Source: Acidobacteriota bacterium (GTDB lineage: Bacteria > Acidobacteriota > Blastocatellia > UBA7656). Taken from it: DNA of 64,000 bases. The notes under the pieces are model-generated. The model did no database searches, was not told the DNA's origin, and saw nothing but the letters and a program-made list of their open reading frames with translations. The stretch is from contig JBBPIG010000002.1 in NCBI GenBank assembly GCA_038040445.1, forward strand, positions 321,847-385,846, read 5' to 3'. Positions within the stretch are counted from its first letter, which is position 1; each line of letters begins with the position of its first letter. This document shows, one piece after another, positions 1 through 64,000 of this stretch. Made by a program: the position numbers and the translations under genes.

Positions 1-824
1 CGGTTGAATCCGGCTCGCCGCATCCCGCCGAGCAGTTGATCGTCCTCGGCGAGGTTGACGCTGGCTTCGGTGATGAAGGTGAACGGACGGCCATGCCGCT
101 CCTGCCACTCAGCCAGGTCGGGCAGCAGTTTTTTGACGTTCTTCTTGTTCCCGATGAAGTTGTCATCGACGATAAATACCGTCCCGCGCCATCCGGTGTC
201 GCGTAGCGCGTCCAGCTCTAGCAGCATCTGCTCGTTGCTTTTCGTTCGCGGAACCCGGCCATAAATTTCGATGATATCGCAGAACTCGCAATTGAAGGGA
301 CAGCCGCGCGAATATTGAACAGACATCGCGCTGTAGCGCCTCATATCGGCAAGCTTGAAGTCAGGAATCGGCGTTAGCGCCATCGCCGGACGCTCGGGCG
401 CTTCGTACACAGCTCGAGCCTCGCCGCGCTCGAGGTCACGGATGATGTCGGGTAAAGTCTCTTCGGCTTCGCCCAGCACGACGTGATCGGCTCCCTCTAA
501 CGGTTGCAAGGTGGTGGTGACGAACGGGCCTCCGACGACGACTCGCTTGCCTAGCGACTTGCTCAGCTTGACCACACTCTTGAGCGAGTCCTGTTGAACA
601 ATCATCGCGCTGGCAAAAACAACATCGGCCCATTCAACGTCCTTTTGCTTCAACGAGCGCACGTTCATGTCCACCAGCCTTCGCTCCCAGGATTCGGGCA
701 GCATCGCCGAAACTGTCAGCAGTCCCAGGGGTGGAAAAGCAGACTGCTTGCCCTCGAATGACAGCGCGTGCTTGAAGCTCCAATAGGTCTCCGGAAATTC
801 CGGATAGACGAGCAACACCTTCAT
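1..824 (-). CDS. B12-binding domain radical SAM protein (C-terminus beyond window)
   Basis: The frame opens at an ATG behind a GGAGAC Shine-Dalgarno and stays open for about 274 codons to the window edge, so the C-terminus is missing. The N-terminal ~130 residues (starting [15 protein letters not shown], later [10 protein letters not shown]) look like the Rossmann-type cobalamin-binding domain. C175-x3-C179-x2-C182 (in [12 protein letters not shown]) is the radical SAM [4Fe-4S] cluster motif. Members of this class methylate or rearrange unreactive carbons, and the hopanoid C2-methylase HpnP belongs to a related group. hpnCDE lie about 37 kb away, but nothing here identifies the substrate. The gene lies downstream of, and on the same strand as, the haem/copper array, separated by 121 bp. 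Confidence 0.85.
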
Positions 825-945
825 AATTGAGGTCTCCTTCCTCTACCAAGCGTTGGAGGATATTAGACTCCAGAAAGGGCAATCTTCACAACTACTTTGG
901 GTATTATTTCCATACTTCGGCTTGTCCAACGCCGAGCTGACGGTG

Positions 946-2289
946 TCAGCGCGTGGTCACACCCTCAGTGAGGGCGCGGTTGCTCGCGACTAGAAGCGCA
1001 CACAGCGGGTCCGCAGTCAGCTCGGACCATCGCACCGATTTAGGTGGATTGCTCGCGTTGTTCTGATTGTCTTCGGAGTTGTCGAAGTAGGCAATCACTT
1101 CGACTCGCGTGCCCTTAGGCAAGGCGACGGGCTGCTTGAAGTAATAGGTTGGCTCCCAGTCAAACTGATAGCCGCGAGTCCATATCAGCACTTCCTCCGA
1201 GCCATCGGGCCGGTATGCAGTCGCCTGAAGTGAAACGACCAGCGGATGCACGTTCGGGCGAATCGCGATTGCTTCTGTGTCGCCCGGCGTCGTGAACGAC
1301 AGCTTCAATCGATGAAACTCAGCGCCGACAGGAATGATTGCGTCAGGATTGGTGATTGCGAACTCCTGAACCTGTTTGCGCGGCGGAGTCTTTGCAAAGT
1401 AGAGGCCGACCGCGCTCACGTCTTTGCTTGCTTCGGCCGAGCCGCGATAGTGAATCTTGACTGCTATGCGAGAGCCGGCGGGCAGCAGCCGTGCGACACC
1501 ATCATCAAACCGGACCGTCTTCTGCCCTGGCATCCATGTCGCAAGCACTACCGCATTCGCTGGATCCGCAGGAGAGGCCGCTTCTTCGTTCTTGACAGGC
1601 ATCATCGGCGGCGGCTGCACGCCCACATTGTTTTTCAAAACGTACAGTGCCGCACAGTGGACCACTGATCCGTTGCCGGGTTGCAAATCAATTGCTGTCA
1701 ACCAACGGTCTTCTTTCAAGTGAGTCGGCAGTTCGAAGGTCCGGTACTGGTTGGCATCGGCCTCAATCTTCGATTCGATCTCCGGCTTGAGAATAAGATC
1801 GGGTGTGCCCAACTGCCAGTCATTCGAGAACAACGGGGCTGCCGGCAAGTCTTTATCGTCACCTTTGGGCGCGCCGCCTTCGACCCAATTAACTATCAAG
1901 TCTACGTCGCGTTGCGTCAGCGAAGGCGCGTTGCGGAATTCGCCGTAGCCTTTAGCCGCGGGCCACAGCGGCATTCGCTTCTCGAGAATTTCCTCTTTGA
2001 TGGCCTTCGCCCACGGGCGGGCTTCGTCGTAGGTAGCTAGCGACATAGCTATGCCGCCGGTGTGATGACATCCCAAACAACTCCGCTGCAAGGTGCGCAC
2101 GACTTCTTTGTTGAACCTGACTTTTGTCGTTATCGGCTCGTGCGCGGAAGTGAAGGCAAAAGGCAAAAGGCAAAAGGCAAAAGTAAGAACACTGAGCAAA
2201 GAGCGTCTGAGTGGGTGGGCCCGCGGCAGCCACGACGCCGAGCCTGGCGCCGCTACTTTTGCCTTTTGCCTTTTGCCTTTTGCCGTCAT
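946..2289 (-). CDS. Secreted c-type cytochrome / degenerate PHM-like copper protein (last gene of six-gene array)
   Basis: 447 residues. A c-type haem motif CLGCH (71-75) is followed by the same PHM-like two-domain module as the five upstream paralogs. The copper ligands are eroded: the paralogs' VVHH is VVHC, the HMH is reduced to NVH, and the Met of the EMM motif is gone (PLCALL). IHYRG keeps one His. Copper monooxygenase activity is therefore doubtful, although haem binding should persist. The first ~50 codons coincide with a perfect 31-bp inverted repeat: one arm encodes the Lys-rich n-region and the other the hydrophobic core FAFCLLPFAF of the signal peptide. No alternative in-frame ATG lies before the haem motif. 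It may have been recruited as an electron carrier or a structural partner. Confidence 0.8.
   Translation of the reverse strand: MTAKGKRQKAKVAAPGSASWLPRAHPLRRSLLSVLTFAFCLLPFAFTSAHEPITTKVRFNKEVVRTLQRSCLGCHHTGGIAMSLATYDEARPWAKAIKEEILEKRMPLWPAAKGYGEFRNAPSLTQRDVDLIVNWVEGGAPKGDDKDLPAAPLFSNDWQLGTPDLILKPEIESKIEADANQYRTFELPTHLKEDRWLTAIDLQPGNGSVVHCAALYVLKNNVGVQPPPMMPVKNEEAASPADPANAVVLATWMPGQKTVRFDDGVARLLPAGSRIAVKIHYRGSAEASKDVSAVGLYFAKTPPRKQVQEFAITNPDAIIPVGAEFHRLKLSFTTPGDTEAIAIRPNVHPLVVSLQATAYRPDGSEEVLIWTRGYQFDWEPTYYFKQPVALPKGTRVEVIAYFDNSEDNQNNASNPPKSVRWSELTADPLCALLVASNRALTEGVTTR
2155..2284. repeat. Foldback element, GGCAAAA heptamer family, inside a CDS
   Basis: Perfect 31-nt arms (2155-2185 and 2254-2284). 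Each arm is four tandem GGCAAAA heptamers plus GTA, with a 68-nt spacer. The element lies wholly within the 5' coding end of the degenerate cytochrome gene. A related but imperfect element is at 45534-45613. Confidence 0.9.
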
Positions 2290-2373
2290 ATTACTCGGGC
2301 CGACCCAACCGTGCAGGTTGAATCGGCCCTTTGATTCTAACCGAAAGTTCTAAGCGAGAGAATCAGACCGCTG

Positions 2374-3597
2374 CTACTGTTTGTTCTGGCTGACGTCGAC
2401 CTTGCTTTGCGGAGCGTCGACGGTGTAGCTCATCCAGCCGATCATCATCTCTTCCCAAGTCTGATCGCCCCAGCGCACTTCCTTCTTCGGATCGGGGTTA
2501 TACTTGTTCTTCTCCGAGTTGTCGAAGTGAGCAAGGCAGTCGATGCGCGTGCCCTTCGGCGCGGCCAATGTCTCTTTCAGCACATAGTAGGTCTGCCACG
2601 CAAAGTCATACTTCGGCACCGACAGCAGAACTCTCGTCGTGCCGTCCGGGAACGTCGCGCGAAACTCAAAGTCCTTACCGCGATAATGCATATGCGGCAT
2701 CAGAGAGTAGACGTGCGAGTCCTGAGTGAATGTGTAGGACGACTCGACGCGATAGTTCGGATCGCCCGGCGGAATCGCGAACCTTGCGTTCATAATCGGC
2801 CGCGTCATGATCTCGGCCTTTGGCGGCTCCTTCGAGAAAACGAATCCAACGTAAGACTTGTCCTTCGTTTCCGTCCCGTTCGGCGTGTAGTGAACCTGGA
2901 AGATCAGATCCGAGCCGGCGGGTATCTTGCGCGCGAGTCCTTTGCCGATTACCGCGGGCTGCTCGCCCGGCGCGTAGCCGACTATCAAGCGCTGCGGGTC
3001 TTTCGCGCTTTGGGCGAAGACGATTATATGATGCACGACGCCGCGTTCGCCCGGACGAATCTCGGCTGCTTGAATGTACATATCCTGTTTGAAGTTGGTT
3101 GGGACCTTGAAGTATTTGTACTCGACGACGCCGCTTGCAGGCACGGTGAATTCCTGAGGCAGATAGAAGACGACGTCCGGCTTGCCAATGTTCCACCCGC
3201 CTGCGAACTGCGGCGACGGTGGCAGGTCCCTGGGATTGCCTTCCTTCGCGCCTTGATCGACCCAGGTTACGATTGTGTCGATGTCCTTCTGCGAGAGCCG
3301 GCGGTCGTTCTCGAAAGTACCGTAGTGCGGGTCGGCGTGCCAGGGCGGCATCACACCGGTCGCGACCTTTTCTTTGATCGACTTCGCCCACGGCCGCGCG
3401 TCCTTGTAGCTCAACAGCGACATCGGCGCGATCTCGCCGGGTCGATGGCACCCTACGCAGTTGTTATTGAAGATCGGCGCGATGTCCTTAGCGAACGTAA
3501 CGTTGCTCTTCTTCACATCGGGACCGCTGGCTACAGCAACAGCACAGAAAGCTCCCAGGAAAAGAGCGGTGATCGAGGCTCCCAGAGTTCTTTTCAT
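2374..3597 (-). CDS. Secreted c-type cytochrome fused to PHM-like copper monooxygenase module
   Basis: 407 residues. The start is the ATG behind GGAGAGAAGG; an upstream in-frame ATG overlaps that ribosome site and is rejected. Signal peptide to about residue 24, then CVGCH (47-51) for covalent haem. Next come the signature ligands of copper type II ascorbate-dependent monooxygenases: HH (189-190), QVHY (H236), HMH (302-304) and EEMM near the C-terminus. In PHM/DBM these bind CuH and CuM. The shortest intact paralog of the array, and it lacks the glycine-rich insert present in the next three genes. Predicted periplasmic. Fusion to a cytochrome suggests electrons arrive through haem rather than free ascorbate (inference). 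Substrate unknown. Confidence 0.85.
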   Translation of the reverse strand: MKRTLGASITALFLGAFCAVAVASGPDVKKSNVTFAKDIAPIFNNNCVGCHRPGEIAPMSLLSYKDARPWAKSIKEKVATGVMPPWHADPHYGTFENDRRLSQKDIDTIVTWVDQGAKEGNPRDLPPSPQFAGGWNIGKPDVVFYLPQEFTVPASGVVEYKYFKVPTNFKQDMYIQAAEIRPGERGVVHHIIVFAQSAKDPQRLIVGYAPGEQPAVIGKGLARKIPAGSDLIFQVHYTPNGTETKDKSYVGFVFSKEPPKAEIMTRPIMNARFAIPPGDPNYRVESSYTFTQDSHVYSLMPHMHYRGKDFEFRATFPDGTTRVLLSVPKYDFAWQTYYVLKETLAAPKGTRIDCLAHFDNSEKNKYNPDPKKEVRWGDQTWEEMMIGWMSYTVDAPQSKVDVSQNKQ

Positions 3598-3715
3598 CCT
3601 TCTCTCCTTCGCTTCAAACAAGATACTTTGCCCTGGAAAATCATCGGGCGACCTTGGCGTCTAAGATACCGCAGTGAACGTCTGCATGCTACCGGATTGA
3701 TGACGAGCGCAAAGC

Positions 3716-5371
3716 CTATTTACCTGCGCCGCTCGAAGCTGTCTTGTTCACTCTCTTCGCGCGCAGCTTCATGCCATTGATCTCAAAGATAAGCTCGGTT
3801 ACGTCGCCCCGCTCATTCTTCACGAAGGTAACTTGCGCGTCGATGACCGTGAAAAAGAACTTGGTCTCGGATTCAGGGAACGCTTCCACCTTACCCTGTC
3901 CTGGCACCGAGAACATCAGCTTGTCGCCTTCCCTGATGATCGTGAAAAGCTGCGGGCCGATCGCGTATTCGCCCGCGTATGTGTCGTACGTCTTGAGGTC
4001 GATCTTCGCGACCTTGCGGGCTCGCGCCGCCGAGACGTAGTCGAAGTACCCGACCATCATTTCGTCATAGGTCGGGTCTCCAAATCGCACCGTCTTCGTA
4101 GGATCAGGGTTGTATTTGTTCTTCTCCGAGTTGTCGTAGTGAGCGGTGACCAGCATCTTCGTCCCTTTTGGAAGTAGGAGCGGTTTCTCGAGCTTGTACA
4201 ACGTCTGCCAGTTGAAGTCGTAATTGGGAACGAAGAGCACCGTCTCGCGCCTGCCGTCTGGATAGATCGCTTCGTATTTCATGTCCTTCCCACGCAGGTG
4301 CATGTGCGGAAGGAAGGTGAACAGCTCGACATCGCGGCTGAAGGTGTAACAAGCCTTGACCTCGTGGTTGTCGGCGCCCGCGGGAATCTTGAAGTAGTGA
4401 TTGATAACGCCGAACGACGTGAGCACTTTCTCGGGCGGACCCTTGGCGAAGAACAGCCCCACGCTGCTGCGGTCTTTCTCAACCTTGCCGGTCGTCTTCG
4501 AGTAATGAACCTGAAGGACTATATTCGAGCCAGCGGGAATCGACTTGGCCGTGCCCGGAGGAAACACATCCATATCTTTGCCGGGGGTGTAGAAGCACAA
4601 GGGGAACCCAAGACCTTCCTGGCCGCTGCCGCGAGCGAGCCCGCCGTTGGGCGCGCTGCAGCCGTCATCGTAGGCCGGCGCGTCCAGCTTCGCGCGAACC
4701 AACGTACCATCCTGATAGAAAATGGACTGGGCGCTTGGACGGCCCCCAGTGCTCTTCCATTGAGCCAGCATCTGCGGAGTCTGTATGAACGCGATGACGT
4801 GATGTACGACCTTCCTGTTGCCGGGATGAATCTCAGCGGCCTGAATCCACACATCCTCTTTGAAGCTGGTCGGCATAGTGAAGTTGATGTACTCGTCGGA
4901 ACCGCTGGCTTCGATGGTGTAATCCTCTTGCATCGAGAGAACTACATCGGGTTTCCCGATCTTCCAATCTGTGGGGAAGGTAGGCTGGGCCGGAAGGTCT
5001 TTTGCGCTGCCTTCTTTCGCTCCTTGATCGACCCAGGCGACGATCGTATCGATGTCCTGCTGCGTTAGCGTGCGGTCGTTCGAGAACTGACCGTAGTGCG
5101 GATCCGCGTGCCAGGGCGGCATCTGGCGAGTGACCACTTTCTCTTTGATCGAGCGGGCCCACGCCCTCGCGTCCTTGTAGGTCAGCAGCGACATCGGCGC
5201 CATATCGTTCGGCCGATGGCAGTCAGCGCAGTTCTTGTACAAGATCGGCGCGACGTCTTTCGTAAAGGTTACGGCCTTCTTCGAATCGCTCGCGTCGATC
5301 GTCGGTGAAAGAAGAAAACAAAACGCTGTTAAGGCTGTTCCGGCAAACAAGAGTGTAATCGCTTTCTTCAT
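3716..5371 (-). CDS. Secreted c-type cytochrome / PHM-like copper monooxygenase with extra C-terminal domain
   Basis: 551 residues, the longest of the six paralogs. Signal peptide, CADCH haem motif near residue 50, then RKVVHHVIAF, VHYSK, PHMHLRGKDM and DEMM, so all expected copper ligands are present. It differs by a C-terminal tail of about 85 residues (from DTYAGEYAIG onward) that resembles the small beta-barrel DUF3471-type domain often found after beta-lactamase-like proteins. Ribosome site GAGGAG before ATG. The 118-bp gap to the next gene and 142-bp gap to the previous one are compatible with one operon. The middle insert with paired Cys and Gly-rich segments is shared with the two genes upstream. 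Confidence 0.85.
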   Translation of the reverse strand: MKKAITLLFAGTALTAFCFLLSPTIDASDSKKAVTFTKDVAPILYKNCADCHRPNDMAPMSLLTYKDARAWARSIKEKVVTRQMPPWHADPHYGQFSNDRTLTQQDIDTIVAWVDQGAKEGSAKDLPAQPTFPTDWKIGKPDVVLSMQEDYTIEASGSDEYINFTMPTSFKEDVWIQAAEIHPGNRKVVHHVIAFIQTPQMLAQWKSTGGRPSAQSIFYQDGTLVRAKLDAPAYDDGCSAPNGGLARGSGQEGLGFPLCFYTPGKDMDVFPPGTAKSIPAGSNIVLQVHYSKTTGKVEKDRSSVGLFFAKGPPEKVLTSFGVINHYFKIPAGADNHEVKACYTFSRDVELFTFLPHMHLRGKDMKYEAIYPDGRRETVLFVPNYDFNWQTLYKLEKPLLLPKGTKMLVTAHYDNSEKNKYNPDPTKTVRFGDPTYDEMMVGYFDYVSAARARKVAKIDLKTYDTYAGEYAIGPQLFTIIREGDKLMFSVPGQGKVEAFPESETKFFFTVIDAQVTFVKNERGDVTELIFEINGMKLRAKRVNKTASSGAGK

Positions 5372-5447
5372 ACTAAGGCTCCTCTTCCCCTAGCCTAACG
5401 AGCCCGGCGGCGTCGCGCCAGTCTCCAGTTTCTCTCTTATACACTAC

Positions 5448-5486
5448 GCGCCGGCCACGGCAAAGCTTCTTTGCCGTGACCGGCGC
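5448..5486. repeat. Tight foldback hairpin (18-bp stem, 3-nt loop)
   Basis: Arms 5448-5465 and 5469-5486 (GCGCCGG..ACGGCAAAG) match with one mismatch around a CTT loop. The hairpin lies between two genes of the six-gene array. No T-run follows on either strand, so it is not a classic terminator; it could be an mRNA processing or stability hairpin, or a REP-like unit. Confidence 0.85.
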
Positions 5487-5513
5487 CCATTGTTCGCAGT
5501 GCTAGATTCAAGA

Positions 5514-6962
5514 TTACTTACCGCTAGCCCTCGCTGCGTCAGGCTTCGGAGCCTTCATCGGGTTGTCGATCGTGATGTCCATCCAACCGATCATCATTTC
5601 ATCGTAAGTCGGATCGCCCCACCTGACATCCTTCTTCGGATCGGGGTTGTACTTGTTCTTTGTCGAGTTGTCGAAGTGAGCGGTCACGATTAACTTCGTG
5701 CCCTTGGGAATATTCACCGGCCGTTTCAACCAGTAAACCGACTGCCAGTTGAAGCTGAACTTCGGCACCCACAACAGCGTCTCGCGTTTTCCGTCGGGAT
5801 AGATAGCCTCATACTTCATGTCTTTCCCGCGAAGGTGCATGTGAGGCATGTAGTTGATCACTTGAATGTCGCGCGGGACCGTCTGGCACGCGACGACTTC
5901 GTGGTTGCCGTCGCCTGCCGGAATCTTGAACGTCACGTTGGCGGCCGCGCTGGTGAGGACCATCTTGTCCGGAGGCTGCTTGGCGAAGATCAACCCAATG
6001 CTGGTGCGATCAGTCACAGACTCTTTGAGCGAGCCCCTGAAAGCGGAGTAGTGCATCTGGAACATCAGAGTCGAACCAGCCGGAAGTCGCTTGGCGGTGC
6101 CGGGAGGATAAGCAGTGTTCCCCGTTCCCGGCGCGAAGCCGGCCAGCAGCATCCCCTCGTTCTCACCTTCACCGTTCCCGCCTGGCTGCCGGCCGCCCGC
6201 GACTTTCTGGTCGCAAGTGTTATCAATCACCGGCGCGTCCATTTTTACGCGTCTCAGATTTCCGTCCAGATAGAACAACCCCGAACCGCCTGCGGCGCGT
6301 TTTCCGAGCTTCTCGCCCTTAGCCTTCGCGTCTTCGACCCGCTTGGCCATCATCTGCGGAGTCTGGATGAAAGCGATCACGTGATGCACGACTCGCCTGT
6401 TGCTGGGATGTATCTCGGCCGCCTGTACCCAGACGTCTTCCTTGAAATTGGTCGGGATGAAGAAGTTGATGTATTGATCCGGATCGTCCGGCTTGACTAC
6501 ATGCTCTTCGGCCATCTGAAGCACGACGTCCGGCTTGCCGACTTCCCATCCGCCGCCGACAACCTCGGGCATCTTCGGGAGGTCCTTTGCGTTGCCTTCT
6601 TTGGCGCCCTGATCGACCCAGGCAACAACCGTGTCAATGTCTTTCTGGGCCAACCTGTGATCGTTCGTGAATTCCCCGAAAGCCGGGTCGGGGCTCCAGG
6701 GCGGCATCTCGCGATTGACTACTTTCTCTTTGATCGAGCGAGCCCACGGCCTCACTTCCTTGTAGCTGAGCAGCGTCATCGGCGCGATGTCGTTTGGCCT
6801 GTGGCACACGGCGCAATTGTTATACAGGATCGAGGCCACATCCTTGGAAAACGTGACTGCCTTTGCCGTGCCCGGTCCACTGGCGCGCGTCAACGGCGAG
6901 AAAATAAACCCGAGCACCGCCAGGCACCCCAGTCCAACACTCATCGAAATCGCTTTCTTCAT
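5514..6962 (-). CDS. Secreted c-type cytochrome fused to PHM-like copper monooxygenase module
   Basis: 482 residues. The start is the ATG behind AAAGGGGACTA; an in-frame ATG nine codons upstream has no ribosome site. Order: signal peptide, CAVCH haem motif (~res 50), a WVDQGAKEGN segment common to the array, RRVVHHVIAF (CuH ligands), FQMHYSA, PHMHLRGKDMKYE (CuM ligands) and DEMMIGW (Met ligand). A Gly-rich insert (AGGRQPGGNGEGEN) sits in the middle. All the family's copper ligands are present, so it is probably active. No c-type maturation genes are in the window. Confidence 0.85.
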   Translation of the reverse strand: MKKAISMSVGLGCLAVLGFIFSPLTRASGPGTAKAVTFSKDVASILYNNCAVCHRPNDIAPMTLLSYKEVRPWARSIKEKVVNREMPPWSPDPAFGEFTNDHRLAQKDIDTVVAWVDQGAKEGNAKDLPKMPEVVGGGWEVGKPDVVLQMAEEHVVKPDDPDQYINFFIPTNFKEDVWVQAAEIHPSNRRVVHHVIAFIQTPQMMAKRVEDAKAKGEKLGKRAAGGSGLFYLDGNLRRVKMDAPVIDNTCDQKVAGGRQPGGNGEGENEGMLLAGFAPGTGNTAYPPGTAKRLPAGSTLMFQMHYSAFRGSLKESVTDRTSIGLIFAKQPPDKMVLTSAAANVTFKIPAGDGNHEVVACQTVPRDIQVINYMPHMHLRGKDMKYEAIYPDGKRETLLWVPKFSFNWQSVYWLKRPVNIPKGTKLIVTAHFDNSTKNKYNPDPKKDVRWGDPTYDEMMIGWMDITIDNPMKAPKPDAARASGK

Positions 6963-7028
6963 TAGTCCCCTTTGCCGCGCTACGCGCAACCTCTGGTGAA
7001 TCGAAACAGCCGCGCGACCATCAAGCTA

Positions 7029-8462
7029 TTACTTTCGCGCGGTCGCGTCCGGCTTCTCCATCCTGGAGGAGCCGTCTACATAGTATTCCATCCAACCTAT
7101 CATCATTTCTTCGTAGGTCGGGTCGCCCCAGCGAATCGTCTTCGCCGGATCGGGATTGTATTTGTTCTTGTCCGAGTTATCGAAGTGCGCCGTAACGATC
7201 AACTTCGTGCCTTTCGGCAGGGAAACCGGCCGCTTCAAATAATACATAGTCTGCCAGTTGAAGCTGAACTTCGGAACCGACAGTAGCGTTTCCTTACGTC
7301 CGTCCGGATAGATGACGTCGTAGCGCATGTCCTTGCCACGAAGATGCATGTGAGGCATGTAGCTGGTCAAGCGTACATCCGCGTCGAACGTGTAGCACGC
7401 AGTCACCTCATGATTTCCATCACCGGCTGGGAGCTTGAAGTAATGATTCTGAATCCCAACCGTATTCAAAGACTTCTCAGGCGGCTTGTTCGCGAAGTGC
7501 AGTCCCAGCCTGGTTCGATCGCCCTGCGCGCCATCGAATTTGCCGCCGTAGCTCGAGTAATGCATCTGAAACACCAGCATCGAACCCGCCGGTACCTTCT
7601 TTGCCGTGCCGGCCGGAAAAACATCTATACCCTTTCCCGGCGCGTACCCGGCCAGAAACAGCCCAAACACGTCGCCGCCTTCGCTGGCGCTCGGGCGCTT
7701 AAAAGCCGACCCGCCGTTCGGGTTGCCGCAGCCGTCGTCAATTACCGGTGCGTCCGCCTTTACCTTGAGCAGCGTCCCGTCGCGATAGAAGACGTCGCTC
7801 TGCATCACAGCGCGGGCGCGGCCTTCACCCTTCTTGAACTGCTCGATCATCTCAGGTGTCTGGATGAAGGCGATTACGTGATGAACGACCTTCCGGTTCC
7901 CTGGAAGAATCTCTGCGGCCGATACCCATTTGTCTTCTTTGAAGTTCGTGGGAACGATGAAGTTCTCTATCGTGTCCGGCATTCCTGGTTTGACGGTGAA
8001 GTCTTTGCCGATATCGAACACCGCATCGGGCTTGCCTAACCGCCAACCACCCGTTGAGGTGAACTCGGGGACCGGCTGCAGGTCCTTTGCGTTACCCTCT
8101 TTCGCTCCTTGATCGACCCAGGCGACGATCGTGTCGATGTCCTTCTGAGCGAGCCGATGATCGTTGGTGAACTCGCCGTATTTCGGGTCGGGACTCCAGG
8201 GCGGCATCTCACGCGTCAGCACTTTTTCTCTTATCGAACGCGCCCAGGGCCGAGCCTCCTTGTAGCTCATCAACGCCATTGGGGCGATGTCGTTCGTGCG
8301 ATGGCACTCCGCGCAGTTCTTGTAAATGATCGGCGCCACATCCTTGTTGAAAGTAACTTCCTTTTTGCTGCCAGAGCTTGCGCTGATCGAAGCCGACAAC
8401 ATCATGCTTGCCGCCAGTATCCCAGCCACCAGCACCATCGAAACCGACAAGGTTCTTTTCAT
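7029..8462 (-). CDS. Secreted c-type cytochrome fused to PHM-like copper monooxygenase module
   Basis: 477 residues. The start is MKRTLS, behind GGGAGGGC; the frame can be extended 39 codons upstream, but that stretch overlaps the end of the preceding gene and lacks signal-peptide character. Signal peptide, CAECH haem motif, RKVVHHVIAF, FQMHYSS, PHMHLRGKDMRYD and EEMMIGW are all present. A central insert (DDGCGNPNGGSAF) resembles that of two neighbours. It is separated by 64-66 bp from the genes on each side, which supports co-transcription. Very similar to the 5514-6962 protein, as expected of a recent tandem duplicate. Confidence 0.85.
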   Translation of the reverse strand: MKRTLSVSMVLVAGILAASMMLSASISASSGSKKEVTFNKDVAPIIYKNCAECHRTNDIAPMALMSYKEARPWARSIREKVLTREMPPWSPDPKYGEFTNDHRLAQKDIDTIVAWVDQGAKEGNAKDLQPVPEFTSTGGWRLGKPDAVFDIGKDFTVKPGMPDTIENFIVPTNFKEDKWVSAAEILPGNRKVVHHVIAFIQTPEMIEQFKKGEGRARAVMQSDVFYRDGTLLKVKADAPVIDDGCGNPNGGSAFKRPSASEGGDVFGLFLAGYAPGKGIDVFPAGTAKKVPAGSMLVFQMHYSSYGGKFDGAQGDRTRLGLHFANKPPEKSLNTVGIQNHYFKLPAGDGNHEVTACYTFDADVRLTSYMPHMHLRGKDMRYDVIYPDGRKETLLSVPKFSFNWQTMYYLKRPVSLPKGTKLIVTAHFDNSDKNKYNPDPAKTIRWGDPTYEEMMIGWMEYYVDGSSRMEKPDATARK

Positions 8463-8526
8463 CTTCAAGCCCTCCCGAAGTTCCACTTCGTGTTTGCTTT
8501 GCGTCAGTGTCTCCACGACGACGGCG

Positions 8527-9951
8527 CTATTTACCAGCGCGATTGAGCGCCGTTTCGTCTCGCAAGCGCTGCTTGTCAACCGTGTAGCTGATCCAACCGA
8601 TCATCATATCGTCATACGTGGGATCGCCGAAACGCACCACCTGCTTCGGGTCCGGGTTGTACTTATTCCCGGTCGAATTATCGAACAACGCCGTTACGAC
8701 GATCTTGGTCCCCTTCGGAAGCGCAATCGCCTTCTTCAAGTAGTAGACCGTCTGCCACGAGAAGCTATAATTCGGCACATCGATCATGACTTCGGAACGG
8801 CCGTCAGGATAGATAGCTTCGAACTTCATCGCCTTCCCGCGCAGGTGCATGTGCGGCATCAAGGTTTGAAGGTGAATGTCTTCCTTCGCGGTCCAGCACG
8901 AAGTGACCTTGTGATTGTCGGCGCCCGCAGGAATCTGGAAGTAGACGTTGGCGATTCCGTGCGTGTAGACATGCTTGTCGGCAGGCTGCTTCGCCAGCAC
9001 CAACCCGATCGATGAGCGATCCTTCTCGACTTTGCCGGTCGCTTTCGAGTAATGCATCTGCAATAGGATCTTCGAGCCTGCCGGGATTTTCTTGACTGTA
9101 CCCGGTTCCATCACTCCCGGAGGCATCCCCGGCGCAAAGCCAACAAGCAGATCAAACCCGCGTGACTCCTCTTTCGTGTCCAGCGACTCGCCGTTCCCGC
9201 CGTTGGGAAGCGCGCAACCGTCGTCGTGGACGGGCATACCCGGCTTCATGCGCATCAGGAAGCCTTCCTTACGGAACATGGATTTCTTTTCAGCGTCTTG
9301 CTGGTACTTCTCGATCTGTTCTTTGGTGAACTGCATCTGCTTGCCGTCCTTCGACGGAGGCGAAACAAACGCGATGATGTGGTGCACGATCTTGCGGTTT
9401 CCTGGCCGCGCTTCGGCCGCCTGAACGTAGACGTCTTCTTTGAAGTTGGTCGGGATCTCGAAGTATTGATACTCGTCCGGCCCTGAAGCCTCGAGCGTGA
9501 ACTCTTCGGGCATCGGCAAAACGATATCGGGCTTGCCGATGATCCAGCCTTCGACGAACTTCGGCGGCGCCGGCAAGTCCTTCGGGTCGCCTTCCTTGGC
9601 GTCTTGATCCACCCAAGCGGAGATCGTCTCGATTTGAGCCTGGCTCAAGCGGCGATCGTTCGAGAACTCGCCATAGTGCGGGTCAGCGTGCCAGGGCGGC
9701 ATCTGTTTGGTGGCGACTTTCTCCTTGATCGCCCGAGCCCACGGACGCGCGTCCTTGTAGCTCAAGAGCGACATCGGCGCAGCTTCGCCTGGACGGTGGC
9801 ATTCCGCACAGTTCTTATGGAAGATCGGCGCGACGTCACGGGTGAAGGTGACGTCTTTCTTGTTACCGGAATTGGCGCTGCTGGAACTGCCGATTGCGAG
9901 CGCGATTAAACAAAGAGCGACGAGAAGGGGGAGGGTGAGCTTCTTGGCCAC
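8527..9951 (-). CDS. Secreted c-type cytochrome fused to PHM-like copper monooxygenase module (first gene of array)
   Basis: 474 residues, starting at a GTG behind AAAGGAGACAGG. This is the first gene of the leftward array. It has a signal peptide (LTLPLLVALCLIALAIG), CAECH haem motif, RKIVHHIIAF, LQMHYSK, PHMHLRGKAMKFE and DDMMIGW, so both copper sites look intact. The insert has DDGCALPNGGNGES, like the genes downstream. Names such as cytochrome c or ascorbate-dependent monooxygenase fit, but no substrate can be assigned. The promoter for the array should lie in the 342 bp to the right. Confidence 0.85.
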   Translation of the reverse strand: MAKKLTLPLLVALCLIALAIGSSSSANSGNKKDVTFTRDVAPIFHKNCAECHRPGEAAPMSLLSYKDARPWARAIKEKVATKQMPPWHADPHYGEFSNDRRLSQAQIETISAWVDQDAKEGDPKDLPAPPKFVEGWIIGKPDIVLPMPEEFTLEASGPDEYQYFEIPTNFKEDVYVQAAEARPGNRKIVHHIIAFVSPPSKDGKQMQFTKEQIEKYQQDAEKKSMFRKEGFLMRMKPGMPVHDDGCALPNGGNGESLDTKEESRGFDLLVGFAPGMPPGVMEPGTVKKIPAGSKILLQMHYSKATGKVEKDRSSIGLVLAKQPADKHVYTHGIANVYFQIPAGADNHKVTSCWTAKEDIHLQTLMPHMHLRGKAMKFEAIYPDGRSEVMIDVPNYSFSWQTVYYLKKAIALPKGTKIVVTALFDNSTGNKYNPDPKQVVRFGDPTYDDMMIGWISYTVDKQRLRDETALNRAGK

Positions 9952-10293
9952 GAGCCTGTCTCCTTTGGTGGTCTGCTAGGTTGCAGAACTTGGATTTCGA
10001 GCACTTCTATCTTATTTCGCTAAGGCTTACGTGTCAAGGGGTTTCTGAGCTTCGTTACAGGTTTTTGCCAAGAAACTTGAGTTGGGACTCAGTTCTCGGC
10101 TTTCGACTTTTTGGCTTAGATAGATCGATATAGCGTCGGCTTTTGGAGAGCTGAAACCAATCCTACAGACGTCGGCTCTAAGCGCATTGTGTCAATCCAG
10201 GAAGTGTCACAACCGGGCTTGTCGCAAGTTCATCGTGGGGCGTAGCGTGGCCTGGTAATCGCGCGACAACGCGATCTTGAAAGGAGCGAAATC
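9952..10293. other. Intergenic region between divergent genes
   Basis: 342 bp that should hold the promoter for the leftward haem/copper array and the rightward unknown gene. I see no convincing -35/-10 pair, repeat or small gene. The only clear signal is GAAAGGAG just before 10294. Confidence 0.5.
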
Positions 10294-10848
10294 ATGCATC
10301 GTCTGGTTTCCTCGTTCATAGCAGCGAGTTTATTGCTCTCACCCTTAAGCGCAATTGCGAAACCAAAGCAGGAGTCCAACGCGAACTCATTGCAAAGCGA
10401 CCTCGGTCAACATCCATCAGTTTGCGAGCACGTCCGAATTACGCTCAATAGCGGCCGCAAGATCGAGAGCGACTTGTATAGGCATCAGCGCGACCAAATT
10501 GAGATCAAGCTGAAGGGAGCTATTCAAACAATCCCTGATAAGGACATCAAGCGGATCGAACTTCGGCAAGGCTCGTGTCCTAACATCAAGGTCACACTCA
10601 AGACAGGAGAGCAAGTCGAGGGTTACCGGCGGGACCATAATTGCCATGATCGCAATGACTGCAGAACGGAAATCAGAAAGAGGGGTAAAGTGCTAGTCAT
10701 AGCGGATTCAGACATCAAAACAGTCGCTTTGAAATTCAAAACAACTTTCAGGGAAAAGCTCAAGAACGCCGCGCTAATTCCGGTAATCCCGTTTTCCTAC
10801 CTGATACTCCTCATTCTTTGCGGCAGGGGAGGGTGCAACGATTTATGA
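10294..10848 (+). CDS. Unknown secreted protein with two tandem Sm-like repeats and a C-terminal membrane segment
   Basis: 184 residues behind GAAAGGAGCG. Signal peptide to about residue 22 (ending SAIAKPK). Two halves resemble each other: VRITLNSGRKIESDL..IPDKDIKRIEL and IKVTLKTGEQVEGYR..IADSDIKTVAL. Each is about 45-50 residues, beginning with a beta strand plus Gly turn and ending in a DxDIK..L strand, a pattern typical of small beta-barrels; the fold is an inference. A hydrophobic segment (PVIPFSYLILLILC) lies near the C-terminus and would anchor the protein. I do not recognise the family. It is transcribed away from the haem/copper array and its 3' end faces the M28-like gene. Confidence 0.65.
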   Translation: MHRLVSSFIAASLLLSPLSAIAKPKQESNANSLQSDLGQHPSVCEHVRITLNSGRKIESDLYRHQRDQIEIKLKGAIQTIPDKDIKRIELRQGSCPNIKVTLKTGEQVEGYRRDHNCHDRNDCRTEIRKRGKVLVIADSDIKTVALKFKTTFREKLKNAALIPVIPFSYLILLILCGRGGCNDL

Positions 10849-10863
10849 CGAGCTTTAGCGTAC

Positions 10864-12222
10864 TCAGACCCTTGCTGACCTTTCCACCGCTTCCAAAGCA
10901 TTCAACAGAGCTCTACCCACTGGTTCGAGTATCTCCGGCCCGGTCATCTCGGGACTGTCCGCTGGTGTGTGATGAAACCGATGCCCGGCTGCGATTCCAA
11001 AAGTTCGATAGCCGGCCTTTAGCATGAACTCGAACTCACCAACCGCGCGGTCTACCGTTGGGGTCAATCCCGAAAGGCCTGCAAATGCATCGGTGAGAAC
11101 CGGCACGAGATCACGGCTAGTCATCAAGTATCGCCTTGAATCTGGCTCCTGAAGCCGTTTCAAGCCCGTCGCCGTTTCCTCCCACGAGTAAGTCGCAATG
11201 CCGGCTCCCAGGTGCAGCCAACACAAGACGCGCTCTGGCGGCGGGGCTAGCTCTTTCAGAAAAGCCTTCATTCCAACCCCGCCCAGCTCGTGACCCGAGG
11301 TCGAGACGAACAAGAAGCTGGCGCCAGACGGGCGCCGGCTTGCCCATCGCGCGAGTCCCAGAAACAGCGCTATGCCCGGACCTCTCTCGCCCGCGCAGCG
11401 AAACCATCCGCTCTGGGGAGTTGAAACGACGATCCAGTCTTTTCCGCGTTCCATCGTAGCGATGACGTTTTTCGCTTTCGCCGCGCGATCATCTTCGCCC
11501 TCCAGCAACAGCGAAACTTTTGCGCCCGACCTCGCCGCAGCCATAAGCCCGGCCTCGTCCCGAGGCCCCACCAACACGACGGGAATCGGCCACGGTTCAA
11601 CTCCAGCCGGTGAGTTCAGAGCGATGATCTCTTTTGTCGGTCCCTCAGTTATGGCAATAACCGCGGACGCCCCGGCCTTCGCGGCGCCAGAGATAATTTC
11701 AGCGTGCCCCGAACCGTTGACCACCGCCGCACGAGCATCGAACGGAAACTTCACAAGCGCGATTGCGCCCTGCGATGACCGAGTCTCGGCGCCTTTGTCG
11801 AACACGGCCAGTGTTGCGTCGATCGTCTTTGGACCGGTTGCATGAGGGAACCACAGTGGAAACGCCCTGATGTTTCTATCGCCAAGCGCGAGCCTGGTCT
11901 GATGAATGAGGAATTGCCGCAGCTCAAAAGATTGAAATGTCGCCTTCAAGCCGGCCGCGCGGAGTTGTTCAGCCAGCCATTGCGAAGTTCGCAGGTCCAC
12001 CTCGGACGCGGTTCGATGCTCGCCGCGATTGTAGTACGCGATCACATCTTCAAACAGCTTCGCTCCGGAAAGCGGTCCCAAGTCGCCAACGCGGACGCTC
12101 TTCACTTCTCGGCTGCGTCGCGGTCGTTTGCGCTTGATCCGGCCGATCGCGCTTTCGCCAAGCAGAGCGGCGCCGACAAAACTGCCGGCGCCGCGCAGCA
12201 TTTCACGTCGCGTCACTCTCAT
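10864..12222 (-). CDS. M28-like peptidase homolog, metal site apparently lost
   Basis: 452 residues. Twin-arginine-like leader (RVTRREMLRGAGSFVGAALLG) suggests Tat export. The layout follows secreted M28 aminopeptidases: an N-terminal region, a PA-type inserted domain (AIALVKFPFDARA..AGASAVIAIT..PIPVVLVGP), then the catalytic fold. Where active enzymes have a His-x-Asp metal ligand (VGAHxD), this one reads VVSTPQSGWF. The later TSGHELGGVGMKAFL keeps a Glu at the general-base position. It is therefore probably a non-hydrolytic homolog or one with altered metal binding. It is adjacent to another leader-bearing hydrolase on the same strand, 35 bp away. Confidence 0.7.
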   Translation of the reverse strand: MRVTRREMLRGAGSFVGAALLGESAIGRIKRKRPRRSREVKSVRVGDLGPLSGAKLFEDVIAYYNRGEHRTASEVDLRTSQWLAEQLRAAGLKATFQSFELRQFLIHQTRLALGDRNIRAFPLWFPHATGPKTIDATLAVFDKGAETRSSQGAIALVKFPFDARAAVVNGSGHAEIISGAAKAGASAVIAITEGPTKEIIALNSPAGVEPWPIPVVLVGPRDEAGLMAAARSGAKVSLLLEGEDDRAAKAKNVIATMERGKDWIVVSTPQSGWFRCAGERGPGIALFLGLARWASRRPSGASFLFVSTSGHELGGVGMKAFLKELAPPPERVLCWLHLGAGIATYSWEETATGLKRLQEPDSRRYLMTSRDLVPVLTDAFAGLSGLTPTVDRAVGEFEFMLKAGYRTFGIAAGHRFHHTPADSPEMTGPEILEPVGRALLNALEAVERSARV

Positions 12223-12257
12223 CGCTCTCTTGCTTTTCTGTTTCTATTCTCGAGCAG

Positions 12258-13499
12258 TCACTGCCGTCGAAGCTTGTTAATGTCCACCACCACCGGCAGC
12301 GGGTTGCCGTCTTCACGAAGCTTGTACAGCAAGTCACCCTCGACAGCCTTGCGCGCCGCCTTGATGTCAATATTGAACAAGCGCGCGGCGTTCTCGCCCA
12401 ATATTTTGTTCTTCACTTCGGTGGTGAGCTGCTTGTAGTTGTTCTTCTCGATCATCTGGTCGGGAATCGTGAACGCCTGGAAGCCTTGAATCTGCCAGTG
12501 CGGCGGGCCGATCACCGGCGTGTCCGTTCCCCACAGAATGTGATCCGCTCCCAGTCCATCGATCAACGTTCCCAGCATCGTTGCGAACCGTTCTGGAGCT
12601 TGAACCATCACTTGCGCCATGGCGCCCATCTCAGCGTAGATGTTTTTCACCTTCGCTTTCTTCCCGTAATCAGCCAACTCCGCGTCCCACGGATACGAGC
12701 AATGAAACGCTATGAAGTTCAAATCCGGGAAGTCGGCTGCCGCTCGAACCATATCGCCGGTGTGACAGTAGTCCTCGAGGAATATGCCGGGCAGACCTTT
12801 GTGGACGGTTACGTTCTTGACGCGGTGCTTCCGCAGCACCTCGTAGAGCGGGTAGGTGTTCTTCTCATCATCCATCCGCCAACCGCGCGTGTCGGGTCCG
12901 GGAGGATAGAGTTTGAGGCCGTCGATCTTTAGCGCCTCGCATTGATATGTGAGCGACTCGACCGCCGATTTGCCATCAGGCGGATCGACGCAACCGAGCA
13001 CCCTGATTCTCGCGGGCGCCATCGAACGGATCATCGCCGCTTCGCGTGGAGGGAAGAGATCGATGCCGTCAAAGGCCCCCTTCATTCCGAAGCTGTTCAG
13101 GAAAGCGATGTCGGTCTGGCTTTGCATGAAGATGTCGTCGAAGAGCATCACGCGGCCCATGTCGGCGACCGGCACCGGCCGCCCGATGACCGAGGCTCGC
13201 GCGCCAGCCAGAGTCTTGAGAAAGGTCTCGCCTCGCGGCGACATCTTTGCGATTCCGCCGGCGCGCCACCACACGTGGGTTTGAAGATCGATCAGCAGCG
13301 GCGGCTTGAGCGTTGCCGTGTCGCGATCGGCGATTCGCTCGACGGCCGTTAGATCGAGAAAGCTTTCTTTCGAGAGCGTCCGCGCGACCGAGCGCCGTTG
13401 AAGAAAAGTGAGTCCGGCCGCGCCGGCGGCGGTGAGCTTGAGCATCTCTCGTCGCGATACTTTTGGAGAGCCCTGCTGGAGATCTTTCGAGTTCGACAT
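12258..13499 (-). CDS. Exported amidohydrolase-family metal-dependent hydrolase
   Basis: 413 residues with a strong AGGAGG ribosome site. Tat-like leader SRREMLKLTAAGAAG. TIM-barrel amidohydrolase-2 motifs are visible: DLQTHVWW (H75) at the first strand, VHKGLPG, FIAFHCSYPWD, and ILWGTDTPVIGPPHW with the late-strand Asp. This subgroup includes decarboxylases and lactonases; substrate unknown. Upstream of and co-directional with the M28-like gene, so likely one export-related operon. Confidence 0.8.
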   Translation of the reverse strand: MSNSKDLQQGSPKVSRREMLKLTAAGAAGLTFLQRRSVARTLSKESFLDLTAVERIADRDTATLKPPLLIDLQTHVWWRAGGIAKMSPRGETFLKTLAGARASVIGRPVPVADMGRVMLFDDIFMQSQTDIAFLNSFGMKGAFDGIDLFPPREAAMIRSMAPARIRVLGCVDPPDGKSAVESLTYQCEALKIDGLKLYPPGPDTRGWRMDDEKNTYPLYEVLRKHRVKNVTVHKGLPGIFLEDYCHTGDMVRAAADFPDLNFIAFHCSYPWDAELADYGKKAKVKNIYAEMGAMAQVMVQAPERFATMLGTLIDGLGADHILWGTDTPVIGPPHWQIQGFQAFTIPDQMIEKNNYKQLTTEVKNKILGENAARLFNIDIKAARKAVEGDLLYKLREDGNPLPVVVDINKLRRQ

Positions 13500-13600
13500 T
13501 CAGCCTCCTGGGAAGAGTTTGAGAGCAACTGCGCCGGTGAACTTACCACAAGAATCGGTGCGCGGTCACGTAACACTTTCGCGAGAGGCGGGTGAGGGGT

Positions 13601-13659
13601 CTTGGCGCCTTTGCGTCTTTGCGTTGAAGGCCTCACGCTCAGACGCAAAGCCGCAAAGA
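13601..13659. repeat. Foldback element, CTTTGCG family
   Basis: GCCTTTGCGTCTTTGCGT is followed 17 nt later by its near-complement GACGCAAAGCCGCAAAG. It is built from 7-8 nt quasi-tandem units, lies just downstream of the esterase stop codon (13670), and resembles the CTTTGTGCC arms at 46862-47020. Confidence 0.75.
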
Positions 13660-13669
13660 ACTAACTACG

Positions 13670-14626
13670 TTACGGCTTCTTCTCCGCCGCGCGCTTCATC
13701 GGCTCAAGCCGTTGATGCAGCGCCTCTGCCTCCGCGTCGGCCGCCGGTGGATTCAACACCCGAGCCAGGAACTCGAGCGCTTCAGTCGTGCGAGGCCGAA
13801 GCGTGCGCCCAACGTGATCCGCGCCGCGCACCAGATGATACTCGTGCGCAATCTTGTACTCCCAAAGCACGCGGTGGATGAACTCCGTGCCTTCGTGGAT
13901 GTTGAAAGCGTCCAGACCGCCGACGTCGAAATAAATCTCCAATCCCGAAGCGCGAATCTTGTCGGCGTTCGCAACACAAATCGAGGCGGGATTATTGGCT
14001 TCCCAATATGCTTCGTCAAACGGCTTGCCGAAGATCGTCTGCATCAACTCATCGCTGCGATAGAATCGATTCCGCGGCTTGACGTCTTTCCACTTCAGCG
14101 CGGGATCGATGCCCGGCTCGAGCGCCGCAATCCCTTCAAACCGGTCAGGGAATTTGAAACCAAGCCTCAACGCACCCAGGCCTCCCATCGAGATTCCGAA
14201 CAGCAAGGTCCCCTTGCGTTCGCGGGTGACCTTGTAGGTCTGCCTCAAGTGTTCGAGAAACGGGCCGATGATGAACGACTCCCACTTCTGCGAGCCGTCC
14301 TTGTAATCCATGTAGAATGATCGCGAGGCGCTCGGCGTGACGACCACCATTTTCGGAAGCGTACCCGCCTTCCACATGTCGTCGATCGTGGCGCGCATTC
14401 GATTGAGGAAGCCTCGATCACCCCCGCCGCCATGCAAGAAGAGCAACAGAGGCAGCGGGTCTTTCGCTGTCTCGTATCCATCGGGAAGCAGGACGTTGTA
14501 TTCAACCGGCGCAGGCAAGAGTTTCGTTTCGATTTTTGACTCGATGAGCTGGCTGGCGTTAGCGTTCATCGACGCGGCGAAGCATGCGCCGGTAAGGACC
14601 ACCAGATGGAATATCTTTCGAATCAT
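13670..14626 (-). CDS. Secreted alpha/beta-hydrolase esterase (EstD/S-formylglutathione hydrolase-like)
   Basis: 318 residues from the ATG behind GGAGC; a GTG four codons earlier overlaps the ribosome site. Signal peptide MIRKIFHLVVLTGACFA. The oxyanion-hole segment LLLFLHGGGGDRG is followed by the nucleophile elbow GISMGGLGA, a typical esterase layout, with a His in RGADHVGRTL near the C-terminus. The motifs fit the putative-esterase family; substrate unknown. The gap to the amidohydrolase (13500-13669) contains only a foldback element. Confidence 0.8.
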   Translation of the reverse strand: MIRKIFHLVVLTGACFAASMNANASQLIESKIETKLLPAPVEYNVLLPDGYETAKDPLPLLLFLHGGGGDRGFLNRMRATIDDMWKAGTLPKMVVVTPSASRSFYMDYKDGSQKWESFIIGPFLEHLRQTYKVTRERKGTLLFGISMGGLGALRLGFKFPDRFEGIAALEPGIDPALKWKDVKPRNRFYRSDELMQTIFGKPFDEAYWEANNPASICVANADKIRASGLEIYFDVGGLDAFNIHEGTEFIHRVLWEYKIAHEYHLVRGADHVGRTLRPRTTEALEFLARVLNPPAADAEAEALHQRLEPMKRAAEKKP

Positions 14627-14730
14627 AGATAGCTCCACGGTTCGCGGACCCCTGGCTTTGCTTGATCGTTGAAGACCAGAACAATATCAAAACCAACCGA
14701 AAGCTCAAGCGCCGTTGCCACCGCAAGCGA

Positions 14731-15117
14731 TCAAGCGTCGGTGGCGGCAACAGCTTCTATCTCGATCTTGAATCCGTAGTGGAGGTCCTTGACCGGGACG
14801 ACAGCCCGCGCGGGCCGATGATCGCCCATCATTCTGGCGTAGACAGTGTTCACTGCGCTCCACAAGTCGATGTCGGAAATGTACACCGTCATCTTCAACA
14901 CCCGGCTCAAACGGCTGCCGGCCGCTTTGAGGATTTCATCGATGTTCTTCAGGCACTGTTCGGTCTGCTGTTCGATTGAACCTGTGAGTCTTTCGCCGGT
15001 GAGCGGGTCGATGGGGAGCTGGCCGGCTACAAACACGAGCCCGTTGTAGACGACAGCTTGAGAGTAATGTCCCCCGGCCGCGGGCGCGTTAGGAGTTGAA
15101 ACAGTTGATATGTCCAT
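14731..15117 (-). CDS. ridA: RidA family enamine/imine deaminase
   Basis: 128 residues, typical RidA length, behind GGAGG. Conserved features: YSQAVVYNGLVFVAGQLPIDP, the TEQCLKNIDEILKAAGS helix, and RPARAVVPV carrying the substrate-binding Arg, ending in EIEAVA. RidA proteins hydrolyse reactive 2-aminoacrylate-type intermediates released by PLP enzymes and form cytosolic trimers. It lies alone between a repeat-rich gap on its 5' side and the esterase on its 3' side. Confidence 0.92.
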   Translation of the reverse strand: MDISTVSTPNAPAAGGHYSQAVVYNGLVFVAGQLPIDPLTGERLTGSIEQQTEQCLKNIDEILKAAGSRLSRVLKMTVYISDIDLWSAVNTVYARMMGDHRPARAVVPVKDLHYGFKIEIEAVAATDA

Positions 15118-15173
15118 CGCTCAAACCTCCAAGTATCGATTCGAGTTCCCGGTTCAATCCCGGAGGGATGCCG

Positions 15174-15475
15174 GAATAAAGCCACGGGTGAGTCCGCGAA
15201 CCCGTGGGCCGTACGACAGCAAAGCTCCCGAACCCGCGTAGAGGGTGACGGTCAACGAAGCGGTTGCGACGGTGCAATGTTTGAGAAACACCGTCTTAAA
15301 GGAGTTAGGCGCGATGAGCGTGTTGGCCGCCACGCGCTTCGCGGGTTTGTCTGCCCACCTGACCCGATCCACGGGTTCGCGGACTCACCCGTGGCTTTAT
15401 TCCCCCACCCGCTTCGCGGGTTATCGTTGCCCCTTCCGCCTCACTCCACGGGTTCGCGGACTCACCCGTGGCTTT
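15174..15475. repeat. Cluster of three copies of a 30-34 nt palindromic unit
   Basis: 15174-15207 and 15369-15402 are perfect 34-nt inverted copies, and 15446-15475 is a third, 30-nt copy in direct orientation to the second. Each unit is itself a hairpin (CCACGGGT..ACCCGTGG). An extra small hairpin (ACCCGCTTCGCGGGT) sits between units. Arranged like REP/REPIN clusters; the whole 15118-15549 gap is non-coding. Confidence 0.9.
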
Positions 15476-15549
15476 GTACCGACACCCTTCCAGGGTTAAC
15501 TGCTCGGGCATCGTCCTCTGATTGACCAACAATCTCCGGCGTCGGTAAT

Positions 15550-17016
15550 TCACACCTTCTGCTCTTTCCATTTTCCTCGACGGAACACCACGATCGCCAC
15601 CACTGCCAGCAACGACTCGGCTATTGTGATCGCCGCGAACACTCCCTTCGCCCCAAACCCAAACGGAATTGCCAGGCTGTAAGCCAGTGGAATCTGGACC
15701 AGCCAGTAGCAAAACAGGTTGATAACCGTCGGGGTGTTCGTGTCACCCGCCCCGTTGAACGATTGCACCATCACCATTCCGTACGCGTAGAACACGTAAC
15801 CGTAACTGATGAATCGCAACGCGGACACGCCGTATGGAACAACCGCCGGGTCGGTAGTGAATATGCCGATCAGCCGCTCGGCAAAAACGATGAACGTGAT
15901 CGCCACCAATCCCAAAAAGCACATGTTGGCGAAGCCGGTCACCCATACCGACCGCTCCGCGCGCTCCGGCTTCCCTGCCCCGAGGTTCTGACCCACCAGC
16001 GTCGCAGCCGCGTTGCTCATGCCCCACGACGGCAAGATCGCGAAGATGATGATTCGCAAAGCCACCGTGTAGCCCGCAAGCGCCGCATCACCGAACACCG
16101 CTACTATGCGCACCAGCCCGAGCCAGCTCGCCGTGGCCACTAGAAACTGGAACATTCCTCCCAGCGAGATGCGCACCAGTCTGAGCATTACCTGAGCATC
16201 GAGCCGCGCTCTATGCCAGTCAACCTTGACCCGCCCTCTTCCGCTGAACAGATACCAAAGCTGAAACAAGACGCCCACACCGCGTCCGATCGTCGTTGCT
16301 ATGCCTGAGCCGGTCACGCCGAGCTCGGGAAACGGACCCAGCCCGAAGATCAAGCACGGGTCGAGAACGATGTTGATCACGTTTGCGATCCACAGCACTC
16401 GCATCGCGATCGAAGCGTCGCCGGCTCCGCGAAACACGGCGTTGATCAGGAACAACAGCATAATCACGACGTTTCCGCCGAGAATCACTTGCGCGTATCC
16501 GGTGCCAATCGCCATCACGCCTTGCGAGGCGCCCATCAACCTGAACATTTGCGGCGCGAAAGCGATGGCGATGATCGCGACCGGAATGGAAACGACTATG
16601 CCGAGAATGATCGATTGAACCGCGGCGACCGAAGCCCCGTGATGGTCCTTTTCGCCGATGCGACGCGCGACGGTGGCGGTGGTAGCCATGCTCAAGCCCA
16701 TCGCGACGGCGAAGACCATCGTCAGGAGCGACTCGGTTATTCCCACGGTGGCTGTCGCTTCGGCGCCGAGGTGGGCGACCCAGAAGACGTTGATGATGCC
16801 GAACAGCGACTCCATCATCATCTCGAGCACCATCGGCACGGCTAGGAGAAAGATGGCGCGCCCGATCGAGCCTTCGGTGAAGTCCTGCTGCGAGCCGACG
16901 ACGGCTTCGCGGAGAAAGCTTACCCAGCCCCTGACTCCTGAATCATTTCGCGAATCATCTCTCGCCTGCTCGTGCGAAGATGCGGCATCATTTAGTTCTG
17001 GTTTTCTCGCTTCCAT
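15550..17016 (-). CDS. MATE family efflux transporter
   Basis: 488 residues with about twelve membrane helices. After a ~35-residue cytosolic leader comes [36 protein letters not shown], typical of MATE helix 1-2. The internal duplication places a second half from about [13 protein letters not shown]. These are Na+ or H+ antiporters that expel drugs or organic cations from the inner membrane; the substrate cannot be read from sequence. No local regulator is adjacent. Confidence 0.9.
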
Positions 17017-17276
17017 TCATTAGCCTTCAATTGTCGGTTGAGAACAGTAATTGAGAACGATGGACGTACGCGTCAGGTTCAGCCGCACTTACGGCGGTTC
17101 ACCGTTGCGTCGTTCCACTCGCCGCCATCGCTCGGACCGCGCCGCGAGGCTTCGAGAAGGATCAGGTTGGGCTCAAAAGCTTTTCATGTTGGCGAACTGA
17201 ATATCATCCGAGCGGTGGGATAGTCAAATAGAATTTATTTAATGGAGTCGGCTCGCCCCGTCGAAGTCGAGCGACC

Positions 17277-18614
17277 TCAAACTGGCGGATAAGATTTCTC
17301 CGTCCCTGGCTCGACTTCAAGCGAGGGATGAACGCGAGCCTTCTCATCGCCTCGATCAAGCCATCTCTGCAGCATCAACCATCCGATGCCGGGAACCGCG
17401 AAGGCTAAACCAAGAACGGTCGCCATTCGCCGCGCCCCAAGTCCCGGGTAGTCCACCCCTAGCCCCGTCACATAAGTCGAGACCGACATCGTTAGAGTCA
17501 ACAGCGCCATCTCGAGAGCGAACACTCGGCCAAGGAATCTGTCCGGCACCGTCATCTGCAAAAGCGTAGTGGAAAAAACCCATTGAATGCTGCCACCTGA
17601 GTGCGCGCCCAGCACACAGATCAATGCAACAGCCATCACCGGCGAATGCGCGAACAGAAGATAGAACGCAGCCGAGACGAAGAACGCGATTGAGATCGCC
17701 TTTCGCATCGTGCGCGGCTCACCGCTGGTGATGACCCCTGCGATCATCGGCCCGATCAGTGCGCCGAGCCCTCGAGCCGCGTACATCAGCCCTATCGAGG
17801 CGGCGCCGTCGCGGCCAATCGGGAATATCTGCTTGCCATAGATCGTCAGCAGCAGCAGCACCCCGCCGCCCAGACCCCAGCCGCTCTTTACCAATAGAAG
17901 AGCCATCACTCGAGGGTTCGTTTTTAAGTACCGCCCGCCTTCGATGAGGTCGGTCACGCCTATCGCGTCGGCCAACGACAGATGCTGAGCCCGCTCGGGC
18001 CTCTCGGCCGTTAAGCGCGCGCGCAACGCCCAGATGTATCCGGCGGACACGAAGAACGAAAGAGCATCGACAATGAAAGCGGTGTTGCGCCCGAAGGCAT
18101 CGGTCACCACTCCGCCCAGCGCTGCGCCGAGGGCCAGTGTCACTGACCACGACGCAGCCGATAACGCATTTGCTGGAATCAGCTCTTCTTTCGAGACAAT
18201 ATTCGGGATAGCCGCGGACTTCGCCGGCTCGAAGAAAGTGGACACAGCTATTTCCATCGCCGCAAGCACGTAAACGATCCATACATGCTCGGGACGTTGC
18301 ACAAGCAAGAAGCCCAGCACCAGAAACCCGCGAACGATGTCGGATACGATCATCACCGTCTTGCGGTTGAATCGATCGGCGACCACGCCCGCGAGCGGTC
18401 CGACAAAGAAAGAAGGCAGCAGCTTGATGATTAGGATGTAGCCGACCGCTTCGCCTGATCCGGTCAGACTGAGCAGAAGAGTAAACAGCGCGACTGAGTT
18501 GAACCAGTCTCCGGTTTGCGAGACCAACTGGCCGATGAACAGATTGCGGAAGTCGCGATTGCCGCGGAGGAGTTCGATGTAGCCCACGGCTCGCCCCGGC
18601 GGGTTCTCGCTCAT
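17277..18614 (-). CDS. Major facilitator superfamily transporter (MFS_3/EntS-like)
   Basis: 445 residues with about twelve membrane segments. RNLFIGQLVSQTGDWFNSVALFTLLLSLTG at the N-terminus, GVVADRFNRKTVMIVSDIVRG (the MFS loop 2-3 motif) and EPAKSAAIPNIVSKEELIPANAL are typical of the macrolide/siderophore exporter subgroup. Secondary active transporter in the inner membrane; substrate unknown. It follows the lipoxygenase-like gene on the same strand, with a foldback element in the gap. Confidence 0.9.
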   Translation of the reverse strand: MSENPPGRAVGYIELLRGNRDFRNLFIGQLVSQTGDWFNSVALFTLLLSLTGSGEAVGYILIIKLLPSFFVGPLAGVVADRFNRKTVMIVSDIVRGFLVLGFLLVQRPEHVWIVYVLAAMEIAVSTFFEPAKSAAIPNIVSKEELIPANALSAASWSVTLALGAALGGVVTDAFGRNTAFIVDALSFFVSAGYIWALRARLTAERPERAQHLSLADAIGVTDLIEGGRYLKTNPRVMALLLVKSGWGLGGGVLLLLTIYGKQIFPIGRDGAASIGLMYAARGLGALIGPMIAGVITSGEPRTMRKAISIAFFVSAAFYLLFAHSPVMAVALICVLGAHSGGSIQWVFSTTLLQMTVPDRFLGRVFALEMALLTLTMSVSTYVTGLGVDYPGLGARRMATVLGLAFAVPGIGWLMLQRWLDRGDEKARVHPSLEVEPGTEKSYPPV

Positions 18615-18670
18615 TCGAGCATTGTAGTGACGAGGAGAGAGGCTTTCAACGAAAGGCTTTGCACCCGAAC

Positions 18671-18764
18671 AATGTTCGTAGTTCGGCCTTCAGGCGGAAG
18701 TTCGTAGGCTGGCTCTCTCGCAATGCCGTACAAACTTCCGCCTGAAGGCCGAACTACAAACATT
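18671..18764. repeat. Foldback element with 36-nt arms
   Basis: Arms 18671-18706 and 18729-18764 are complementary at 34 of 36 positions; both differences are C/T, keeping G-U pairing in RNA. Loop 22 nt. The core reads GGCCTTCAGGCGGAAGTT. It lies between the lipoxygenase-like stop and the MFS start. Confidence 0.92.
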
Positions 18765-18774
18765 GCTTGACCGA

Positions 18775-20283
18775 TCAAGCGTTGATATTGGCCTCGAGGA
18801 TCTCCGGATAAATCTTCCAGTGCGCAAAAGGCTCCTGCTCCAGCTTAGCCTGCAGACCGCGCAGCTCGCTCAGGAAAGTCCGAAAGGCAGCAGCTCCCTG
18901 CTCGTCAATTGCCAGGTACGAAAAGTCCTGCAAAAGCTGAGCGCGGCTCACGTTAAGATTGAAGTTGGCGTTGACCAGGCGCTGGTACACATCGAGCGGC
19001 TCGCGCTGACCGTTCTTGTAGACGCGCGCCGGCTGGATGTGAGTCCACACCTGATAATTCCAGAGCCCAGTGCCTAGAATCTCATGCTCGACTGATGCAA
19101 GGTAGATGAACGCCGCAATCAACCGGGCGGCGCTTTCGATCGTGATTGGGCTCCCGAGCAGCTTTTGGACGCCGCCGGGTATCATTCGCTGAAGTTCGTC
19201 GATCCATGATTGGAAGCTTGCGTCGGCGCGTAGTTGTTGGTCAGAGGAATAGTACAGGTGCAGGTACGCCAGGGCATGCGCGTGCATAACGTCGAAAAGG
19301 GCCTGGCGGTTGGCCAGGGCTGGTGTTTCAAAACCTGCGTGCTTGATGCCGCGCCGTTGGGCGTCTAGCGTGGGATCCAGAGTGGTGATGTCATATTCGT
19401 TGTACGTTTCCTCGAACAGCTTGCACATACCCTGGTGGGTGAAGCTGAAAATCGTCTCGAAGTCACCGCCTTTGACCATCTGGCCTTTCGTTACGAGCTC
19501 GTTGCTGTACTGCGTTCCAAATATGTGCGGCCACAGCAGGCGTCTCACCGGATGATTTGCGGGCAGGCTGTTACGCGTCGCCATCGCCAGAGGCGCGCCG
19601 GAAGCGAGATGGACCCAATTGAAGTGGCGTACTAACGAGACATGCGTCGTAGCCGCACACAGCGCTATCTTCTCGGCCATCTCCCAGTTCGCATCGCCCG
19701 GTTTGCAGGCGCCCAACTCGCACTCGATCTGCGCCGCCTCAAGCCGCCGCGCCGGCTCGTCGACGCGGAATCTCACTCGAACGCCGAGCGAGCGCAGACC
19801 TTCGTGGTGCTCGTAGCGCTCGAGTTTCCGAAAATCCCATTGGTAACCGCCTTCGGGCGCTTTCTCAACGAAGCAAGCATAGGGACCTGCAACCGCTAAG
19901 TGCCCGAGGTCGGCTCGATTCTTATACTCATCTGGCAACACCGGCACAGGGAACAAGTCTCGGTGTGCGCTGGAGTACGCCTCATCAATCGCCTTTTGGG
20001 GATCGGCGTCAATCGGGGGCAGTCCGTCCTCCATTGGAGAAAGCACACCGTACATCGCCACCTGAAACTCATAGAACGCGTGCTTAAGCCTTTCGGCCTC
20101 ATCGGCGGGCACGTGATCGGCGACCAGAATATTGGGAATGGGGATACCGGAGAATTGGCTCGCAAGGCTTACAGGCTTCAATTTGCGTTTATCGTCGCCC
20201 GGAATAGGGATCACCGCCGGTTTGTTGCGGCTAAACTTCGCCATAGCGATCCTGTTCCAGAATCGTTTCCTGAGTGCCCACAT
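18775..20283 (-). CDS. Lipoxygenase-like protein with altered iron-site residues
   Basis: 502 residues, the size of a lipoxygenase catalytic domain without the eukaryotic PLAT domain. The signature helix is present: HVSLVRHFNWVHLASG with H220-x4-H225, followed by NHPVRRLLWPH. A third His (H399 in VEHEILG) matches the second iron helix, but the usual Asn four residues on is Gly, and the chain ends in Ala instead of the C-terminal Ile whose carboxylate binds iron. Lipoxygenases dioxygenate polyunsaturated fatty acids. Either iron is held by three His plus water, or activity has changed. Starts at the ATG behind GGGAGGATAGG; an internal ATG at codon 14 lacks a ribosome site. Confidence 0.75.
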   Translation of the reverse strand: MWALRKRFWNRIAMAKFSRNKPAVIPIPGDDKRKLKPVSLASQFSGIPIPNILVADHVPADEAERLKHAFYEFQVAMYGVLSPMEDGLPPIDADPQKAIDEAYSSAHRDLFPVPVLPDEYKNRADLGHLAVAGPYACFVEKAPEGGYQWDFRKLERYEHHEGLRSLGVRVRFRVDEPARRLEAAQIECELGACKPGDANWEMAEKIALCAATTHVSLVRHFNWVHLASGAPLAMATRNSLPANHPVRRLLWPHIFGTQYSNELVTKGQMVKGGDFETIFSFTHQGMCKLFEETYNEYDITTLDPTLDAQRRGIKHAGFETPALANRQALFDVMHAHALAYLHLYYSSDQQLRADASFQSWIDELQRMIPGGVQKLLGSPITIESAARLIAAFIYLASVEHEILGTGLWNYQVWTHIQPARVYKNGQREPLDVYQRLVNANFNLNVSRAQLLQDFSYLAIDEQGAAAFRTFLSELRGLQAKLEQEPFAHWKIYPEILEANINA

Positions 20284-20656
20284 AAGCGCCTATCCTCCCT
20301 CAATCTTATTGTGGCAACGGTGGTGCTCTGATTCACAGGCCTGCTTCAGCCCTTCACTCTGGACCAGAGCGCAAAGGCATTTATTACATTGCGCAGCGTC
20401 GGGGATAATACCATGGTAACGCTCGGTAAAACCGTCGCCATTTGTGACTGCGGGGTGGTCGTGGTTTCCCCCTATGACGGCAGACGCCAGAACTCCCTCA
20501 ATCATCCAAATTCTCTCTGGACTATCGGTGCGGACCCTCAGCCCCGGCCGGCCTGTATGGGGTGCTGTTTGTCCGCGTATTCTGCTGCGTTGCGCGATAG
20601 TAGTTTAGAGGGCCGCTCAGTTTTTGCGTTTGCGTCGCTTCCTCTTACCGGGTTTC
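20284..20656. other. Intergenic region, no gene supported
   Basis: About 370 bp between the lipoxygenase-like gene and the ABC permease. A 71-codon leftward frame (20290-20505) with several Cys ends just before the lipoxygenase ribosome site, but it has no recognisable domain and no clear ribosome site. I see no strong hairpin. Confidence 0.5.
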
Positions 20657-23131
20657 CTATTCACATCGCAGCGCGATCATCGGATCAATCTTCGTAGCCC
20701 GGCGGGCTGGCACTAAGCAGGCTACCAGAGCCACTCCTATGAGCGCAGCGCTTGAAACTGCAAACGTAACGGGATCGGTTGCGCTCACTCCGTACAGCAA
20801 CGAAGACATGAGCCGGGTCAATGCGAACGCAGCCGCAAGTCCCACAGCCACTCCAGTCAACGCTAGCAAAAGTCCCTGCCTCAAGATCATCCGCACCACA
20901 ATGCCGGCGTCGGCTCCAAGCGCCATGCGGATTCCAATCTCGCGAGTTCGTTGCGCCACCGAGTGCGCGATCACGCCGTAAATGCCAATCGCCGCCAGTC
21001 CGAGCGCCAACAACCCGAAGATGCCTATCAGCCCGGCGGCTGTGCGTTGCTGCCACAGAGTGCTTTCGATCTGCTGGGTCATGGTTTTCACGGCATACAG
21101 CGTCAAGTCTCTATCGAGCGCATCGACCTCACCGCGAATCGCCGGAATAAGCGCGTTTGGATCGCCGCTGGTGCGCGCCACAAGCGTCGCCCTCCCGTCG
21201 TAACATTGCAGCTCCGGAAGGTAGAGCAGCATAGGCATATCGGCCAGCAGAGAACGATGCTTGGTGTCACGGGCGACTCCAATGATCTCGACGGGAAGAC
21301 GAGACGCATCGTTCCAAAACGGCACTGAGAGCCGCTTTCCAATCGCGCTCTCCTCGGGCCAGAGCTTCCTGGCGAGCTGTTCATTTATGATGGCGACTGG
21401 TGTGGCGCCGACTCTGTCCTGGTAGGTGAACTCACGTCCTTGTAAGAGCGGGATGCCCAGCGTCTGAAAGTAGCGCGGCGCGATTCGGTTCGCATCCACT
21501 CTCACGCCGAGATCGTCTCGAGCGCGCAATAGCTCTAGAGGCGGCTGCTCACCGACGTGAAACACCGACAACCTGTCGCTCCAGTCATTGGGTGGAACCG
21601 TCTTCGCGAGGCTGGAGGAAATCACGCCCGGGAGTGCATCGACCCGTTTGATCAGTTCTTCGTAGAACGTTCTACCTTGCGATTCAGTATAGCCGCGAAT
21701 TGTGAGGTCCATCGACATCAGCGCCATATTCTCGCTGTCGAAGCCTCGATCCATCGTCACCGCCTTCCGCATCGTTCGCGCGGCGAGACCCGCGCCAATG
21801 AGCAACACCAGCGAGAGCGCGACTTGTGCGACGACGAGATACCCTCGCAGACGCGACTTGCGGTGTCCGGAACTTGGCGCTCCATCCTTGAGCGATGTCA
21901 CCAGATCAACCTTTGAGGCTTGCCACGCCGGCGCGAGAGCAAATACAACCGCAGTCAATATCGAAAGCGCCGCAGTGAAGGCGAGGACCCGGCCGTCTGG
22001 GGTGATATCGACGCCGCGCAGCCCGTAAGCAGGTTGCTGAAAGGCGAGAATCAGCTCGACGGACCACGGAGCCAGTAGCAACCCCAAAGCTCCGGCAATC
22101 AACGAGAGCATCAGGCCTTCGGTCAGCAACTGTCGGACGAGACGGCCCCGAGTGGCTCCCAGAGCCAGCTTCACGGCAATCTCCCTCTTGCGCGACGTCG
22201 CCCGAAGCAGAAGAAGATTCGCGACGTTGCTGCAAGCTATCAGTAGCAGCAGCAGCACTGCCGCAAGCAAGAGCGCCAGAAAGTTGCGGAGGCTTACCCG
22301 GTCATCGGAATCCAGTCCGACCCCTGCCAGAACTGAGACGCTCCTGCCTGCGTCGGTGTCGGGATAACTCTGCTCGAGCCCGCGAGCGATCGCCGACAAT
22401 TCCGCTTGAGCCTGTTCCACCGCGACCCCTGGTTTGAGCCGGCCGAACAAGCCGAGCCACCCAGCGGATCGATCGTTGAACCAGTGGCGCCCCATCGTTC
22501 TCGGCATCGCCTGAACTTGCATCTTGATCGGAATCCAAACGTCGTAGGATCCCCCGGTTTCTGTTCCGCTAAAGTTCTTTCCGGCAACGCCGACAATCGT
22601 GAACTCGGTGTCGTTCAGCTTCACGCTGCGGCCCTCGACGTCCGGGTCGCCGCCGAATGCTCGACGCCATAGACCGTAGCTCAGCACGGCTACCGGGTGT
22701 GCGCCGGGCTGGTCATCGTCATCGGGTGAAATCAGACGTCCTAATGCGGGCGTCACTCCAAGGACCGAAAAGTAGTTGCCGCTGACAAGGTCGCCTCTCA
22801 GCCGCTCGGCCACGCCGTTGTTGAAACTGAGCGGCGTCCCGCAATGCGCCGCCAGCCCGGCAAAAGAGCTGTTGTGGTCGCGGTAGTCCACGTAGTCCGG
22901 ATAGCCAAAGCTGTATTGCACCTTTCCGTTTTGCGTGCGCTCGAGCGTGACGAGTTGATCGGGTCCCTGGACGCCGGGCAAAGGACGGAGCAAAACCCCA
23001 TTGACCAAGCTGAACATGGCGGTGTTGGCTCCGATGCCAAGCGCGAGAGCGATGATCGCGGTCGCGGTGACGCCAGGAGACTTGGTAAGGAGCCGAGCCG
23101 CGTAACGCAAGTCTTGCCAGAAGCCTTCCAT
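20657..23131 (-). CDS. FtsX/MacB-type ABC transporter permease (acidobacterial duplicated orphan permease type)
   Basis: 824 residues behind GAGGGAC. N-terminal DLRYAARLLTKSPGVTATAIIALALGIGANTAMFSLVNGVLLRPLP is the hallmark of the duplicated orphan permeases abundant in Acidobacteria. The layout is TM1, a MacB-type periplasmic domain, an FtsX helix bundle (~res 280-400), then a second periplasmic domain and FtsX bundle (REIGIRMALGAD near residue 740). No ATPase gene is adjacent, as usual for the group. Probably a mechanotransmission or export component in the inner membrane; substrate unknown. Confidence 0.93.
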   Translation of the reverse strand: MEGFWQDLRYAARLLTKSPGVTATAIIALALGIGANTAMFSLVNGVLLRPLPGVQGPDQLVTLERTQNGKVQYSFGYPDYVDYRDHNSSFAGLAAHCGTPLSFNNGVAERLRGDLVSGNYFSVLGVTPALGRLISPDDDDQPGAHPVAVLSYGLWRRAFGGDPDVEGRSVKLNDTEFTIVGVAGKNFSGTETGGSYDVWIPIKMQVQAMPRTMGRHWFNDRSAGWLGLFGRLKPGVAVEQAQAELSAIARGLEQSYPDTDAGRSVSVLAGVGLDSDDRVSLRNFLALLLAAVLLLLLIACSNVANLLLLRATSRKREIAVKLALGATRGRLVRQLLTEGLMLSLIAGALGLLLAPWSVELILAFQQPAYGLRGVDITPDGRVLAFTAALSILTAVVFALAPAWQASKVDLVTSLKDGAPSSGHRKSRLRGYLVVAQVALSLVLLIGAGLAARTMRKAVTMDRGFDSENMALMSMDLTIRGYTESQGRTFYEELIKRVDALPGVISSSLAKTVPPNDWSDRLSVFHVGEQPPLELLRARDDLGVRVDANRIAPRYFQTLGIPLLQGREFTYQDRVGATPVAIINEQLARKLWPEESAIGKRLSVPFWNDASRLPVEIIGVARDTKHRSLLADMPMLLYLPELQCYDGRATLVARTSGDPNALIPAIRGEVDALDRDLTLYAVKTMTQQIESTLWQQRTAAGLIGIFGLLALGLAAIGIYGVIAHSVAQRTREIGIRMALGADAGIVVRMILRQGLLLALTGVAVGLAAAFALTRLMSSLLYGVSATDPVTFAVSSAALIGVALVACLVPARRATKIDPMIALRCE

Positions 23132-23363
23132 AGTTGTCCCTCACGTCAATGAACGTTCCGTGCAACCTTAACCCGTTAGACGGATGAATCGGCTGTTTTC
23201 TTCCAAGAGTCTGCCGTCGTTTAGCACACTCTGAACCGCCGACGCATGTCTCTACTCTTTCAAACAGTTCCGTCGAGAGCAAGCCTGGCGTGGGTTAAGA
23301 GCGCTGACCGAGTTATGGTATAAGAGAGTCTCAGCAGAAAGGCTCAGCTAATAAGGTGGGGTA

Positions 23364-24269
23364 ATGCACATCGAGTCTCTGAAAGTCTTTTGCGATCTCA
23401 TTGACACGCGGAGCTTCTCGAAGGCGGCGACCAAAAACTTCATCTCGCAATCAGCGGTGAGTCAGCAGATCCGCGCCTTAGAAGAGAAATTCAACCGCAG
23501 GCTGGTAGAGCGAAGCCGCGGGGGCAGCCTGGTGCCGACCGACGCAGGAATGACGTTTTATCAGGGTTGTCGCGAAATCATGGATCGCTTTAATAGCCTC
23601 ACCGAGGAGATGAAAGGGTTGGGCAACATCGTCAGCGGCCAGGTGCGGGTTGCGACGATCTATTCCGTGGGCATTCACGAGCTGTCGCCCGTGCTTAAGC
23701 GCTTCATCAAGTCGTTTCCGCAAGTCAACGTTCACATCGAGTACAGCCGCCCCAACAAGGTGTACGACGATGTCATCAATCACGTGATCGACATTGGGAT
23801 CGTGGCTTATCCGACGCCTCGGCCTCAGATCGAAATAATACCGTTTGGAAATGATCCGCTTGTTCTGGTGTGCAGCCCCGAACACGAGCTTGCAGCAAAA
23901 AAACGACTCGATATCGCCAGTCTTGATGGGCAGCGGTTCATCGGGTTCGAGCGTGACATTCCAACCCGTAAAGCGGTCGACAAAATTCTGCGAGACCGCG
24001 GCGTCAGTGTGCAGTATGTGATGGAACTCGACAACATCGAGACCGTCAAGCAATCGGTCGAAGCCGACCTGGGGGTGACCATCGTCCCGCGAGCTACGAT
24101 TCAAAACGAAGTGCGAGCCGGCACGTTGCGCGCCGTGAATTTTACGGAGAGTTTCGCGCGGCCGATTGGGATCATCCATCGCAAAGGGAAGATACTCAGC
24201 GCGGCCGCTCGCAAGTTTATTGAGATGTTGACTGAAGGACAGGCAGTCGCCAAGGACTCGCTCTCGTAG
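23364..24269 (+). CDS. LysR family transcriptional regulator
   Basis: 301 residues. Winged HTH at the N-terminus (FCDLIDTRSFSKAATKNF, then SQSAVSQQIRALEEKF), followed by a two-lobed periplasmic-binding-like effector domain (~res 90-295) with SGQVRVATIYSVGIHEL at its start. The overall pattern is close to CysB/CbbR-type regulators. Divergent from the ABC permease with a 230-bp gap, where it may bind, but no inverted T-N11-A site is obvious. Effector unknown. Confidence 0.93.
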   Translation: MHIESLKVFCDLIDTRSFSKAATKNFISQSAVSQQIRALEEKFNRRLVERSRGGSLVPTDAGMTFYQGCREIMDRFNSLTEEMKGLGNIVSGQVRVATIYSVGIHELSPVLKRFIKSFPQVNVHIEYSRPNKVYDDVINHVIDIGIVAYPTPRPQIEIIPFGNDPLVLVCSPEHELAAKKRLDIASLDGQRFIGFERDIPTRKAVDKILRDRGVSVQYVMELDNIETVKQSVEADLGVTIVPRATIQNEVRAGTLRAVNFTESFARPIGIIHRKGKILSAAARKFIEMLTEGQAVAKDSLS

Positions 24270-24389
24270 TAACGAATCTATTCGTTTCGTCTCGATCAAG
24301 CGAATGAATTCGCCACTGCGAGCTTGAATTGGTTGATCGCTGCTTTGACAAGCCCGCAAGCGCGCGGCTATCATACAGCTTCGTCATTA

Positions 24390-24466
<77 letters not shown>

Positions 24467-24482
24467 TTGCTTCAAGTGAATT

Positions 24483-24517
24483 AGCGAGAGCAGAATTCGG
24501 CTCTCGCTTTTTCTTTT
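24483..24517 (+). terminator. Rho-independent terminator after tRNA-Pro
   Basis: AGCGAGAGC and GCTCTCGCT form a 9-bp stem with an 8-nt loop, followed directly by TTTTCTTTT. It starts 16 nt after the tRNA CCA end. Confidence 0.88.
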
Positions 24518-24601
24518 GAGGGAAGCTGAAGACCAGGGCGTTGGCACTCGCGGTGTCCTGGCCGGGTGCGAATCGGCGTGAACGACTCCACGCCCAATGA
24601 A

Positions 24602-24632
24602 AGAGGGGCGAGGTTGGCCCTCGCCCCTTTGA
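24602..24632 (-). terminator. Hairpin downstream of the repeat-rich secreted protein gene
   Basis: GGGGCGAGG/CCTCGCCCC stem extended by weaker pairs, loop of five nt, about 20 nt beyond the stop codon of the leftward gene. The following T-run on that strand is only moderate (TCTTTCATT). Confidence 0.65.
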
Positions 24633-24653
24633 TTTTCATTCTAACGCTCCGGA

Positions 24654-26369
24654 CTACTTCTTTTCGCCCTTCGAAGTAGAGAGCATAGCCTCGACGCGAG
24701 CCAGTCGCTCGGCAAGTTCTGCGTTCTGTCGCTCGAGCTTCACCATCTCCGCGTTCTTCTGGGTGATCCTATCGCTGAGCGTCGTGATGTAGATGTGGGC
24801 TTTTTCGATCTCTTCCAGCATCCCACGCATTCGCGCGCCGATCTCGACGACCTCTCGACCGTGCTCATCAACCTTCCTGCCGCCCACGGCGGGCAGGTGT
24901 TTGTTTGTCCACATGAAGTCGGCGTGCTCTTCGATGGATTCGAGGTTGTAGGTCGGCTCGAAGACATAGTCTGCGAAAAGCTGAATGCCTCGCTGGAAAA
25001 TTGTGCCGTTCACATCCAGCTTTCCGGCCGGAGTCGTCGTCCCGATACCGACGTTGCCGGCGTTCTGAACGGTTACGACGTCACCGTTCACGGTGTTGAA
25101 CAAACGCATGTCGTCTCCGGTGGGGTTATACCAGATTTGGTTCGCTCCGCTGCCGTCCCGGGGCGCTGCTAGAAACCCGCCGTTCGCTCCCGAAGCTCGA
25201 ACTGGCCCCACGACGTCAAGTTTATCGGCCGGCGATGCCGTCCCGACCCCAACGTTGCCGCTGGCTGATATATCGATGCTGCTCGTTGGCGCTCCGGGAC
25301 GGATTCTGAAGGGCAGCCGGCTGCCGCCGGTGACATCGCGCACAAAGAAGTTGGCTTCATTGCCGGCAATGTCCCAGGTCTGGGCCGTGAATCCGCTCGC
25401 GGCGGTCTGCTCCAGCCGGTGTGCCGGCGTGTCGCCTGTAGCGATGTGCAGATCCAACACCGGAGTCGCAGTGCGCAGCCCTACTCGGCCGGTGCTACTC
25501 ACCTTAAGCGAGTTGGCCGGCGCACCCGCGTCGACTTCAAACACAATGGTCCCAGCCTCCGAATTGCCGGCAGCGCCCTGGTCTACGAACCCCAAGAAAC
25601 TTGCGCCACCCGCCGCTGAACTGTTCGCCCTTATCTGCCAGTTGTTAGTTGGGAAGCCGGCGCCACTCGTGTCGTCGAACTGGATCCGCGTGTTGTTCTC
25701 TTTCAGCCTGATCGTGTCGAAGCCGAAGTTTTCATTGTTGACGCAATCCAGCCCAATGCAGGCGCTGCCCTGGATGATCACATCGTCCGGAGTCACCACA
25801 TCCTGTATTACGACGGTGCCGCTACCCTTCTTCTTGCTCTGAACCTCGTTGGCGGCTCCACTTGAGTTCTGCTTCGGCTCTCGCGGTTCCTCGCCATCTT
25901 CAGGAGATCCCGTAAGAACCGCGCCTTTCTCTATTAAAAAGGAGCCAGATTGAACCGGGACGCTGGCCGGCAATTTGCCGCTCTTTTGCAACTCTTGAAT
26001 GACCTCCGCGGTGTTGCCCTTCTCCCTTGAAGCCGCCAGAGCCTTCCTCACTTCGCGGCTCAGGTTCGGGATCACGCGCAATTCGTAGGAGTAGGAACCG
26101 TCGGGCAGGTTGAAGCCTTTGTCATCGGTGAGCTTAAACGAAGGAATAGCGTCTGCCTCGAACTCCTTCCTGAATACTTCGCCGCTGGGCGCCGACACGG
26201 TCAGGACGATGCGGCCGTATTCAACCTGCGGCTGCCATCTCACTTCCGTTCGGTCAGCAGCAACAGCCGCAACGGAATCAACTCTTGAGGATTGACCCAG
26301 GGCCGCAACGCTGGCGCACATAGCAAACACTAGATAGGTGAAAAAACGCACTGTCTTCTGGTTTTTCAT
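24654..26369 (-). CDS. Secreted surface protein with GIGTxxPAxKLDV repeats and C-terminal coiled coil
   Basis: 571 residues behind a strong GGAGGA site; signal peptide ends near LGQS. An N-terminal beta-sandwich-like region carries FKLTDDKGFNLPDGSYSYEL. The middle has repeats of the type VGVGTASPADKLDV and VGIGTTTPAGKLDVNG, as in phage-tail-like and Bacteroidetes/Acidobacteria surface proteins. The C-terminal ~45 residues (ITTLSDRITQKNAEM..QNAELAERLARVEAML) form a heptad coiled coil, so a trimeric or dimeric fibre is likely. The segment FEPTYNLESIEEH resembles regions before intramolecular chaperone tails, but no S74 catalytic motif is visible. Role presumably adhesive; not certain. Confidence 0.75.
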   Translation of the reverse strand: MKNQKTVRFFTYLVFAMCASVAALGQSSRVDSVAAVAADRTEVRWQPQVEYGRIVLTVSAPSGEVFRKEFEADAIPSFKLTDDKGFNLPDGSYSYELRVIPNLSREVRKALAASREKGNTAEVIQELQKSGKLPASVPVQSGSFLIEKGAVLTGSPEDGEEPREPKQNSSGAANEVQSKKKGSGTVVIQDVVTPDDVIIQGSACIGLDCVNNENFGFDTIRLKENNTRIQFDDTSGAGFPTNNWQIRANSSAAGGASFLGFVDQGAAGNSEAGTIVFEVDAGAPANSLKVSSTGRVGLRTATPVLDLHIATGDTPAHRLEQTAASGFTAQTWDIAGNEANFFVRDVTGGSRLPFRIRPGAPTSSIDISASGNVGVGTASPADKLDVVGPVRASGANGGFLAAPRDGSGANQIWYNPTGDDMRLFNTVNGDVVTVQNAGNVGIGTTTPAGKLDVNGTIFQRGIQLFADYVFEPTYNLESIEEHADFMWTNKHLPAVGGRKVDEHGREVVEIGARMRGMLEEIEKAHIYITTLSDRITQKNAEMVKLERQNAELAERLARVEAMLSTSKGEKK

Positions 26370-26850
26370 TGTCGTTCCTCCTAGGCGGTTGTGACGTTAA
26401 CGGAAACCAATTCCGATCGGGACATCACGCCGAAAATCCGGCGCGATGTGACGTTCTGCACAGTTCTGATACTTGGCGGCCCCGATCATTTCAAAGCCGG
26501 ATTGCTCTGTCAAGGTGATTCTTGCCGCCAAAGGGAAGCGCCGCCCGGCACTCGCGTTGAAAACCGATGTCCCATCAGCCCCGTGTGTTCTTTGTTCCCT
26601 GATCCGTCCGAAAGAGCGGTAGTCAGTTTCCAGAAGACTCACAGCCCGTTTGCCCGCCCCTAACCTCGGCTTCGGGTGACAACACGACTGGACGGATGAT
26701 ATAAGAAACGCGAAGACGATCGGCAAAACCAAATCGTCTTTTTCGAGCGGCAAGGCTATCGCGGACTTCTTCGGCTACAAACTCCTGGGACGAGACTCGT
26801 GAGCTAAGGCAGATCCAAATCGATTCCGCGGAAGCTTGCGAGGCTTGCGT
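26370..26850. other. Intergenic region with a short palindrome
   Basis: 480 bp between divergent genes. It contains an 11-bp inverted repeat (26422-26432 and 26439-26449, one mismatch, 6-nt spacer) about 55-80 bp upstream of the secreted-protein start, a possible operator. A 118-codon leftward frame covers the same stretch but shows no domain, signal peptide or ribosome site. Confidence 0.4.
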
Positions 26851-27126
26851 ATGACCGTAGCTCGGCGATTCATAGTCAGAGGACGAGTTCAGGGGGTTGG
26901 CTTCCGGTATTTCGCGATTCGAGCTGCTCGACAAGCGGGTGTCGACGGCGCCGTTCGAAACCTCGCAGATGGAACCGTCGAGGCAATCGCGGAAGGCCCG
27001 GCCGAGGCGATCGCCGAGTTCCGCGCGGCGCTTGAACAGGGACCGTCCTACGGTCACGTCACTCAGGTCGACGAGACACGGACGCAGCCGACCGGGCGCT
27101 ACACGGGATTCGATGTTGTATCTTGA
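26851..27126 (+). CDS. acyP: Acylphosphatase
   Basis: 91 residues, standard for the family. RGRVQGVGFRYF contains the phosphate-binding loop and catalytic Arg; VRNLADGTVEAIAEG contains the catalytic Asn. Hydrolyses acyl phosphates in the cytosol. An in-frame TTG five codons upstream is possible, but the ATG gives the normal N-terminus. It is followed 21 bp later by apt. Confidence 0.95.
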   Translation: MTVARRFIVRGRVQGVGFRYFAIRAARQAGVDGAVRNLADGTVEAIAEGPAEAIAEFRAALEQGPSYGHVTQVDETRTQPTGRYTGFDVVS

Positions 27127-27147
27127 TGAATAAACGAGGAGACATTA

Positions 27148-27669
27148 GTGGACAATCTCAAAGAGATGATCAGAACCGTTCCTGATTTTCCGAAACCGGG
27201 GATCAAGTTTTACGACATCACCACGCTGCTGAAAAATGCTTACGGTCTTCGAACCACCATCGATCGCCTGGTCGAGTGCATAGATGATCCAAACATCGAC
27301 ACGGTGATAGGCATGGAGGCTCGTGGATTTATCTTCGCGCCGGCCCTCGCCTATCGTTTGAAAGCCGGGTTCGTACCGGTGCGCAAGCCGCGCAAGTTGC
27401 CGGCCGCTATCGAGTCGATAACCTACGACCTGGAATATGGCACCGACACACTCGAGATTCACAAGGACGCGATCGGCGAAGGGCATCGCGTCATAATCGC
27501 CGACGACCTGCTGGCTACCGGGGGCACGGCGCGCGCGGTCGTTGACCTGGTCGAAAGACTCGGCGGAGTCGTGGCAGGGCTCGCGTTCGTTGTCGAGCTG
27601 AACTTCTTGAAGGGGCGCGACCGCTTTCCAGGCTACAAGATTGCGTCGTTGCTCAGGTACGACGACTAG
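27148..27669 (+). CDS. apt: Adenine phosphoribosyltransferase
   Basis: 173 residues starting at a GTG behind [27 protein letters not shown] is the APRT N-terminus; the PRPP-binding motif [14 protein letters not shown] spans residues 115-128. Converts adenine and PRPP to AMP for purine salvage. Co-directional with acyP and followed by tRNA-Arg. Confidence 0.96.
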
Positions 27670-27727
27670 TTGATCCGCGGCATATCTAGACAGGCGAAAA
27701 GAGTATCTGTTAGTTTAGGACCGATGT

Positions 27728-27804
27728 GCTCCCGTAGCTCAGCTGCATAGAGCGTCCGCCTCCTAAGCGGAAGGTCGCGCGTTGGAGTCGCGCCGGGGGC
27801 ACCA
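27728..27804 (+). tRNA. tRNA-Arg (anticodon CCT) with C19-G56 instead of G19-C56
   Basis: 77 nt with encoded CCA. Acceptor GCTCCCG/CGGGGGC, D-arm GCTC/GAGC, anticodon stem TCCGC/GCGGA with loop CTCCTAA (anticodon CCT, reads AGG), T-stem GCGCG/CGCGC. The D-loop reads AGCTGCATA and the T-loop TTGGAGT, so the near-universal tertiary pair G19-C56 is reversed to C19-G56. The compensatory pattern argues for a functional tRNA and against a sequencing error. Confidence 0.93.
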
Positions 27805-27842
27805 TTTAAACTTCCGCGAAACTCCCTGATCCCAGGAAACAA

Positions 27843-28616
27843 ATGTCAAACCCCCTATTCGATCTAACCGGCAAAGTGGCAATTGTCACCGGTTCAACAA
27901 AGGGCATCGGACGAGCGATCGCCGAGGCGTTGGCGCGCGCCGGCGCCAACGTCGTCATCTCGAGCCGGAAGGCCGACAATTGCGAAGAAGTCGCCAACGC
28001 CATCAAGGCTGAAGCTCTCGACGCAACGGCCATCCCCTGCCACATCGGCAAGCGAGAGGACGTCGAGCATCTCGTCTCTGAAACCAGGAAGCGTTACGGC
28101 AAGATCGACGTGCTGGTGTGCAACGCAGCCGTCAATCCCTACTACGGCCCGATGTCCGGCTTGAGCGATGATGCGTTCACCAAGGTCATTGACTCAAACG
28201 TCCGCAGCAACGTCTGGCTCTGCAACCTGGTGATTCCGGAGATGGCCGGGAGAAAAGATGGCAGCGTGATCGTCGTTTCGAGCATCGGTGGGCTCAGAGG
28301 CTCGCACCATCTCGGTATCTATGCCATTTCGAAGGCCGCCGATTTTCAGTTAGCGCGAAACCTGGCTGTCGAATGGGGGCCGCAAAACGTCCGGGTCAAC
28401 TGCATCGCGCCGGGACTTGTCCGCACCGACTTCGCTCGCGCGCTGTGGGAGAATCCGGAGTTGTTGGCCAAGGCTGAAGCGGCTACTCCGCTGCGCCGCA
28501 TCGGCGAGCCTGATGACATCGCCGGAGCCGCGGTTTTTCTTGCATCGCGCGCCGGCAATTGGACGACGGGCCAGGTGATTGTGATCGACGGCGGCGTGAC
28601 CATCGGCCCAGGTTGA
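27843..28616 (+). CDS. Short-chain dehydrogenase/reductase
   Basis: 257 residues. Nucleotide-binding TGSTKGIGRAIAEAL (Gly-rich), CNAAVNPYYGP (NAG-like motif with Ala), catalytic Ser in VVSSIGG, and YAISKAA (Y-x3-K). Classical SDR of the FabG-like group that oxidises or reduces a hydroxyl/ketone with NAD(P)(H). It is followed without a gap by the thioredoxin-fusion gene and then the UGSC selenoprotein, so it probably belongs to that operon. Start ATG after CAGGAAAC. Confidence 0.93.
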   Translation: MSNPLFDLTGKVAIVTGSTKGIGRAIAEALARAGANVVISSRKADNCEEVANAIKAEALDATAIPCHIGKREDVEHLVSETRKRYGKIDVLVCNAAVNPYYGPMSGLSDDAFTKVIDSNVRSNVWLCNLVIPEMAGRKDGSVIVVSSIGGLRGSHHLGIYAISKAADFQLARNLAVEWGPQNVRVNCIAPGLVRTDFARALWENPELLAKAEAATPLRRIGEPDDIAGAAVFLASRAGNWTTGQVIVIDGGVTIGPG

Positions 28617-28631
28617 GTGTGGATCGACGCT

Positions 28632-30221
28632 ATGCTTGAAACCGGTCAACAGGCTCCGAGCTTCTCTCTCACACGGCTGGATGGAAAAGCGTCTGAGTTT
28701 GAGAGTGGCCGTCAATCGAAGCCGCGCCTCGTTGTGTTTTTCGAGACGGATTGCCCGACCTGCCGGTTGACGATTCCTTATCTCAATCGCCTCTCGCGCG
28801 AGCTTGGCGAGGCATCGGACATTCTCGGCATATCTCAAGACGGTGAGCACCCGACGCGAGAGTTGGTCGAGCAAGCTCCGATAGAATTTCCGGTCGCGCT
28901 TGATCACGGCCTCAACGTCAGTAAGATTTATGACCCGGTGGCGGTGCCAACACTCTTCCTCATCGGCAGCGACGGCCACATCCTTCAAACTCTAAGCGGC
29001 TTTGATAAGCGCGCCTTGAATGAAATCGCGACGGCGATGGCCGGCGAACCACTCACAATAGCCGAGCCCTTCGACGGCGCGCCCGATACCAAGTTCGGAT
29101 GCACGTCCCGGCATCTTGAAGCTGGCTCCGAAGGGGACCTCGCAGCCGCAGCGAACCCTTACATCAAGCGAGCCGCGCGCGCTACGCGCATCGAGCTGGA
29201 CGACTCGATCGACCCTTTCGAGTACTGCATGGCGTTTGGCGATCCGCTGCCGGTGATTCCGCCGACCGTCGATCGAGTCGAGCGCATGCTCGCAGCCGCC
29301 TCGCCGTCGCCAGATGAAGTTATCGGGCTGATTCCGCCCAACTACGGAGCGGCAACCGTGGAAAAGATCGCCGCCAACGCAGTGATGGCAGGTTGCAAGC
29401 CAGAGATGATGCGCGTATTGATTCCGCTGGTGCGAGCCGTGTGCGATGAGCGCTTCAACATTCACGGTGTGCAGGCGACCACTCATTTCGCCGCGCCGCT
29501 CGTGATAGTCAACGGGCCGATTCGCGGCGAGCTGGGCTTCGCTTGTGCAAGCAACGTCTTCAGCAACGTCGCTCGCGCGAACAGCACGCTGGGCCGCGCG
29601 CTGCAGTTGGTATTGACCAATCTGGGAGGCGCGCGACCCGGCGAGATCGATATGTCCACGCTCGGAAACCCGGGCAAGTTCTCCTACTGCATCGCCGAAA
29701 ACGAAGAAGAGAATCCGTGGTTGCCTTTGCACGTCGAAATGGGTTTCAGGCGCGAGCAGAGCACCGTGACCCTGTTCGCCGCTGAACCGCCGCACGGTGT
29801 AAGCGAACATATGGCGCGTGAGGGAAAACAGATCTTGAAGGCAATCAGCCGCGCGCTTGCGACGGTGTGGTCATATCGGGTATGCGCGGGCGTCGAGGCG
29901 CTGGTAGTGCTTTGCCCCGAGCACGTGAAGACGCTTCATCGCGACGGCTTCACCAAGCAAGCCGTGCGCGAGTTCCTATTTGAGAACACCGGCATTCCGA
30001 TTCGAGACTATCAACACGGCGCAGGCGAAGGGACTCAGTATGTGAAGCTCTACAGGCAGGCAGTGATCGACGGCGAGCCCTGCTACTTGAAGTTTCCCGA
30101 CCGCGCGGCAATCAAGCTCGTGGTCGCCGGGGGAACCGCCGGCAAGTTTTCGGCGGTGATCGGCAGTTGGGCAGCCGGCCCAAGAGGAAGTCAGATGGTT
30201 ACGTACCCAATTGCGGTATAG
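28632..30221 (+). CDS. Thioredoxin-like domain fused to a large unknown domain (UGSC selenoprotein partner)
   Basis: 529 residues from ATG; a GTG five codons upstream abuts the SDR stop and is possible. Residues 1-~150 form a redoxin/TlpA-type fold with DCPTCRLTIPYL (CxxC at about 41-44) and VAVPTLFLIG with the cis-Pro. The remaining ~370 residues (from about FEYCMAFGDPLPVIPPTVDRV) are a separate conserved-looking domain with several Cys (GCKPEM, YCIAENEEENPW, CPEHVKTLH). I do not recognise its function. The position before the UGSC gene and the redox N-terminus suggest the two proteins work together, perhaps with the CxxC reducing the Sec or Cys centre. Cytosolic: no signal peptide. Confidence 0.75.
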   Translation: MLETGQQAPSFSLTRLDGKASEFESGRQSKPRLVVFFETDCPTCRLTIPYLNRLSRELGEASDILGISQDGEHPTRELVEQAPIEFPVALDHGLNVSKIYDPVAVPTLFLIGSDGHILQTLSGFDKRALNEIATAMAGEPLTIAEPFDGAPDTKFGCTSRHLEAGSEGDLAAAANPYIKRAARATRIELDDSIDPFEYCMAFGDPLPVIPPTVDRVERMLAAASPSPDEVIGLIPPNYGAATVEKIAANAVMAGCKPEMMRVLIPLVRAVCDERFNIHGVQATTHFAAPLVIVNGPIRGELGFACASNVFSNVARANSTLGRALQLVLTNLGGARPGEIDMSTLGNPGKFSYCIAENEEENPWLPLHVEMGFRREQSTVTLFAAEPPHGVSEHMAREGKQILKAISRALATVWSYRVCAGVEALVVLCPEHVKTLHRDGFTKQAVREFLFENTGIPIRDYQHGAGEGTQYVKLYRQAVIDGEPCYLKFPDRAAIKLVVAGGTAGKFSAVIGSWAAGPRGSQMVTYPIAV

Positions 30222-30295
30222 ACCGCGGATCAGACGGATTTGACCGATCTACACAGATCCGTGCCAAATCTGTCTGATCCGTCTAATCCGTGGTC
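30221..30295. repeat. Foldback element, ACGGATT family
   Basis: GACCGCGGATCAGACGGATT is countered by AATCCGTGGTC and GTCTGATCCGTC around a ~25-nt loop; about 20 of 25 positions pair. It fills the 96-bp gap between the thioredoxin-fusion stop (30221) and the ribosome site of the UGSC gene. Same family as the element at 34581-34685 (GTGGTCTAT / ATAGACCACGGAT). Confidence 0.8.
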
Positions 30296-30317
30296 GATTG
30301 TTTCTGATGGAGGTGAA

Positions 30318-30848
30318 ATGCCAACAACCCTTGTGAACCCGCTCGACGAAACCCCGCGCGTGTTTTCGAAGCCGGCAGCACGGCTCAGTAGCCTGAGCGG
30401 CAAAACGATCGGGCTGCTCGACATAAGCAAGCCCGGCGGCAGCGTCTTCCTCGATCACCTCGAGCGGTTGTTGAAGCAGCGTTACGGCGTCGCCGAGATC
30501 GTTCGAGCTATGAAGCCTACCTTCACCAAGCCGGCGCCTGACGCGGTGATCGCAAAATTCCTCGACGCGAAATGCGACGCGGTGATCGAGGCGCTCGCCG
30601 ATTGAGGCTCGTGCACAACGTGCAGTTTGCACGATTCGACAAAGCTCGAGAGCCTTGGAATCCCGTCGGTGCCTGTGGCAACCACCGAGTTCGTGACCGC
30701 TGCTCGCGCGCAAGCCAGCGCGCTCGGCAGATCAGACCTTGATGCGGTCTACGTCGCGCACCCAATTCAGGATCAGACGAAGGAAGAGATCGAAGGAAAA
30801 GCGGAAGCTGTTCTCGAAGAGATTGCGAGACGGCTCATCAACGGATAG
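30318..30848 (+). CDS. UGSC-motif selenoprotein (in-frame TGA = selenocysteine 96)
   Basis: 176 residues if TGA at 30603-30605 is read as Sec. Starts at an ATG behind GATGGAGGTGAA. The frame before the TGA (SGKTIGLLDISKPGGSVFLDHL..PDAVIAKFLDAKCDAVIEALAD) continues in the same frame after it as U-GSCTTCSLHDSTKLE..VPVATTEFVTAARAQA, giving the signature D-U-G-S-C with C99 and C102. This matches the UGSC-containing selenoprotein family first noted in environmental sequence surveys; function unknown. It resembles the Sec site of GrdB-like proteins in being followed by a Ser/Thr-rich turn. A stem-loop fitting a bacterial SECIS begins 3 nt after the TGA. Split annotation as two short frames would miss it. 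Confidence 0.9.
30606..30637 (+). promoter_or_regulatory. Bacterial SECIS-like hairpin
   Basis: TCGTGCA (30609-30615) pairs with TGCACGA (30628-30634); after a bulged C, AAC pairs with GTT and the apical loop is GTGCA. The GU-containing loop starts 14 nt after the TGA, within the spacing expected of bSECIS elements that recruit SelB. It lies inside the coding sequence. Confidence 0.8.
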
Positions 30849-31029
30849 TGACGCCAAAAACATCGGAATGACCTCTGCTGGGCGAGATGGCCGACAGCGT
30901 AGATATGGTCGAGAAGTTCGCCGTCCAGCGCAACGATCAACGCAAGGTCGGCAACCTCTGGGCTATCAACTCGCTAGGTGCGCCGGCACTTCTCCTAAGT
31001 AAGCTCGCCTCAGGGGGCAGCATCGCAGA

Positions 31030-31182
31030 CTAGCTTCTTGAACAACGAGACCGAAATGATCGTTGTGGAGAGACTATCCATTCGATGTCTGGCTGGGCGG
31101 TGACGAAGACAATCACAGCCTCGGGGTCTTTGTTTTTCAAGGCAGCCGAGACCAGCACGTTGGTATCGATAATGACCTTCAT
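31030..31182 (-). pseudogene. Truncated PIN-domain toxin
   Basis: MKVIIDTNVLVSAALKNKDPEA..PDIEWIVSP is the N-terminus of a PIN-family ribonuclease toxin, with the first catalytic Asp in IDTNV. After about 38 residues the frame degenerates and stops at codon 51, so most of the domain (normally ~135 residues) is missing. It overlaps the antitoxin-like gene by ATGA, the usual coupling of such pairs. Confidence 0.75.
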
Positions 31183-31421
31183 CGCCCAGCCCGGTAAGCC
31201 TCTATTTCAGCAGCGATTTCATCCTCGCTTATCGCCTTCGCTTGCGGCAGGGCCTGAGTCTCTTTGAGCAACGCCTGCAAACCGCGAACTCGCTCTTCCA
31301 ATTCGCCGTTGTCTTGAGCAATCACGACGACCTCGACCACCTGACCTTGCTTGAATGGCAGATCGGTAAGGACGAGGCTCTTCGGGTCTTTGATCGTGAC
31401 GTACTTCTTGTATGCGGTCAT
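31179..31421 (-). CDS. Small antitoxin-like protein paired with truncated PIN toxin
   Basis: 80 residues starting at the ATG behind GGGAGGATATA. MTAYKKYVTIKDPKSLVLTDLPF is a short beta-rich N-terminus, followed by QGQVVEVVVIAQDN and an acidic helical tail (ISEDEIAAEIEAYRAGR). I recognise the type as a small protein preceding PIN toxins, not a named family. Its stop codon overlaps the toxin start (ATGA). The toxin being broken, the antitoxin may be a survivor of a decayed pair. Confidence 0.7.
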   Translation of the reverse strand: MTAYKKYVTIKDPKSLVLTDLPFKQGQVVEVVVIAQDNGELEERVRGLQALLKETQALPQAKAISEDEIAAEIEAYRAGR

Positions 31422-31570
31422 TATATCCTCCCGTTCTAGCTGCGACACGGCAGATTATACTACTTGCCTACCAAACTTCGATGCGTTGTTGTCGCCCTCG
31501 ATCCAGAATCAGACAAAAGAAGGTCCAGGCTCATGCGAAGGCGGCACCCGATGAGATCGCCAGGAACTCT

Positions 31571-31624
31571 GTCACCAACGCAGAACCACAGGAAGGCGTG
31601 TGTATCGAGCAAGATTCTCGTCAG
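31571..31624 (-). pseudogene. VapC toxin fragment
   Basis: Reading leftwards from the Phd stop, the frame gives TRILLDTHAFLWFCVGD, the N-terminal strand and first Asp of VapC. There is no ATG (CTG at the expected place), and the homology stops after about 17 residues. Relic of a Phd-VapC pair. Confidence 0.6.
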
Positions 31625-31836
31625 GAGTATTCTTCAAAGTCCTTTAGCGGCTCGTCAAAATCATCAGCCATTGTGATCAGGCCTTTGCCGCTACCGAACT
31701 GCGGGCGAGGCTTAGCGTTTTGAAGCGGCACGAGTCTGACGCGAGTCTGGTCGTCTTTTGTTATGACAATCTGCTCTCCCTTAACCGCAGCGTCTATGAG
31801 CTCGGGCAGATGATCCTTAACACGACTCGATGCGGT
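31621..31836 (-). pseudogene. Phd/YefM antitoxin remnant
   Basis: RVKDHLPELIDAAVKGEQIVITKD and the following VRLVPL are typical of Phd/YefM antitoxins, ending in an acidic tail DDFDEPLKDFEEYS. The normal MKxVxxxEAK start is missing: upstream in-frame sequence is foreign, and the preceding short secreted-protein fragment runs into it in another frame. The cognate VapC follows as a 17-residue fragment. Probably not functional unless an unusual start is used. Confidence 0.65.
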
Positions 31837-32009
31837 GTGAGTTTCAGAGGGCGCGAATCGACATCGTCGGGTTGCTCGAGGACAATATCGGGCGGTTCGG
31901 CGGAAACCGACACCTGGCAGAACAGTGTCGGAGCACAAAAGACTATCAAGCTGAGCGCAACCGCCGCGAGCCCAATAGATTTTGCTTTCGCCGCGATGGT
32001 TTTTTTCAT
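31794..32009 (-). pseudogene. N-terminal fragment of a secreted protein joined to antitoxin remnant
   Basis: MKKTIAAKAKSIGLAAVALSLIVFCAP looks like a genuine signal peptide, followed by ~25 residues (PPDIVLEQPDDVDSRPL). It then reads out of frame into the Phd remnant and stops. The junction suggests a deletion or insertion fused two loci. Confidence 0.5.
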
Positions 32010-32057
32010 CCCTCTGGAAACTGATTGGCAGCGTTGCGACTTCTGAAAGGCTGGCGG

Positions 32058-32630
32058 TTACTTTCTTATCAGGTTTTCGGGCACCTCGGGAACGGCGATG
32101 AAGGGAAGGTTTCGGTATATCTCGCCTACATCCAAGCCATACCCGACCACAAAATGATTCGGGATCGTGAAGCCGATGTATTTCGCATCGATCGCAATCT
32201 CGTGACGCTCCGGTTTGTCCAACAATGCCGCGATCGCCAGTGAGCTCACTTCGCGCGAGCGGAAGATGTTCGCCATGTAGTTCAAGGTCAATCCGGTGTC
32301 GATTATGTCTTCGACCACCAGCACGTCCTTGCCTAAGAGGCTCACGTCGAGGTCCTTCGTGATTCTCACCTCGCCCGACGATTTGGTCGACGCCCCGTAG
32401 CTGGATATGCCGATGAAATCGACGGACAGCGGCAAATCAATTGACCGCATTAAGTCTGACAGAAACACACATGCGCCCTTGAGCACGCCTACAAGATGAA
32501 GGTTCTTGCCTGTGTAGTCGCGGGTGATCTGCTGGCCCATCTCGCGCACACGCGCCTGCAGCGGCGCAACGTCGATCAGGACTTTCAGATTCGGGTCGTT
32601 CATGAAGGAGGCGCGTTCGGTAGCACTCAT
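32058..32630 (-). CDS. hpt: Hypoxanthine phosphoribosyltransferase
   Basis: 190 residues from the ATG behind GAGGAG; the frame extends further upstream, but that part overlaps a repeat element. LHLVGVLKGACVFLSDLMRSI, DFIGISSYG and the PRPP motif VLVVEDIIDTGLTL are diagnostic. Salvages hypoxanthine (and guanine) to IMP/GMP. A foldback element of the GTTCAGAG family fills its promoter-side gap. Confidence 0.95.
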   Translation of the reverse strand: MSATERASFMNDPNLKVLIDVAPLQARVREMGQQITRDYTGKNLHLVGVLKGACVFLSDLMRSIDLPLSVDFIGISSYGASTKSSGEVRITKDLDVSLLGKDVLVVEDIIDTGLTLNYMANIFRSREVSSLAIAALLDKPERHEIAIDAKYIGFTIPNHFVVGYGLDVGEIYRNLPFIAVPEVPENLIRK

Positions 32631-32680
32631 TTGTGGGCTCCTCGAAACCGGATTTGAATTCGTTGTGCGTGGAATATAGC

Positions 32681-32908
32681 AAAGGCAAAGAGCAAAGAGC
32701 AAAAGGTTCAGAGTTCAGGGTTCAGGGTTCGGAGTTCAGGGTTCAGAGTTCAGGCTCTAGCCTGGTTGTGCGTCGCAGGAGGAGGGTACTACCAGGCTAA
32801 AGCCTGAACTCTGAACCCGGAACTCTGAACCCGGAACTCTGAACCCAGAACTCTGAACCCTGAACTCCGAACCCTGAACTCCGAACCCTGAACTCCGAAC
32901 CCTGAACC
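32681..32908. repeat. Foldback element with expanded GAACTCTGAACCC tandem arm
   Basis: Left arm 32705-32765 (GGTTCAGAGTTCAGGG.. to CTAGCCTGG) is complementary to the right arm 32792-32908. The right arm is longer, built from repeated ~15-nt units of the kind GAACTCTGAACCC. The core GCTAAAGCCTGAACTCTG recurs at 53492-53513. A GCAAAGA repeat (32681-32703) flanks the left arm. Confidence 0.9.
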
Positions 32909-32962
32909 ATTTGCGTTTGTGCTACACTGCGTCGGAAATCAATCTGTGAGGATGGCTCACCG

Positions 32963-34516
32963 ATGAAACAAACTCTCATTTCGTTTCTCTTTCTCGCGAT
33001 CACCGCGACCGGTCAGCTAAGCGCGGTTGCGCAGCAGATTCCCTTCTTGTCGGAACTGTTTTCGCGCTACGAAGAGTTCAATCGGCTGTACACCGAGAAA
33101 CGCCGCGCCGGGGCGAGCCTCTCTGGCGTTGAACCGATTCGCAAGCGAGGCGAGGAAGCTTTTAAGCGCGGCAACATTCCCGGCATCCTCGAAGCGATAG
33201 CCGAAGCTCAAGCGCTTCTCGCCGGTAAGAAGTGGGACGAGCGTCAGAAGTTTATCGCTTCGCTCACGCTGGAAACCGATCGTCTGGTCGTCGAGCCGAA
33301 TCAAACGCTGCAGGTGTCGCTCACTCGAATGTTCCCGGCGAGCATCGACAAAGCTCTTGCATCCGCGGCAACGGTAACGTTCGTCATCGTCTCCGGCGAA
33401 GCTGCTTCAAAGCCCGCCGAAGCACCGGCGGCGCCGGCTCTGTCACAGCGGCTGCTCATTGCCGAACGGCTGAGCATCGCGGAAACCAGCAGCAACTCGG
33501 CTCGCCGTCTGTTGCTGCCGGATGGCGTTTACCAGGTGGTCGCGCTAGTCGAAGCAGGAGGTCAGAAGATCGCCGAACTCAAGCGGCAGATTTACGCGAT
33601 CAGCGACTTCAACGACAGCATCTCTCAGATGTCGAAAGCGATCTCGGGCATCAAGAGTTCATCTGACTCGAAGGTGAAAGCGATTGCGGCCCTGGTTGCC
33701 ACGCCCGAGTTTCAGCTTCAGCGGCTTGCACAGTTGAACGGGACCAGAGGCGAGGTCGATATCAATCCGAATCAGGAAATCGATCGCATCGAGTCGGAAC
33801 TTTCGGCGCTTGCGAAGGGACGGGACCCCTTTGCCTCGGAGCGCGGTGAAGTCGAGCGCGCCTATCAAGCTTCCGACAACAAGCTGGTGCCTTATCGCGT
33901 TTATGTTCCGAAGAGCTACGACGCCGCGAGTCCGAAGCCGCTGGTCGTGATGCTACACGGGGCCCTTGGCGACGAGCGCTATTACTTCAGCGGGCTCTTT
34001 GATCCGGCCGTCATGAAAAGCGAAGCTGAACGGCGCGGCTACATTCTGGCAGGCGTGAATGGAAGAAGCCGGTTTCCCGCGTACAGCGGTCCCAGCCAGG
34101 AAGACGTGTTTGAAGTCATCAACGCCGTGAGTCGCGATTACAAGATCGATCCTTCGCGAATATACCTGACCGGCCACTCGATGGGTGGATTTGGGGTCTG
34201 GCTTGTTGCGTCGAGCAAGCCTGACAAGTTCGCCGCGGTCGCCGCCGTCTCAGGCGGGCCGCCGGTGCAGGGCGATGCATTGACTGCGCTCTTGGAAAAG
34301 ATGAAAAGCTTGCCGGCGATTATAGTTCATGGAGCGCAAGACGGGATAGCGCCCGCGCAGCTTTCGCGCACCATGGCGGCGGCCGCTGAGAAAGCGGGCC
34401 TGAAGGTTAGCTACGTGGAGGTTCCTGATGGCGACCACCTAAGCGTGGTGGCTTCGTCGTTCCCGGCCGTGATGGATTTCTTCGACAAGAATGTGAAGTC
34501 GCCCGCCTCGAAATGA
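32963..34516 (+). CDS. Secreted alpha/beta hydrolase (PHB-depolymerase/phospholipase-like)
   Basis: 517 residues. Signal peptide to about LSAVAQQ. The first ~300 residues are helical, unrecognised and probably a partner or regulatory domain. The C-terminal ~220 residues are an alpha/beta hydrolase: LVVMLHGALGDERYY (oxyanion region), TGHSMGGFGVWL (nucleophile Ser), IIVHGAQDGIAP (Asp) and DGDHLSVV (His). Resembles PHB-depolymerase and predicted phospholipase families; substrate unknown. Start ATG after GAGGATGG. Confidence 0.8.
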   Translation: MKQTLISFLFLAITATGQLSAVAQQIPFLSELFSRYEEFNRLYTEKRRAGASLSGVEPIRKRGEEAFKRGNIPGILEAIAEAQALLAGKKWDERQKFIASLTLETDRLVVEPNQTLQVSLTRMFPASIDKALASAATVTFVIVSGEAASKPAEAPAAPALSQRLLIAERLSIAETSSNSARRLLLPDGVYQVVALVEAGGQKIAELKRQIYAISDFNDSISQMSKAISGIKSSSDSKVKAIAALVATPEFQLQRLAQLNGTRGEVDINPNQEIDRIESELSALAKGRDPFASERGEVERAYQASDNKLVPYRVYVPKSYDAASPKPLVVMLHGALGDERYYFSGLFDPAVMKSEAERRGYILAGVNGRSRFPAYSGPSQEDVFEVINAVSRDYKIDPSRIYLTGHSMGGFGVWLVASSKPDKFAAVAAVSGGPPVQGDALTALLEKMKSLPAIIVHGAQDGIAPAQLSRTMAAAAEKAGLKVSYVEVPDGDHLSVVASSFPAVMDFFDKNVKSPASK

Positions 34517-34580
34517 AATGAGGTAATACTAGTGACTTGCAACAGCCTTTCGGTAGCGATCAAATGGGTACGAAATCGGT

Positions 34581-34685
34581 GCGAATCCGTCAAATCGGTG
34601 TGATCGGTGGTCTATGAGTTCGTGTAACAATCGCATTCCCATCGGTGTATAGACCACGGATGACACTGATTCGACCGATTTGCGC
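34581..34685. repeat. Foldback element, AATCGGT/ACGGAT family
   Basis: 34581-34615 (ending GTGGTCTAT) and 34649-34685 (starting ATAGACCACGGAT) form imperfect arms built from AATCGGT/ATCCGT units. It lies between the secreted hydrolase and the NUDIX gene and belongs to the same family as 30221-30295. Confidence 0.75.
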
Positions 34686-34742
34686 GGATACTGCACTAGT
34701 GAAGCGCATGTTACAGGCCATTAGAAACTCAACCAATACCCA

Positions 34743-35318
34743 ATGTACGTCTCCTCTGAAATCATTGTCGAGCTGGAAAAGAAATATGGACAGCCGGAGG
34801 AGCTTTCCCTCGCGTACGAAATGAACGAACGCGAGTTCGAGATCGTGCGCGGCAGCCAAAAGCACGGCCGGGCTCACGATGTGACTCTGTTCATAATAAA
34901 GGATGGCCGCATTGCCGTCATAAAAAAGCCGATGTATCCGCCAGGCGCATACCGCGCTCCGTCGGGAGGAATTGAGCCGGGCGAGCGGTTTGAAGAAGGA
35001 GCGCTGCGCGAGGCACACGAGGAGACCGGTCTGGTAGTCTCACTCGAAAAGTACATCGTGAGAGCGCGGGTGAGGTTTTCTCACGATGGTGGGTTAATCG
35101 ACTGGACCACTCACGTTCTTACGGCAAGTCAGATCGGAGGCGAGCTTCAGCCGATCGACACCCGCGAGATTGCCGAGGCGCGCTATGCGACGGTCGATGA
35201 GCTGAACGGCGGCATCAGAGACGCGTTGCTTGCAAGCGGCTCAACAGGTCTGAGATATCGATCAGAGTTGAACGACGTCGTGATGCGCAAATTGAGTGAA
35301 GAAGGCGTAGTGTCCTAG
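34743..35318 (+). CDS. NUDIX hydrolase
   Basis: 191 residues. The Nudix box is intact: GGIEPGERFEEGALREAHEETGL fits G-x5-E-x7-REUxEExGU, so Mg-dependent hydrolysis of a nucleoside diphosphate derivative is expected. About 60 residues precede the fold, and the substrate cannot be inferred. The Shine-Dalgarno is poor. The stop codon TAG is inside the left arm of a foldback element. Confidence 0.9.
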   Translation: MYVSSEIIVELEKKYGQPEELSLAYEMNEREFEIVRGSQKHGRAHDVTLFIIKDGRIAVIKKPMYPPGAYRAPSGGIEPGERFEEGALREAHEETGLVVSLEKYIVRARVRFSHDGGLIDWTTHVLTASQIGGELQPIDTREIAEARYATVDELNGGIRDALLASGSTGLRYRSELNDVVMRKLSEEGVVS

Positions 35319-35441
35319 TTTCAACTCTCTGCGCGATCTCGGCGTCCTCTGCGCCTCGGCGGTGAGGTTTTGCCACCAGTATTCAGCGCGGCGACGCAGA
35401 GAACGCAGAGGTTGCGCAGAGAATAGTTCAAACTAGGACAC
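35310..35441. repeat. Foldback element, GCGCAGAGAACGCAGAG family, overlapping a stop codon
   Basis: The outer parts GTGTCCTAGTTT (35310-) and AAACTAGGACAC (-35441) pair, then quasi-tandem CTCTGCG units pair with CGCAGAG units, 50-nt arms in all. The NUDIX stop codon lies in the left arm. A stop-overlapping hairpin could end transcription or protect the 3' end. Confidence 0.9.
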
Positions 35442-35555
35442 CACCTGGCTCCTTGTCATCTTCAACATCAATCAAGCCTCTGATATAATCCAAGTGAATC
35501 GACCGCGATAACCTATTCAATCCTAAATCGGGTTCCGACTTGTGAAGGAGTTGCT

Positions 35556-37070
35556 ATGTACCAACGAATCGAGCCGCCCGTAAACCACTTCGACAGCCGG
35601 TCGAAATCCGGCTATGCGCGAGTGATCATACTGCTCATCGCGATCTGCTGCCTATCTATCGGAATCGCCGTAGGCGCGATCGTGAGCGGAATCGGACGCG
35701 CCAAATCAGAAGACAACCGACTATCGATCAGTAGCGCGCCCATCGCCCCGGACGTTTTATCCGGCGCTTTCGCGCGAGCTGCGCGCGATGTCGAGCCGTG
35801 CGTCGCTCACATAAGGGTATGGGAGAGCGAAGCGTATGGGCGCGAGGGCACCGGCTCAGGCGTGATCGTGAACCCGGCGGGGTTCATTCTGACAAACGCG
35901 CACGTGGTGAGACGCGCGAACAAGATCAGGGTCAAACTCTGGGACGGGGTTGAGACCGATGCAAGAGTCATTGGAATCGACACCCAGACCGATCTGGCGG
36001 TGATCAAGATCGAAAGCAACAAGCCGCTGCCGGTAGCGCGAATGGGAGACTCCGATAAGCTCACGGTCGGCGACTGGGTGCTCGCCATCGGATCTCCGTT
36101 CGGGCTCGAGCAAACAGTGACCGCGGGAATAATCAGCGCGAAGGATCGGGTGACCGACAACGGTTCGAATCCATTCCAGCAGTTTCTGCAAACCGACGCA
36201 GCGATCAATCCGGGAAACTCCGGCGGGCCGCTCGTGAACCTTGCGGGCGAAGTGATAGGCATCAACACTCAGATTGCGACCAGCACCGGCGGCTACAACG
36301 GGATAGGGTTCGCTCTACCCTCGGCGACCGCAGTTGAGATCTACAATCAGCTCGTTGCCGAAGGCCGCGTGCGCCGAGGCTTCCTCGGGATCAATCCGCA
36401 AGAGATGTCGCCGCAGATCGCCCGCTTGAATAAGATCGCAGACGGCCAGGGCGTGCTCGTGCGGGAGCTCACCAGCGATACGAGCCCGGCTGCCCGGGCC
36501 GGCTTGCAAAGCGGGGATGTGATCACAGGCATCAATGGACAGAAGGTGAAGAATACGCGCGAGCTTATTCGGCGAATCGCCTCGCTTCCGGTTGGGAGCC
36601 TCGCCACCATTGAGTATATAAGGGTCGGCGAGCGGCGAACTGCCAATGTGAAGCTCGAAGAGAGGAAAGAGGAAGCGGAAGAGCGTCTGAACCGGCCGCT
36701 TCCATTCGATCCGCGCAATCCGCGCCGCGCACCCGAGAAGCAAGAAGATCAGCAAGACCGCAGCAAGTCCAGATCGGGGCTCGGAATCAACGCGAAAACG
36801 CTGACGCCTGAACTGGCAAGGCTTCAGGGGCTTGACGGCGCTCGCGGCGCATTCGTTGTCAGCGTAGAGCCTGGAAGCATCGCCGACGAGAACAATCTGA
36901 CTGCCGATGATTTGATAGTTGAGACGAACAACAAGCCGGTCACGAACCAGGAAGATTTTCTCCGCATCACCCGCGAGCTCAAGAGTGGCGACGATGTCGT
37001 CATCAAGGTACTGCGCAAGGAGCGCGGTCCGCTGCGGCGTGTATGGATTGTCTCGTTCACAATGCCATGA
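35556..37070 (+). CDS. HtrA/DegP-type serine protease with two PDZ domains
   Basis: 504 residues. One N-terminal membrane anchor (VIILLIAICCLSIGIAVGAIV), then a trypsin-like domain with H116 (NAHVV), D146 (TDLAVI) and S222 (GNSGGP), so the triad is complete. PDZ1 starts near residue 265 and PDZ2 near 400 (ARGAFVVSVEPGSIA). Periplasmic protein quality control. Strong ribosome site GAAGGAG. Confidence 0.95.
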   Translation: MYQRIEPPVNHFDSRSKSGYARVIILLIAICCLSIGIAVGAIVSGIGRAKSEDNRLSISSAPIAPDVLSGAFARAARDVEPCVAHIRVWESEAYGREGTGSGVIVNPAGFILTNAHVVRRANKIRVKLWDGVETDARVIGIDTQTDLAVIKIESNKPLPVARMGDSDKLTVGDWVLAIGSPFGLEQTVTAGIISAKDRVTDNGSNPFQQFLQTDAAINPGNSGGPLVNLAGEVIGINTQIATSTGGYNGIGFALPSATAVEIYNQLVAEGRVRRGFLGINPQEMSPQIARLNKIADGQGVLVRELTSDTSPAARAGLQSGDVITGINGQKVKNTRELIRRIASLPVGSLATIEYIRVGERRTANVKLEERKEEAEERLNRPLPFDPRNPRRAPEKQEDQQDRSKSRSGLGINAKTLTPELARLQGLDGARGAFVVSVEPGSIADENNLTADDLIVETNNKPVTNQEDFLRITRELKSGDDVVIKVLRKERGPLRRVWIVSFTMP

Positions 37071-37187
37071 CATTGGTCATTTTCCATTTGTCATTTCCAT
37101 TTTCCATGTGTGACTGTTTGCCATTCGCCGCAGCAGTCCCGTGAGCAATGACAAATGAGAAATGGAAAATGGAAAATGATAAATGGT
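37070..37187. repeat. Foldback element, GGAAAAT family
   Basis: Left arm (CATTTTCCATTTGTCATTTCC...) and right arm (AAATGGAAAATGGAAAATGA...) are complementary over ~38 nt with register slips, as expected of short quasi-tandem units. It begins at the stop codon of the HtrA gene. Confidence 0.85.
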
Positions 37188-37442
37188 TCCGATCTTCTGC
37201 TTGACCCTTTTGGACCGGCTACTGTAGACTTCGGTTTGGGTCTATGAACAAGGTGGGACGGGCAGTGTGAGCGGTTCTAAAACCGAACTTGCCCTACGGA
37301 TCACGCAACGCACCCTCCGACGAGTTCAGTTCGCGGCTCGTCGTCAATAAACTGAGTAATTCGATATGTCAATGGGTAGGTCACTCCCCGAAGTCCTCAC
37401 TCCGAGGCACGACTCCGTTCAAATGGTCACAAGGAGGAATCT

Positions 37443-37997
37443 GTGAGCTTCAAAATAGGCGAGAAGGTTGTCTATCCTAATCACGGTATAGGCGTAATCG
37501 AGAAGATTACCACTACCGACGTTGGAGGCATGCTGAACAGCTTTTACCTGCTCAGGCTGAAGGCGACCGAATCGACCGTCATGGTTCCGATCGCCAACGC
37601 GGTGGAAATAGGTCTAAGGTCGCCGATCAACAACAACCAGTGCGACAGGCTCCTCAAAGCCCTCTCGGCGGATTTCACGAACCCCCCAATCGATTGGAAA
37701 GACCGCTACAAGGAATTCCTTGAACGGATGAAGACGGGGGACATCTTTCACGTCGCAGAGGTCTTGAAGAATCTCACTTACCTGTCGATGAGCAAGCCGC
37801 TCTCATTTCGTGAGAAGAGGATGCTCGAGCGCGCACGGTACCTTGTCGTTAGCGAGATGTCTACCGTATGCCGCAAGTCGGAATGCGTAGTCGAGCCGCT
37901 GGTGGATGAGGCGCTCCGTCAATGCTGCACGAAGCATACGCGCACGGCGCCCTCGAGACCGCTATCGAGGTCATCGCGCGCCGCGATCGCGCACTGA
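37443..37997 (+). CDS. CarD family transcriptional regulator
   Basis: 184 residues starting at a GTG behind ACAAGGAGGA. Residues 1-60 match the RNA-polymerase beta-lobe interaction domain (FKIGEKVVYPNHGIGVIEKI), followed by a helical domain with the DNA-contact segment (LSMSKPLSFREKRMLERAR). CarD stabilises open complexes at housekeeping promoters such as rRNA. The last ~25 residues (KHTRTAPSRPLSRSSRA) look like a non-homologous tail. Confidence 0.93.
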   Translation: MSFKIGEKVVYPNHGIGVIEKITTTDVGGMLNSFYLLRLKATESTVMVPIANAVEIGLRSPINNNQCDRLLKALSADFTNPPIDWKDRYKEFLERMKTGDIFHVAEVLKNLTYLSMSKPLSFREKRMLERARYLVVSEMSTVCRKSECVVEPLVDEALRQCCTKHTRTAPSRPLSRSSRAAIAH

Positions 37998-38105
37998 AGT
38001 CACAGAGTAAGTCTCTTGGGTTGGGAGCGGGGCCCCGCTCCCACATTGAATCAAAGCTTAAAATCACCAGGCAACGACGAGTCAGGGTCGCGGCGGCGCC
38101 GGTGT

Positions 38106-38219
<114 letters not shown>

Positions 38220-38291
38220 TCCGCTTGCTTTCTTCCCACCCCAAAGCCAATATAAACATTTCACGCACTGATCGGTTTCAATCAAAGGGAA

Positions 38292-39236
38292 ATGAGTACA
38301 GCAACACGACATGGCGCCAGCACGCTCGCTCAGGCCATCACGCAGCCGCTCGACGCCGCGGGGAGCTGGCCGCTGGATCGCGCGTATGAATACTGCGAGC
38401 GGTTGACGCGTTCGCACTACGAGAATTTCCCGGTCGGCTCCGCGCTGATACCGAAGCGTTTGAGAAAGCACTTCTATTCGATCTACGCGTTCGCCAGAAT
38501 AGCGGACGACTTCGCCGATGAGGGCTACGGTCACGACTACAGCGAGCGCGAGCGGCTTGATCTGCTCGATGAGTGGCGGCGAATGTTGGCGGAATCGCCG
38601 GCTGGCGGGGCGAGGCACCCAGTCTTCGTTGCTCTCGCACACACTGTCGAACAATTCGATTTGCCGGCCGCGCTGTTTGAAGACTTGCTTTCCGCTTTCG
38701 CCCAGGATGTAACGGTTCGCAGATACGAGAGCTTCGATCAGTTGCTCGATTATTGCCGGCGGTCTGCCAACCCGATCGGCAGGCTGATACTCTTGGTGTT
38801 CGGCTATCGAGATGAGCAGCATCATCGGTGGTCGGATGACATTTGCACGGCACTTCAACTCGCCAACCACTGGCAAGACGTCGCTATCGACCTTGAAAAG
38901 AATCGCATCTACCTGCCGGACGAAGACCTCTCGCGCTTCGATCTAACCGTGGATGATTTGATGCGTCGCGGTGCGAGCGACGGCTTCAAGCGATTGATGA
39001 AGTTTGAAGTCGAACGCGCGAGAGAGATGTTCGCGCGCGGCAAAACGCTGTGCACGTCGGTGAGTGGGAGACTGGGCCTCGAACTGCGGTCTGTCTGGCT
39101 TGGCGGTGTGCGCATACTCGAACGAATCGAACAGAACGGTTACGACGTTTTCTCTCACAGGCCGGTGATCACTTCGATGGACAAGGTAAGAATCCTTGCC
39201 GTGGCGGCGAGCAAGGGAGGCTTTCGGCGTTACTGA
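38292..39236 (+). CDS. hpnC: Squalene/hydroxysqualene synthase HpnC
   Basis: 314 residues. Trans-prenyltransferase fold with the first Asp motif ARIADDFADE (D72-D73-D76) and the second region NHWQDVAIDLEKNRIYLP. HpnC turns presqualene diphosphate into hydroxysqualene in the HpnCDE route. Its stop overlaps the hpnD start by one base (TGATG), so translation is coupled. No cyclase (shc) gene is in the window. Confidence 0.92.
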   Translation: MSTATRHGASTLAQAITQPLDAAGSWPLDRAYEYCERLTRSHYENFPVGSALIPKRLRKHFYSIYAFARIADDFADEGYGHDYSERERLDLLDEWRRMLAESPAGGARHPVFVALAHTVEQFDLPAALFEDLLSAFAQDVTVRRYESFDQLLDYCRRSANPIGRLILLVFGYRDEQHHRWSDDICTALQLANHWQDVAIDLEKNRIYLPDEDLSRFDLTVDDLMRRGASDGFKRLMKFEVERAREMFARGKTLCTSVSGRLGLELRSVWLGGVRILERIEQNGYDVFSHRPVITSMDKVRILAVAASKGGFRRY

Positions 39237-40108
39237 TGGCTTCGACGGTCTCGTCAACTGTGTCTCGAGTGCTTGGAGCGCGGCGCAAGCTGGCGCGCGC
39301 GGCCGCTTCGAACTTCTACTACTCATTTCTCCTGCTGCCCCGCTCCGAGCGGCACGCGATCAACAATGTCTACGCGTTCTGCCGTTTGCTCGACGACGTA
39401 GTCGATGAAGACCAGACGGGACGCGATCCTTACGCCGAGCTCGAGTATTGGCGCGGCGAAGTGGAAGCCTGTTATCAGGGCAGCCCTGCCAGCGAATTCG
39501 GCGAGCAGTTGCTCGGCTCGATTGAAGAGTTCGATTTGCCCAAGCAACCGTTCCTCGACTTGATCGACGGAATGGAAATGGATTTGAAATGGCACAGCTA
39601 CCAGACCTTTGCCGACCTTCGCGAATACTGCTATCGCGCGGCTTCGGCTGTCGGACTGATATGCATCGAGATATTCGGCTACGAGTCCGCGCGCACTCGG
39701 GAGTATGCCGTGAACCTGGGCCTCGCGCTGCAGCTCACCAACATCCTGCGCGACTTGAAGGAAGATATCGCGCGGGGGAGGATCTACATACCGGTCGAAG
39801 ACCTCGAGCGATTCGGTTATTCCGAACGCGAGCTTCGCGCGAATCTCTACAACGCGCCGTTCATCGAGCTGATGAAATACGAGCACGCTCGCGCTCGGTC
39901 ATACTTCGAAAAGGCCGCCGCTTCCCTTCCCGATCAAGATCGTCCTTCGATGTTCGCCGCCGACATCATGGGCTCGATCTACAGAGAGCTGCTCGACCAG
40001 ATAGCCGCGGTGCAGTTTGATGTTTTTCGGAATCGCGTCACAGTCTCGAAATCCCGGCGGCTGCAAATCGCAATCAGCATCTGGCTGAAGAGCAAATTCC
40101 AGAGATAA
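39236..40108 (+). CDS. hpnD: Presqualene diphosphate synthase HpnD
   Basis: 290 residues; the frame extends upstream, but the ATG overlapping hpnC's stop is the sensible start. FCRLLDDVVDED (D53, D54, D57) and NILRDLKEDIARGRIYIP (D173, D177) are the two Asp-rich motifs. Condenses two farnesyl diphosphates to presqualene diphosphate. One base separates its stop from hpnE. Confidence 0.93.
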   Translation: MASTVSSTVSRVLGARRKLARAAASNFYYSFLLLPRSERHAINNVYAFCRLLDDVVDEDQTGRDPYAELEYWRGEVEACYQGSPASEFGEQLLGSIEEFDLPKQPFLDLIDGMEMDLKWHSYQTFADLREYCYRAASAVGLICIEIFGYESARTREYAVNLGLALQLTNILRDLKEDIARGRIYIPVEDLERFGYSERELRANLYNAPFIELMKYEHARARSYFEKAAASLPDQDRPSMFAADIMGSIYRELLDQIAAVQFDVFRNRVTVSKSRRLQIAISIWLKSKFQR

Positions 40109-40109
40109 C

Positions 40110-41432
40110 GTGGCCAAGCGCGTGGTGATAATCGGAGGCGGATTCGCCGGGCTCACCGCGGGAGTCAGGCTCAGCGAGCGCGGCTTTGAGGTGCTGCTGC
40201 TCGAACGCCGCAATCATCTGGGCGGCCGCGCGTATTCGTTTATCGACGCGAAGACTGGCGATGTAGTCGATAACGGGCAGCACCTGTTCATGGGCTGCTA
40301 TCATCACACCATCGCGTTTCTGGAAACGATTGGGCGGCGCAACCGTCTCAAGTTTCAAGAGCGGCCCCGAGTCGATTTTCTCGACCGTGAAGGCTTCACC
40401 AGTTTCGATTGCCCACCGCTTCCGGCTCCGCTGCACGTGCTCGCCGGCCTGCTGAAAATGAAAGGGCTTGGTCTTGGCGATAAGCTTCGGGCCTTCAAAG
40501 TAGGCCACGCGATCAAGAGCAACGGCAGCCTTTCTCCCGATGCGCTCACCGTCGATCAGTGGCTCGACGAGCTCGGGCAATCCGCGCGAATCAAACAGCG
40601 GTTTTGGTATCCAATGGTCGTCGCAACGTTGAATCAAAGCCCCCACATCGCCTCAGCCCGAATGCTAAAGGTAGTTTTGCAGGAAGCCTTCGGCGGCAGT
40701 TCGAAAAACTCAAGCATTGGGATCTCGCGAGTTGGGTTGAGTGACCTCTACACCGACGGCGCATTCGACTTCATCAAGTCAAGAGGCGGTGACGTTCAAA
40801 CCGGCGCGCAAGTTCAAAGGCTCATCATCGAGCGAGGCGTAGTCGCCGCAGTCGAGTTGAAAGACGGCCAGCGGATTGAAGGAGATTACTTCATCAGCGC
40901 GGTTCCTCCCGAAGCGCTGTTCGCCATCTTGCCGGAGGAACTGCAAAACAAAGAGTTCGCTTCGCTGATGGCATTGGGATCGTCTCCGATAGTTTCGATC
41001 AATCTCTGGCTTGACAGACCAATCATCGATCACGAGTTCGTCGGGTTGTTGGGGACTCGCAGTCAGTGGATCTTCAACAAGGATCTGATTCTGTCGGCAG
41101 GCAAACAGTCGAATCAGGTGGCAGTGATCATCAGCGCCGCGCGCGACTTTGTGGATTGTACAAGGAACGATCTGGTCGATATGGCTATCAGCGAGCTGCA
41201 CGACCTTCTACCGGCCAGCCGCGCAGGCTCGTTACTTCACAGCGTGATCGTAAAAGAACGCGAAGCGACGCTGTCACACACAGTGGAATCGGATAGCTTG
41301 AGACCCGGCCCTCGAACATCAATTTCGAACTTGATACTCGCCGGCGATTGGACCGATACAGGATTGCCCGCGACGATCGAGAGCGCGGTTATGAGCGGAG
41401 ATGTGGCTGCCCAGACCGTGATCAATGGCTGA
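40110..41432 (+). CDS. hpnE: Hydroxysqualene dehydroxylase HpnE
   Basis: 440 residues from GTG. FAD-binding VVIIGGGFAGLTAGVRLSERG at the N-terminus, then LLERRNHLGGRAYSF as in phytoene-desaturase-like amine oxidases. C-terminal LILAGDWTDTGLPATIESAVMSG is the FAD-contact end. Removes the hydroxyl of hydroxysqualene to give squalene; reductant is bound flavin. Completes a compact hpnCDE operon. Confidence 0.93.
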   Translation: MAKRVVIIGGGFAGLTAGVRLSERGFEVLLLERRNHLGGRAYSFIDAKTGDVVDNGQHLFMGCYHHTIAFLETIGRRNRLKFQERPRVDFLDREGFTSFDCPPLPAPLHVLAGLLKMKGLGLGDKLRAFKVGHAIKSNGSLSPDALTVDQWLDELGQSARIKQRFWYPMVVATLNQSPHIASARMLKVVLQEAFGGSSKNSSIGISRVGLSDLYTDGAFDFIKSRGGDVQTGAQVQRLIIERGVVAAVELKDGQRIEGDYFISAVPPEALFAILPEELQNKEFASLMALGSSPIVSINLWLDRPIIDHEFVGLLGTRSQWIFNKDLILSAGKQSNQVAVIISAARDFVDCTRNDLVDMAISELHDLLPASRAGSLLHSVIVKEREATLSHTVESDSLRPGPRTSISNLILAGDWTDTGLPATIESAVMSGDVAAQTVING

Positions 41433-41551
41433 TAAGTAACAAACAGGAACAGGCTCAAAATGCGTTGCGGGCGTGAAGTTCGGGGCCTGTCGTCACAGAC
41501 AGCGCGTTGAGATATGCGGCGGGCGCCCACCAACACTCTTACATTAACCCG

Positions 41552-42228
41552 TTAGCTTTTGATGCAGGGTCCGCAATTCCGCAAATCCATCTGAGACGGG
41601 CTTGCTAATTGTGGGTTATTTCGTCGTATTTCTTCTAATTTACTTCCGATGAGTTTAATACCGGCAGTTCGGTTCAGCCATTCGTATAGCTTGCACGTAA
41701 CCTCGCCCAGTAAGAACGGCTTCGAGTTAAAGCCCGCCCTCAATCCATGGCGCAATGATTCTAAGGACAGACCCGAACCAGTTAGAAAGGGAACAATGTC
41801 TATCAGCGTGGCATCTGCATTCTGTGGCTGAAAACTTTGTAAAGGGTGAGCCTTTAATGTAAAACGCTTTCTGCTTTTGAAGTGGTGTTGAAAAAAGGCC
41901 CACTGATAGTGATCTACGTATGCTGCTTCCGACTCGATCATGGGCTCATCCCTATAAATTGAATTCGCCTCCTGCCAGTAATCCTTTCGCTCGATCGAAA
42001 ACACGAGATCGCAGAACAAGTGCGAGAAGTCTGGGAACGAGTCACCGCTCACCCAAAATTGATCTGCCCAATATTAGGAGTCATTTGGGTCATGTGACAG
42101 TATGTATGGAGAAACTTTGTATTCCAAACATAGGGATCTTGATTGCCCGTAGTTCCATCGTGATAGACAGTAATATCGCCAAATGTAGAACTACGACGGG
42201 TTGGGTGGTAAATCAGATAACCATTCAT
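41552..42228 (-). pseudogene. Unknown gene coupled to an antitoxin, split by a frameshift
   Basis: Starts at an ATG overlapping the antitoxin stop (ATGA) and runs MNGYLIYHPTRRSSTFG..HMTQMTPNIG, then meets a TGA near 42051. The other frame takes over at once (DQFWVSGDSFPDFSHLFCDLVF) and continues to 41552, giving a likely ~220-residue protein before the break. The second part has YVDHYQWAFFQHHF, RFTLKAHPLQSFQPQ and a WLNRTAGIKLIGSKL tail. I do not recognise the family. Base composition is more AT-rich than neighbours, which hints at transfer. Either a real pseudogene or a homopolymer sequencing error (the join lies in GGG/TTTTGGG). Operon position makes it a toxin candidate. Confidence 0.6.
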
Positions 42229-42533
42229 TGCGTGAAACTCCAGTGCCTTGGTTCTTTGCTTGGTACGTTAAGATTGAGCTCCTTCTTAACTTGTTTCCAG
42301 GGAATTGTCTTTCCTTCTGCGACTTCCTGTATTGACTGCCTCAAAGAAGCCATGAGTTCTTCATCGCCCATAATTTTCAGAGTCTCAATGACGGACTCAT
42401 AGAGTTCCCAGGGCATGACAGCCAGGACGGGCTTGCCGCGCCGCGTTACGGCTACGGTAGCTAGTTTCTCAGCGAGTTGCTCCGGTAAGCTGGTCAACTC
42501 GTCGCGGGCTTTTGCAATCGGGATTTCTCGCAT
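42225..42533 (-). CDS. Phd/YefM-like antitoxin
   Basis: 102 residues from the ATG starting MREIPIAKARDELTSLPEQLA; the frame extends 30 codons upstream without signs of a start. VAVTRRGKPVLAVMPWELYESV is the typical Phd/YefM strand-helix, so the N-terminus probably binds DNA and represses its own operon. The C-terminal tail (NLNVPSKEPRHWSFTQ) would contact the toxin. The downstream partner overlaps by ATGA but is frameshifted and of unknown family. Confidence 0.82.
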   Translation of the reverse strand: MREIPIAKARDELTSLPEQLAEKLATVAVTRRGKPVLAVMPWELYESVIETLKIMGDEELMASLRQSIQEVAEGKTIPWKQVKKELNLNVPSKEPRHWSFTQ

Positions 42534-42626
42534 ACTTCTAATCCTGTAAGGAGGTATCGTACCTTCGCTATACGCCTCAACGTACATTTCGAAGAAGCAG
42601 TAGTCAAGCCGAGCACCTGCCAACAG

Positions 42627-44990
42627 TTACTCGTTCAGCAAATGATTGATCTCGGTTTCGAGCACGTCTTTTTTTACGATGCCGACGTGCCGGATACGTA
42701 TGCGGCCTTGCCTGTCGATCAACAGCGTCACCGGCAGCGATGAGTCGTCAACGTTAAACGCGCCGGCTGTGCTGCGATCCCCGATCACCTGCGTATAGTC
42801 CATCGGATGAGCTTTCAAGAACGGCTTCACCTTCGCCGCGCCTTCTTCGTCGAGCGAAATGGCCACGACTTCGACTCCGCGAGGCTGGTAGTCCTTTTTC
42901 AACTGATTGAACATCGGTATCTCGGAAAGACACGGCACACACCACGTCGCCCAGAAGTCTACGACCACGACTTTCCCACGAAGCGACTCGAGACTAAGCG
43001 CTCCGCCATTGAGCAAATTCAAACTGATTGCGGGCGCGGGTTCGGGAGCCGCACCCGAGGCTGCATCCGCGACTGGCGCCTTGGTGTCGGCGGTGTTCTT
43101 CGCCAGCGTCTGGACCACGCCGGCGCTCGGCGAAGACTCGACCTGCTTCATCCTTGCCACAAAAGCCGAGGCCTTCTCGAATCCTTCGAGGCGCAAGTCC
43201 CCAAGCTCGCGGCCCGTGCCATCCAAAAAGATCACCGTGGGCACGCCGCGAATTCCGAATCGTTGTCTGGCGCGGCCTGCCTCCGACTTTTCGTCGCTGC
43301 TGGTGAGGTCGAGCTTGAGCGTGACGAATCTCTCCGCTTCGTTCTTCACCGCCGCATCGGTAAAGGTGAGCTTGTCGAGTTCCTTGCACGGTATGCACCA
43401 GTCGGCAAAGGTGTCGATGATGATGCCCTTGCCGTCTCTCTTTGCGTCAGCCAGGGCCTGCTCGCTGTAGGGCTGCCAGGCGATTTCCTCCTCGATCGTT
43501 TTCGGCAAGGCCAACATCACCGCAACGACAGCCGCGCCTATTCCGACTACGCGCAATACCCACGCGAATTGTTTGGGCTTGGTCTTGCCCGCCTCCCACA
43601 AGATCAGGTACAGCGCCGACAGCGCGAAGAACGCTACAAACACGTACGTCGAATAGTCTCCAAGCAGCGGCATCAAGAAGTAGAGCGCCATTCCGATGAG
43701 CACCAGGCCGAACAGCTTGCGCACGGTGACCATCCACATGCCCGATCGCGGGAGCGCCTTGATCGCGCCCGAAAAGGTCCCCAACACCAGATATGGAAGT
43801 CCCAATCCAAGCGCCAGCACAAAGAACATGAAGAAGCCGTAGACCGGATCGCCCTTCTCGCCTACGAAGACCAGCAACGCCAGCACAAACGGCCCGATGC
43901 ACGGAGCGGCAACGATTCCCATTGTCAGGCCCATAACCAGCGCCCCCAATATGCCGCTTGTCGATTGAGTGCTGCTGGTTGCGAATCGGTTCAACGACTC
44001 GGGCAGCTTGAATTCGTATACCCCAAACATCGACAGCGCCAGAGCGACCATGACGCCGGCTAGAACAATAAGAACGATCGGATTCTGCAGCGCGGCGCCG
44101 AACAAGCCCTTTGACAGCGAAGCAATCACGCCGAGCACCGAATAGGTGATCGCCATGCCGAGCACGTACATCAACGCCATCGAAAATGTTCGGCGCAGCC
44201 TGGGCTTGCCCTCTTGCGAGGCGCTCTGATTCACGAAGAAGCCAACCGTGATCGGAATGATCGGATAAACGCACGGAGTGGTGTTGAGTACCAGCCCCGA
44301 TAAGAAAACAAACAGCAGCGTGAGGGCCAGCCCCTTGCTCGAAATCAATTCGGCAATCTTGTTCGGCGGTTGAGAGCTTCCCTGGTATTGGACCAGACCG
44401 CCGACCTGTTGAGGCTCTGCGTCGTCGGCAACAGGCGTAGCCGCAGCCCTGGCGAAAACATCTGCGTTCGCTTCCTTGATCGACTGTTTCGCCGTGACGA
44501 CTTTGATCGGTATCTCGACGGTCAAGTCCGATGGCGCGAGGCATTGAGTGTCATTGCACGCTTGAACGGTAACCAACGCACGAATGTTGGCCGCGCCTTG
44601 CTGCATCGTTCCGTCAGCCTGCGCCTCGGCGGTTATGAACAACGTGCCTTCGTGAACAGCGAGTTCCGTTTCAGGAGCGAATTCAAACTTGCGATGCTTC
44701 GGGGCGGGATACTTTTCCTGTGCAACGCTGATGCCCGCGGAGGGTTCGAACTTGACGGTAGTGGGGATCAGAAAATCAAGCGAGGGTCGATGCGCGTTTA
44801 TGTGGTAGCCGTCGCCCACTTCAACCGCGACCGCGACCTTGAACTTGTCGCCGGGCCGCACGCCGTCAACCGACGCGAATCCCTTTGCCTTGACCACGCG
44901 ATCGCTGCCTTGAGCGAGTACGGTGAGCGGTAAAAGGCCCAGTACCAGTGCGGCTATTCCGGCATTGATGACTGATTTATAGCTTGTCAT
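42627..44990 (-). CDS. dsbD: DsbD-type thiol:disulfide transporter fused to a C-terminal TlpA/redoxin domain
   Basis: 787 residues. Signal peptide (to LAQGS); DsbD-alpha-like periplasmic domain (~30-170) with C145/C150; eight or so membrane helices (220-500) with the two redox Cys C240 (TTPCVYP) and C364 (APCIGP); gamma-type thioredoxin domain with WCIPCK (C532, C535); then an additional TlpA/ResA-like domain with WATWCVPC (C684, C687). E. coli DsbD stops after the gamma domain, so this is a fusion that would pass cytosolic electrons to two periplasmic thioredoxins. A candidate supplier of reductant for haem attachment or copper-protein assembly. Confidence 0.92.
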   Translation of the reverse strand: MTSYKSVINAGIAALVLGLLPLTVLAQGSDRVVKAKGFASVDGVRPGDKFKVAVAVEVGDGYHINAHRPSLDFLIPTTVKFEPSAGISVAQEKYPAPKHRKFEFAPETELAVHEGTLFITAEAQADGTMQQGAANIRALVTVQACNDTQCLAPSDLTVEIPIKVVTAKQSIKEANADVFARAAATPVADDAEPQQVGGLVQYQGSSQPPNKIAELISSKGLALTLLFVFLSGLVLNTTPCVYPIIPITVGFFVNQSASQEGKPRLRRTFSMALMYVLGMAITYSVLGVIASLSKGLFGAALQNPIVLIVLAGVMVALALSMFGVYEFKLPESLNRFATSSTQSTSGILGALVMGLTMGIVAAPCIGPFVLALLVFVGEKGDPVYGFFMFFVLALGLGLPYLVLGTFSGAIKALPRSGMWMVTVRKLFGLVLIGMALYFLMPLLGDYSTYVFVAFFALSALYLILWEAGKTKPKQFAWVLRVVGIGAAVVAVMLALPKTIEEEIAWQPYSEQALADAKRDGKGIIIDTFADWCIPCKELDKLTFTDAAVKNEAERFVTLKLDLTSSDEKSEAGRARQRFGIRGVPTVIFLDGTGRELGDLRLEGFEKASAFVARMKQVESSPSAGVVQTLAKNTADTKAPVADAASGAAPEPAPAISLNLLNGGALSLESLRGKVVVVDFWATWCVPCLSEIPMFNQLKKDYQPRGVEVVAISLDEEGAAKVKPFLKAHPMDYTQVIGDRSTAGAFNVDDSSLPVTLLIDRQGRIRIRHVGIVKKDVLETEINHLLNE

Positions 44991-45016
44991 AAGGAGTTCG
45001 TGTCTTCATCCGCAGT

Positions 45017-45091
45017 GTACCGTAGACTGTCCAGTCTGCGGCGCCGAGTAATCTTGAAAAATAAATCCGCAGACTGGACAGTCTACGGTAC
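45017..45091. repeat. Foldback element, perfect 25-nt arms
   Basis: 45017-45041 and 45067-45091 are exact inverted copies (GTACCGTAGACTGTCCAG..) around a 25-nt loop. The arm holds a smaller palindrome AGACTG/CAGTCT. It lies exactly between the NosL-like stop (45099) and the DsbD start (44990). Confidence 0.95.
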
Positions 45092-45098
45092 CTCCCGA

Positions 45099-45617
45099 TC
45101 ACTTCCTCACGTCGCGAGCCATCTCCCCGGTCACTTCATTGAGCGACAACACCGTTCCCCCGTTCGCGCCAACAAACGTTTCGGCGTCCTCACGCTTCCC
45201 GAACGGCAGGAAGTCCGGTCCCATCGGTCCCTCGACCCTGCTCTTGTAAACAAACTTCGCCTCTCGAGCATCGACCGTTTGCTTTGACTGATAGTCCTTC
45301 ACCGTGATCCGTTCAATGTTAGCGCGATCTTTGTGCGCGTCGCCGGCGTCGTAACTATTCGGAGATGTGTAGAGCGCAAGCATGTCTCCCGGCGATTCAA
45401 ACATCAGCTTCTTTCCATCGTTGTAATAGATCTCAGCCGCCCAATTGTCAGACACATTGACCTTCATACGGCAGACGGGACAATACCCGGAAGTCGCGCC
45501 TGCCGGAACCGCGTCTCCGCGACCGGCCCCACAAGAAGTAAAAAGTAAAAAGGCAAAGGGCAAAAGTAAGAGCGCTCTTCCCTTTTTCCTTTTTACTTTT
45601 GCCTTTTTACTTGTCAT
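45099..45617 (-). CDS. NosL-like copper-binding lipoprotein
   Basis: 172 residues. Lipoprotein signal ending LLFTSCG (lipid Cys 29), then YCPVCRMKV (C46, C49, M51), the copper-binding motif of NosL, with [14 protein letters not shown] and [20 protein letters not shown] further on. NosL supplies Cu(I) to nitrous-oxide reductase; no nos genes are here, so a different copper client is likely, e.g. the six haem/copper proteins (inference). Its ATG overlaps the mnmA stop (ATGA). The signal peptide is encoded by a GGCAAAA-type foldback element. Confidence 0.85.
45534..45613. repeat. Foldback element, (A)GTAAAAAGGCAAA family, encoding a signal peptide
   Basis: Left arm AAGTAAAAAGTAAAAAGGC.. and right arm ..GCCTTTTTACTT pair imperfectly with register slips. 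The element lies inside the NosL-like CDS and encodes its Lys-rich n-region and hydrophobic core. Related to 2155-2284. Confidence 0.85.
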
Positions 45618-46708
45618 ACGATCCATCCCCCTCCAACCACCGCATCGCCGTCATAGAAGATCGTTGCCTGCCCCGGCGTGATCGCGGCCTGGGGCTCATC
45701 GAACTCGACTCGAACGCGCCCGGTTTCAGTCGGCGTTATCGTAGCCGCTGCGTCATTCGAGCGATAGCGTATGCGCACATTCGCCCGAAGGGGCCGATCA
45801 GGCGGCGCGATCGCAATCCAGTTGACACCCTTCGCACTCAACGACTTTCCATACAACTCGCTCCGCCGGCCAACCACCAATTGATTGCGCGGCACGTCGA
45901 TCTTGACGACATAGAGCGGCTCATTGGACGCGATGCCGATGCCGCGTCGCTGGCCAATCGTGAAGCGGTGCAATCCGGCGTGCTCACCAATCACCTTGCC
46001 GTCCGCAGTCTTGATCTCGCCCGCGGGAACGCTCGGCTCACCCATCTCGTATCGCGCATAGTTCTCGACGAACCGCGCATAGTCGCCGTCAGGTACGAAG
46101 CATATCTCCTGGCTCTCGGGCTTCTCGGCGGTCTCGAGCCCGATGCTTCGCGCGATCTCGCGCACCTCGGACTTGGTGATATCGCCGAGCGGGAATACCG
46201 CGCGCGCAAGCTGCTTTTGCGTCATCTCAAAAAGAAAGTACGACTGATCCTTCGAGAGATCGCGCCCCTTCTTGAGAACGAAGCGCCCGTTCTGTTCATT
46301 GTATTCCACGCGGGCATAGTGGCCGGTCGCGACGCGTTCGGCGCCCACCTCTCGCGCTACGGTAACGAGCCGCGCAAACTTCAGCTTGGTGTTGCACGAC
46401 ACGCACGGGATCGGAGTGCGGCCCGCGAGATAGTCTTCAACAAACGGTCGGACAACCGCGCGCTCAAACTCCTCTTCAAGGTTGAGCACGTAGAAAGGGA
46501 TTCCCAGATCCTGGGCCACGCATCGCGCATCGTAGACGTCCTCGAGCGAACAGCACCGCGAGGGCTGAGGCTCCTCATCGGGAGCAAGCCTCCGCCGCTG
46601 ATTCCACAACTGCATCGTGAAGCCGACGACGTCGTGGCCCTGCCGCTTCAGCATCGCGGCCGCGACCGAACTGTCAACGCCGCCGCTCATTGCTGCTGCT
46701 ATCGTCAT
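45614..46708 (-). CDS. mnmA: tRNA-specific 2-thiouridylase MnmA
   Basis: 364 residues. PP-loop [15 protein letters not shown] (8-14), C105 in [11 protein letters not shown] as catalytic Cys, C203 in [11 protein letters not shown] as second active-site Cys. Thiolates U34 of Lys, Glu and Gln tRNAs using ATP and a sulfur relay. Directly followed by the NosL-like gene, which it overlaps. Confidence 0.97.
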
Positions 46709-46861
46709 TGCTTGCCTGATCTTTGCTCGCGCGCTTACGCGATGCTATCATTCCGGTTCGTTATACGCTCAGTTAATAGTGCATGCCGGGCTCAAAGCTA
46801 AGAATTATACACAACGCCGAAGCATCGCGGAAAGGAACGACCGATAATCGCGAGACTCAAC

Positions 46862-47020
46862 CACAAAGGCACGAAGACACTAAGGCACCTGGGAGCGCAG
46901 GCATCCGTGCCTGCCTCGTTTCACTATGGCTATCTTCTTTTCAAAACGCCTCTCGCACAAGAACAAGCAGGCAGGGATGCCTGCGCTCCCAGGTCGTCTT
47001 AGTGTCTTTGTGCCTTTGTG
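46862..47020. repeat. Nested foldback: CTTTGTGCC arms enclosing the GGGAGCGCAGGCATC family
   Basis: Outer arms CACAAAGGCACGAAGACACTAAG / CTTAGTGTCTTTGTGCC.. flank inner arms CCTGGGAGCGCAGGCATC / GATGCCTGCGCTCCCAGG (46889-46907 and 46977-46995). The inner family also occurs alone at 38110-38219. The element ends 18 nt before the cbbQ-like ATG. Confidence 0.95.
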
Positions 47021-47038
47021 TTTGATCCCCAACCTGAT

Positions 47039-47863
47039 ATGACTGCAGATCAAGCCACGGTAGAACAAGCAATAGAGAAACACGTCATCAGCCGGGAACC
47101 ATACTACCTGCCGGCCGGCGAAGAGGTCGGGCTGTTCGAAGCGGCATACCGCGCGAAGCTTCCGGTCATGCTCAAGGGTCCAACCGGCTGCGGCAAGACT
47201 CGGTTCATCGAATACATGGCCTGGCGCTTGAATCGGCCATTGATCACGGTCGCCTGCCACGAAGACTTGTCAGCAACTGACCTCGTGGGCCGCTTCCTGT
47301 TGGAAGGCGACGAGACCGTGTGGCATGATGGACCGCTCACCACCGCAGTCAAGTACGGTGCGATTTGCTACCTTGACGAAGTTGTCGAAGCACGCAAGGA
47401 CACGATAGTTCTCATCCACCCTCTAACGGACGACCGCAGGATCTTGCCGGTCGAAAAACGCGGCACAATACTGCAAGCGCCCGAGGAGTTCATGCTGGTT
47501 GTGTCATACAACCCGGGTTATCAAAGCGTGCTCAAGGATCTGAAGCAATCAACCCGGCAGCGTTTCGTCGGGCTCGAGTTCGATTATCCGCCCGCTCACC
47601 TCGAAGCCGATGTTTTGATGCACGAGGGCAAAGTCGATGCGCAGACCGCGCGCGATCTGGTGTTGATCGGCGAGAAGGTGCGCAATCTGAAAGGCCACGG
47701 GCTCGAGGAAGGCGTATCTACAAGATTGCTGGTCTACGCCGCGCAGCTAGTCAGCAGCGGCATTCATCCCCACCTGGCGTGTGAGGTTGCGATAAGCAGC
47801 CCGATAACGGACGACGTCGAGCTCCAACGCAGCATCCGCGAGATAGTGACTACCGTGATTTGA
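47039..47863 (+). CDS. MoxR-type AAA ATPase, CbbQ/NirQ/NorQ family
   Basis: 274 residues. Walker A GPTGCGKT (47-54), Walker B YLDEV (111-115), [18 protein letters not shown] insertion and a C-terminal [19 protein letters not shown] lid, all CbbQ/NorQ-like. These ATPases act with a VWA partner (CbbO/NorD) to remodel metalloenzymes such as Rubisco or NO reductase. No VWA gene is adjacent, so this is an orphan. An upstream in-frame GTG lies in the foldback element; the ATG at 47039 is preferred. The Shine-Dalgarno is weak. Confidence 0.9.
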
Positions 47864-48061
47864 CTCGCGATCGGCTGGTGACTTCCCCGCGCTCGCCTGA
47901 CTCACAGGCAGATCGTCGCCTTTCGCCTGCCGTGGCCCAACCCGAAGTGCGACCGTAGTTGACAGTGATGATAGAATTCCGACCGGCTGCGGGCGCAAGA
48001 AACTTCCCTTACACTGAATCGAACAAGGATGCCCCGAATCAACTGAGGAGGAGGTCGGTCT

Positions 48062-49429
48062 ATGTTGCAGACAAGAGCCAGCCGCTGGACGTTTGGTTTG
48101 TTCGGATGTTTCGCGCTTGCGATTGCGTGTGCCGCCACCGCTAACGCGCAGAACAATCCTCAACCTAGAGTTGTCGGTTTTCCGGTTACGGTCGCCGGTG
48201 GTGCGCCTAGATTGGACCCGACAGCCACGGCGGGCCTCGGGGATAGAGTCAGCGTCCGGGTTGAAGCGTGGCCGTCCTGTTCGGAACCGCAGGCTTCGAT
48301 GCCGGCTCCTCAGAGCGCCGCCAACACGAGTCAACCGGCTTCGCCTCCCAACAACAATTCGGCAAGTCAGACCGGCGATCAAAACAGTGTGCCGTACGGC
48401 GAGGAGCCGAGCTGGATTCCGGGACTCACCCACGCTCAAGTGCTCAAACTCGTCCCTTACTTGAATGCCAGGCCTCTAACCGGCTTATATCCGGAAACCG
48501 TCGATCCCGGAAGCCACACCCTCACCTTTCACCTTAGGCGGACTCCAGCTTCGAAGGAAGCGTGGACTGATTTGCTGAGCAATCCTGGTTTCGAGCCGCG
48601 CGTGATGACATTCAGCGTCGGTCTTGAAGACAAGCAGCAGTTCCCAACTTGCGTAGCCAAATTCAACCTCGTCGTCATTCCGGTAAAATGGTTCGTAGTC
48701 GCAATGGCTCTCTTCCTGGTCGTGCTGTACATCTTCTTTCGACTCGCCGCAGGCACAGCTTTGCTTCGCGATCCAGGCATCAGCCAGGGCTACATGCCCG
48801 GCTTCTCTGTTTTGTGGCGGCGCGGATCCGCGGACACCAGGCTCGGCCCTTTCAGCCTCGCCCGCACTCAGATGGCATTCTGGTTCTTCATGGTCATCGG
48901 CGCTTTCGTTCTCATCTGGATGATTACCGGGAACACCGACACGATAACGGAGGGCGTTCTTGTGCTTATCGGCATCAGCGCAGGCACGGCGCTTGGAGCG
49001 ACGGCAATAGATTCGGGCAAGCGCAATACAACAACGACCCGGCCGCGGCCCGGCGACGAATCGAAGGGCTTGCTCAACGACCTCCTCGGCGACGGGACGG
49101 GCATCACCTTTCACCGTTTTCAGATCGTAGTCTGGACCATCGTACTCGGCCTGGTCTTCGCCAGAAGCGTTATGAGCCATCTGGCAATGCCGGAGTTTGG
49201 CACGAGCCTTCTTACTCTGATGGGGATAAGCTCAGGGACATATCTGGGCATGAAGCTACCGGAACAGCAGGCCCCCGAGTCCCCTCCCGTCGGCGGGCAG
49301 ACACAAAGCGGTGCCGGCGGAGCGGCCGGCAGCCCAGATCAAAAAGACCAGCAAGGTCAGCAGAACGGAGACGAAGCGGATAAGGCCGGGCAAAAGCCTG
49401 AGTCGGCTGAGCAGGCGGCTCAGGGCTGA
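48062..49429 (+). CDS. Unknown membrane protein with duplicated transmembrane module
   Basis: 455 residues. Signal peptide (to TANAQ), an extracytoplasmic domain of ~180 residues, then five membrane helices (~210-233, 275-300, 305-330, 365-385, 393-412) and a polar Gln/Gly-rich tail. The pairs LIGISAGTALGATAI and LMGISSGTYLGMKLP mark an internal duplication of a two-helix unit. I do not recognise the family; no catalytic motif visible. Starts at an ATG after GGAGGAGGTC. Confidence 0.7.
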   Translation: MLQTRASRWTFGLFGCFALAIACAATANAQNNPQPRVVGFPVTVAGGAPRLDPTATAGLGDRVSVRVEAWPSCSEPQASMPAPQSAANTSQPASPPNNNSASQTGDQNSVPYGEEPSWIPGLTHAQVLKLVPYLNARPLTGLYPETVDPGSHTLTFHLRRTPASKEAWTDLLSNPGFEPRVMTFSVGLEDKQQFPTCVAKFNLVVIPVKWFVVAMALFLVVLYIFFRLAAGTALLRDPGISQGYMPGFSVLWRRGSADTRLGPFSLARTQMAFWFFMVIGAFVLIWMITGNTDTITEGVLVLIGISAGTALGATAIDSGKRNTTTTRPRPGDESKGLLNDLLGDGTGITFHRFQIVVWTIVLGLVFARSVMSHLAMPEFGTSLLTLMGISSGTYLGMKLPEQQAPESPPVGGQTQSGAGGAAGSPDQKDQQGQQNGDEADKAGQKPESAEQAAQG

Positions 49430-49577
49430 TAGACACTCCGTTGTAGTTTGCTATCGATAGGAGACCGCGACGCAGTCAGCGCAACCGGCGTGGCGCGCGC
49501 GCGAAAGCCAGGCCCCCCCCGACAACAAGGACCTTTCTAAGACGGTGTATGATGTGTGCGTGCGATGTGATACTCAA

Positions 49578-49695
49578 GCTCGTGGTCGGGAAGGGTGGCT
49601 TGCCCCCGCGTGGTCAATGCTGAGGAATACACCGCTGTGAGTCTAGAAGAGGCTTAGGAGGCAGCGGGGGCAAGCCACCCTTCCCGACCGCGAGC
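49578..49695. repeat. Foldback element with 32-nt arms
   Basis: 49578-49609 and 49664-49695 pair at 31 of 32 positions (core GGGAAGGGTGGCTTGCCC), loop 54 nt. It lies in the 400-bp gap after the membrane protein. Confidence 0.95.
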
Positions 49696-49836
49696 CTGAG
49701 CGAATGGCTATCTTGTAATTGCCGGTCAAAGTGTGCAACTTTGTAGCTGTGTCCTGCGGCCCCTTTTCCGCGTGCAAGCTAGTGGCGCGCCGCCGGCTGA
49801 GCAGGGGCGCAGTCGAGTTGTCGCAGTTGAGTAGTA

Positions 49837-50064
49837 ATGATAAAAGGTCAGAAGGCATGGATCAGGATTCGCGGAGCGCCGGATGACCCTGAGTCGTTCG
49901 ATCTCGCCGTCTGGAACGGAATTGTGTGGGAAGTTCCCCGCGTCAATTCATTGGGCGACACTATTCATATCCAAATCCCTGACTACATTGTTGTTGAGAC
50001 AATGCCTGCCTCGAGTAAGCCTGAAGACCTCTATCGCAAAGTAAAGAGCGAGCGCGAAAGGTGA
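49837..50064 (+). CDS. Small hypothetical protein
   Basis: 75 residues, MIKGQKAWIRIRGAPDDPESFDLAVWNG.. then an alternating strand pattern and charged C-terminus (KVKSERER). No clear Shine-Dalgarno, no recognised domain. The regular strand spacing and low bias suggest a real gene, but weakly. Confidence 0.4.
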   Translation: MIKGQKAWIRIRGAPDDPESFDLAVWNGIVWEVPRVNSLGDTIHIQIPDYIVVETMPASSKPEDLYRKVKSERER

Positions 50065-50214
50065 GGTAGAATCTACCCGCCCATCCGTAGAATTGAAGAT
50101 CCAGCAATGCCACTCGATCCAGAAGCCTCCGTCGTCTGTCGCGGCACAAGCGGCGTTGCCACCGTCCACGAAAAAGCCGACCCGGACCTGGCTACGAAAC
50201 GCAACTCGAGATCC

Positions 50215-53200
50215 TCAAAAACTGACCCGCGCGCCTAACTGAAAAGCCCGCGGGCCGCCGGAGCCAAAGACCTGGCTAAATCGCGCGCCGGGCTGACCGA
50301 ACTCCGCGCTATTGCCGATGTTGCCACTGTAGCCGACCAGGTTGGCAGTGTTCAGAAAATTGAATACCTCGCCCAACACCATGAGGCTCACACGCTCTCT
50401 GCCGAGCGGGAACGTGCGGCTTATGCGCAGGTCCTGCGTGAAGAAGCTGTCGTTGAAAGTATAATCAGCGGGCAGCGTCACACGCGGAGCGGGCTGTCCG
50501 CCGAGGGTTTGTTTGCCGGCAAACTCCTGGTTATAGCTATCGACCAACTGCGCCAGGTCATCACGGTCCCTCCCCCGATTGAACTGATTCACTCTCGTCC
50601 CCGGCAGCAGATCGTTTACGCTGCCGTCGCCGTTGAAATCTACTCCGCTCACAAAGGCCGAGAACGGCGGCCGGCTGTAGGCGGATAAATTGAAGGAGAC
50701 TTGAAACCGCCAGGGCAGGTCGACGAAGCCGGAGAGATTCAGGACGTGGCGCAGATCGGTCGCCAGCGGACCGTAGTTCTCGAACCAGTCGTCGTTGTTG
50801 AATCCAGTGCCAGGTTCCTGGTTACCGGGTCCGTTGCTTCCCTTGAAGCTGCCCAGCGCGTAGGAGACCAGAAACTGTGTCCGGCGCGAGAAGCGCTTTT
50901 CAACTCTCACGAGCAGCCCCTTGTACTGGGCGATGCCTGTGGTGTTGTCAAACGTGATCTGCCCCGCGGAACAGATTGCGGCCAGATCGTTCCGCTGGGT
51001 GGGGGTGCACGACGGAATCACCGGGGTTCGCACACCGTTGATTCGGCGGTTGAAGTGGTTGTAGTCGATTCCTCCGAGGAACGTGTGAAGGAATCGCCGC
51101 CAGGCAAAGTCGGCCGACAGAACCAGATCGCGGGCTATCTCCCGCTGCACGCCTACGTTGAGGTGCAAAGCGTACGGGGCTTCATAAAGCGGATCGTACA
51201 AATTTGAACCCGCCTTGTCGAGATCGAGGTTGCGGAAAGTGAAATCACGGTTGTCCGGGTTGCGTTGTTGCAGCAACTTCGCGCGAATGCCTGGCAGGAT
51301 GTTTTGCAGATCAGCGCCGGTAAAAGCGGTGGGGCTTTGGAAATCCAGCGCCCGGCCATCAAGGAAGATGCCGGTGCCTGAAATATTTGTCCTTCGGCCC
51401 GTACCTGCCGGCGACAGTGCCAGACGCTCTCGTTCTAAATTGAGTCCGTTGAAGCTGACAGGGTCGAAGTAACGGCCCGCGCCCCCACGAATCACCGTCT
51501 TGCCATCACGTGTCGCCGCCCACGCAAATCCTACAGTAGGCGAGAAGTTATCTTTCTGCGCAACAGGAGGACCAAGACCGTCCGGGCCAAGGATCGCCGT
51601 CAAGAGTTTGGGCTTCGAGAGATCTGTATTGAGACTGTTCGGTTCGTAAGACCAGGCCAGACCATAGTTCACAGTCAGGCGCGAGTCGATGCGCCACGTG
51701 TCGGCCGCATAGAGGCGGTAAAGATCCAGATGGCGGCGCTTGCGAAAGTCACGCTGGGGAGTCAAGCCCGGTCCAATGCCGGTCAAGAGACTACGGAGAG
51801 AAAGCCGGAGAATGTCATCTAGCGTCGAGAATGATGACGGCAGAGGAATCTGCGCCGAGGGCGCCGCCGTCGTATTGAACCGCCGCACCTCCTCCGGCGA
51901 ATATAGCTGAATCGTTGCGGGCTCATTAGTGATCAATTGGGTTGAAGTGGCAGCGTGCTCCCAATCAAAGCCGAAGCGGAGACTGTGATTACCGCGCTGC
52001 CACGCCAGGCTCTCGGTCAACTGATAGCGGCGTCCGACGAAAGAAAACCCTCGCGCCTGGCCGAACGATACCTCCGCATCCGCAATGTTGATGCGCGGGA
52101 CTCCCACACCCAAACAACCGGGACAGTCCTCGGCGGTTGCGGGCGTTTCTCCAGTGCTGACGAAAAAGTAAGAGAAGCGCAGATCATTGACGAGGCCAGG
52201 TGACAAGACGCTCGTGATTCCACCAATACTCTGATCCACCCAGTTCTTGACGCGCGACCAGGCCGAAGGCAGCGTATTGCTGTTGCCCTCGTTGGGACCA
52301 AAAAGACTGTTGCCGTCGTGAGTGTAACGGATGAAGGCGTTGTGGTCCTGGTTCAGACGAACATCGAAGCGCACGTTGAATTGATTGCCGAGAAAAGGAC
52401 TGGGAAAGACTCCCCCGAGCGGCGCAAACTCGGAAGTGCGCGGCTGGACCGAGAAGACGCCCCTCTGGTCGTTGCGCTCGTAGCTAGTGAAGAAGAAGGC
52501 GTGGTCGCGGGCGATCGGGCCGCCGAGATGATAGCCGAACTGGCTCCGTTGGAAGAAAGGGTCAGGGTTGTTCGGGTCACGCTGTAGACCTGGGTCGGCG
52601 GCCAGGGTATGGTCTCGATAAAAGTAGAATCCGCTGCCGTGAAACTCGTTGCCGCCGGAGCGCGTCACAATATTGATCGCGCCGTTGGTCGTCAGGCTGG
52701 TCGAAAGATCGAAGTTGACAGTCGAGAGTTGAAACTCCTGCACGACCTCCTGGGAGATTTGCAGGATAGCGCTGAGGTTGCCAATGGTGACGATGTTTGC
52801 GCCGTCTACGGTGACGCGGGTGTTTCCGATGCGCGGGGCTACAAAAACACCTGTGCCGAGCACCGGCACAAAGACGCGGTTGTTCGTGGACGGGGTCGCG
52901 TTGGTCACGCCCGGTTCCAGCTTTGCAAGGTCCAGAAAGTTTCTCCCGTTGAGTGGCAGGTTCTCAATTTGATTGCGGCTGACCAGGCCGCCAACCTGAT
53001 GGCCGTCATAATGGATTAGCGGAGTGACACTGCTGACCGTTATGTTTTCGGTTATCCCGATCTGGACCTGAAGATTGACGGTGGTAGTCGTCCCGGCCTC
53101 GACGGTGGCCGTGCGTTCCAGGACGCTAAACCCCATTGCTTCTGCCGTCACCTGATAATCACCTGGGGGCAGCGCCACCGCGCTGTAATCGCCTTCCGCA

Positions 53201-53382
53201 GAGGTGGTGAGGTTCCTGCTCAGCCCGGTTGCGCGATTGGTGATGGTGATGCGCGCTCCGGCCACGACTGCGCCGGTCGCGTCGGTCACAACTCCGGTGA
53301 TTGTTCCGGTCGGCGCTTGCGCGTGGGCCACACCGACTGTCCCCAACGCCACCAGTAGAAGCATTGATTGAATCTTGCTCAT
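50215..53382 (-). CDS. TonB-dependent receptor with carboxypeptidase-regulatory-like domain (Oar-like)
   Basis: 1055 residues. Signal peptide to AHAQ, then a CarboxypepD-reg-like domain (GTITGVVTDATGAVVAGARITIT..., ~25-110), plug domain (~115-230), and a long beta-barrel ending in ..GARVSF, with the terminal aromatic expected of outer-membrane proteins. Imports or exports large ligands powered by TonB, or acts in surface assembly (Oar); ligand unknown. Ribosome site weak. Preceded by the kinase cluster on the same strand. Confidence 0.92.
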   Translation of the reverse strand: MSKIQSMLLLVALGTVGVAHAQAPTGTITGVVTDATGAVVAGARITITNRATGLSRNLTTSAEGDYSAVALPPGDYQVTAEAMGFSVLERTATVEAGTTTTVNLQVQIGITENITVSSVTPLIHYDGHQVGGLVSRNQIENLPLNGRNFLDLAKLEPGVTNATPSTNNRVFVPVLGTGVFVAPRIGNTRVTVDGANIVTIGNLSAILQISQEVVQEFQLSTVNFDLSTSLTTNGAINIVTRSGGNEFHGSGFYFYRDHTLAADPGLQRDPNNPDPFFQRSQFGYHLGGPIARDHAFFFTSYERNDQRGVFSVQPRTSEFAPLGGVFPSPFLGNQFNVRFDVRLNQDHNAFIRYTHDGNSLFGPNEGNSNTLPSAWSRVKNWVDQSIGGITSVLSPGLVNDLRFSYFFVSTGETPATAEDCPGCLGVGVPRINIADAEVSFGQARGFSFVGRRYQLTESLAWQRGNHSLRFGFDWEHAATSTQLITNEPATIQLYSPEEVRRFNTTAAPSAQIPLPSSFSTLDDILRLSLRSLLTGIGPGLTPQRDFRKRRHLDLYRLYAADTWRIDSRLTVNYGLAWSYEPNSLNTDLSKPKLLTAILGPDGLGPPVAQKDNFSPTVGFAWAATRDGKTVIRGGAGRYFDPVSFNGLNLERERLALSPAGTGRRTNISGTGIFLDGRALDFQSPTAFTGADLQNILPGIRAKLLQQRNPDNRDFTFRNLDLDKAGSNLYDPLYEAPYALHLNVGVQREIARDLVLSADFAWRRFLHTFLGGIDYNHFNRRINGVRTPVIPSCTPTQRNDLAAICSAGQITFDNTTGIAQYKGLLVRVEKRFSRRTQFLVSYALGSFKGSNGPGNQEPGTGFNNDDWFENYGPLATDLRHVLNLSGFVDLPWRFQVSFNLSAYSRPPFSAFVSGVDFNGDGSVNDLLPGTRVNQFNRGRDRDDLAQLVDSYNQEFAGKQTLGGQPAPRVTLPADYTFNDSFFTQDLRISRTFPLGRERVSLMVLGEVFNFLNTANLVGYSGNIGNSAEFGQPGARFSQVFGSGGPRAFQLGARVSF

Positions 53383-53430
53383 CGTCTTACTTCATATAGA
53401 CGTAATAGCGGAACGTAATTCCGCAGAGTT

Positions 53431-53520
53431 ATTCAAAGTTCAGACCTAGAGTTCAGAGTTCGACCTTTAGGTTGCTGGTGCCGCTGGCAAGCTAAAGCTT
53501 GAACTCTGAACTTTGAACCT
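53431..53520. repeat. Foldback element, GTTCAGAG family (copy 2)
   Basis: Right arm CTAAAGCTTGAACTCTGAAC (53492-53511) pairs with the left arm, which has an extra 13-nt repeat unit. Same core as 32792-32908. The right end touches the stop codon of the kinase gene. Confidence 0.85.
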
Positions 53521-56243
53521 CACGGCGTTAGGTTCATCTTCCGCAGCAATTCAGCGTATCGCCGGTCTGAGCGCAGGCTATCGAACATCGGTCGGCTCTT
53601 GAGGCGATATATCAGCGGTGTGCGCTGCTCATAACCTTTTTCCAGCGATTCGAATGCTCTATCCTTATCGCCGAGACCCGTGTAGATGATCGCAAAGTTA
53701 TAAGGCGAGATGTAGCGTTGCTTTTCCAGCCTCTTCTGCTCGTTGAGTATTTTCAAGGCCTCATCGCGCCTGCCCGCCACCGCATAAGCGTATGCCAGCA
53801 TCGGGTGTCTATCCCATCGTTCCGGTGCGTTATCGAGGGTCACGGCCGTTTGTATCTCCGCGACGCCCTCCTCATACATCTCCTTTGCTAGATAAGTCTC
53901 ACCAAGGAGAGCGTGCGGTTGAGGTCTATCCGGGTTCTTATCCAGCACCTCCCGGTACAGCTCAATTGCCTTGTCATACTGGCGCGCAACCAAATACGCA
54001 TTAGCAAGGCCTCCGGCTTGACTCGTTGGGTCAAGTTCCACAGCCCGTTTCGCATAGGGAAGGGCGTCATCCGGTCGCCCAACGCTCGACAGATAATTGG
54101 AAAACGCGATGTTAGCTAGTGGGGAGTTCGGGTCAAGCTCCAGAGCTTGTTTGAGTTCTTTCTCTGATCCCGCCCAGTCGAAATTACTGTACTTAGCCAC
54201 CCCCAGGAAGACATGACCTTCGGCAAGTGTGTCATCAAGCTCCAGCGCTTTTAGCGCCGCCCCCTCGAGTTTTGGCAAGTACTCATTCGTGGTCCAGAAG
54301 CCACGATTTACCATAAAGTAATAGGTATAAGCTAACCCGGTATAAGCCAGTGCATAGTTCGGGTCTTTTTCGATGGCTTGCTTGTAGTAATCAATGCTTT
54401 TCTCAAATGCCTCTTTTGTTTGCTTACGGAAGTAATGTTTGCCCAAAATGTAAAGCTCATAAGCCTCGGTGTTCTCGGTGTACGGTTTAGCCAGTTGGTT
54501 TTTCTGTTCGCCGGAGAGCCGCAGCCGCAACCCATCTAAAATCTGCCGCGCGATCTCACCTTGAACGACGAGGATACCCGACAGCTTGCGGCTGTATTGC
54601 TCGCCCCACAGTCGGCGGTTGTCTCTCACATCCACCAGCTCGGTGCTGATTGCCAGGCCATCCCCTTGCTGTGTCAGTCTGCCCATCAACACAGCCTTGA
54701 CATTCAACTCGCGCCCGACTGCCTGCGGGTCTACCTGCTGCCCCCTGTAACGCAAGACCCTGTTGAGCGAGATGACTTTCAGGTTAGGCAACCGTGAGAG
54801 GCTGTTGATGATGCTGTCGCTGATGCCGTCCGAGAGGTATTCGGTGTTGGGGTCGGCGCTCACGTTGACGAAAGGCAAGACCGCTACCGAATCTATCGCC
54901 TCGCCGCTTCTGGCCGGGTAGAAGAAATATGCGACGGCCGCGACGGCAACGACAACGGCTGCTGCCGCGAGTACCGCGCCGCGCTTATGGCGCTTGATCT
55001 CACTGACCAGATACTCGGCGCTCGATGTCGTACGTGCCGTCGCACCATCACCAGTCGTTGCGGCAGACTCCGAGACAGTCTCGACCGCCGCCTGACTGCC
55101 GCTTGTTGTCGTTATCTTTCCACCGTTTCCATCCGGCTGAAGAGAGCGACTCAGCCGCGCCTCGACCTCCAGCTCTTGCTTCAGGCTCTTTAGATCAACC
55201 GACAGTTCACTGACCGTCTGGTATCGCTCCTCCCTGTCCTTGCATAGCGCCTTCGCTACAATCCGCTCCAATTCGGCAGGGACGTTCTGCGCGAACCGCG
55301 CCAGCGGCAACGGCTCGTTCTGTAAGATCGCCGCTATCACATCACTCGGCGTCGCCCCCTCGGAGGGGCAGCGCCCGGCCACCATCTCATATATCACCAC
55401 TCCCAGGCTGAAGTTGTCGCTGCGCGCGTCTACCTTCAGTCCGCGCGCCTGCTCCGGCGACATATAACTCACCGTCCCAAGCACCAGCCCTGGCGTCGTG
55501 TCCACATCCACAACAGTCGTTGACTCAGAACCCGAGCGACTCTGCCTCTCTGTAAGCTTCGCCAGCCCGAAGTCCAGGACTTTGACCAGCCCGTCGCGCC
55601 GGACCATGACATTCTCAGGTTTTATGTCGCGGTGAACGATCCCCGCCTCGTGCGCGGCTTCAAGGGCGCTCGCGATCTGCGCCGCCACATCGAGCGCCTC
55701 ACCTACCTCAAGCTGAGCGCCGGACAGGCGCTCTCGCAGCGTCTGGCCGTCAATGTATTCGGTGGCGATGAAGTGGCGCCCGTCTACCTGGCCGACCTCG
55801 AAGATCGTCACGATGTTCGGGTGGTTAAGGCTTGAGGCGGAGCGCGCCTCCAGCTCGAACCGGCGCACACGATCAGGTTCTTCGGTGAATTCTTTTGGCA
55901 GAAGTTTGAGCGCGACCTTGCGTCCCAGATGGGTATCTTCGGCCAGGTAGACTTCCCCCATCCCGCCTGCCCCAATCAATGACAGCACGCGGTAGTGGCT
56001 GAGGCTCTGGCCCATCAGCGATAGATTTTGCCTTCCGGCGACGAGCCCTGCCGCGACCTCAAGGGCGGGCGCAGCGAAGTAATTGCCGACTTTATCGTGG
56101 GCACGGAGCAGCGATTCGGCTTCGCGGCGCAACTCTTCATCTGAGCCACACGCTCCATCGAGGAAGGCAGCCCGCGCTTCAGGCTCGATCTCTAGAGCCG
56201 CGTGGTAGAGATGACCGGCTTTCTGGTAACGCTCGGGAGTCAT
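53520..56243 (-). CDS. Ser/Thr protein kinase with TolB-like and TPR domains
   Basis: 907 residues. Short N-terminal segment (TPERYQKAGHLYHAALEIEP..), kinase domain with GAGGMG (91-96), K113, HRD (204-206) and DFG (224-226), a membrane helix (~428-447), a TolB-like region starting SVAVLPFVNVSADPNTEY, and at least eight TPR units to the C-terminus. Such receptors sense outside signals and phosphorylate cytosolic targets. The preceding 59 bp is a relic of an ECF sigma gene, showing the gene arose as part of a duplication with its neighbour. Confidence 0.93.
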   Translation of the reverse strand: MTPERYQKAGHLYHAALEIEPEARAAFLDGACGSDEELRREAESLLRAHDKVGNYFAAPALEVAAGLVAGRQNLSLMGQSLSHYRVLSLIGAGGMGEVYLAEDTHLGRKVALKLLPKEFTEEPDRVRRFELEARSASSLNHPNIVTIFEVGQVDGRHFIATEYIDGQTLRERLSGAQLEVGEALDVAAQIASALEAAHEAGIVHRDIKPENVMVRRDGLVKVLDFGLAKLTERQSRSGSESTTVVDVDTTPGLVLGTVSYMSPEQARGLKVDARSDNFSLGVVIYEMVAGRCPSEGATPSDVIAAILQNEPLPLARFAQNVPAELERIVAKALCKDREERYQTVSELSVDLKSLKQELEVEARLSRSLQPDGNGGKITTTSGSQAAVETVSESAATTGDGATARTTSSAEYLVSEIKRHKRGAVLAAAAVVVAVAAVAYFFYPARSGEAIDSVAVLPFVNVSADPNTEYLSDGISDSIINSLSRLPNLKVISLNRVLRYRGQQVDPQAVGRELNVKAVLMGRLTQQGDGLAISTELVDVRDNRRLWGEQYSRKLSGILVVQGEIARQILDGLRLRLSGEQKNQLAKPYTENTEAYELYILGKHYFRKQTKEAFEKSIDYYKQAIEKDPNYALAYTGLAYTYYFMVNRGFWTTNEYLPKLEGAALKALELDDTLAEGHVFLGVAKYSNFDWAGSEKELKQALELDPNSPLANIAFSNYLSSVGRPDDALPYAKRAVELDPTSQAGGLANAYLVARQYDKAIELYREVLDKNPDRPQPHALLGETYLAKEMYEEGVAEIQTAVTLDNAPERWDRHPMLAYAYAVAGRRDEALKILNEQKRLEKQRYISPYNFAIIYTGLGDKDRAFESLEKGYEQRTPLIYRLKSRPMFDSLRSDRRYAELLRKMNLTP

Positions 56244-56302
56244 CCTCTTCCCCCTTCACTCAGCTCTCTATAAAGCCAGGCTTCGGCCAGGCTCCAGTCG
56301 CG
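56244..56302 (-). pseudogene. Relic of ECF sigma factor C-terminus
   Basis: Reading leftwards: RDWSLAEAWLYRELSEGGRG then stop overlapping the kinase ATG. This matches the last ~20 residues of the complete sigma gene at 58991 onward. Homology ends at about 56302, marking a duplication breakpoint. Confidence 0.85.
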
Positions 56303-56322
56303 CATCCCGTTCGCCCTTTACC

Positions 56323-59001
56323 TCACTTCAACGCAACGCGCCTGACCAATTCATCGAATCGCGGGTCATCGCGGAGGGCATCAAGACTCGGGTCGATTCG
56401 TAAATACGGCATGCCCCATTCGCGTCGTTGATACGATCTTTCCAGGTATTCAAATGCTTTATCCTTGTCCCCTGTATGGACGGTCAAACACGCTTCCAGG
56501 AAGTAAGAGCGTATTTTGCCTTCATCAAATCTTTTGACTCGTTCACGCCCGACACCGTGCCATCCCGATGTTTGATATGCTTTCTTATAACCTTGAACGG
56601 TTTCTTCGTCTGTTTTCAGTACAGCCTGCCATTTCATAAACCATTCAAAGGCTTCGGCTTCGTTGCCTTGCACGTTCAATGCGGGAACAAGCCAGGCGTA
56701 AGTTGCAACAAAATTCGGATCGATTTCTGACACTCGTTTGAATTGGGTGATCGCTTCTGGATAGCTCCGGGCATAATACAAGCTGACACCATAATTTCGC
56801 TGGATAAATAGCGACGTCGGCTCAAGGTCTATCGCGGTCTTAATTTCGGCAATGGCTTCGTCAAAACGTCCGCGACCATACAGGTAACGCGCATACATGT
56901 CATGCGCCCGACCCGAGTTGGCGTCCAATTCGATGGCGCGTTTGCATTCCCGTTCGGCTCCGTCAAGATCCCATTCGTAGAAAAATTTGTTCTCACACAA
57001 GGCGCTATGCGCGTCAGCCAGATTTTCGTCCAATGCTAATGCGTTATTTATCGCTTCAATCGATTTTTTATATTCTTCATGTGTGTTACCTCCGAAATTG
57101 CCAAGAGCGCGGTGTACATGCGCCTTTCCCGCCCAAACCCGGGCATAATTAGGGTCAAACTGAATGGCTTGCTCCAAGAGCCCAACCGCCTTTTGCGCGT
57201 CCGCCACGGTTCTTTTGTCGTATAGATACATCCCCTGCAGATAGAGCCGGTACGCGTCTTCATTGGTCGTCCCGCGCTTGGCCGTCGGATTGCCTGAAGT
57301 AGTTGAGAATCGCGCCAGCAATTTGTTTCCAACCTCGCCCGCAATCGCGTCCTGCATCGCAAAAACATCACCCGCGTCTTTCTCGATCAAATAAGTTTGT
57401 TCAATCTGCTCGCTCGCCACATTCAAAAGCTGTGCGGTGACGCGGATTTTCCCGTTTGCCAATTGATAACTCGACGCGAGAACGTAATCTACCCGCTGCT
57501 CCCGCCCGGCGGTAAGCGAGTCCTGGTTGATGTCGGCATATTTGCGTGTAGCGCTCAAGGGGCGGACGATAATACCCTTCATAGAGTTGATTCTGTGAAT
57601 CAGGGAATCGGCGATACCGATTTCGTAAATCTCAACCCGGTTCGCTGTATTGATTGGTTTGAGCGGCAAGACGGCAATTGATTTCGTACCGTCCGCGCTC
57701 GAAGCTGTCTTTCCCCTATAGAAAAAATAATAGCCAATTGCAATTACGCCGACGAGCAATGCGGCTAGCGCAAATGCGGAAACCGGTTTATGGCGTCTGA
57801 CAGTCACTGAAAAACCGTGCTGTGTTTCCGCGGTTTGTTTGTTCGCATCTCCCGTCGTCGCTTGCAAAACCGCGGTTGCCTTTTGTCTATCAGACGAAAG
57901 CGACCTTTCTAATTTGTTTTCCAGGGTGAGATTTTCTTTCAAGTCCTTCAAATCCGTGAGAACGTCCTTCATCGTTTCATAACGTTCGTCCCTATTTTTG
58001 CGGAGCGTTTTGGCAACGATACGCTTCAACTCGTCCGGCACATTTGAAGCAGAACCTGAAAGCGGCTGCGGCTCGGTATTGATCAAATTAGCGAAAGTTT
58101 CCGACAGCGAATCGCCCTCAAACGGTATTCGTCCCGCCAGCATTTCATAAATCACCACGCCGAAACTGAAAATGTCTGTCCGCTCGTCAACCCGTTCGCC
58201 TTTCGCCTGTTCGGGCGACATGTAATTAACCGTTCCCAGAATCACGCCTTTCGCCGTCTGATTCCTAGTGGTTGCGTCCAGTCCCATAAGAGCCTTGTTT
58301 TCTTGCTCGACAAGTTTTGCCAAACCGAAATCCAGAACTTTGACCAACCCGTCTGGCCGCACTATGACATTCTCCGGCTTTATGTCTCTATGCACGATCC
58401 CCGCCTCGTGCGCCGCTTTAAGCGCGCTCGCGATCTGCGCCGCCACATCGAGCGCCTCACGTACCTCAAGGTGACCACCGGACAGGTGCTCTCGCAGCGT
58501 CTGGCCGTCAATGTATTCGGTGGCGATGAAGTGGCGCCCGTCTACCTGGCCAACCTCGAAGATCGTCACGATGTTCGGGTGGTTAAGGCTTGAGGCGGCG
58601 CGCGCCTCCAACTCGAACCGGCGCACCTGATCAGGATCTTCGGTGAATTCTTTTGGCAGAAGCTTGAGCGCGACCTTGCGCCCCAGGCTGGTATCTTCGG
58701 CCAGGTAGACTTCCCCCATCCCGCCTGCCCCGATCAATGACAGCACGCGGTAATGGCTGAGGCTCTGGCCCGCAAGCGATAGGTTTTGCCGCCCGGCGAC
58801 GAGCCCTGCCGCTATCGCAAGGGCGGGCGCGACGAAGTAATTTCCGACTCTATCGTGGGCACGGAGCAGCGATTCGGCTTCGCGGCGCAACTCCTCGTCC
58901 TCGCCGCACTCCCCATCGAGAAAGGCCGCCCGCGCTTCAGGCTCGATCTCTAGAGCCGCGTGGTAGAGATGACCGGCTTTGCGGTGACGCTCAGGAGTCA
59001 T
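56323..59001 (-). CDS. Ser/Thr protein kinase with TolB-like and TPR domains (duplicate)
   Basis: 892 residues. First ~230 residues nearly identical in sequence to the neighbouring kinase (GAGGMG, HRD, DFG at the same positions), diverging after GTVNYMSPEQ. The membrane helix (VSAFALAALLVGVIAIGYYFF), TolB-like segment (SIAVLPLKPINTANRVEIYEI) and TPR tail are less similar. Its start overlaps the sigma factor end by 11 nt, so the two are translationally coupled; co-regulation of the kinase and an ECF sigma factor is a known acidobacterial theme. Confidence 0.93.
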   Translation of the reverse strand: MTPERHRKAGHLYHAALEIEPEARAAFLDGECGEDEELRREAESLLRAHDRVGNYFVAPALAIAAGLVAGRQNLSLAGQSLSHYRVLSLIGAGGMGEVYLAEDTSLGRKVALKLLPKEFTEDPDQVRRFELEARAASSLNHPNIVTIFEVGQVDGRHFIATEYIDGQTLREHLSGGHLEVREALDVAAQIASALKAAHEAGIVHRDIKPENVIVRPDGLVKVLDFGLAKLVEQENKALMGLDATTRNQTAKGVILGTVNYMSPEQAKGERVDERTDIFSFGVVIYEMLAGRIPFEGDSLSETFANLINTEPQPLSGSASNVPDELKRIVAKTLRKNRDERYETMKDVLTDLKDLKENLTLENKLERSLSSDRQKATAVLQATTGDANKQTAETQHGFSVTVRRHKPVSAFALAALLVGVIAIGYYFFYRGKTASSADGTKSIAVLPLKPINTANRVEIYEIGIADSLIHRINSMKGIIVRPLSATRKYADINQDSLTAGREQRVDYVLASSYQLANGKIRVTAQLLNVASEQIEQTYLIEKDAGDVFAMQDAIAGEVGNKLLARFSTTSGNPTAKRGTTNEDAYRLYLQGMYLYDKRTVADAQKAVGLLEQAIQFDPNYARVWAGKAHVHRALGNFGGNTHEEYKKSIEAINNALALDENLADAHSALCENKFFYEWDLDGAERECKRAIELDANSGRAHDMYARYLYGRGRFDEAIAEIKTAIDLEPTSLFIQRNYGVSLYYARSYPEAITQFKRVSEIDPNFVATYAWLVPALNVQGNEAEAFEWFMKWQAVLKTDEETVQGYKKAYQTSGWHGVGRERVKRFDEGKIRSYFLEACLTVHTGDKDKAFEYLERSYQRREWGMPYLRIDPSLDALRDDPRFDELVRRVALK

Positions 59002-59512
59002 CTCTTCTCCCTTCGCTCAGCTCCCTATAAAGCCAGGCTTCTGCCAGGCTCCAGTCGCGGCGGACCGTGCCGACAGAGACTTTGAGAGCTTCGGCTGTCT
59101 CTTCCAGACTCAGCCCTGCGAAGAAGCGCAGCTCCACAACGCGAGCCTGTCGCGGGTCAAGCTTCTCCAACGCTGTCAACGCATCGTCGAGGGCCACAAG
59201 ATCGGCGCTTCGCTCGGTTTCAATGTCGGCGGCCTTCGAAATAGAGACCTTCAGCCCGCCGCCCCCGCGTTTTTCGCGAGCCTGGGCGCGGGCGAAATCT
59301 ACAAGGATGTGCCGCATGATTTGGGCCGCCAGCCCGAAGAAATGAGCGCGGTTCTGCCACTCGACATTTTTCCAATCGATCAGCCGCAGATAGGCTTCAT
59401 TGACCAGCGCCGTCGTCTGCAGAATGTGGCCGGGGCGCTCGGCAACCATGTAGCGGCGGGCTATGCGGTGCAATTCTGTGTGGACCAGAGGCATGAGTTG
59501 ATCCAGTGCCAC
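58991..59512 (-). CDS. ECF RNA polymerase sigma factor (Acidobacteria/Planctomycete kinase-linked type)
   Basis: 173 residues from GTG. Region 2 (ALVNEAYLRLIDWKN..HFFGLAAQIMRHILVDFARAQ) and region 4 (LDPRQARVVELRFFAGLSLEETAEALKVSVGTVRRDW) are both present. Homologs usually begin ~20 residues earlier with a conserved helix, and this helix (HEITQLLVAWNNGDR) is encoded upstream, but in that frame I find no ATG, GTG or TTG before a stop. Either the start is an unusual codon, or the 5' end has been damaged by the neighbouring rearrangement. Confidence 0.85.
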   Translation of the reverse strand: MALDQLMPLVHTELHRIARRYMVAERPGHILQTTALVNEAYLRLIDWKNVEWQNRAHFFGLAAQIMRHILVDFARAQAREKRGGGGLKVSISKAADIETERSADLVALDDALTALEKLDPRQARVVELRFFAGLSLEETAEALKVSVGTVRRDWSLAEAWLYRELSEGRRDDS

Positions 59513-59811
59513 CCGATCACCGTTGTTCCAGGCGACGAGCAGTTGAGTGATCTCGTGGGTTGAGGGAGTGTCCGTGGAACCCTCCGGTGTTGCGCGATGC
59601 GAGCAGGAGCCCAGATGCTAACGCCATAAGCTACCACACTCGCGCAATTGGCGCACCAATAATGCGATGAAGTCTTCCGGAGCAAAACAATACCCATTGA
59701 AAGCTTCGCAGATTCAGCCATCGCATCCTCTTGAGAAACCGAGTAAAGCGCGCGAAGCATTTGGCCAGTTGCGCCAGCGGTGAGTTCAGCTCGGAACAAT
59801 ATCTCGGAGTG

Positions 59812-60019
59812 CGTTAGCACTTTTTCGAGCAGGCGACGCCTTCATAGATGAGGGTGCCAAAAGCCCAGCAGAAACCAAGAACGACCCCCAGAATCCGCAG
59901 ACCGCGTTGATCGGCAAGAAGGCGGGAAAGAAGATCACGGCCGGCGACACGCTGCAGGTTCGGAATACCAACGGAACTATTTCGCAGGAGTTCGTTTTCA
60001 CCGTCTCATCACAGCAATG
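59812..60019 (+). pseudogene. C-terminal relic of a kelch/IPT surface protein
   Basis: [19 protein letters not shown].. and LQVRNTNGTISQEFVF match the C-terminal tail of the intact kelch protein at 61188-62666. Nothing resembling the kelch blades precedes it; a deletion or tail-only duplication is likely. Confidence 0.75.
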
Positions 60020-60084
60020 ACACAAACGGATCCTTCGAACGGAGTGAAACAAATCCATGTCTAGAAAAGGAGATCAACAAAATC

Positions 60085-61116
60085 ATGCCCAGGAAAACCA
60101 TCAAGCCAACGCTCGCCCTCCGAGCAGCGAGAATATTCAAAAGGTCAATCGGTAATGGCATAGGACAAGCGATGAATGCACGACTGCTAGCATGCGCCAG
60201 CGTCGCGGTGGCGCTGGCCTTCACGTCGCTCGTCTCAGCGCAGCACTTCGGCGACTGGGGCGCGCCGGTGAACGCAGAATCGATCCCCGGCACCAGTTCG
60301 GAGCTAAATACGACGTCCAACGAGGGCTACCCGATCCTGTCGCCGGACGGTCTCAGTCTCTACATAGTTTCAGATCGGCCCGGCTTCACCGGCGTAACTG
60401 CCAACCTGGACATCTGGGTCGCCCACCGCGCCAGCAAGAACGACCCGTTGGGAGCCCCGGAGAATCTCGGCCTGCCTGTGAACAGCAGCGCTAACGACTG
60501 GTCCCCCACGCCGGTGCCGGGCCACGGGCTCTTCTTTGTCAGCGCGCGGAGCGGCGGCTGCGGATCGGACGACATCTACTTCACGCGCTTTAAACACGGT
60601 GCCTGGGAGGAGCCGCAAAACGTCGGGTGCCAGATCAACAGTACAGACAGCGAGTCGGGCCCGTCGTACTTCGAGGACGAGAGCGGACACGCCATCCTTT
60701 ACTTCTCAAGCAACCGGGCCGGCGGTTTCGAACCCGGCGGCATCGACCCCGACATCTACTTCAGCGTCGATTTCGGCCCGGCGCAGCTCGCTCCCGGACT
60801 CAATACCGCATTCAACGATGTTCGACCGAACGTTCGCAAAGACGGACTCGAAATCGTCTTTGACTCGAACCGGGACGGCTTCACCGGCGTAACCCGCAAC
60901 CTGGACATCTGGACGTCGAGCCGCGAGACCACCGCCGATGACTGGTCGACGCCAACCAATCTGGGCCCCCTGATCAACAGCGCGGCAACCGATGCGCGGG
61001 CGACGCTGTCGCGCGACGGCTTGACCATGTACTTCGGCTCAGGCCGCGCCGGCGGCGATGGGATGTCCGACATCTACATGACAACTCGCGAGAAACTTAA
61101 GGGTAATGGGCACTAA
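60085..61116 (+). CDS. Secreted PD40/TolB-like beta-propeller protein
   Basis: 343 residues behind AAAAGGAG. N-terminal extension then a signal peptide ([20 protein letters not shown]). Five or so blades contain [44 protein letters not shown] and [16 protein letters not shown], typical PD40 units with Asp-box-like turns. Probably a surface or periplasmic binding protein. Partner unknown. Confidence 0.85.
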
Positions 61117-61187
61117 GACGAAGAGGGCGCGCCCTGGATGTGCGGAATAATGACGCAATAGAGATTCTTGGAAAGGATATTACTTCG

Positions 61188-62666
61188 ATGGAAACTCTGA
61201 AATCTCATCCACAAATTGAGCGACTGCTTTGTTGGAAGAATCGAGCAAGCCTGGTGAAGCATACGGCTGGTGTGATACTGGCAGTGATCTGCTTGACCAG
61301 CGGGCTTGCTTTGCCGGGTTATTGCTGGAATCAGCAGTCTTCTTCCCAATCCGAAATTGTGCCAGCGGCGAATTCGGCTGGGAACAACACTGGCAACCTC
61401 AACGCAGCACGCCACAGTCACACGGCGACGCTGCTGCCCAATGGCAAGGTCCTAGTCGCGGGGGGCAGCGGCTTTGATAACCGCATCCTTAACAGTGCGG
61501 AGCTATACGACCCGGCCACTGGGACGTGGAGCTATACCGGCAGCCTCAACATACCTCGAATCGTCAACACTGCGACCCCGTTGCCTGACGGCAAGGTTCT
61601 GGTCGCAGGAGGATTTGATAACCTCGCTCTCAACAGCGCCGAGATATACGACCCGGCCAATGGGACGTGGAGCAGCACTGCCAACCTTAACACGGTCCGT
61701 TTTTGGCATACAGCGACACTGCTTCAAAACGGCAAGGTTTTAGTTGTGGGAGGCTCCGACTTGAATCTCCCTCTCAAGAGTGCGGAGATATACGACCCGG
61801 CCACCGGGACGTGGAGCGTCACCGGCAGCATCATAGCAGCCCGCTATGCGCACACGGCGACGCTACTAGAAAACGGCACGGTTCTCATCGTGGGAGGATC
61901 GGACGATGGTAACCTCGACTCCACCTTAGCGAGCGCGGAATTATACGACCCGGCCACCGGGACGTGGAGCGTCACCGCAAACCTCAATGCCGCCCCTATT
62001 TTTCACACGGCCACGTTGCTGCCCAACGGAAAGGTCTTAGTCGCAGGGGGATACAATTCGCCTCCGAGATCTCTAAACGGCGCGGAGCTGTATGATCCAG
62101 CCGCCGGGACGTGGAGCGATACCCGCACTCTCAATGCGGCCCGCAATAGTCATAGCGCGACGCTGCTGCCTGGCGGCACGGTCCTGATCGCGGGAGGAGA
62201 TGATTGGAATCGCGGTTCCTTACTAAACAGCGCGGAGCGATATCACTCGGCCATCGGGATATGGGACACCACCACTAACCTCAGCACGCCTCGCTCTCAT
62301 CACACAGCGACGCTACTGTCCAACGGCAAAGTGTTGGTCGCAGGGGGCCAAAGCGGCAGCACCCTCAACAGCGCGGAGCCCCTCAACAGCGCTGAGCTCT
62401 ATGATCCGACGGCCCCAATCGCGATCCCAACGATCGTCAGCGCTTCGGTCGAGGGCAAGAGGCTCTTTGTCGTTGGCGAGAACTTTGACCCCGGCGCGGT
62501 GATACTGCGTAACGGAGTAGAGCAGACGACCAAGAACGATCCCCAGAATCCGCAGACCGCATTGATCGGGAAGAAGGCGGGCAAGAAGCTCAAACCCGGC
62601 GAAAAGCTACAGGTGCTAAACCCTAACGGCACCCTGTCGCAGGAGTTCACTTTCACAGGCTCGTAG
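61188..62666 (+). CDS. Kelch-repeat surface protein with IPT-like tail
   Basis: 492 residues from ATG; upstream in-frame GTG is possible. N-terminal membrane/signal segment ([21 protein letters not shown]). Seven-odd kelch blades of the type [30 protein letters not shown], then a C-terminal IPT/TIG-like module ([28 protein letters not shown]). The blade sequences are very alike, indicating recent internal duplication. Likely secreted and adhesive or carbohydrate-binding. Confidence 0.85.
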
Positions 62667-62736
62667 GGCAGTGACAACGAAGCGAGCCGGTGCAAGAGAT
62701 GAGGATCATCTCGACTTTATGACGAAGGAGAAACTT

Positions 62737-64000
62737 ATGAAATCTGACTCACGAATTGAACAAATGCATCACTTGAGGAATCGAATCAGCCGCGCGAAGC
62801 ACACAGCTAGTCTGCTCCTGGCGCTGGTCGGCGTGCTGGCCGCGACCGGTCAGACAGTCGTGTCGACGACTCAAACGTCAATGGGTGCCAGCATCCCTGG
62901 CGACCTGAACAAGCGCCGTTCTGCCCACACAGCAACTCTCCTGACCACCGGTAAGGTCGTCATAGTCGGAGGAGACATTGGTTCCGATGGCACGGAATTC
63001 CCGGATCCAGAGCTCTTCGATCCGGAGACCGGAACGTGGAGCGTTACCGGCAACCTCCAAGCGCCGCGTTTTGTTGGTCACACGGCGACCCTCCTGACTG
63101 ATGGCAAAGTGCTCGTCGCCGCGGGCGCTGGGTGGTTTGATAACATTCCTCTTAACAGCGCGTGGCTGTATGATCCCGCCACAGGCAAGTGGAGTGCTAC
63201 CGGCAATCTGATCACGACGCGCAGACTTCACACGGCGACGCTGCTTCCAGACGGCAAGGTGCTGGTAGCAGGAGGATTCACCGGCTTAACTGGCACAGTC
63301 TTTCTCAGCAGCGCCGAGCTGTATGACCCATCGACTGGATCATGGAGTGAGACAGGCAAACTCAACACACATCGCTACGGACACACGGCGACGCTGCTCC
63401 AAAACGGCAAGGTTCTGGTAGCCGGGGGAGACTCTCCCTTTGATACTGGCGTGCTCGACAGCGTCGAACTGTACGACCCAACGAATGGAACATGGAGTGA
63501 GACAGGCAAACTCAACCAACATCGCTACGGACCCACGGCGACGCTGCTCCAAACCGGCAAGATCCTGGTTGCGGGGGGCGTAGACAATGCTACCTTAAGC
63601 GATGAATACCCCCTGATCAGCAGCGCGGAGCTATACGACCCAGACACCGAGACGTGGAAAACGACAGGGAGCCTCAACACGCGTCGAGCGGGAGATCCGG
63701 CGACTCTCCTGCACAGTGGCAAAGTCCTGGTTGCAGGAAGGTACACCGCCGAGTTGTACGACCCGGAGACCGGGACCTGGAGCCTCACTGCTAGACTCAA
63801 CGCGCCTCGCTCCTCTCACACGGTTACTCTTCTGCCTGACGGCAGGGTCCTGACCGCCGGAGGGGCTAGTTCGACTGGTTTCCCCGGCTTACTCAACAGC
63901 TCCGAACTGTACGACCCAGACACTGAAACCTGGACGGGCCGCGGAGTCCCAGTAATTACCGGCACTTTGGTAACCGGCAAGAAGCTCGTCCTGTTTGGCG
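62737..64000 (+). CDS. Kelch-repeat surface protein (C-terminus beyond window)
   Basis: At least 421 residues, open to the window end. Strong GAAGGAG site. Signal segment (ASLLLALVGVLAATGQT), then kelch blades (HTATLLTTGKVVIVGG, SAELYDPSTGSWSETGK). Tandem paralog of the preceding gene, 70 bp downstream, and co-directional, so probably one operon. Confidence 0.85.
   Translation, partial: MKSDSRIEQMHHLRNRISRAKHTASLLLALVGVLAATGQTVVSTTQTSMGASIPGDLNKRRSAHTATLLTTGKVVIVGGDIGSDGTEFPDPELFDPETGTWSVTGNLQAPRFVGHTATLLTDGKVLVAAGAGWFDNIPLNSAWLYDPATGKWSATGNLITTRRLHTATLLPDGKVLVAGGFTGLTGTVFLSSAELYDPSTGSWSETGKLNTHRYGHTATLLQNGKVLVAGGDSPFDTGVLDSVELYDPTNGTWSETGKLNQHRYGPTATLLQTGKILVAGGVDNATLSDEYPLISSAELYDPDTETWKTTGSLNTRRAGDPATLLHSGKVLVAGRYTAELYDPETGTWSLTARLNAPRSSHTVTLLPDGRVLTAGGASSTGFPGLLNSSELYDPDTETWTGRGVPVITGTLVTGKKLVLFG

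What the first reader, a model, noticed from the sequence alone, without database searches (positions are those of the whole stretch)
2155..53520. About sixteen foldback elements of many unrelated sequence families scattered through one 64-kb window
Inverted repeats with arms of roughly 16 to 60 nt occur at 2155, 5448, 13601, 15174, 18671, 30221, 32681, 34581, 35310, 37070, 38110, 45017, 45534, 46862, 49578 and 53431. The arms are perfect or nearly so, the spacers run from 3 to about 195 nt (mostly 17-70), and most sit in short gaps touching a stop or start codon. Unlike REP elements, they are not one family: the sequences are unrelated, but they share an architecture of arms composed of 7-15 nt quasi-tandem units. 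At least three families recur within the window. I have the impression of having seen similar short-repeat strings in other soil and planctomycete-like genomes, but know of no mechanism. Possible explanations: palindromes moved by a REP-type Y1 transposase, template-switch copying at replication forks, or RNA 3'-end hairpins under gene conversion.
Basis: seen in the sequence. Interest (0 to 1): 0.88.

Follow-up and report, generated by a model that had tools for sequence, protein, structure and literature searches.

The report
Shape-conserved bacterial foldback repeats, two kinds
A soil-type bacterium's genome is peppered with short DNA foldbacks next to gene ends: about half are copies of known transposase-linked REP palindromes, and the rest are mirror-image arrays of 7-letter words that stay at their sites and keep their hairpin shape while their sequence is swapped, apparently by copying errors at replication forks.

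Summary
In detail: 15 of the 16 reported foldbacks belong to dispersed families (5448 is a lone hairpin). The window is typical of its genome (98 foldbacks in 846 kb; Markov-shuffled windows give none of comparable strength). 94 of 98 are intergenic and half abut a stop codon. They lack terminator T-runs.

They are two superimposed populations.

(1) REP/REPIN palindromes moved by RAYT-type Y1 transposases. Window families at 18670, 32681/53451, 38110/46887 and 49573 have exact cognates flanking RAYT genes, one in this genome and others in the sister species and other relatives.

(2) Foldbacks built of quasi-tandem 7-nt words (GGCAAAA, GTTCAGG, CATTTTC, GCGTGAT and others). These are not RAYT-linked. 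Heptads are the dominant tandem period and 65% have an inverted partner. The GCGTGAT foldback recurs in Chloroflexota and Verrucomicrobia.

At the 12 sites compared that hold a foldback in both sister species, arms match within a genome, yet 7 of 12 carry a different family between genomes. In Chloroflexota orthologues the spacer is inverted in 5-6 of about 16 cases. Arm homogenisation plus spacer inversion is the published signature of template switching between inverted repeats. How heptad families disperse, and why 7 nt, remains unexplained.

The parts
2155..2284 (.). Heptad foldback, unit GGCAAAA; perfect 31-nt arms, 68-nt spacer (class 2)
5447..5486 (.). Lone hairpin, not a repeated family; excluded from the finding
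   Evidence: 3 hits in 846 kb vs 2 in shuffled
13604..13658 (.). Foldback of the CGCAAAG/GACGCAAAG family (period about 8-9; no RAYT link found)
   Evidence: (14 copies in 846 kb)
15156..15497 (.). Cluster of three AAGCC-CACGGGT...ACCCGTGG palindromes; resembles TAGCC-tagged TIRs of IS200-like TnpA (TIRYT) genes in relatives
   Evidence: (L119)
18670..18765 (.). REPIN, tag GTAGT + CGGCCTTCAGGCGG hairpin, inverted pair; cognate RAYT at G000:C2:30091 in the same genome
30219..30295 (.). Foldback of the ATCCGTGGTCTAT / ACGGATCAGACGGAT family (no RAYT link found)
   Evidence: (16 copies)
32684..32921 (.). Composite foldback: outer GGCAAAR heptads, inner GTTCAGR heptads, REP-like hairpin CAGGCTCTAGCCTG at the core
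34585..34689 (.). Foldback of the ATCCGTGGTCTAT family; site empty in sister species G001, GGCAAAA heptads in G005
35307..35444 (.). MITE-like element, TIR GTGTCCTAGTTTCAAC with CTCTGCG inner arms; site empty in G001, which has 3 copies elsewhere
37078..37171 (.). Heptad foldback CATTTTC/CATTTGT; sister species has GTCATTN heptad foldback at the same site
38110..38219 (.). REPIN of the CTGGGAGC-GCAGGCATCCTGCCTGC family; same family at the site in G001; cognate RAYTs in G021, G025, G263
45017..45091 (.). REPIN-like, CCGTAGACTGTCCAGTCTGCGG; arms identical at the orthologous site in G001 while the spacer diverged; RAYT cognate only by resemblance (L234)
45534..45612 (.). Heptad foldback GGCAAAA/GTAAAAA
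46862..47020 (.). Nested pair: outer CACAAAGGCACGAAGACACTAAG arms, inner GGGAGCGCAGGCATCC REPIN (46887-46994); sister species has a GTTCAGAGTACC REPIN at this site
49573..49700 (.). REPIN of the GTCGGGAAGGGTGGCTTGCCCCCG family; same sequence flanks RAYTs in G001 (L199) and G220 (L220); site empty in G001
53451..53511 (.). REPIN of the GTTCAGAGTTC + hairpin family; cognate RAYTs in G001, G005, G019, G031

Best explanation
Two processes are superimposed. (1) About half of the foldbacks are REP/REPIN elements: a short tag plus a small hairpin, present as an inverted pair, moved as single-stranded DNA by RAYT-type Y1 (HUH) transposases whose own genes are flanked by the same sequence. Several RAYT-REP lineages coexisted, and some RAYTs have since been lost here, leaving orphan families. 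(2) The others are foldbacks of quasi-tandem 7-nt words (and some 8-11-nt words). Direct heptad arrays probably arise by slippage. A template switch at a stalled fork copies the array in inverted orientation and makes a foldback. Repeated template switches between the arms then keep the arms matched, invert the spacer and let a new word take over both arms, so the hairpin and its site persist while the sequence turns over. Foldback loops also accept new elements, giving nested, symmetric composites. Shown: RAYT flanking, heptad dominance, arm concordance, same-site family change, spacer inversion, stop-codon preference. Inferred: slippage as origin, template switching as agent, and how heptad words reach new loci.
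For: RAYT link: window families b, c, d and j lie within 500 bp of RAYT/Y1 genes 12+8, 8, 10 and 12 times, against 4+2, 0, 8 and 0 in 4.3 times more distal sequence; both-sided flanking; NF047646 hit for the own RAYT. Heptads: period 7/14/21 dominates TRF; 79 of 122 heptad arrays have an inverted partner <250 bp against 20 of 140 arrays of other periods; none of the GTTCAGG or GCGTGAT heptads lie near RAYTs (0 of 19, 0 of 4), and none flank the 30 RAYT loci examined from 22 GCGTGAT-bearing genomes. Template switching: arm identity within a genome 0.78-1.0, but 0.45-0.76 between sister genomes at 7 of 12 jointly filled sites; spacers reverse-complemented in 4 of 14 Chloroflexota orthologue pairs, each with 0 of 2000 shuffles, plus 1 exact and 1 probable at L251/L292; PMC8604942 gives arm homogenisation and spacer inversion as the outcome of template switching between short inverted repeats. 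Position: 48% of stop-side edges within 20 nt of a stop codon against 7.7% at random. Y1-free relatives G014 and G026: 0 foldbacks in 185 kb.
Against: The same heptad words at >100 loci (GTTCAGR 149 matches here, 1207 in G009) and across phyla need a dispersal route that local template switching does not give. A Y1-free genome lacking both classes would also fit RAYT or Y1 moving class 2 in trans, but only 185 kb from two small genomes was sampled. Same-site family change could be independent insertion into hot spots beside stop codons. A site-specific invertase could also flip spacers. No transcription or mutation-rate data.
Confidence: 0.6

Rival explanations
1. All families, heptad ones included, are REPs/REPINs moved by RAYT or IS200-like Y1 transposases, in trans or by lost enzymes; heptad arrays are REP tags multiplied by slippage, with the hairpin lost.
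For: GTAGTCC and GTTCAGA heptads are also the tags of RAYT-cognate REPs; the own RAYT's flanking REPIN carries three tag copies; Y1-free relatives lack foldbacks.
Against: GTTCAGG, GCGTGAT and CATTTTC heptad arrays do not flank RAYTs; G009 has 1207 GTTCAGR matches and G144 has 10 with no RAYT at E<=1e-15; array lengths vary continuously with no fixed ends.
Confidence: 0.25
2. The sites are insertion hot spots (3' of stop codons) that independently receive different elements in each lineage; arm matching only reflects recent insertion.
For: Empty sites in the sister species at 34585, 35307 and 49573; strong stop-codon bias.
Against: Shared outer remnants and shared register at several sites (32684: outer GGCAAAR; 37078: CATT core; C2:106919: same right boundary); spacer inversion is not an insertion product.
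Confidence: 0.2
3. They are RNA 3'-end structures (terminators or mRNA stabilisers) under selection and arm-arm gene conversion.
For: Stop-codon proximity; the arms at 45017 are perfectly conserved while the spacer drifts.
Against: Downstream T-runs at chance level (1 of 94 vs 0.9 expected) and loops of median 37 nt; sequence and presence not conserved with the gene; no Rfam match except two tRNAs.
Confidence: 0.1

Closest known systems
REP/REPIN elements with RAYT (TnpA-REP) transposases (REPtrons; Di Nocera 2013 PMC3733652; PMC6006769)
   Same: Intergenic inverted pairs of small tagged hairpins, multicopy, flanking a HUH-Y1 RAYT gene
   Different: Several tags are not GT[AG]G (GGAGC, GTTC, GGAA); many coexisting families in one genome with a single extant NF047646 RAYT; tags sometimes multiplied in 7/14-nt steps
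TIRYT/TIRtron elements of Acidobacteria (PMC3733652) and class-3 TnpA-Y1 genes with atypical structures (PMC6006769)
   Same: IS200-like Y1 genes flanked by long TIRs; the window cluster at 15156-15497 resembles these
   Different: Only one window cluster fits, by resemblance; most families have other partners or none
Heptanucleotide LSSR/STRR and TAACTGA repeats (Mrazek 2007 as cited in PMC4679880; cyanobacterial STRR from memory)
   Same: 7-nt intergenic tandem words, patchy across phyla, near start or stop codons; slippage proposed
   Different: Those are reported as direct repeats (one inverted case among 170 TAACTGA sets); here 65% form foldbacks with matched arms, spacer inversion and same-site word replacement
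Quasipalindrome template-switch mutagenesis (PMC8604942, PMC8794818)
   Same: Arm homogenisation and spacer inversion
   Different: Known as an occasional mutation class at short inverted repeats; here it would maintain a genome-wide population of long, repeat-built foldbacks

Membership tests
REP/REPIN-RAYT | Same palindrome flanks a RAYT gene on both sides | tested here: met
   Families b, c, d, j
REP/REPIN-RAYT | RAYT protein of the HUH-Y1 family in the genome | tested here: met
   G000:C2:30091, 81-83 bits to NF047646, cut-off 80
REP/REPIN-RAYT | Canonical GT[AG]G tag at the hairpin foot | tested here: inconclusive
   Present in c and h; absent in b, d, j by reading
REP/REPIN-RAYT (heptad class) | Same palindrome flanks a RAYT gene | tested here: not met
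   GTTCAGG 0 near/19 far, GCGTGAT 0/4, CATTTTC 0/3; 30 RAYT loci from GCGTGAT-bearing genomes
Heptanucleotide LSSR/STRR | 7-nt intergenic tandem repeats in excess | tested here: met
   TRF period spectrum; 102 of 122 arrays intergenic
Heptanucleotide LSSR/STRR | Direct arrays only | tested here: not met
   79 of 122 have an inverted partner <250 bp
Template-switch quasipalindromes | Arms homogenised and spacers inverted between relatives | tested here: met
Template-switch quasipalindromes | Events seen directly in mutation accumulation or strain series | not testable with these tools
   No population data held
Intrinsic terminators | GC-rich short-loop hairpin followed by T-run | tested here: not met
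   1 of 94 with T-run, expected 0.9; median loop 37 nt

The most novel reading that the evidence does not exclude
Heptad foldbacks are enzyme-free DNA replicators: self-complementary 7-nt word arrays that stall forks, are copied between arms and between loci by template switching, keep shape and site but not sequence, and recur across phyla without a dedicated transposase.
Probability: 0.27. Interest if true: 0.88.

Novelty: new variant of a known kind. Interest (0 to 1): 0.72.

Why it matters
It separates a transposase-driven palindrome population from a second one that seems to live on replication errors. It gives an old puzzle (heptanucleotide repeats, noted since at least 2007 and patchy across phyla) a concrete, testable mode of evolution: shape kept, sequence replaced. 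It also means that conservation of sequence is the wrong test for such sites, and that 'many unrelated families' need not mean many transposons.

Tried and rejected
Terminators: rejected. Known RNA families: only two tRNAs in the window. Phage carriage of the GCGTGAT or GGGAGCGCAGGC foldbacks: no exact hit in viral contigs. RAYT cognates for the heptad, CACAAAGG and ATCCGTGG families: searched in 60+ Y1 loci and about 125 RAYT loci, none found. A universal '5 fixed + 2 free' rule for heptads: GCGTGAT fits (71% of variation in two adjacent positions) but GTTCAGG does not, so not claimed. GTTCAGR arrays versus RAYT presence across 297 genomes: 6 of 8 positive genomes have a RAYT against 169 of 297 overall, no clear association. 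Mrazek 2007 itself is not held.
Full report
Observation. The window lies at G000:C2:321847-385846 of a 6.75-Mb, 72-contig genome. I read 846 kb of this genome. It holds 98 foldbacks of score >=15, about 7.4 per 64 kb against 10 in the window, so the density is a property of the genome. 94 of the 98 are intergenic although 18% of the sequence is. Of element edges facing a stop codon, 48% lie within 20 nt of it, against 7.7% for random placement (my own ORF-based gene calls). Only 1 of 94 has a terminator-like T-run, as expected by chance, and the median loop is 37 nt. Rfam finds only two tRNAs in the window. One item, 5448, is a lone hairpin with no family.

Class 1: REPINs with RAYTs. Seven Y1_Tnp hits exist in the genome, one of them a RAYT over the NF047646 cut-off. 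That gene, at C2:30091, is flanked on both sides by a GTAGT-C-CCGCCTTCAGGCGG inverted pair, the family of window 18670. In relatives, RAYTs are flanked on both sides by GTTCAGAGT(T/A)C + hairpin (G001, G005, G031, and G019 in diverged form; the families of 32681 and 53451), by CTGGGAGCGC(A/G)GGC... (G021, G025, G263; the family of 38110 and 46887) and by GGGAAGG(G/T)(T/G)GGCTTGCC (G001, G220; the family of 49573). Near/far counts are 12/4, 8/2, 8/0, 10/8 and 12/0, with 4.3 times more far sequence. The loci were chosen for RAYTs, so these counts show association, not genome-wide enrichment. The 15156-15497 cluster resembles the TAGCC-tagged TIRs of IS200-like Y1 genes, the TIRYTs of Di Nocera 2013. 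The sister species still has RAYTs for two families that are orphaned here.

Class 2: heptad foldbacks. TRF on the 846 kb gives 77 arrays of period 7, 31 of 14 and 13 of 21, but 1-2 of periods 5-6 and 13 of 8. Words include GGCAAAA, GTTCAGG, CATTTTC, GCGTGAT, GTAGTCC, GACGACC, GGATTTT, GGTTTCT and AAAATTG. 79 of 122 such arrays have an inverted partner within 250 bp, against 20 of 140 arrays of other periods. They do not flank RAYTs. An exact 30-base GCGTGAT foldback pattern, expected about 1e-5 times by chance in the collection (my arithmetic), was found at least 119 times, mostly in Chloroflexota and some in Verrucomicrobia. In 22 of those genomes, the 30 RAYT loci examined carry other REPs or none. 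GTTCAGR arrays occur in 8 of 297 genomes of the phylum, 149 matches here and 1207 in a genome without a RAYT at E<=1e-15; the reversed control pattern gives none in these genomes. Y1-free relatives G014 and G026 have no foldback in 185 kb.

Same site, different sequence. Orthologous sites were compared with the only other genus member, G001 (about 75-80% nucleotide identity). Some sites are empty there (34585, 35307, 49573). Twelve hold a foldback in both. Arms match each other within a genome (0.78-1.0), but at 7 of 12 sites they differ between genomes (0.45-0.76): GTTCAGG against AGGCGGA at 32684, CATTTTC/CATTTGT against GTCATTN at 37078, AATTGAA against GGGGTTG at C3:121487, and so on. Short G001 arms (9-12 nt) at four sites make those values rough. 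At 32684 the outer GGCAAAR units are shared, and composites such as C3:370797 (GGTTCAG then GGTTTCT) switch word in register, which argues against pure re-insertion. The same thing happens in Chloroflexota: L260 has GATTAGA-type and L247 GGTAATT-type foldbacks at one site with flanks 92 and 85% alike.

Spacer inversion. Among 14 orthologue pairs of GCGTGAT foldbacks, four have the spacer reverse-complemented (L245/L257 CCTCACGGG to CCCGTGAGG; L246/L314; L247/L260; L331/L347), none of 2000 shuffles doing as well. Two more sites at L251/L292 fit, one exactly (GGTCATTCCGG to CCGGAATGACC), one only by reading. These pairs have flank identities of about 79-94%; the pairs with the most similar flanks keep the orientation. 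Arm homogenisation and spacer inversion are the two stated outcomes of template switching between short inverted repeats (PMC8604942). A site-specific invertase would be an alternative, but none is indicated.

Reading. The two populations share the same intergenic niche and nest in each other's spacers (46862-47020; C2:112227; C3:10896). Class 1 is known biology with unusual tags and diversity. Class 2 looks like heptanucleotide repeats (known since Mrazek 2007, as cited in PMC4679880) turned into foldbacks and maintained by template switching. How a word reaches hundreds of loci and other phyla is unexplained. Trans-mobilisation by Y1 enzymes, ectopic template switching and horizontal transfer are all open. 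Why the unit is 7 nt is also open.

Noticed in passing
G000:C2:37359-37578, C2:105829-106041, C3:327739-327961: A ~220-nt MITE with TIR GTAGTGTCCTAATCTTGTGTTG, at least three copies; related TIR ends to the window element at 35307.
   Followed up: partly
G000:C4:67876-68655 (L027), also G002:C80 and G006:C279/C290/C533: ORFs with two tandem Y1_Tnp domains (282-466 aa); the own copy is flanked by CCACCAACTGCGTTGGTGGGATT foldbacks.
   Followed up: no
L245/L257, L251/L292 and other Chloroflexota loci: GCGTGAT foldbacks often sit directly between a stop codon and the next ATG, where they could affect translation initiation.
   Followed up: no
own genome heptad arrays and L237-L355: Variation within heptads is uneven: in GCGTGAT, 71% of unit differences fall in two adjacent positions (CGTGA + NN).
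   Followed up: partly
RAYT/Y1 loci of G002, G005, G006, G007: Many Y1/RAYT genes lie at contig ends, suggesting their flanking repeats break assemblies.
   Followed up: no
L375:1519-1576: A 28-nt-arm foldback of ATGCAAC-like heptads lies inside a RAYT-like locus of an Oscillochloris genome.
   Followed up: no

Follow-up and report, generated by a model that had tools for sequence, protein, structure and literature searches.

The Rickettsia palindromic elements (RPE) are in-frame coding palindromes (Ogata et al. 2000, 2002; reviewed in PMC2229807), and in Yersinia the signal peptide of YPO1552 derives in part from the RU-2/YPAL repeat, the relatives of YPO1552 having unrelated signal peptides (Delihas 2007, PMC2759123; PMC2229807). 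The heptameric simple repeats of Xanthomonas and Nostoc and the tandem heptanucleotides of cyanobacteria form arrays near stop or start codons (PMC4692102). Palindromic amphipathic repeat coding elements (PARCEL) have also been reported (PMC2996958), and the antisense hydropathy rule holds that complementary codons specify opposite hydropathy (reviewed in PMC2206014).

The foldback repeats built from the heptamer GGCAAAA that are described here touch on all of these. Like RPE, with which we compare them by description, GGCAAAA foldbacks are a palindromic dispersed repeat that occurs both between genes and in frame inside genes and is tolerated by the protein; however, RPE are 105 to 146 bp long and lie in varied, mostly conserved proteins, whereas here a heptamer array lies at the signal peptide. 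The Yersinia repeat concerns few loci, whereas here dozens of genes of several families are concerned, the complementary arms provide n-region and h-region, and the reading is independent of the frame. With the heptamers of Xanthomonas and Nostoc the foldbacks share head-to-tail 7-base units that are over-represented versus other unit lengths, sometimes in inverted arrays, close to the stop or start between co-oriented genes, but those heptamers are G rich and under-represented in coding DNA, whereas here A/T-rich foldbacks are translated as signal peptides. PARCEL, too, are palindromic DNA that is translated into protein repeats of membrane-associated proteins, but as 25-residue tandem domains and not as signal peptides. 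GGCAAAA-type arms are one instance of the antisense hydropathy rule, whose literature, however, deals with peptide binding and code structure and not with palindrome-made signal peptides. We found no report of the GGCAAAA foldback family in open-licence papers. Coding palindromes and a repeat-derived signal peptide are already known, but a frame-independent heptamer foldback from which dozens of genes take their n-region and h-region appears to be new. Signal peptides evolve fast, and to our knowledge little is known about the origin of new ones; with the foldbacks, the domestication of repetitive DNA as protein-targeting signals can be followed concretely and counted.

The window, by which we mean the whole analysed stretch of 64,000 nucleotides, is part of contig C2 of a 6.75-Mb genome whose relatives are Blastocatellia (Acidobacteriota). 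A preliminary description made from the window alone had proposed that foldbacks encode the N-termini of two exported-type proteins, and the arms, the coordinates and the peptides were all reproduced from the sequence (Table 1). The 15-mer arm was present in 10 copies in the window's genome, versus none for the reversed control pattern; the foldback repeats of the window thus exceed chance expectation.

Table 1. Foldback arms, their genes and a neighbouring gene in the window
Feature	Position	Strand	Description
P0001 gene	946..2289	minus	Cytochrome-like/Cu-monooxygenase-like exported protein, 447 aa, CxxCH motif
P0001 A-rich arm (coding strand)	2257..2284	minus	4 x GGCAAAA, encodes AKGKRQKAK, after start ATG at 2289
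P0001 loop	2183..2256	minus	Codes VAAPGSASWLPRAHPLRRSLLSVL; its RR adjoins the hydrophobic core
P0001 T-rich arm (coding strand)	2155..2182	minus	4 x TTTTGCC, encodes hydrophobic core FAFCLLPFAF, then TSA↓HEP
P0002 gene	45099..45617	minus	NosL-type lipoprotein, PF05573 4e-24 (Pfam)
NosL (P0002) A-rich arm (coding strand)	45580..45612	minus	Encodes n-region
NosL (P0002) T-rich arm (coding strand)	45536..45567	minus	Followed by lipobox Cys (FTSC)
mnmA	45614..46708	minus	tRNA-thiouridylase, upstream neighbour of NosL; stop codon abuts element

The element of P0001 (2155-2284) consists of perfect four-unit arrays separated by 74 bases and scores as an inverted repeat with 35 nt per arm, 97% complementarity and a 68-nt spacer. 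The minus-strand open reading frame starts with MTAKGKRQKAK...SVLTFAFCLLPFAFTSAHEP (full N-terminal sequence, MTAKGKRQKAKVAAPGSASWLPRAHPLRRSLLSVLTFAFCLLPFAFTSAHEPITT), and the first ~49 codons are the predicted signal peptide. P0001 has 23 matches within its own genome and orthologues in 7 of 7 family genomes; a Pfam search found nothing at 1e-3. A run of tandem paralogous cytochrome/Cu-monooxygenase-like genes extends across 946-9951. The foldback of NosL (45536-45612) is shorter and imperfect compared with that of P0001 (arms AAGTAAAAAGGC... and ...GCCTTTTTACTT). Its open reading frame was listed with a start three codons upstream (MDRMTSKK), and the start is likely the ATG at 45617, which overlaps the mnmA stop as ATGA. 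That complementary arms encode both halves of the signal peptide holds for the two proteins, but P0001 fits less well than NosL: its Lys-rich arm lies ~25 residues ahead of the hydrophobic core, the RR is nearer, and it may be this RR rather than the distant arm that works as the n-region. In several relatives, the Lys-rich arm lies upstream of the start codon. Start sites downstream of the elements would speak against these peptides, but no in-frame start separates the element of NosL from its lipobox and CPVCRM motif, and in P0001 the sole candidate is a TTG six codons ahead of the core.

The preliminary description had noted that an A-rich strand reads as Lys and its complement as Phe/Leu, and this is true in a stronger form than proposed. 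A stop-free 7-base array encodes one cyclic heptapeptide whatever the frame, since a 7-base unit read as triplets cycles through every frame; for GGCAAAA this peptide is KRQKAKG and for its complement AFCLLPF. The arms thus read alike in three frames, and to require the right frame for the palindrome asks too much of them: only the loop has to remain free of stops and lead back into the reading frame of the gene. Of 2,340 cyclic heptamers, 1,180 are stop free on both strands, and among stop-free heptamers the hydropathies of the complementary strands are correlated with -0.71. Only 8 of the 2,340 are stop free with a net charge of +3 or more and an antisense Kyte-Doolittle (KD) mean of at least 2.0, and GGCAAAA is among these 8. 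The A arm precedes the T arm in all two-armed foldbacks listed, and because the palindrome has this fixed polarity, the order of a Lys-rich followed by a hydrophobic segment is valid on both strands. The near-automatic match to a signal peptide therefore results from the 7-base unit, the complementary hydropathy and the palindrome together.

When 119 genomes of the phylum were searched with a paired-arm pattern, G002 was the sole match, since the pattern requires two perfect arms; the survey pattern was therefore a single-arm 19-mer. The 15-base arm occurs in 10 to 57 copies in the well-supplied genomes, which represent four of the five genera of the family, and likewise in another family of the class (G128, G130 and G139); it is sparse in G069 and G146, occurs once in G089 and was not found by the single-arm search in the remaining sampled genomes of the phylum. 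One element used as query matched tens of places in G139, some with the loop included. Scanning contigs with NosL as the query yielded a single relative, a Blastocatellia MAG; its N-terminus and that of the G003 copy are identical.

Sites were picked from the DNA motif alone before their surroundings were read (n = 124 in 12 Blastocatellia genomes). The rule-based test, a home-made and permissive classifier, asked for a start, a positive n-region, a core with a KD of at least 2.0 on or just after the arm, a cleavage motif and coding sequence beyond. It was passed by 36 of the 124 sites, an approximate figure, since at least one accepted site, L249 (trpA-like by eye), seems to be a false positive, whereas some good sites (L251, L252, L221 and L164) were missed. 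When the same elements were reinserted at random in their own genome, 6.6% passed (binomial log10 p, -13.6), and when they were dropped at random between genes, 1.9% passed (log10 p, -31.7). A first null from random windows (6.5%) had ignored the composition of the elements and was replaced by the reinsertion of real elements. N-termini were read from open frames and not from gene calls; the atypical codons of signal peptides led the gene caller to trim them. Such N-termini are repeat derived, which is a warning for annotation and calls for care over nearby start sites. Frequently, a single arm rather than both is translated. Inside genes but away from the signal peptide, in-frame arms were seen by eye only in L166 and twice in L255, namely, A-rich arms within a hydantoinase-B-like enzyme (L166 in G002, 2076-2107) and within a sensor beta-propeller (L255 in G146, 1613-1627 and 2066-2089), both protein identities being by eye. 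Non-coding copies at L219, L220, L222, L231, L243 and L253 end a few bases from a start codon, as if inserting at gene starts, and elements also lie between or directly after tRNA genes (G000 C36:40882; L253 in G130).

Bearers with a Pfam match belong to extracytoplasmic families: NosL, SCO1/SenC, PQQ/BamB-like beta-propellers, SBP_bac_11 (solute binding), M16 peptidase, TolC-like OEP, VWA, fn3 and DUF885. In the genome of the window, complementary arms also encode both signal halves of an SCO1 protein (C1:38580) and a VWA protein (C4:205326). By rule-based scoring, the features of Sec signal peptidase I substrates are present (positive n-region, hydrophobic core and small-x-small motif), as in ...LLPFAFAFA↓QSG of the C4 protein, and a lipobox Cys, as for signal peptidase II, stands at the end of the core in NosL (FTSC), the fn3 lipoprotein (FSAC/FAAC) and L241 (LTGC).

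The preliminary description had suggested that mobile palindromes create new exported proteins and had asked for orthologues lacking the element. These turned out to carry ordinary signal peptides already. In the P0001 family the element is present in G000, G002, G003 and G006, whereas G001, G004 and G005 have an ordinary signal peptide; for NosL, G000 and G003 have the element and the G004 orthologue an ordinary signal peptide. L227 (G128) has the element-bearing N-terminus ...KIKRQKANIKNQKSGAFFFLLLPFAFCLLPFDFSSGQ-PPLFREVAAETGLNF, and its element-free counterpart of the same genus, L270 (G139), reads MRELGLLWKPRVCGAWITTLVIVLSAPSGFSES-TLFREVAAEVGLNF; because the upstream flanks of the two could not be aligned, no target-site duplication was readable. 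Element-bearing and element-free orthologues have the mature protein in common and differ in the signal. As far as the sequences tell, the element thus re-encodes or replaces signals of proteins that were already exported, and no newly exported protein was seen. Mobility of the element, also part of that suggestion, is plausible in view of its patchy presence, its tens of copies and the filled versus element-free orthologues.

The fn3 lipoprotein encoded after clpX has the element in G001, G002, G006, G128, G130 and G139 but not in G000, G003, G004 and G007. SCO1 has it in G000, G002 and G128, and in G003 the related heptamer GGCAGAA is found at the same position; L280 (G003) and L281 (G000) have their signal peptides from GGCAGAA and GGCAAAA, respectively, at the same place in the gene. 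In G139, the SCO1 array differs from that of G128 by point mutations; its length is the same and its hydrophobicity is retained, but the heptamer rhythm is gone. This signal now evolves like an ordinary signal peptide, and arms thus do erode. At five sites shared by G128 and G139, the arms are identical at 181 of 188 positions (96%), versus 2,316 of 2,995 (77%) for the downstream 600 nt and 68 of 115 for the bases between the arms. The arm identity exceeds what protein-level selection alone explains, although it is biased, the shared sites having been chosen by intact arms. Orthologous genes for the fn3 lipoprotein, SCO1, VWA and TolC-like proteins bear the element across genera or even families. 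Such sharing is more than random settling would lead one to expect, so that a preference for certain sites, a great age of the insertions or their local renewal must play a part; the patchy spread across genera calls for gain on repeated occasions, for loss or for renewal on the spot.

We favor, with a probability of roughly 0.7, a dispersed foldback repeat of Blastocatellia that is tolerated at the 5′ ends of exported genes as a signal-peptide mimic. Sequence, location bias, the extracytoplasmic identity of many bearers and orthologues with and without the element are direct observations. GGCAAAA-type repeats would spread by insertion or conversion and settle in short intergenic gaps, in many cases directly abutting a stop or start codon. 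The A-rich arm would be read as a Lys/Arg-rich peptide and the T-rich arm as a hydrophobic peptide, in any frame and on both strands. Where a gene whose product is already exported receives the repeat at its 5′ end, the repeat-encoded peptide would take the place of the signal peptide, wholly or in part, and the insertion would be tolerated and kept because this peptide can stand in for it, presumably as a Sec export signal that signal peptidase I or II recognises; copies elsewhere within genes would be purged. A bolder version, in which a frame- and strand-independent signal-peptide cassette repeatedly overwrote the signals of exported proteins in several Blastocatellia families, so that signal turnover was partly repeat spread and homogenisation rather than point mutation, is tentative, and we consider it slightly less likely than not.

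If instead the A-rich codons of an n-region and the T-rich codons of an h-region seeded heptamer slippage or template switching on the spot, nothing would have moved in. Tandem runs counted in 1.27 Mb of G000, sampled in stretches, agree with such growth in that period 7 (100 runs) is by far the commonest, with 93 runs of period 14, its double, and at most 18 for any other primitive period from 2 to 15; so do the single arms that occupy the matching half of a signal, the arrays that remain homogeneous at shared sites and the different heptamers at one position of SCO1 in G000 and G003. However, the same elements, in part including the loop, are found again at intergenic positions that are unrelated, e.g., between tRNA genes; the f57 elements have the common ends GAAATCAAAAGG...CCTTTTGATTTC (by eye; those of the window elements are less clear); and L227 and L270 differ across the whole 5′ region. 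As the origin of the elements, growth in situ is thus unlikely, but local slippage growth probably contributes to the upkeep of the arrays.

Less likely still is that the palindrome is kept for an mRNA stem-loop at the start codon (coupling, blocking or terminator-like) with the peptide as a by-product. The P0001 leader does fold with -83 kcal/mol (z, -8.6) with the start codon at the base of the stem; the starts of NosL, SCO1 and VWA overlap the upstream stop by 4 nt, as in translational coupling; and the A arm invariably comes before the T arm. But many signal-peptide sites have one intact arm and hence no such hairpin (L217/L247, L239 and L252), the z value rises from -8.6 to -2.4 in the same-genus P0001 orthologue of G003 with the signal peptide retained, and the A arm lies upstream of the start in G002 and G006. 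That intergenic elements were misjoined to downstream genes by a too-early start choice applies to some sites (an MRIK start lies beyond the element at C1:55078 and MCGLTGF at L180; L242, L243, L222 and probably L249 are further cases), but is very improbable as a general account, since NosL, P0001, SCO1, VWA, L227, L240, L241 and others have no plausible start between element and mature protein and a cleavage motif immediately after the T arm, and only the said 1.9% of random intergenic insertions pass.

Other heptamer families served as controls for a mimic tolerated at gene starts. GGCAGAA, whose complement reads AFCLLPS (KD, 1.76), is abundant in the genus of the window and nearly absent from other genera; about 4 of its 35 sites are signal peptides by eye, a lower share than that of GGCAAAA (Fisher p = 0.046, with differing genomes). 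Arrays of the stop-containing heptamers AAAATTG, AAAAATG and ACGGACT were intergenic in 17 of 17 cases. For AACCCTG (1 array) and ACGCATC (3 arrays) the frame was open to the downstream called start; the AACCCTG unit is unable to serve as a signal peptide because its reading contains a stop. The order GGCAAAA > GGCAGAA > stop-containing heptamers fits a tolerance filter. With these graded controls (GGCAAAA, GGCAGAA and stop-containing heptamers) and with element-bearing and element-free orthologues, the origin of signal peptides becomes a testable question. The window itself also contains a large intergenic foldback of another period-7 family, with GTTCAGG/GTTCAGA heptamers (32699-32914). Inverted repeats of other families, mostly intergenic, lie at 18670-18765, 34575-34689, 35326-35422, 45017-45091, 46857-47025, 49573-49700 and 53450-53512, and the one at 46857-47025 encloses a second one at 46887-46994.

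Follow-up and report, generated by a model that had tools for sequence, protein, structure and literature searches.

Introduction

The UGSC family (NF041046 / PF24696) was described in 2008 from the selenoproteome of the Global Ocean Sampling survey, where it was among the commonest selenoprotein families (PMC2398784). A thioredoxin-like fold was suggested for it, no function was given, and a fusion to an unknown domain ('Unknown_1') was reported (PMC2398784). A variant decoded at TAG is known from Geodermatophilaceae. According to a 2026 review, UGSC belonged to the selenoproteins with largely uncharacterised functions (PMC13188914). Among GrdB-type enzymes, the fluoroacetate reductase FarB/FarE of Cloacibacillus, encoded in a small operon, has a selenocysteine (Sec) subunit that was proposed to cleave a C-F bond (PMC10838667).

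Here we analysed a UGSC gene from an Acidobacteriota genome, located in a stretch of 64,000 nucleotides that is called the window below. The gene resembled the known family in that it matched both curated models, carried the UGSC motif and encoded Sec by TGA. In comparison to the literature, our analysis differed in three respects, namely a Rossmann/flavodoxin-like structure model, a near-obligate thioredoxin-linked partner and a relation to GrdB. No paper naming a UGSC partner or proposing GrdB-like chemistry was found among the papers of an open-access library.

Results

The positions of the gene, its signals and its neighbours are given in Table 1.

Table 1. Features of the UGSC locus in window coordinates
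Feature	Position	Strand	Basis or remark
SDR-family oxidoreductase, directly upstream of the partner gene	27843..28616	+	not conserved beside UGSC in closest relatives
Partner gene: redoxin/AhpC-TSA domain with CPTC (about 28752-28763) fused to PART	28632..30221	+	start by comparison with relatives; listed from GTG 28617
PART domain, conserved partner of UGSC	29172..30212	+	single copy in genome; no match in Pfam, in NCBIfam or among solved structures
Shine-Dalgarno sequence GGAGGTG, a good ribosome site for UGSC, before its ATG	30309..30315	+	read from sequence
UGSC-family selenoprotein gene, 176 aa, Sec at codon 96	30318..30848	+	family models, homolog alignment
In-frame TGA, selenocysteine codon	30603..30605	+	homologs from haloarchaea, Arthrobacter, Roseovarius and Variovorax have Cys
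Conserved SECIS-type apical hairpin CGUGCA-GUU-UGCACG, GU loop, 13 nt after TGA	30619..30633	+	pairing, covariation, folding

The first-pass annotation had joined two frame pieces through the TGA and recognised the UGSC signature in the translation. Both points held: the frame was open, and with the TGA read through it gave ...VIEALAD-U-GSCTTC.... The read-through protein scored 164 bits against the Pfam model UGSC (PF24696; cut-off 25; residues 5-173) and 157 bits against NF041046 (cut-off 125; residues 28-173), and each alignment spanned both flanks of the TGA as a single piece. Among 24 aligned members U96, S98 and C99 were invariant, and the U/C-G-S-C motif was present. A collection of 80 related loci from many phyla had TGA at 77 of 77 legible sites. 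Homologs at loci L180, L181, L183-L186 and L188 carried Cys in the same column, so that Sec and Cys were exchanged at this position, and the relatives did not end at the TGA but ran past it with either TGA or Cys there.

The host genome (6.75 Mb, 72 contigs) contained a single UGSC copy and all four components of the Sec machinery that the annotation had proposed to look for. Namely, selB scored 359 bits (cut-off 242) and selA 576 bits, selD contained its own TGA (context SCAGUAAK), and a tRNA-Sec gene (selC) with the anticodon UCA was found. A second tRNA-Sec-shaped gene was located in the same genome (G000:C5:159193-159283, minus strand, corresponding to 1501-1591 of locus L002). It scored 65.4 bits (gathering threshold 47), was missed by ARAGORN, and its anticodon loop CUGCAAA gave the anticodon GCA (Cys). 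This gene fits the described allo-tRNA / selC* types (PMC7609411), and allo-tRNAs have been reported from Acidobacteria. In the window itself, the best NCBIfam match of a LysR regulator gene at 23364-24269 was a selenium-metabolism-associated LysR family, below its cut-off (183 versus 250 bits); no similar gene was seen beside UGSC in close relatives.

A GU-loop hairpin downstream of the TGA had also been annotated. Its existence was borne out by conservation and covariation, but its conserved part began 13 nt after the TGA rather than 3 nt. Across the family it was a six-pair stem in which each pair formed in 89-99% of 85 distinct Sec-type sequences, and the loop was GUN in 81 of them. Covariation at nine tested positions gave 16 cells changed on both sides in comparison to 7.3 +/- 2.0 in shuffles (0 of 500 reached 16), and in the CTSW subgroup the change of UGC to UGG (Cys to Trp) was matched by G to C in the opposite arm. 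Folding of 30606-30640 alone, which had been suggested as a check, gave -12.7 kcal/mol (z -2.0). When the first 36 nt following the TGA were shuffled among synonymous codons, z was -2.5 for the hairpin in the window (1 of 100 as stable), and the family mean z was -1.8. The shuffle tests of the hairpin were inflated by relatedness of the sequences, with a stem that was also constrained by the coding sequence. In slid controls pairing was far lower (8-50%), but the changed-cell count was not lower in all of them. No Rfam family covered the hairpin. With a hairpin downstream of the UGA and a G in its apical loop, the gene had the features of a bacterial SECIS element.

These comparisons confirmed the TGA as a selenocysteine codon and supported the initial selenoprotein interpretation, with both refutation checks named in the annotation decided in its favour. 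In the standard code TGA means stop. The view that it is a normal stop here, or arose by a sequencing error, the gene being broken or merely read through, was practically untenable, being refuted computationally by its presence at all legible sites across many phyla, the complete Sec machinery of the host, Cys in that column elsewhere and the conserved hairpin downstream.

The redoxin-fusion gene and the SDR gene upstream of UGSC were both where the annotation had placed them. As guides to a redox pathway they fared differently: the redoxin fusion proved to be a conserved partner, but the SDR was not conserved in relatives. Namely, an ORF survey of the eight closest relatives found no SDR within 6.5 kb of UGSC. 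The SDR was thus rejected as a conserved member of the system, is probably not part of it, and was for this reason kept out of any pathway. The partner gene consisted of a CPTC redoxin domain and about 370 residues of an unnamed domain, PART. When the 394-residue C-terminal part of this gene was used as a query, nearly all UGSC genes of the phylum set had a relative beside them. Moreover, the 80 loci were collected by searching genomes with PART alone, and UGSC was present in 76 of them, 71 times within 400 nt (median gap 75 nt) and on the same strand in 74 of the 76; two of the four loci lacking UGSC lay at contig ends. Natural fusions placed UGSC and PART in a single reading frame. Thus, UGSC was almost never alone, and PART was its near-obligate partner. 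Between the partner gene and UGSC the window contained a palindromic dispersed repeat (30215-30300), with ten further genome matches, 72-79% identical, on both strands.

The conserved motifs of PART were DGLPVVPPT, TVEKxAxNAVMAGC, NGP, RANxTIGRA and GxPGKY..C.AENE..SPW. Sequence profile searches of Pfam, NCBIfam and PDB returned no significant relative. A model of a fused UGSC-PART protein was confident over the whole chain (pLDDT 89, pTM 0.88), and it had no PDB fold match below 1e-3. PART as a GrdE relative was ruled out, since the Pfam match was at chance level (0.071) and profile comparison gave an hhalign E of 0.44.

The partnership extended to thioredoxin. CPTC, CATC or CSTC was found in frame upstream of PART in 50 of 117 copies, and CxTC in more than 70 of them. 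Several PARTs that had no redoxin domain lay near thioredoxin system genes: the gene order was trxB-trxA-PART-UGSC in Arthrobacter and PART-UGSC-trxB in Roseovarius, trxB lay upstream of the pair in Variovorax, and a trxB-like reductase was near PART at locus L062. Computation thus linked UGSC-PART to thioredoxin.

Selenium genes also accompanied the pair. In ten loci selB immediately preceded PART-UGSC in the same orientation, with selA ahead of it in at least eight, and an Ndh-SelD fusion followed in three of the ten. A Paracoccus plasmid had selA, selB, trxB, UGSC and PART together. Plasmid neighbourhoods contained CaiB-type CoA-transferases, TRAP/TTT uptake systems, isocitrate-lyase-type enzymes and LysR regulators, suggesting a catabolic role. 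The catabolic neighbours differed by lineage and indicated no single substrate; tallies of neighbour genes gave scattered fatty-acid/CoA and uptake functions with no dominant pathway. On the IncP plasmid p2-T1 of Acidovorax sp. T1 (locus L182), a Sec-type UGSC was cut at the TGA by the annotation and adjoined IS1071 and IS91 transposases; this setting suggests recent spread. Published work on the biology of this plasmid added nothing useful, and no UGSC was found in phage records.

The AlphaFold2 model of UGSC (pLDDT 94, pTM 0.88) had alternating strands and helices with Sec96 just before helix 97-112, and the domain was predicted to be Rossmann/flavodoxin-like. A PDB fold search with this model gave only generic alpha/beta proteins, lumazine synthase for example, and no thioredoxin-like protein was among the best matches listed. 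The thioredoxin fold suggested in 2008 was contradicted by both results. Searching PDB with the UGSC profile gave nothing significant by sequence.

Among 18,950 NCBIfam models, the nearest neighbours after UGSC itself were Sec subunits of glycine, sarcosine, betaine and D-proline reductases, with matches to these models in 17, 17, 9, 8 and 2 of the 24 UGSC members. hhalign of UGSC against the PF07355 alignment gave 3.3e-6 and 87.8%, with the Sec, the following Cys, E..G.P and HP aligned; the controls gave 0.44 (PART-GrdE), 0.19 (PART-GrdB) and 0.17 (UGSC-GrdE). By these profile comparisons UGSC appeared closest to the Sec domain that forms the C-terminus of glycine reductase GrdB. The GrdB cut-offs were far from reached (19.3 bits versus 602 for TIGR01917 and 800 for NF040794), and since the partner differed as well, GrdB membership is not claimed. 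PF09338, by which a GrdE/PrdA-type partner subunit was looked for, was not found in the host genome, and no racemase family matched UGSC. As a separate observation, several genomes of the phylum encoded short GrdB-type (PF07355) proteins (L066-L079), many with an in-frame TGA in the context PVUPxC, which from their sequences appear to be another uncharacterised selenoprotein group.

The pair was strongly expanded in g57, a genus of family f33 in the same phylum. Ten of its genomes (G113, G122, G196, G258, G274, G250, G180, G037, G085 and G306) had, with the counts sorted by size and not by genome, 10, 11, 12, 14, 14, 17, 17, 19, 27 and 34 UGSC-PART matches. Most copies were fused and had one in-frame TGA, and selB was above its cut-off in all ten genomes. 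Since the hairpin was weaker and more varied here (mean z -1.2), Sec is likely but less certain in every g57 copy. Several paralogs began with apparent signal peptides, and the copies were apparently exported. The Sec column was occupied by Ser in three G037 paralogs and in one G113 paralog. Fused paralogs with Ser in place of Sec/Cys were located at L062:6180-7847 and L064:6254-11845 (G113, G037); the substitution suggests that they are inactive or work differently.

Discussion

We consider it rather probable that UGSC-PART is a two-component, thioredoxin-fed reductase, in which UGSC is the Sec-bearing catalytic half, PART the near-obligate other half, and the redoxin domain or TrxA/TrxB the donor. 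Computation showed that the residue is Sec, that the partnership is constant and linked to thioredoxin, which class of fold UGSC has and that its sequence is related to GrdB; the reductase activity and the direction of electron flow we infer, and the class of substrate and bond is a guess by analogy. Sec96 is placed at the start of a helix after the third strand of the predicted Rossmann/flavodoxin-like domain. By analogy with GrdB, it would attack a polarised carbon-heteroatom bond in a small, probably carboxylate-containing organic substrate that PART would hold. The resulting selenium adduct could be resolved by Cys99 (UGSC being a UxxC motif) or by the CPTC pair, and the selenol would be restored by thioredoxin or the fused redoxin domain, so that the CPTC redoxin domain or separate TrxA/TrxB would serve as electron donor to UGSC. 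Several findings counted against this model. The GrdB matches were far below the family cut-offs, PART was unrelated to GrdE, the catabolic neighbours agreed on no one substrate, and four of the 80 loci showed no UGSC. Ser in the Sec column of some fused paralogs was unexpected if every copy is a redox catalyst.

A redoxin/AhpC-type domain fused to PART, the UxxC motif, trxB/trxA adjoining the pair and apparent signal peptides of paralogs in one genus would also suit a thiol/selenol peroxidase or protein-disulphide reductase, recycled by thioredoxin and serving stress protection rather than metabolism. We regard this as unlikely, since UGSC had neither a thioredoxin nor a peroxiredoxin fold and its sequence relatives were substrate reductases of the GrdB type. 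Moreover, plasmid loci amid CoA-transferases, TRAP/TTT uptake systems and isocitrate-lyase-type enzymes fit catabolism better than stress.

Flavodoxin-like cofactor-free enzymes can bear nucleophiles at the place where the Sec/Cys of UGSC sits. This analogy at the level of the fold, together with the Cys forms of haloarchaea and the lyase- and racemase-type enzymes among the neighbours, would allow a redox-independent lyase, racemase or transferase with a Sec/Cys nucleophile, the selenol of which thioredoxin just keeps reduced. Such an enzyme seemed quite improbable, because the CxTC redoxin domains fused to PART and the trxB genes next to the pair argued for stoichiometric electron supply, the GrdB relatives are reductases and the profile searches gave no racemase match.

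In its widest form, our proposal of a thioredoxin-fed two-component reductase would make UGSC-PART a separate selenoenzyme class, the partner having a fold not seen before, that occurs in Acidobacteriota, Proteobacteria, Chloroflexota and, in the Cys form, haloarchaea. The pair would sometimes travel with its own selA-selB, and in one Acidobacteriota genus its 10-34 copies per genome, for the most part fused and Sec-bearing and apparently exported, would serve different substrates. For this whole picture we put the chance a little below even.

The near-obligate thioredoxin-linked partner and the relation to GrdB were new here, and with them a role of the UGSC family becomes testable for the first time. 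Given an invariable partner, a defined electron donor and sequence kinship to an enzyme of studied mechanism, UGSC can be assayed, and the Cys forms from Arthrobacter, Roseovarius and Variovorax permit selenium-free expression.

GrdB-type reductases receive their electrons through thioredoxin-linked supply, and UGSC would have this in common with them. GrdB/GrdF/GrdH and PrdB (TIGR01917, NF040794, NF040795, TIGR04483 and PF07355) also shared with UGSC a Sec followed by [GA][ST]C, the E..G.P and HP motifs, and a partner that is a separate protein. On the other hand, UGSC had nothing corresponding to GrdB's N-terminal half, its partner was not GrdE-like, and it was found in many aerobic lineages and haloarchaea. 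PART was unrelated to GrdE and, therefore, the active-site arrangement of GrdB is not transferable to UGSC-PART. By this comparison, UGSC is best read as GrdB-like in its putative chemistry, yet not a member of GrdB. FarB/FarE offered a precedent, as a GrdB-type Sec subunit proposed to act on a substrate that is not an amino acid; in contrast to UGSC-PART, FarB and FarE are true relatives of GrdB and GrdE, come from an anaerobe and have neither PART nor a redoxin fusion (PMC10838667).
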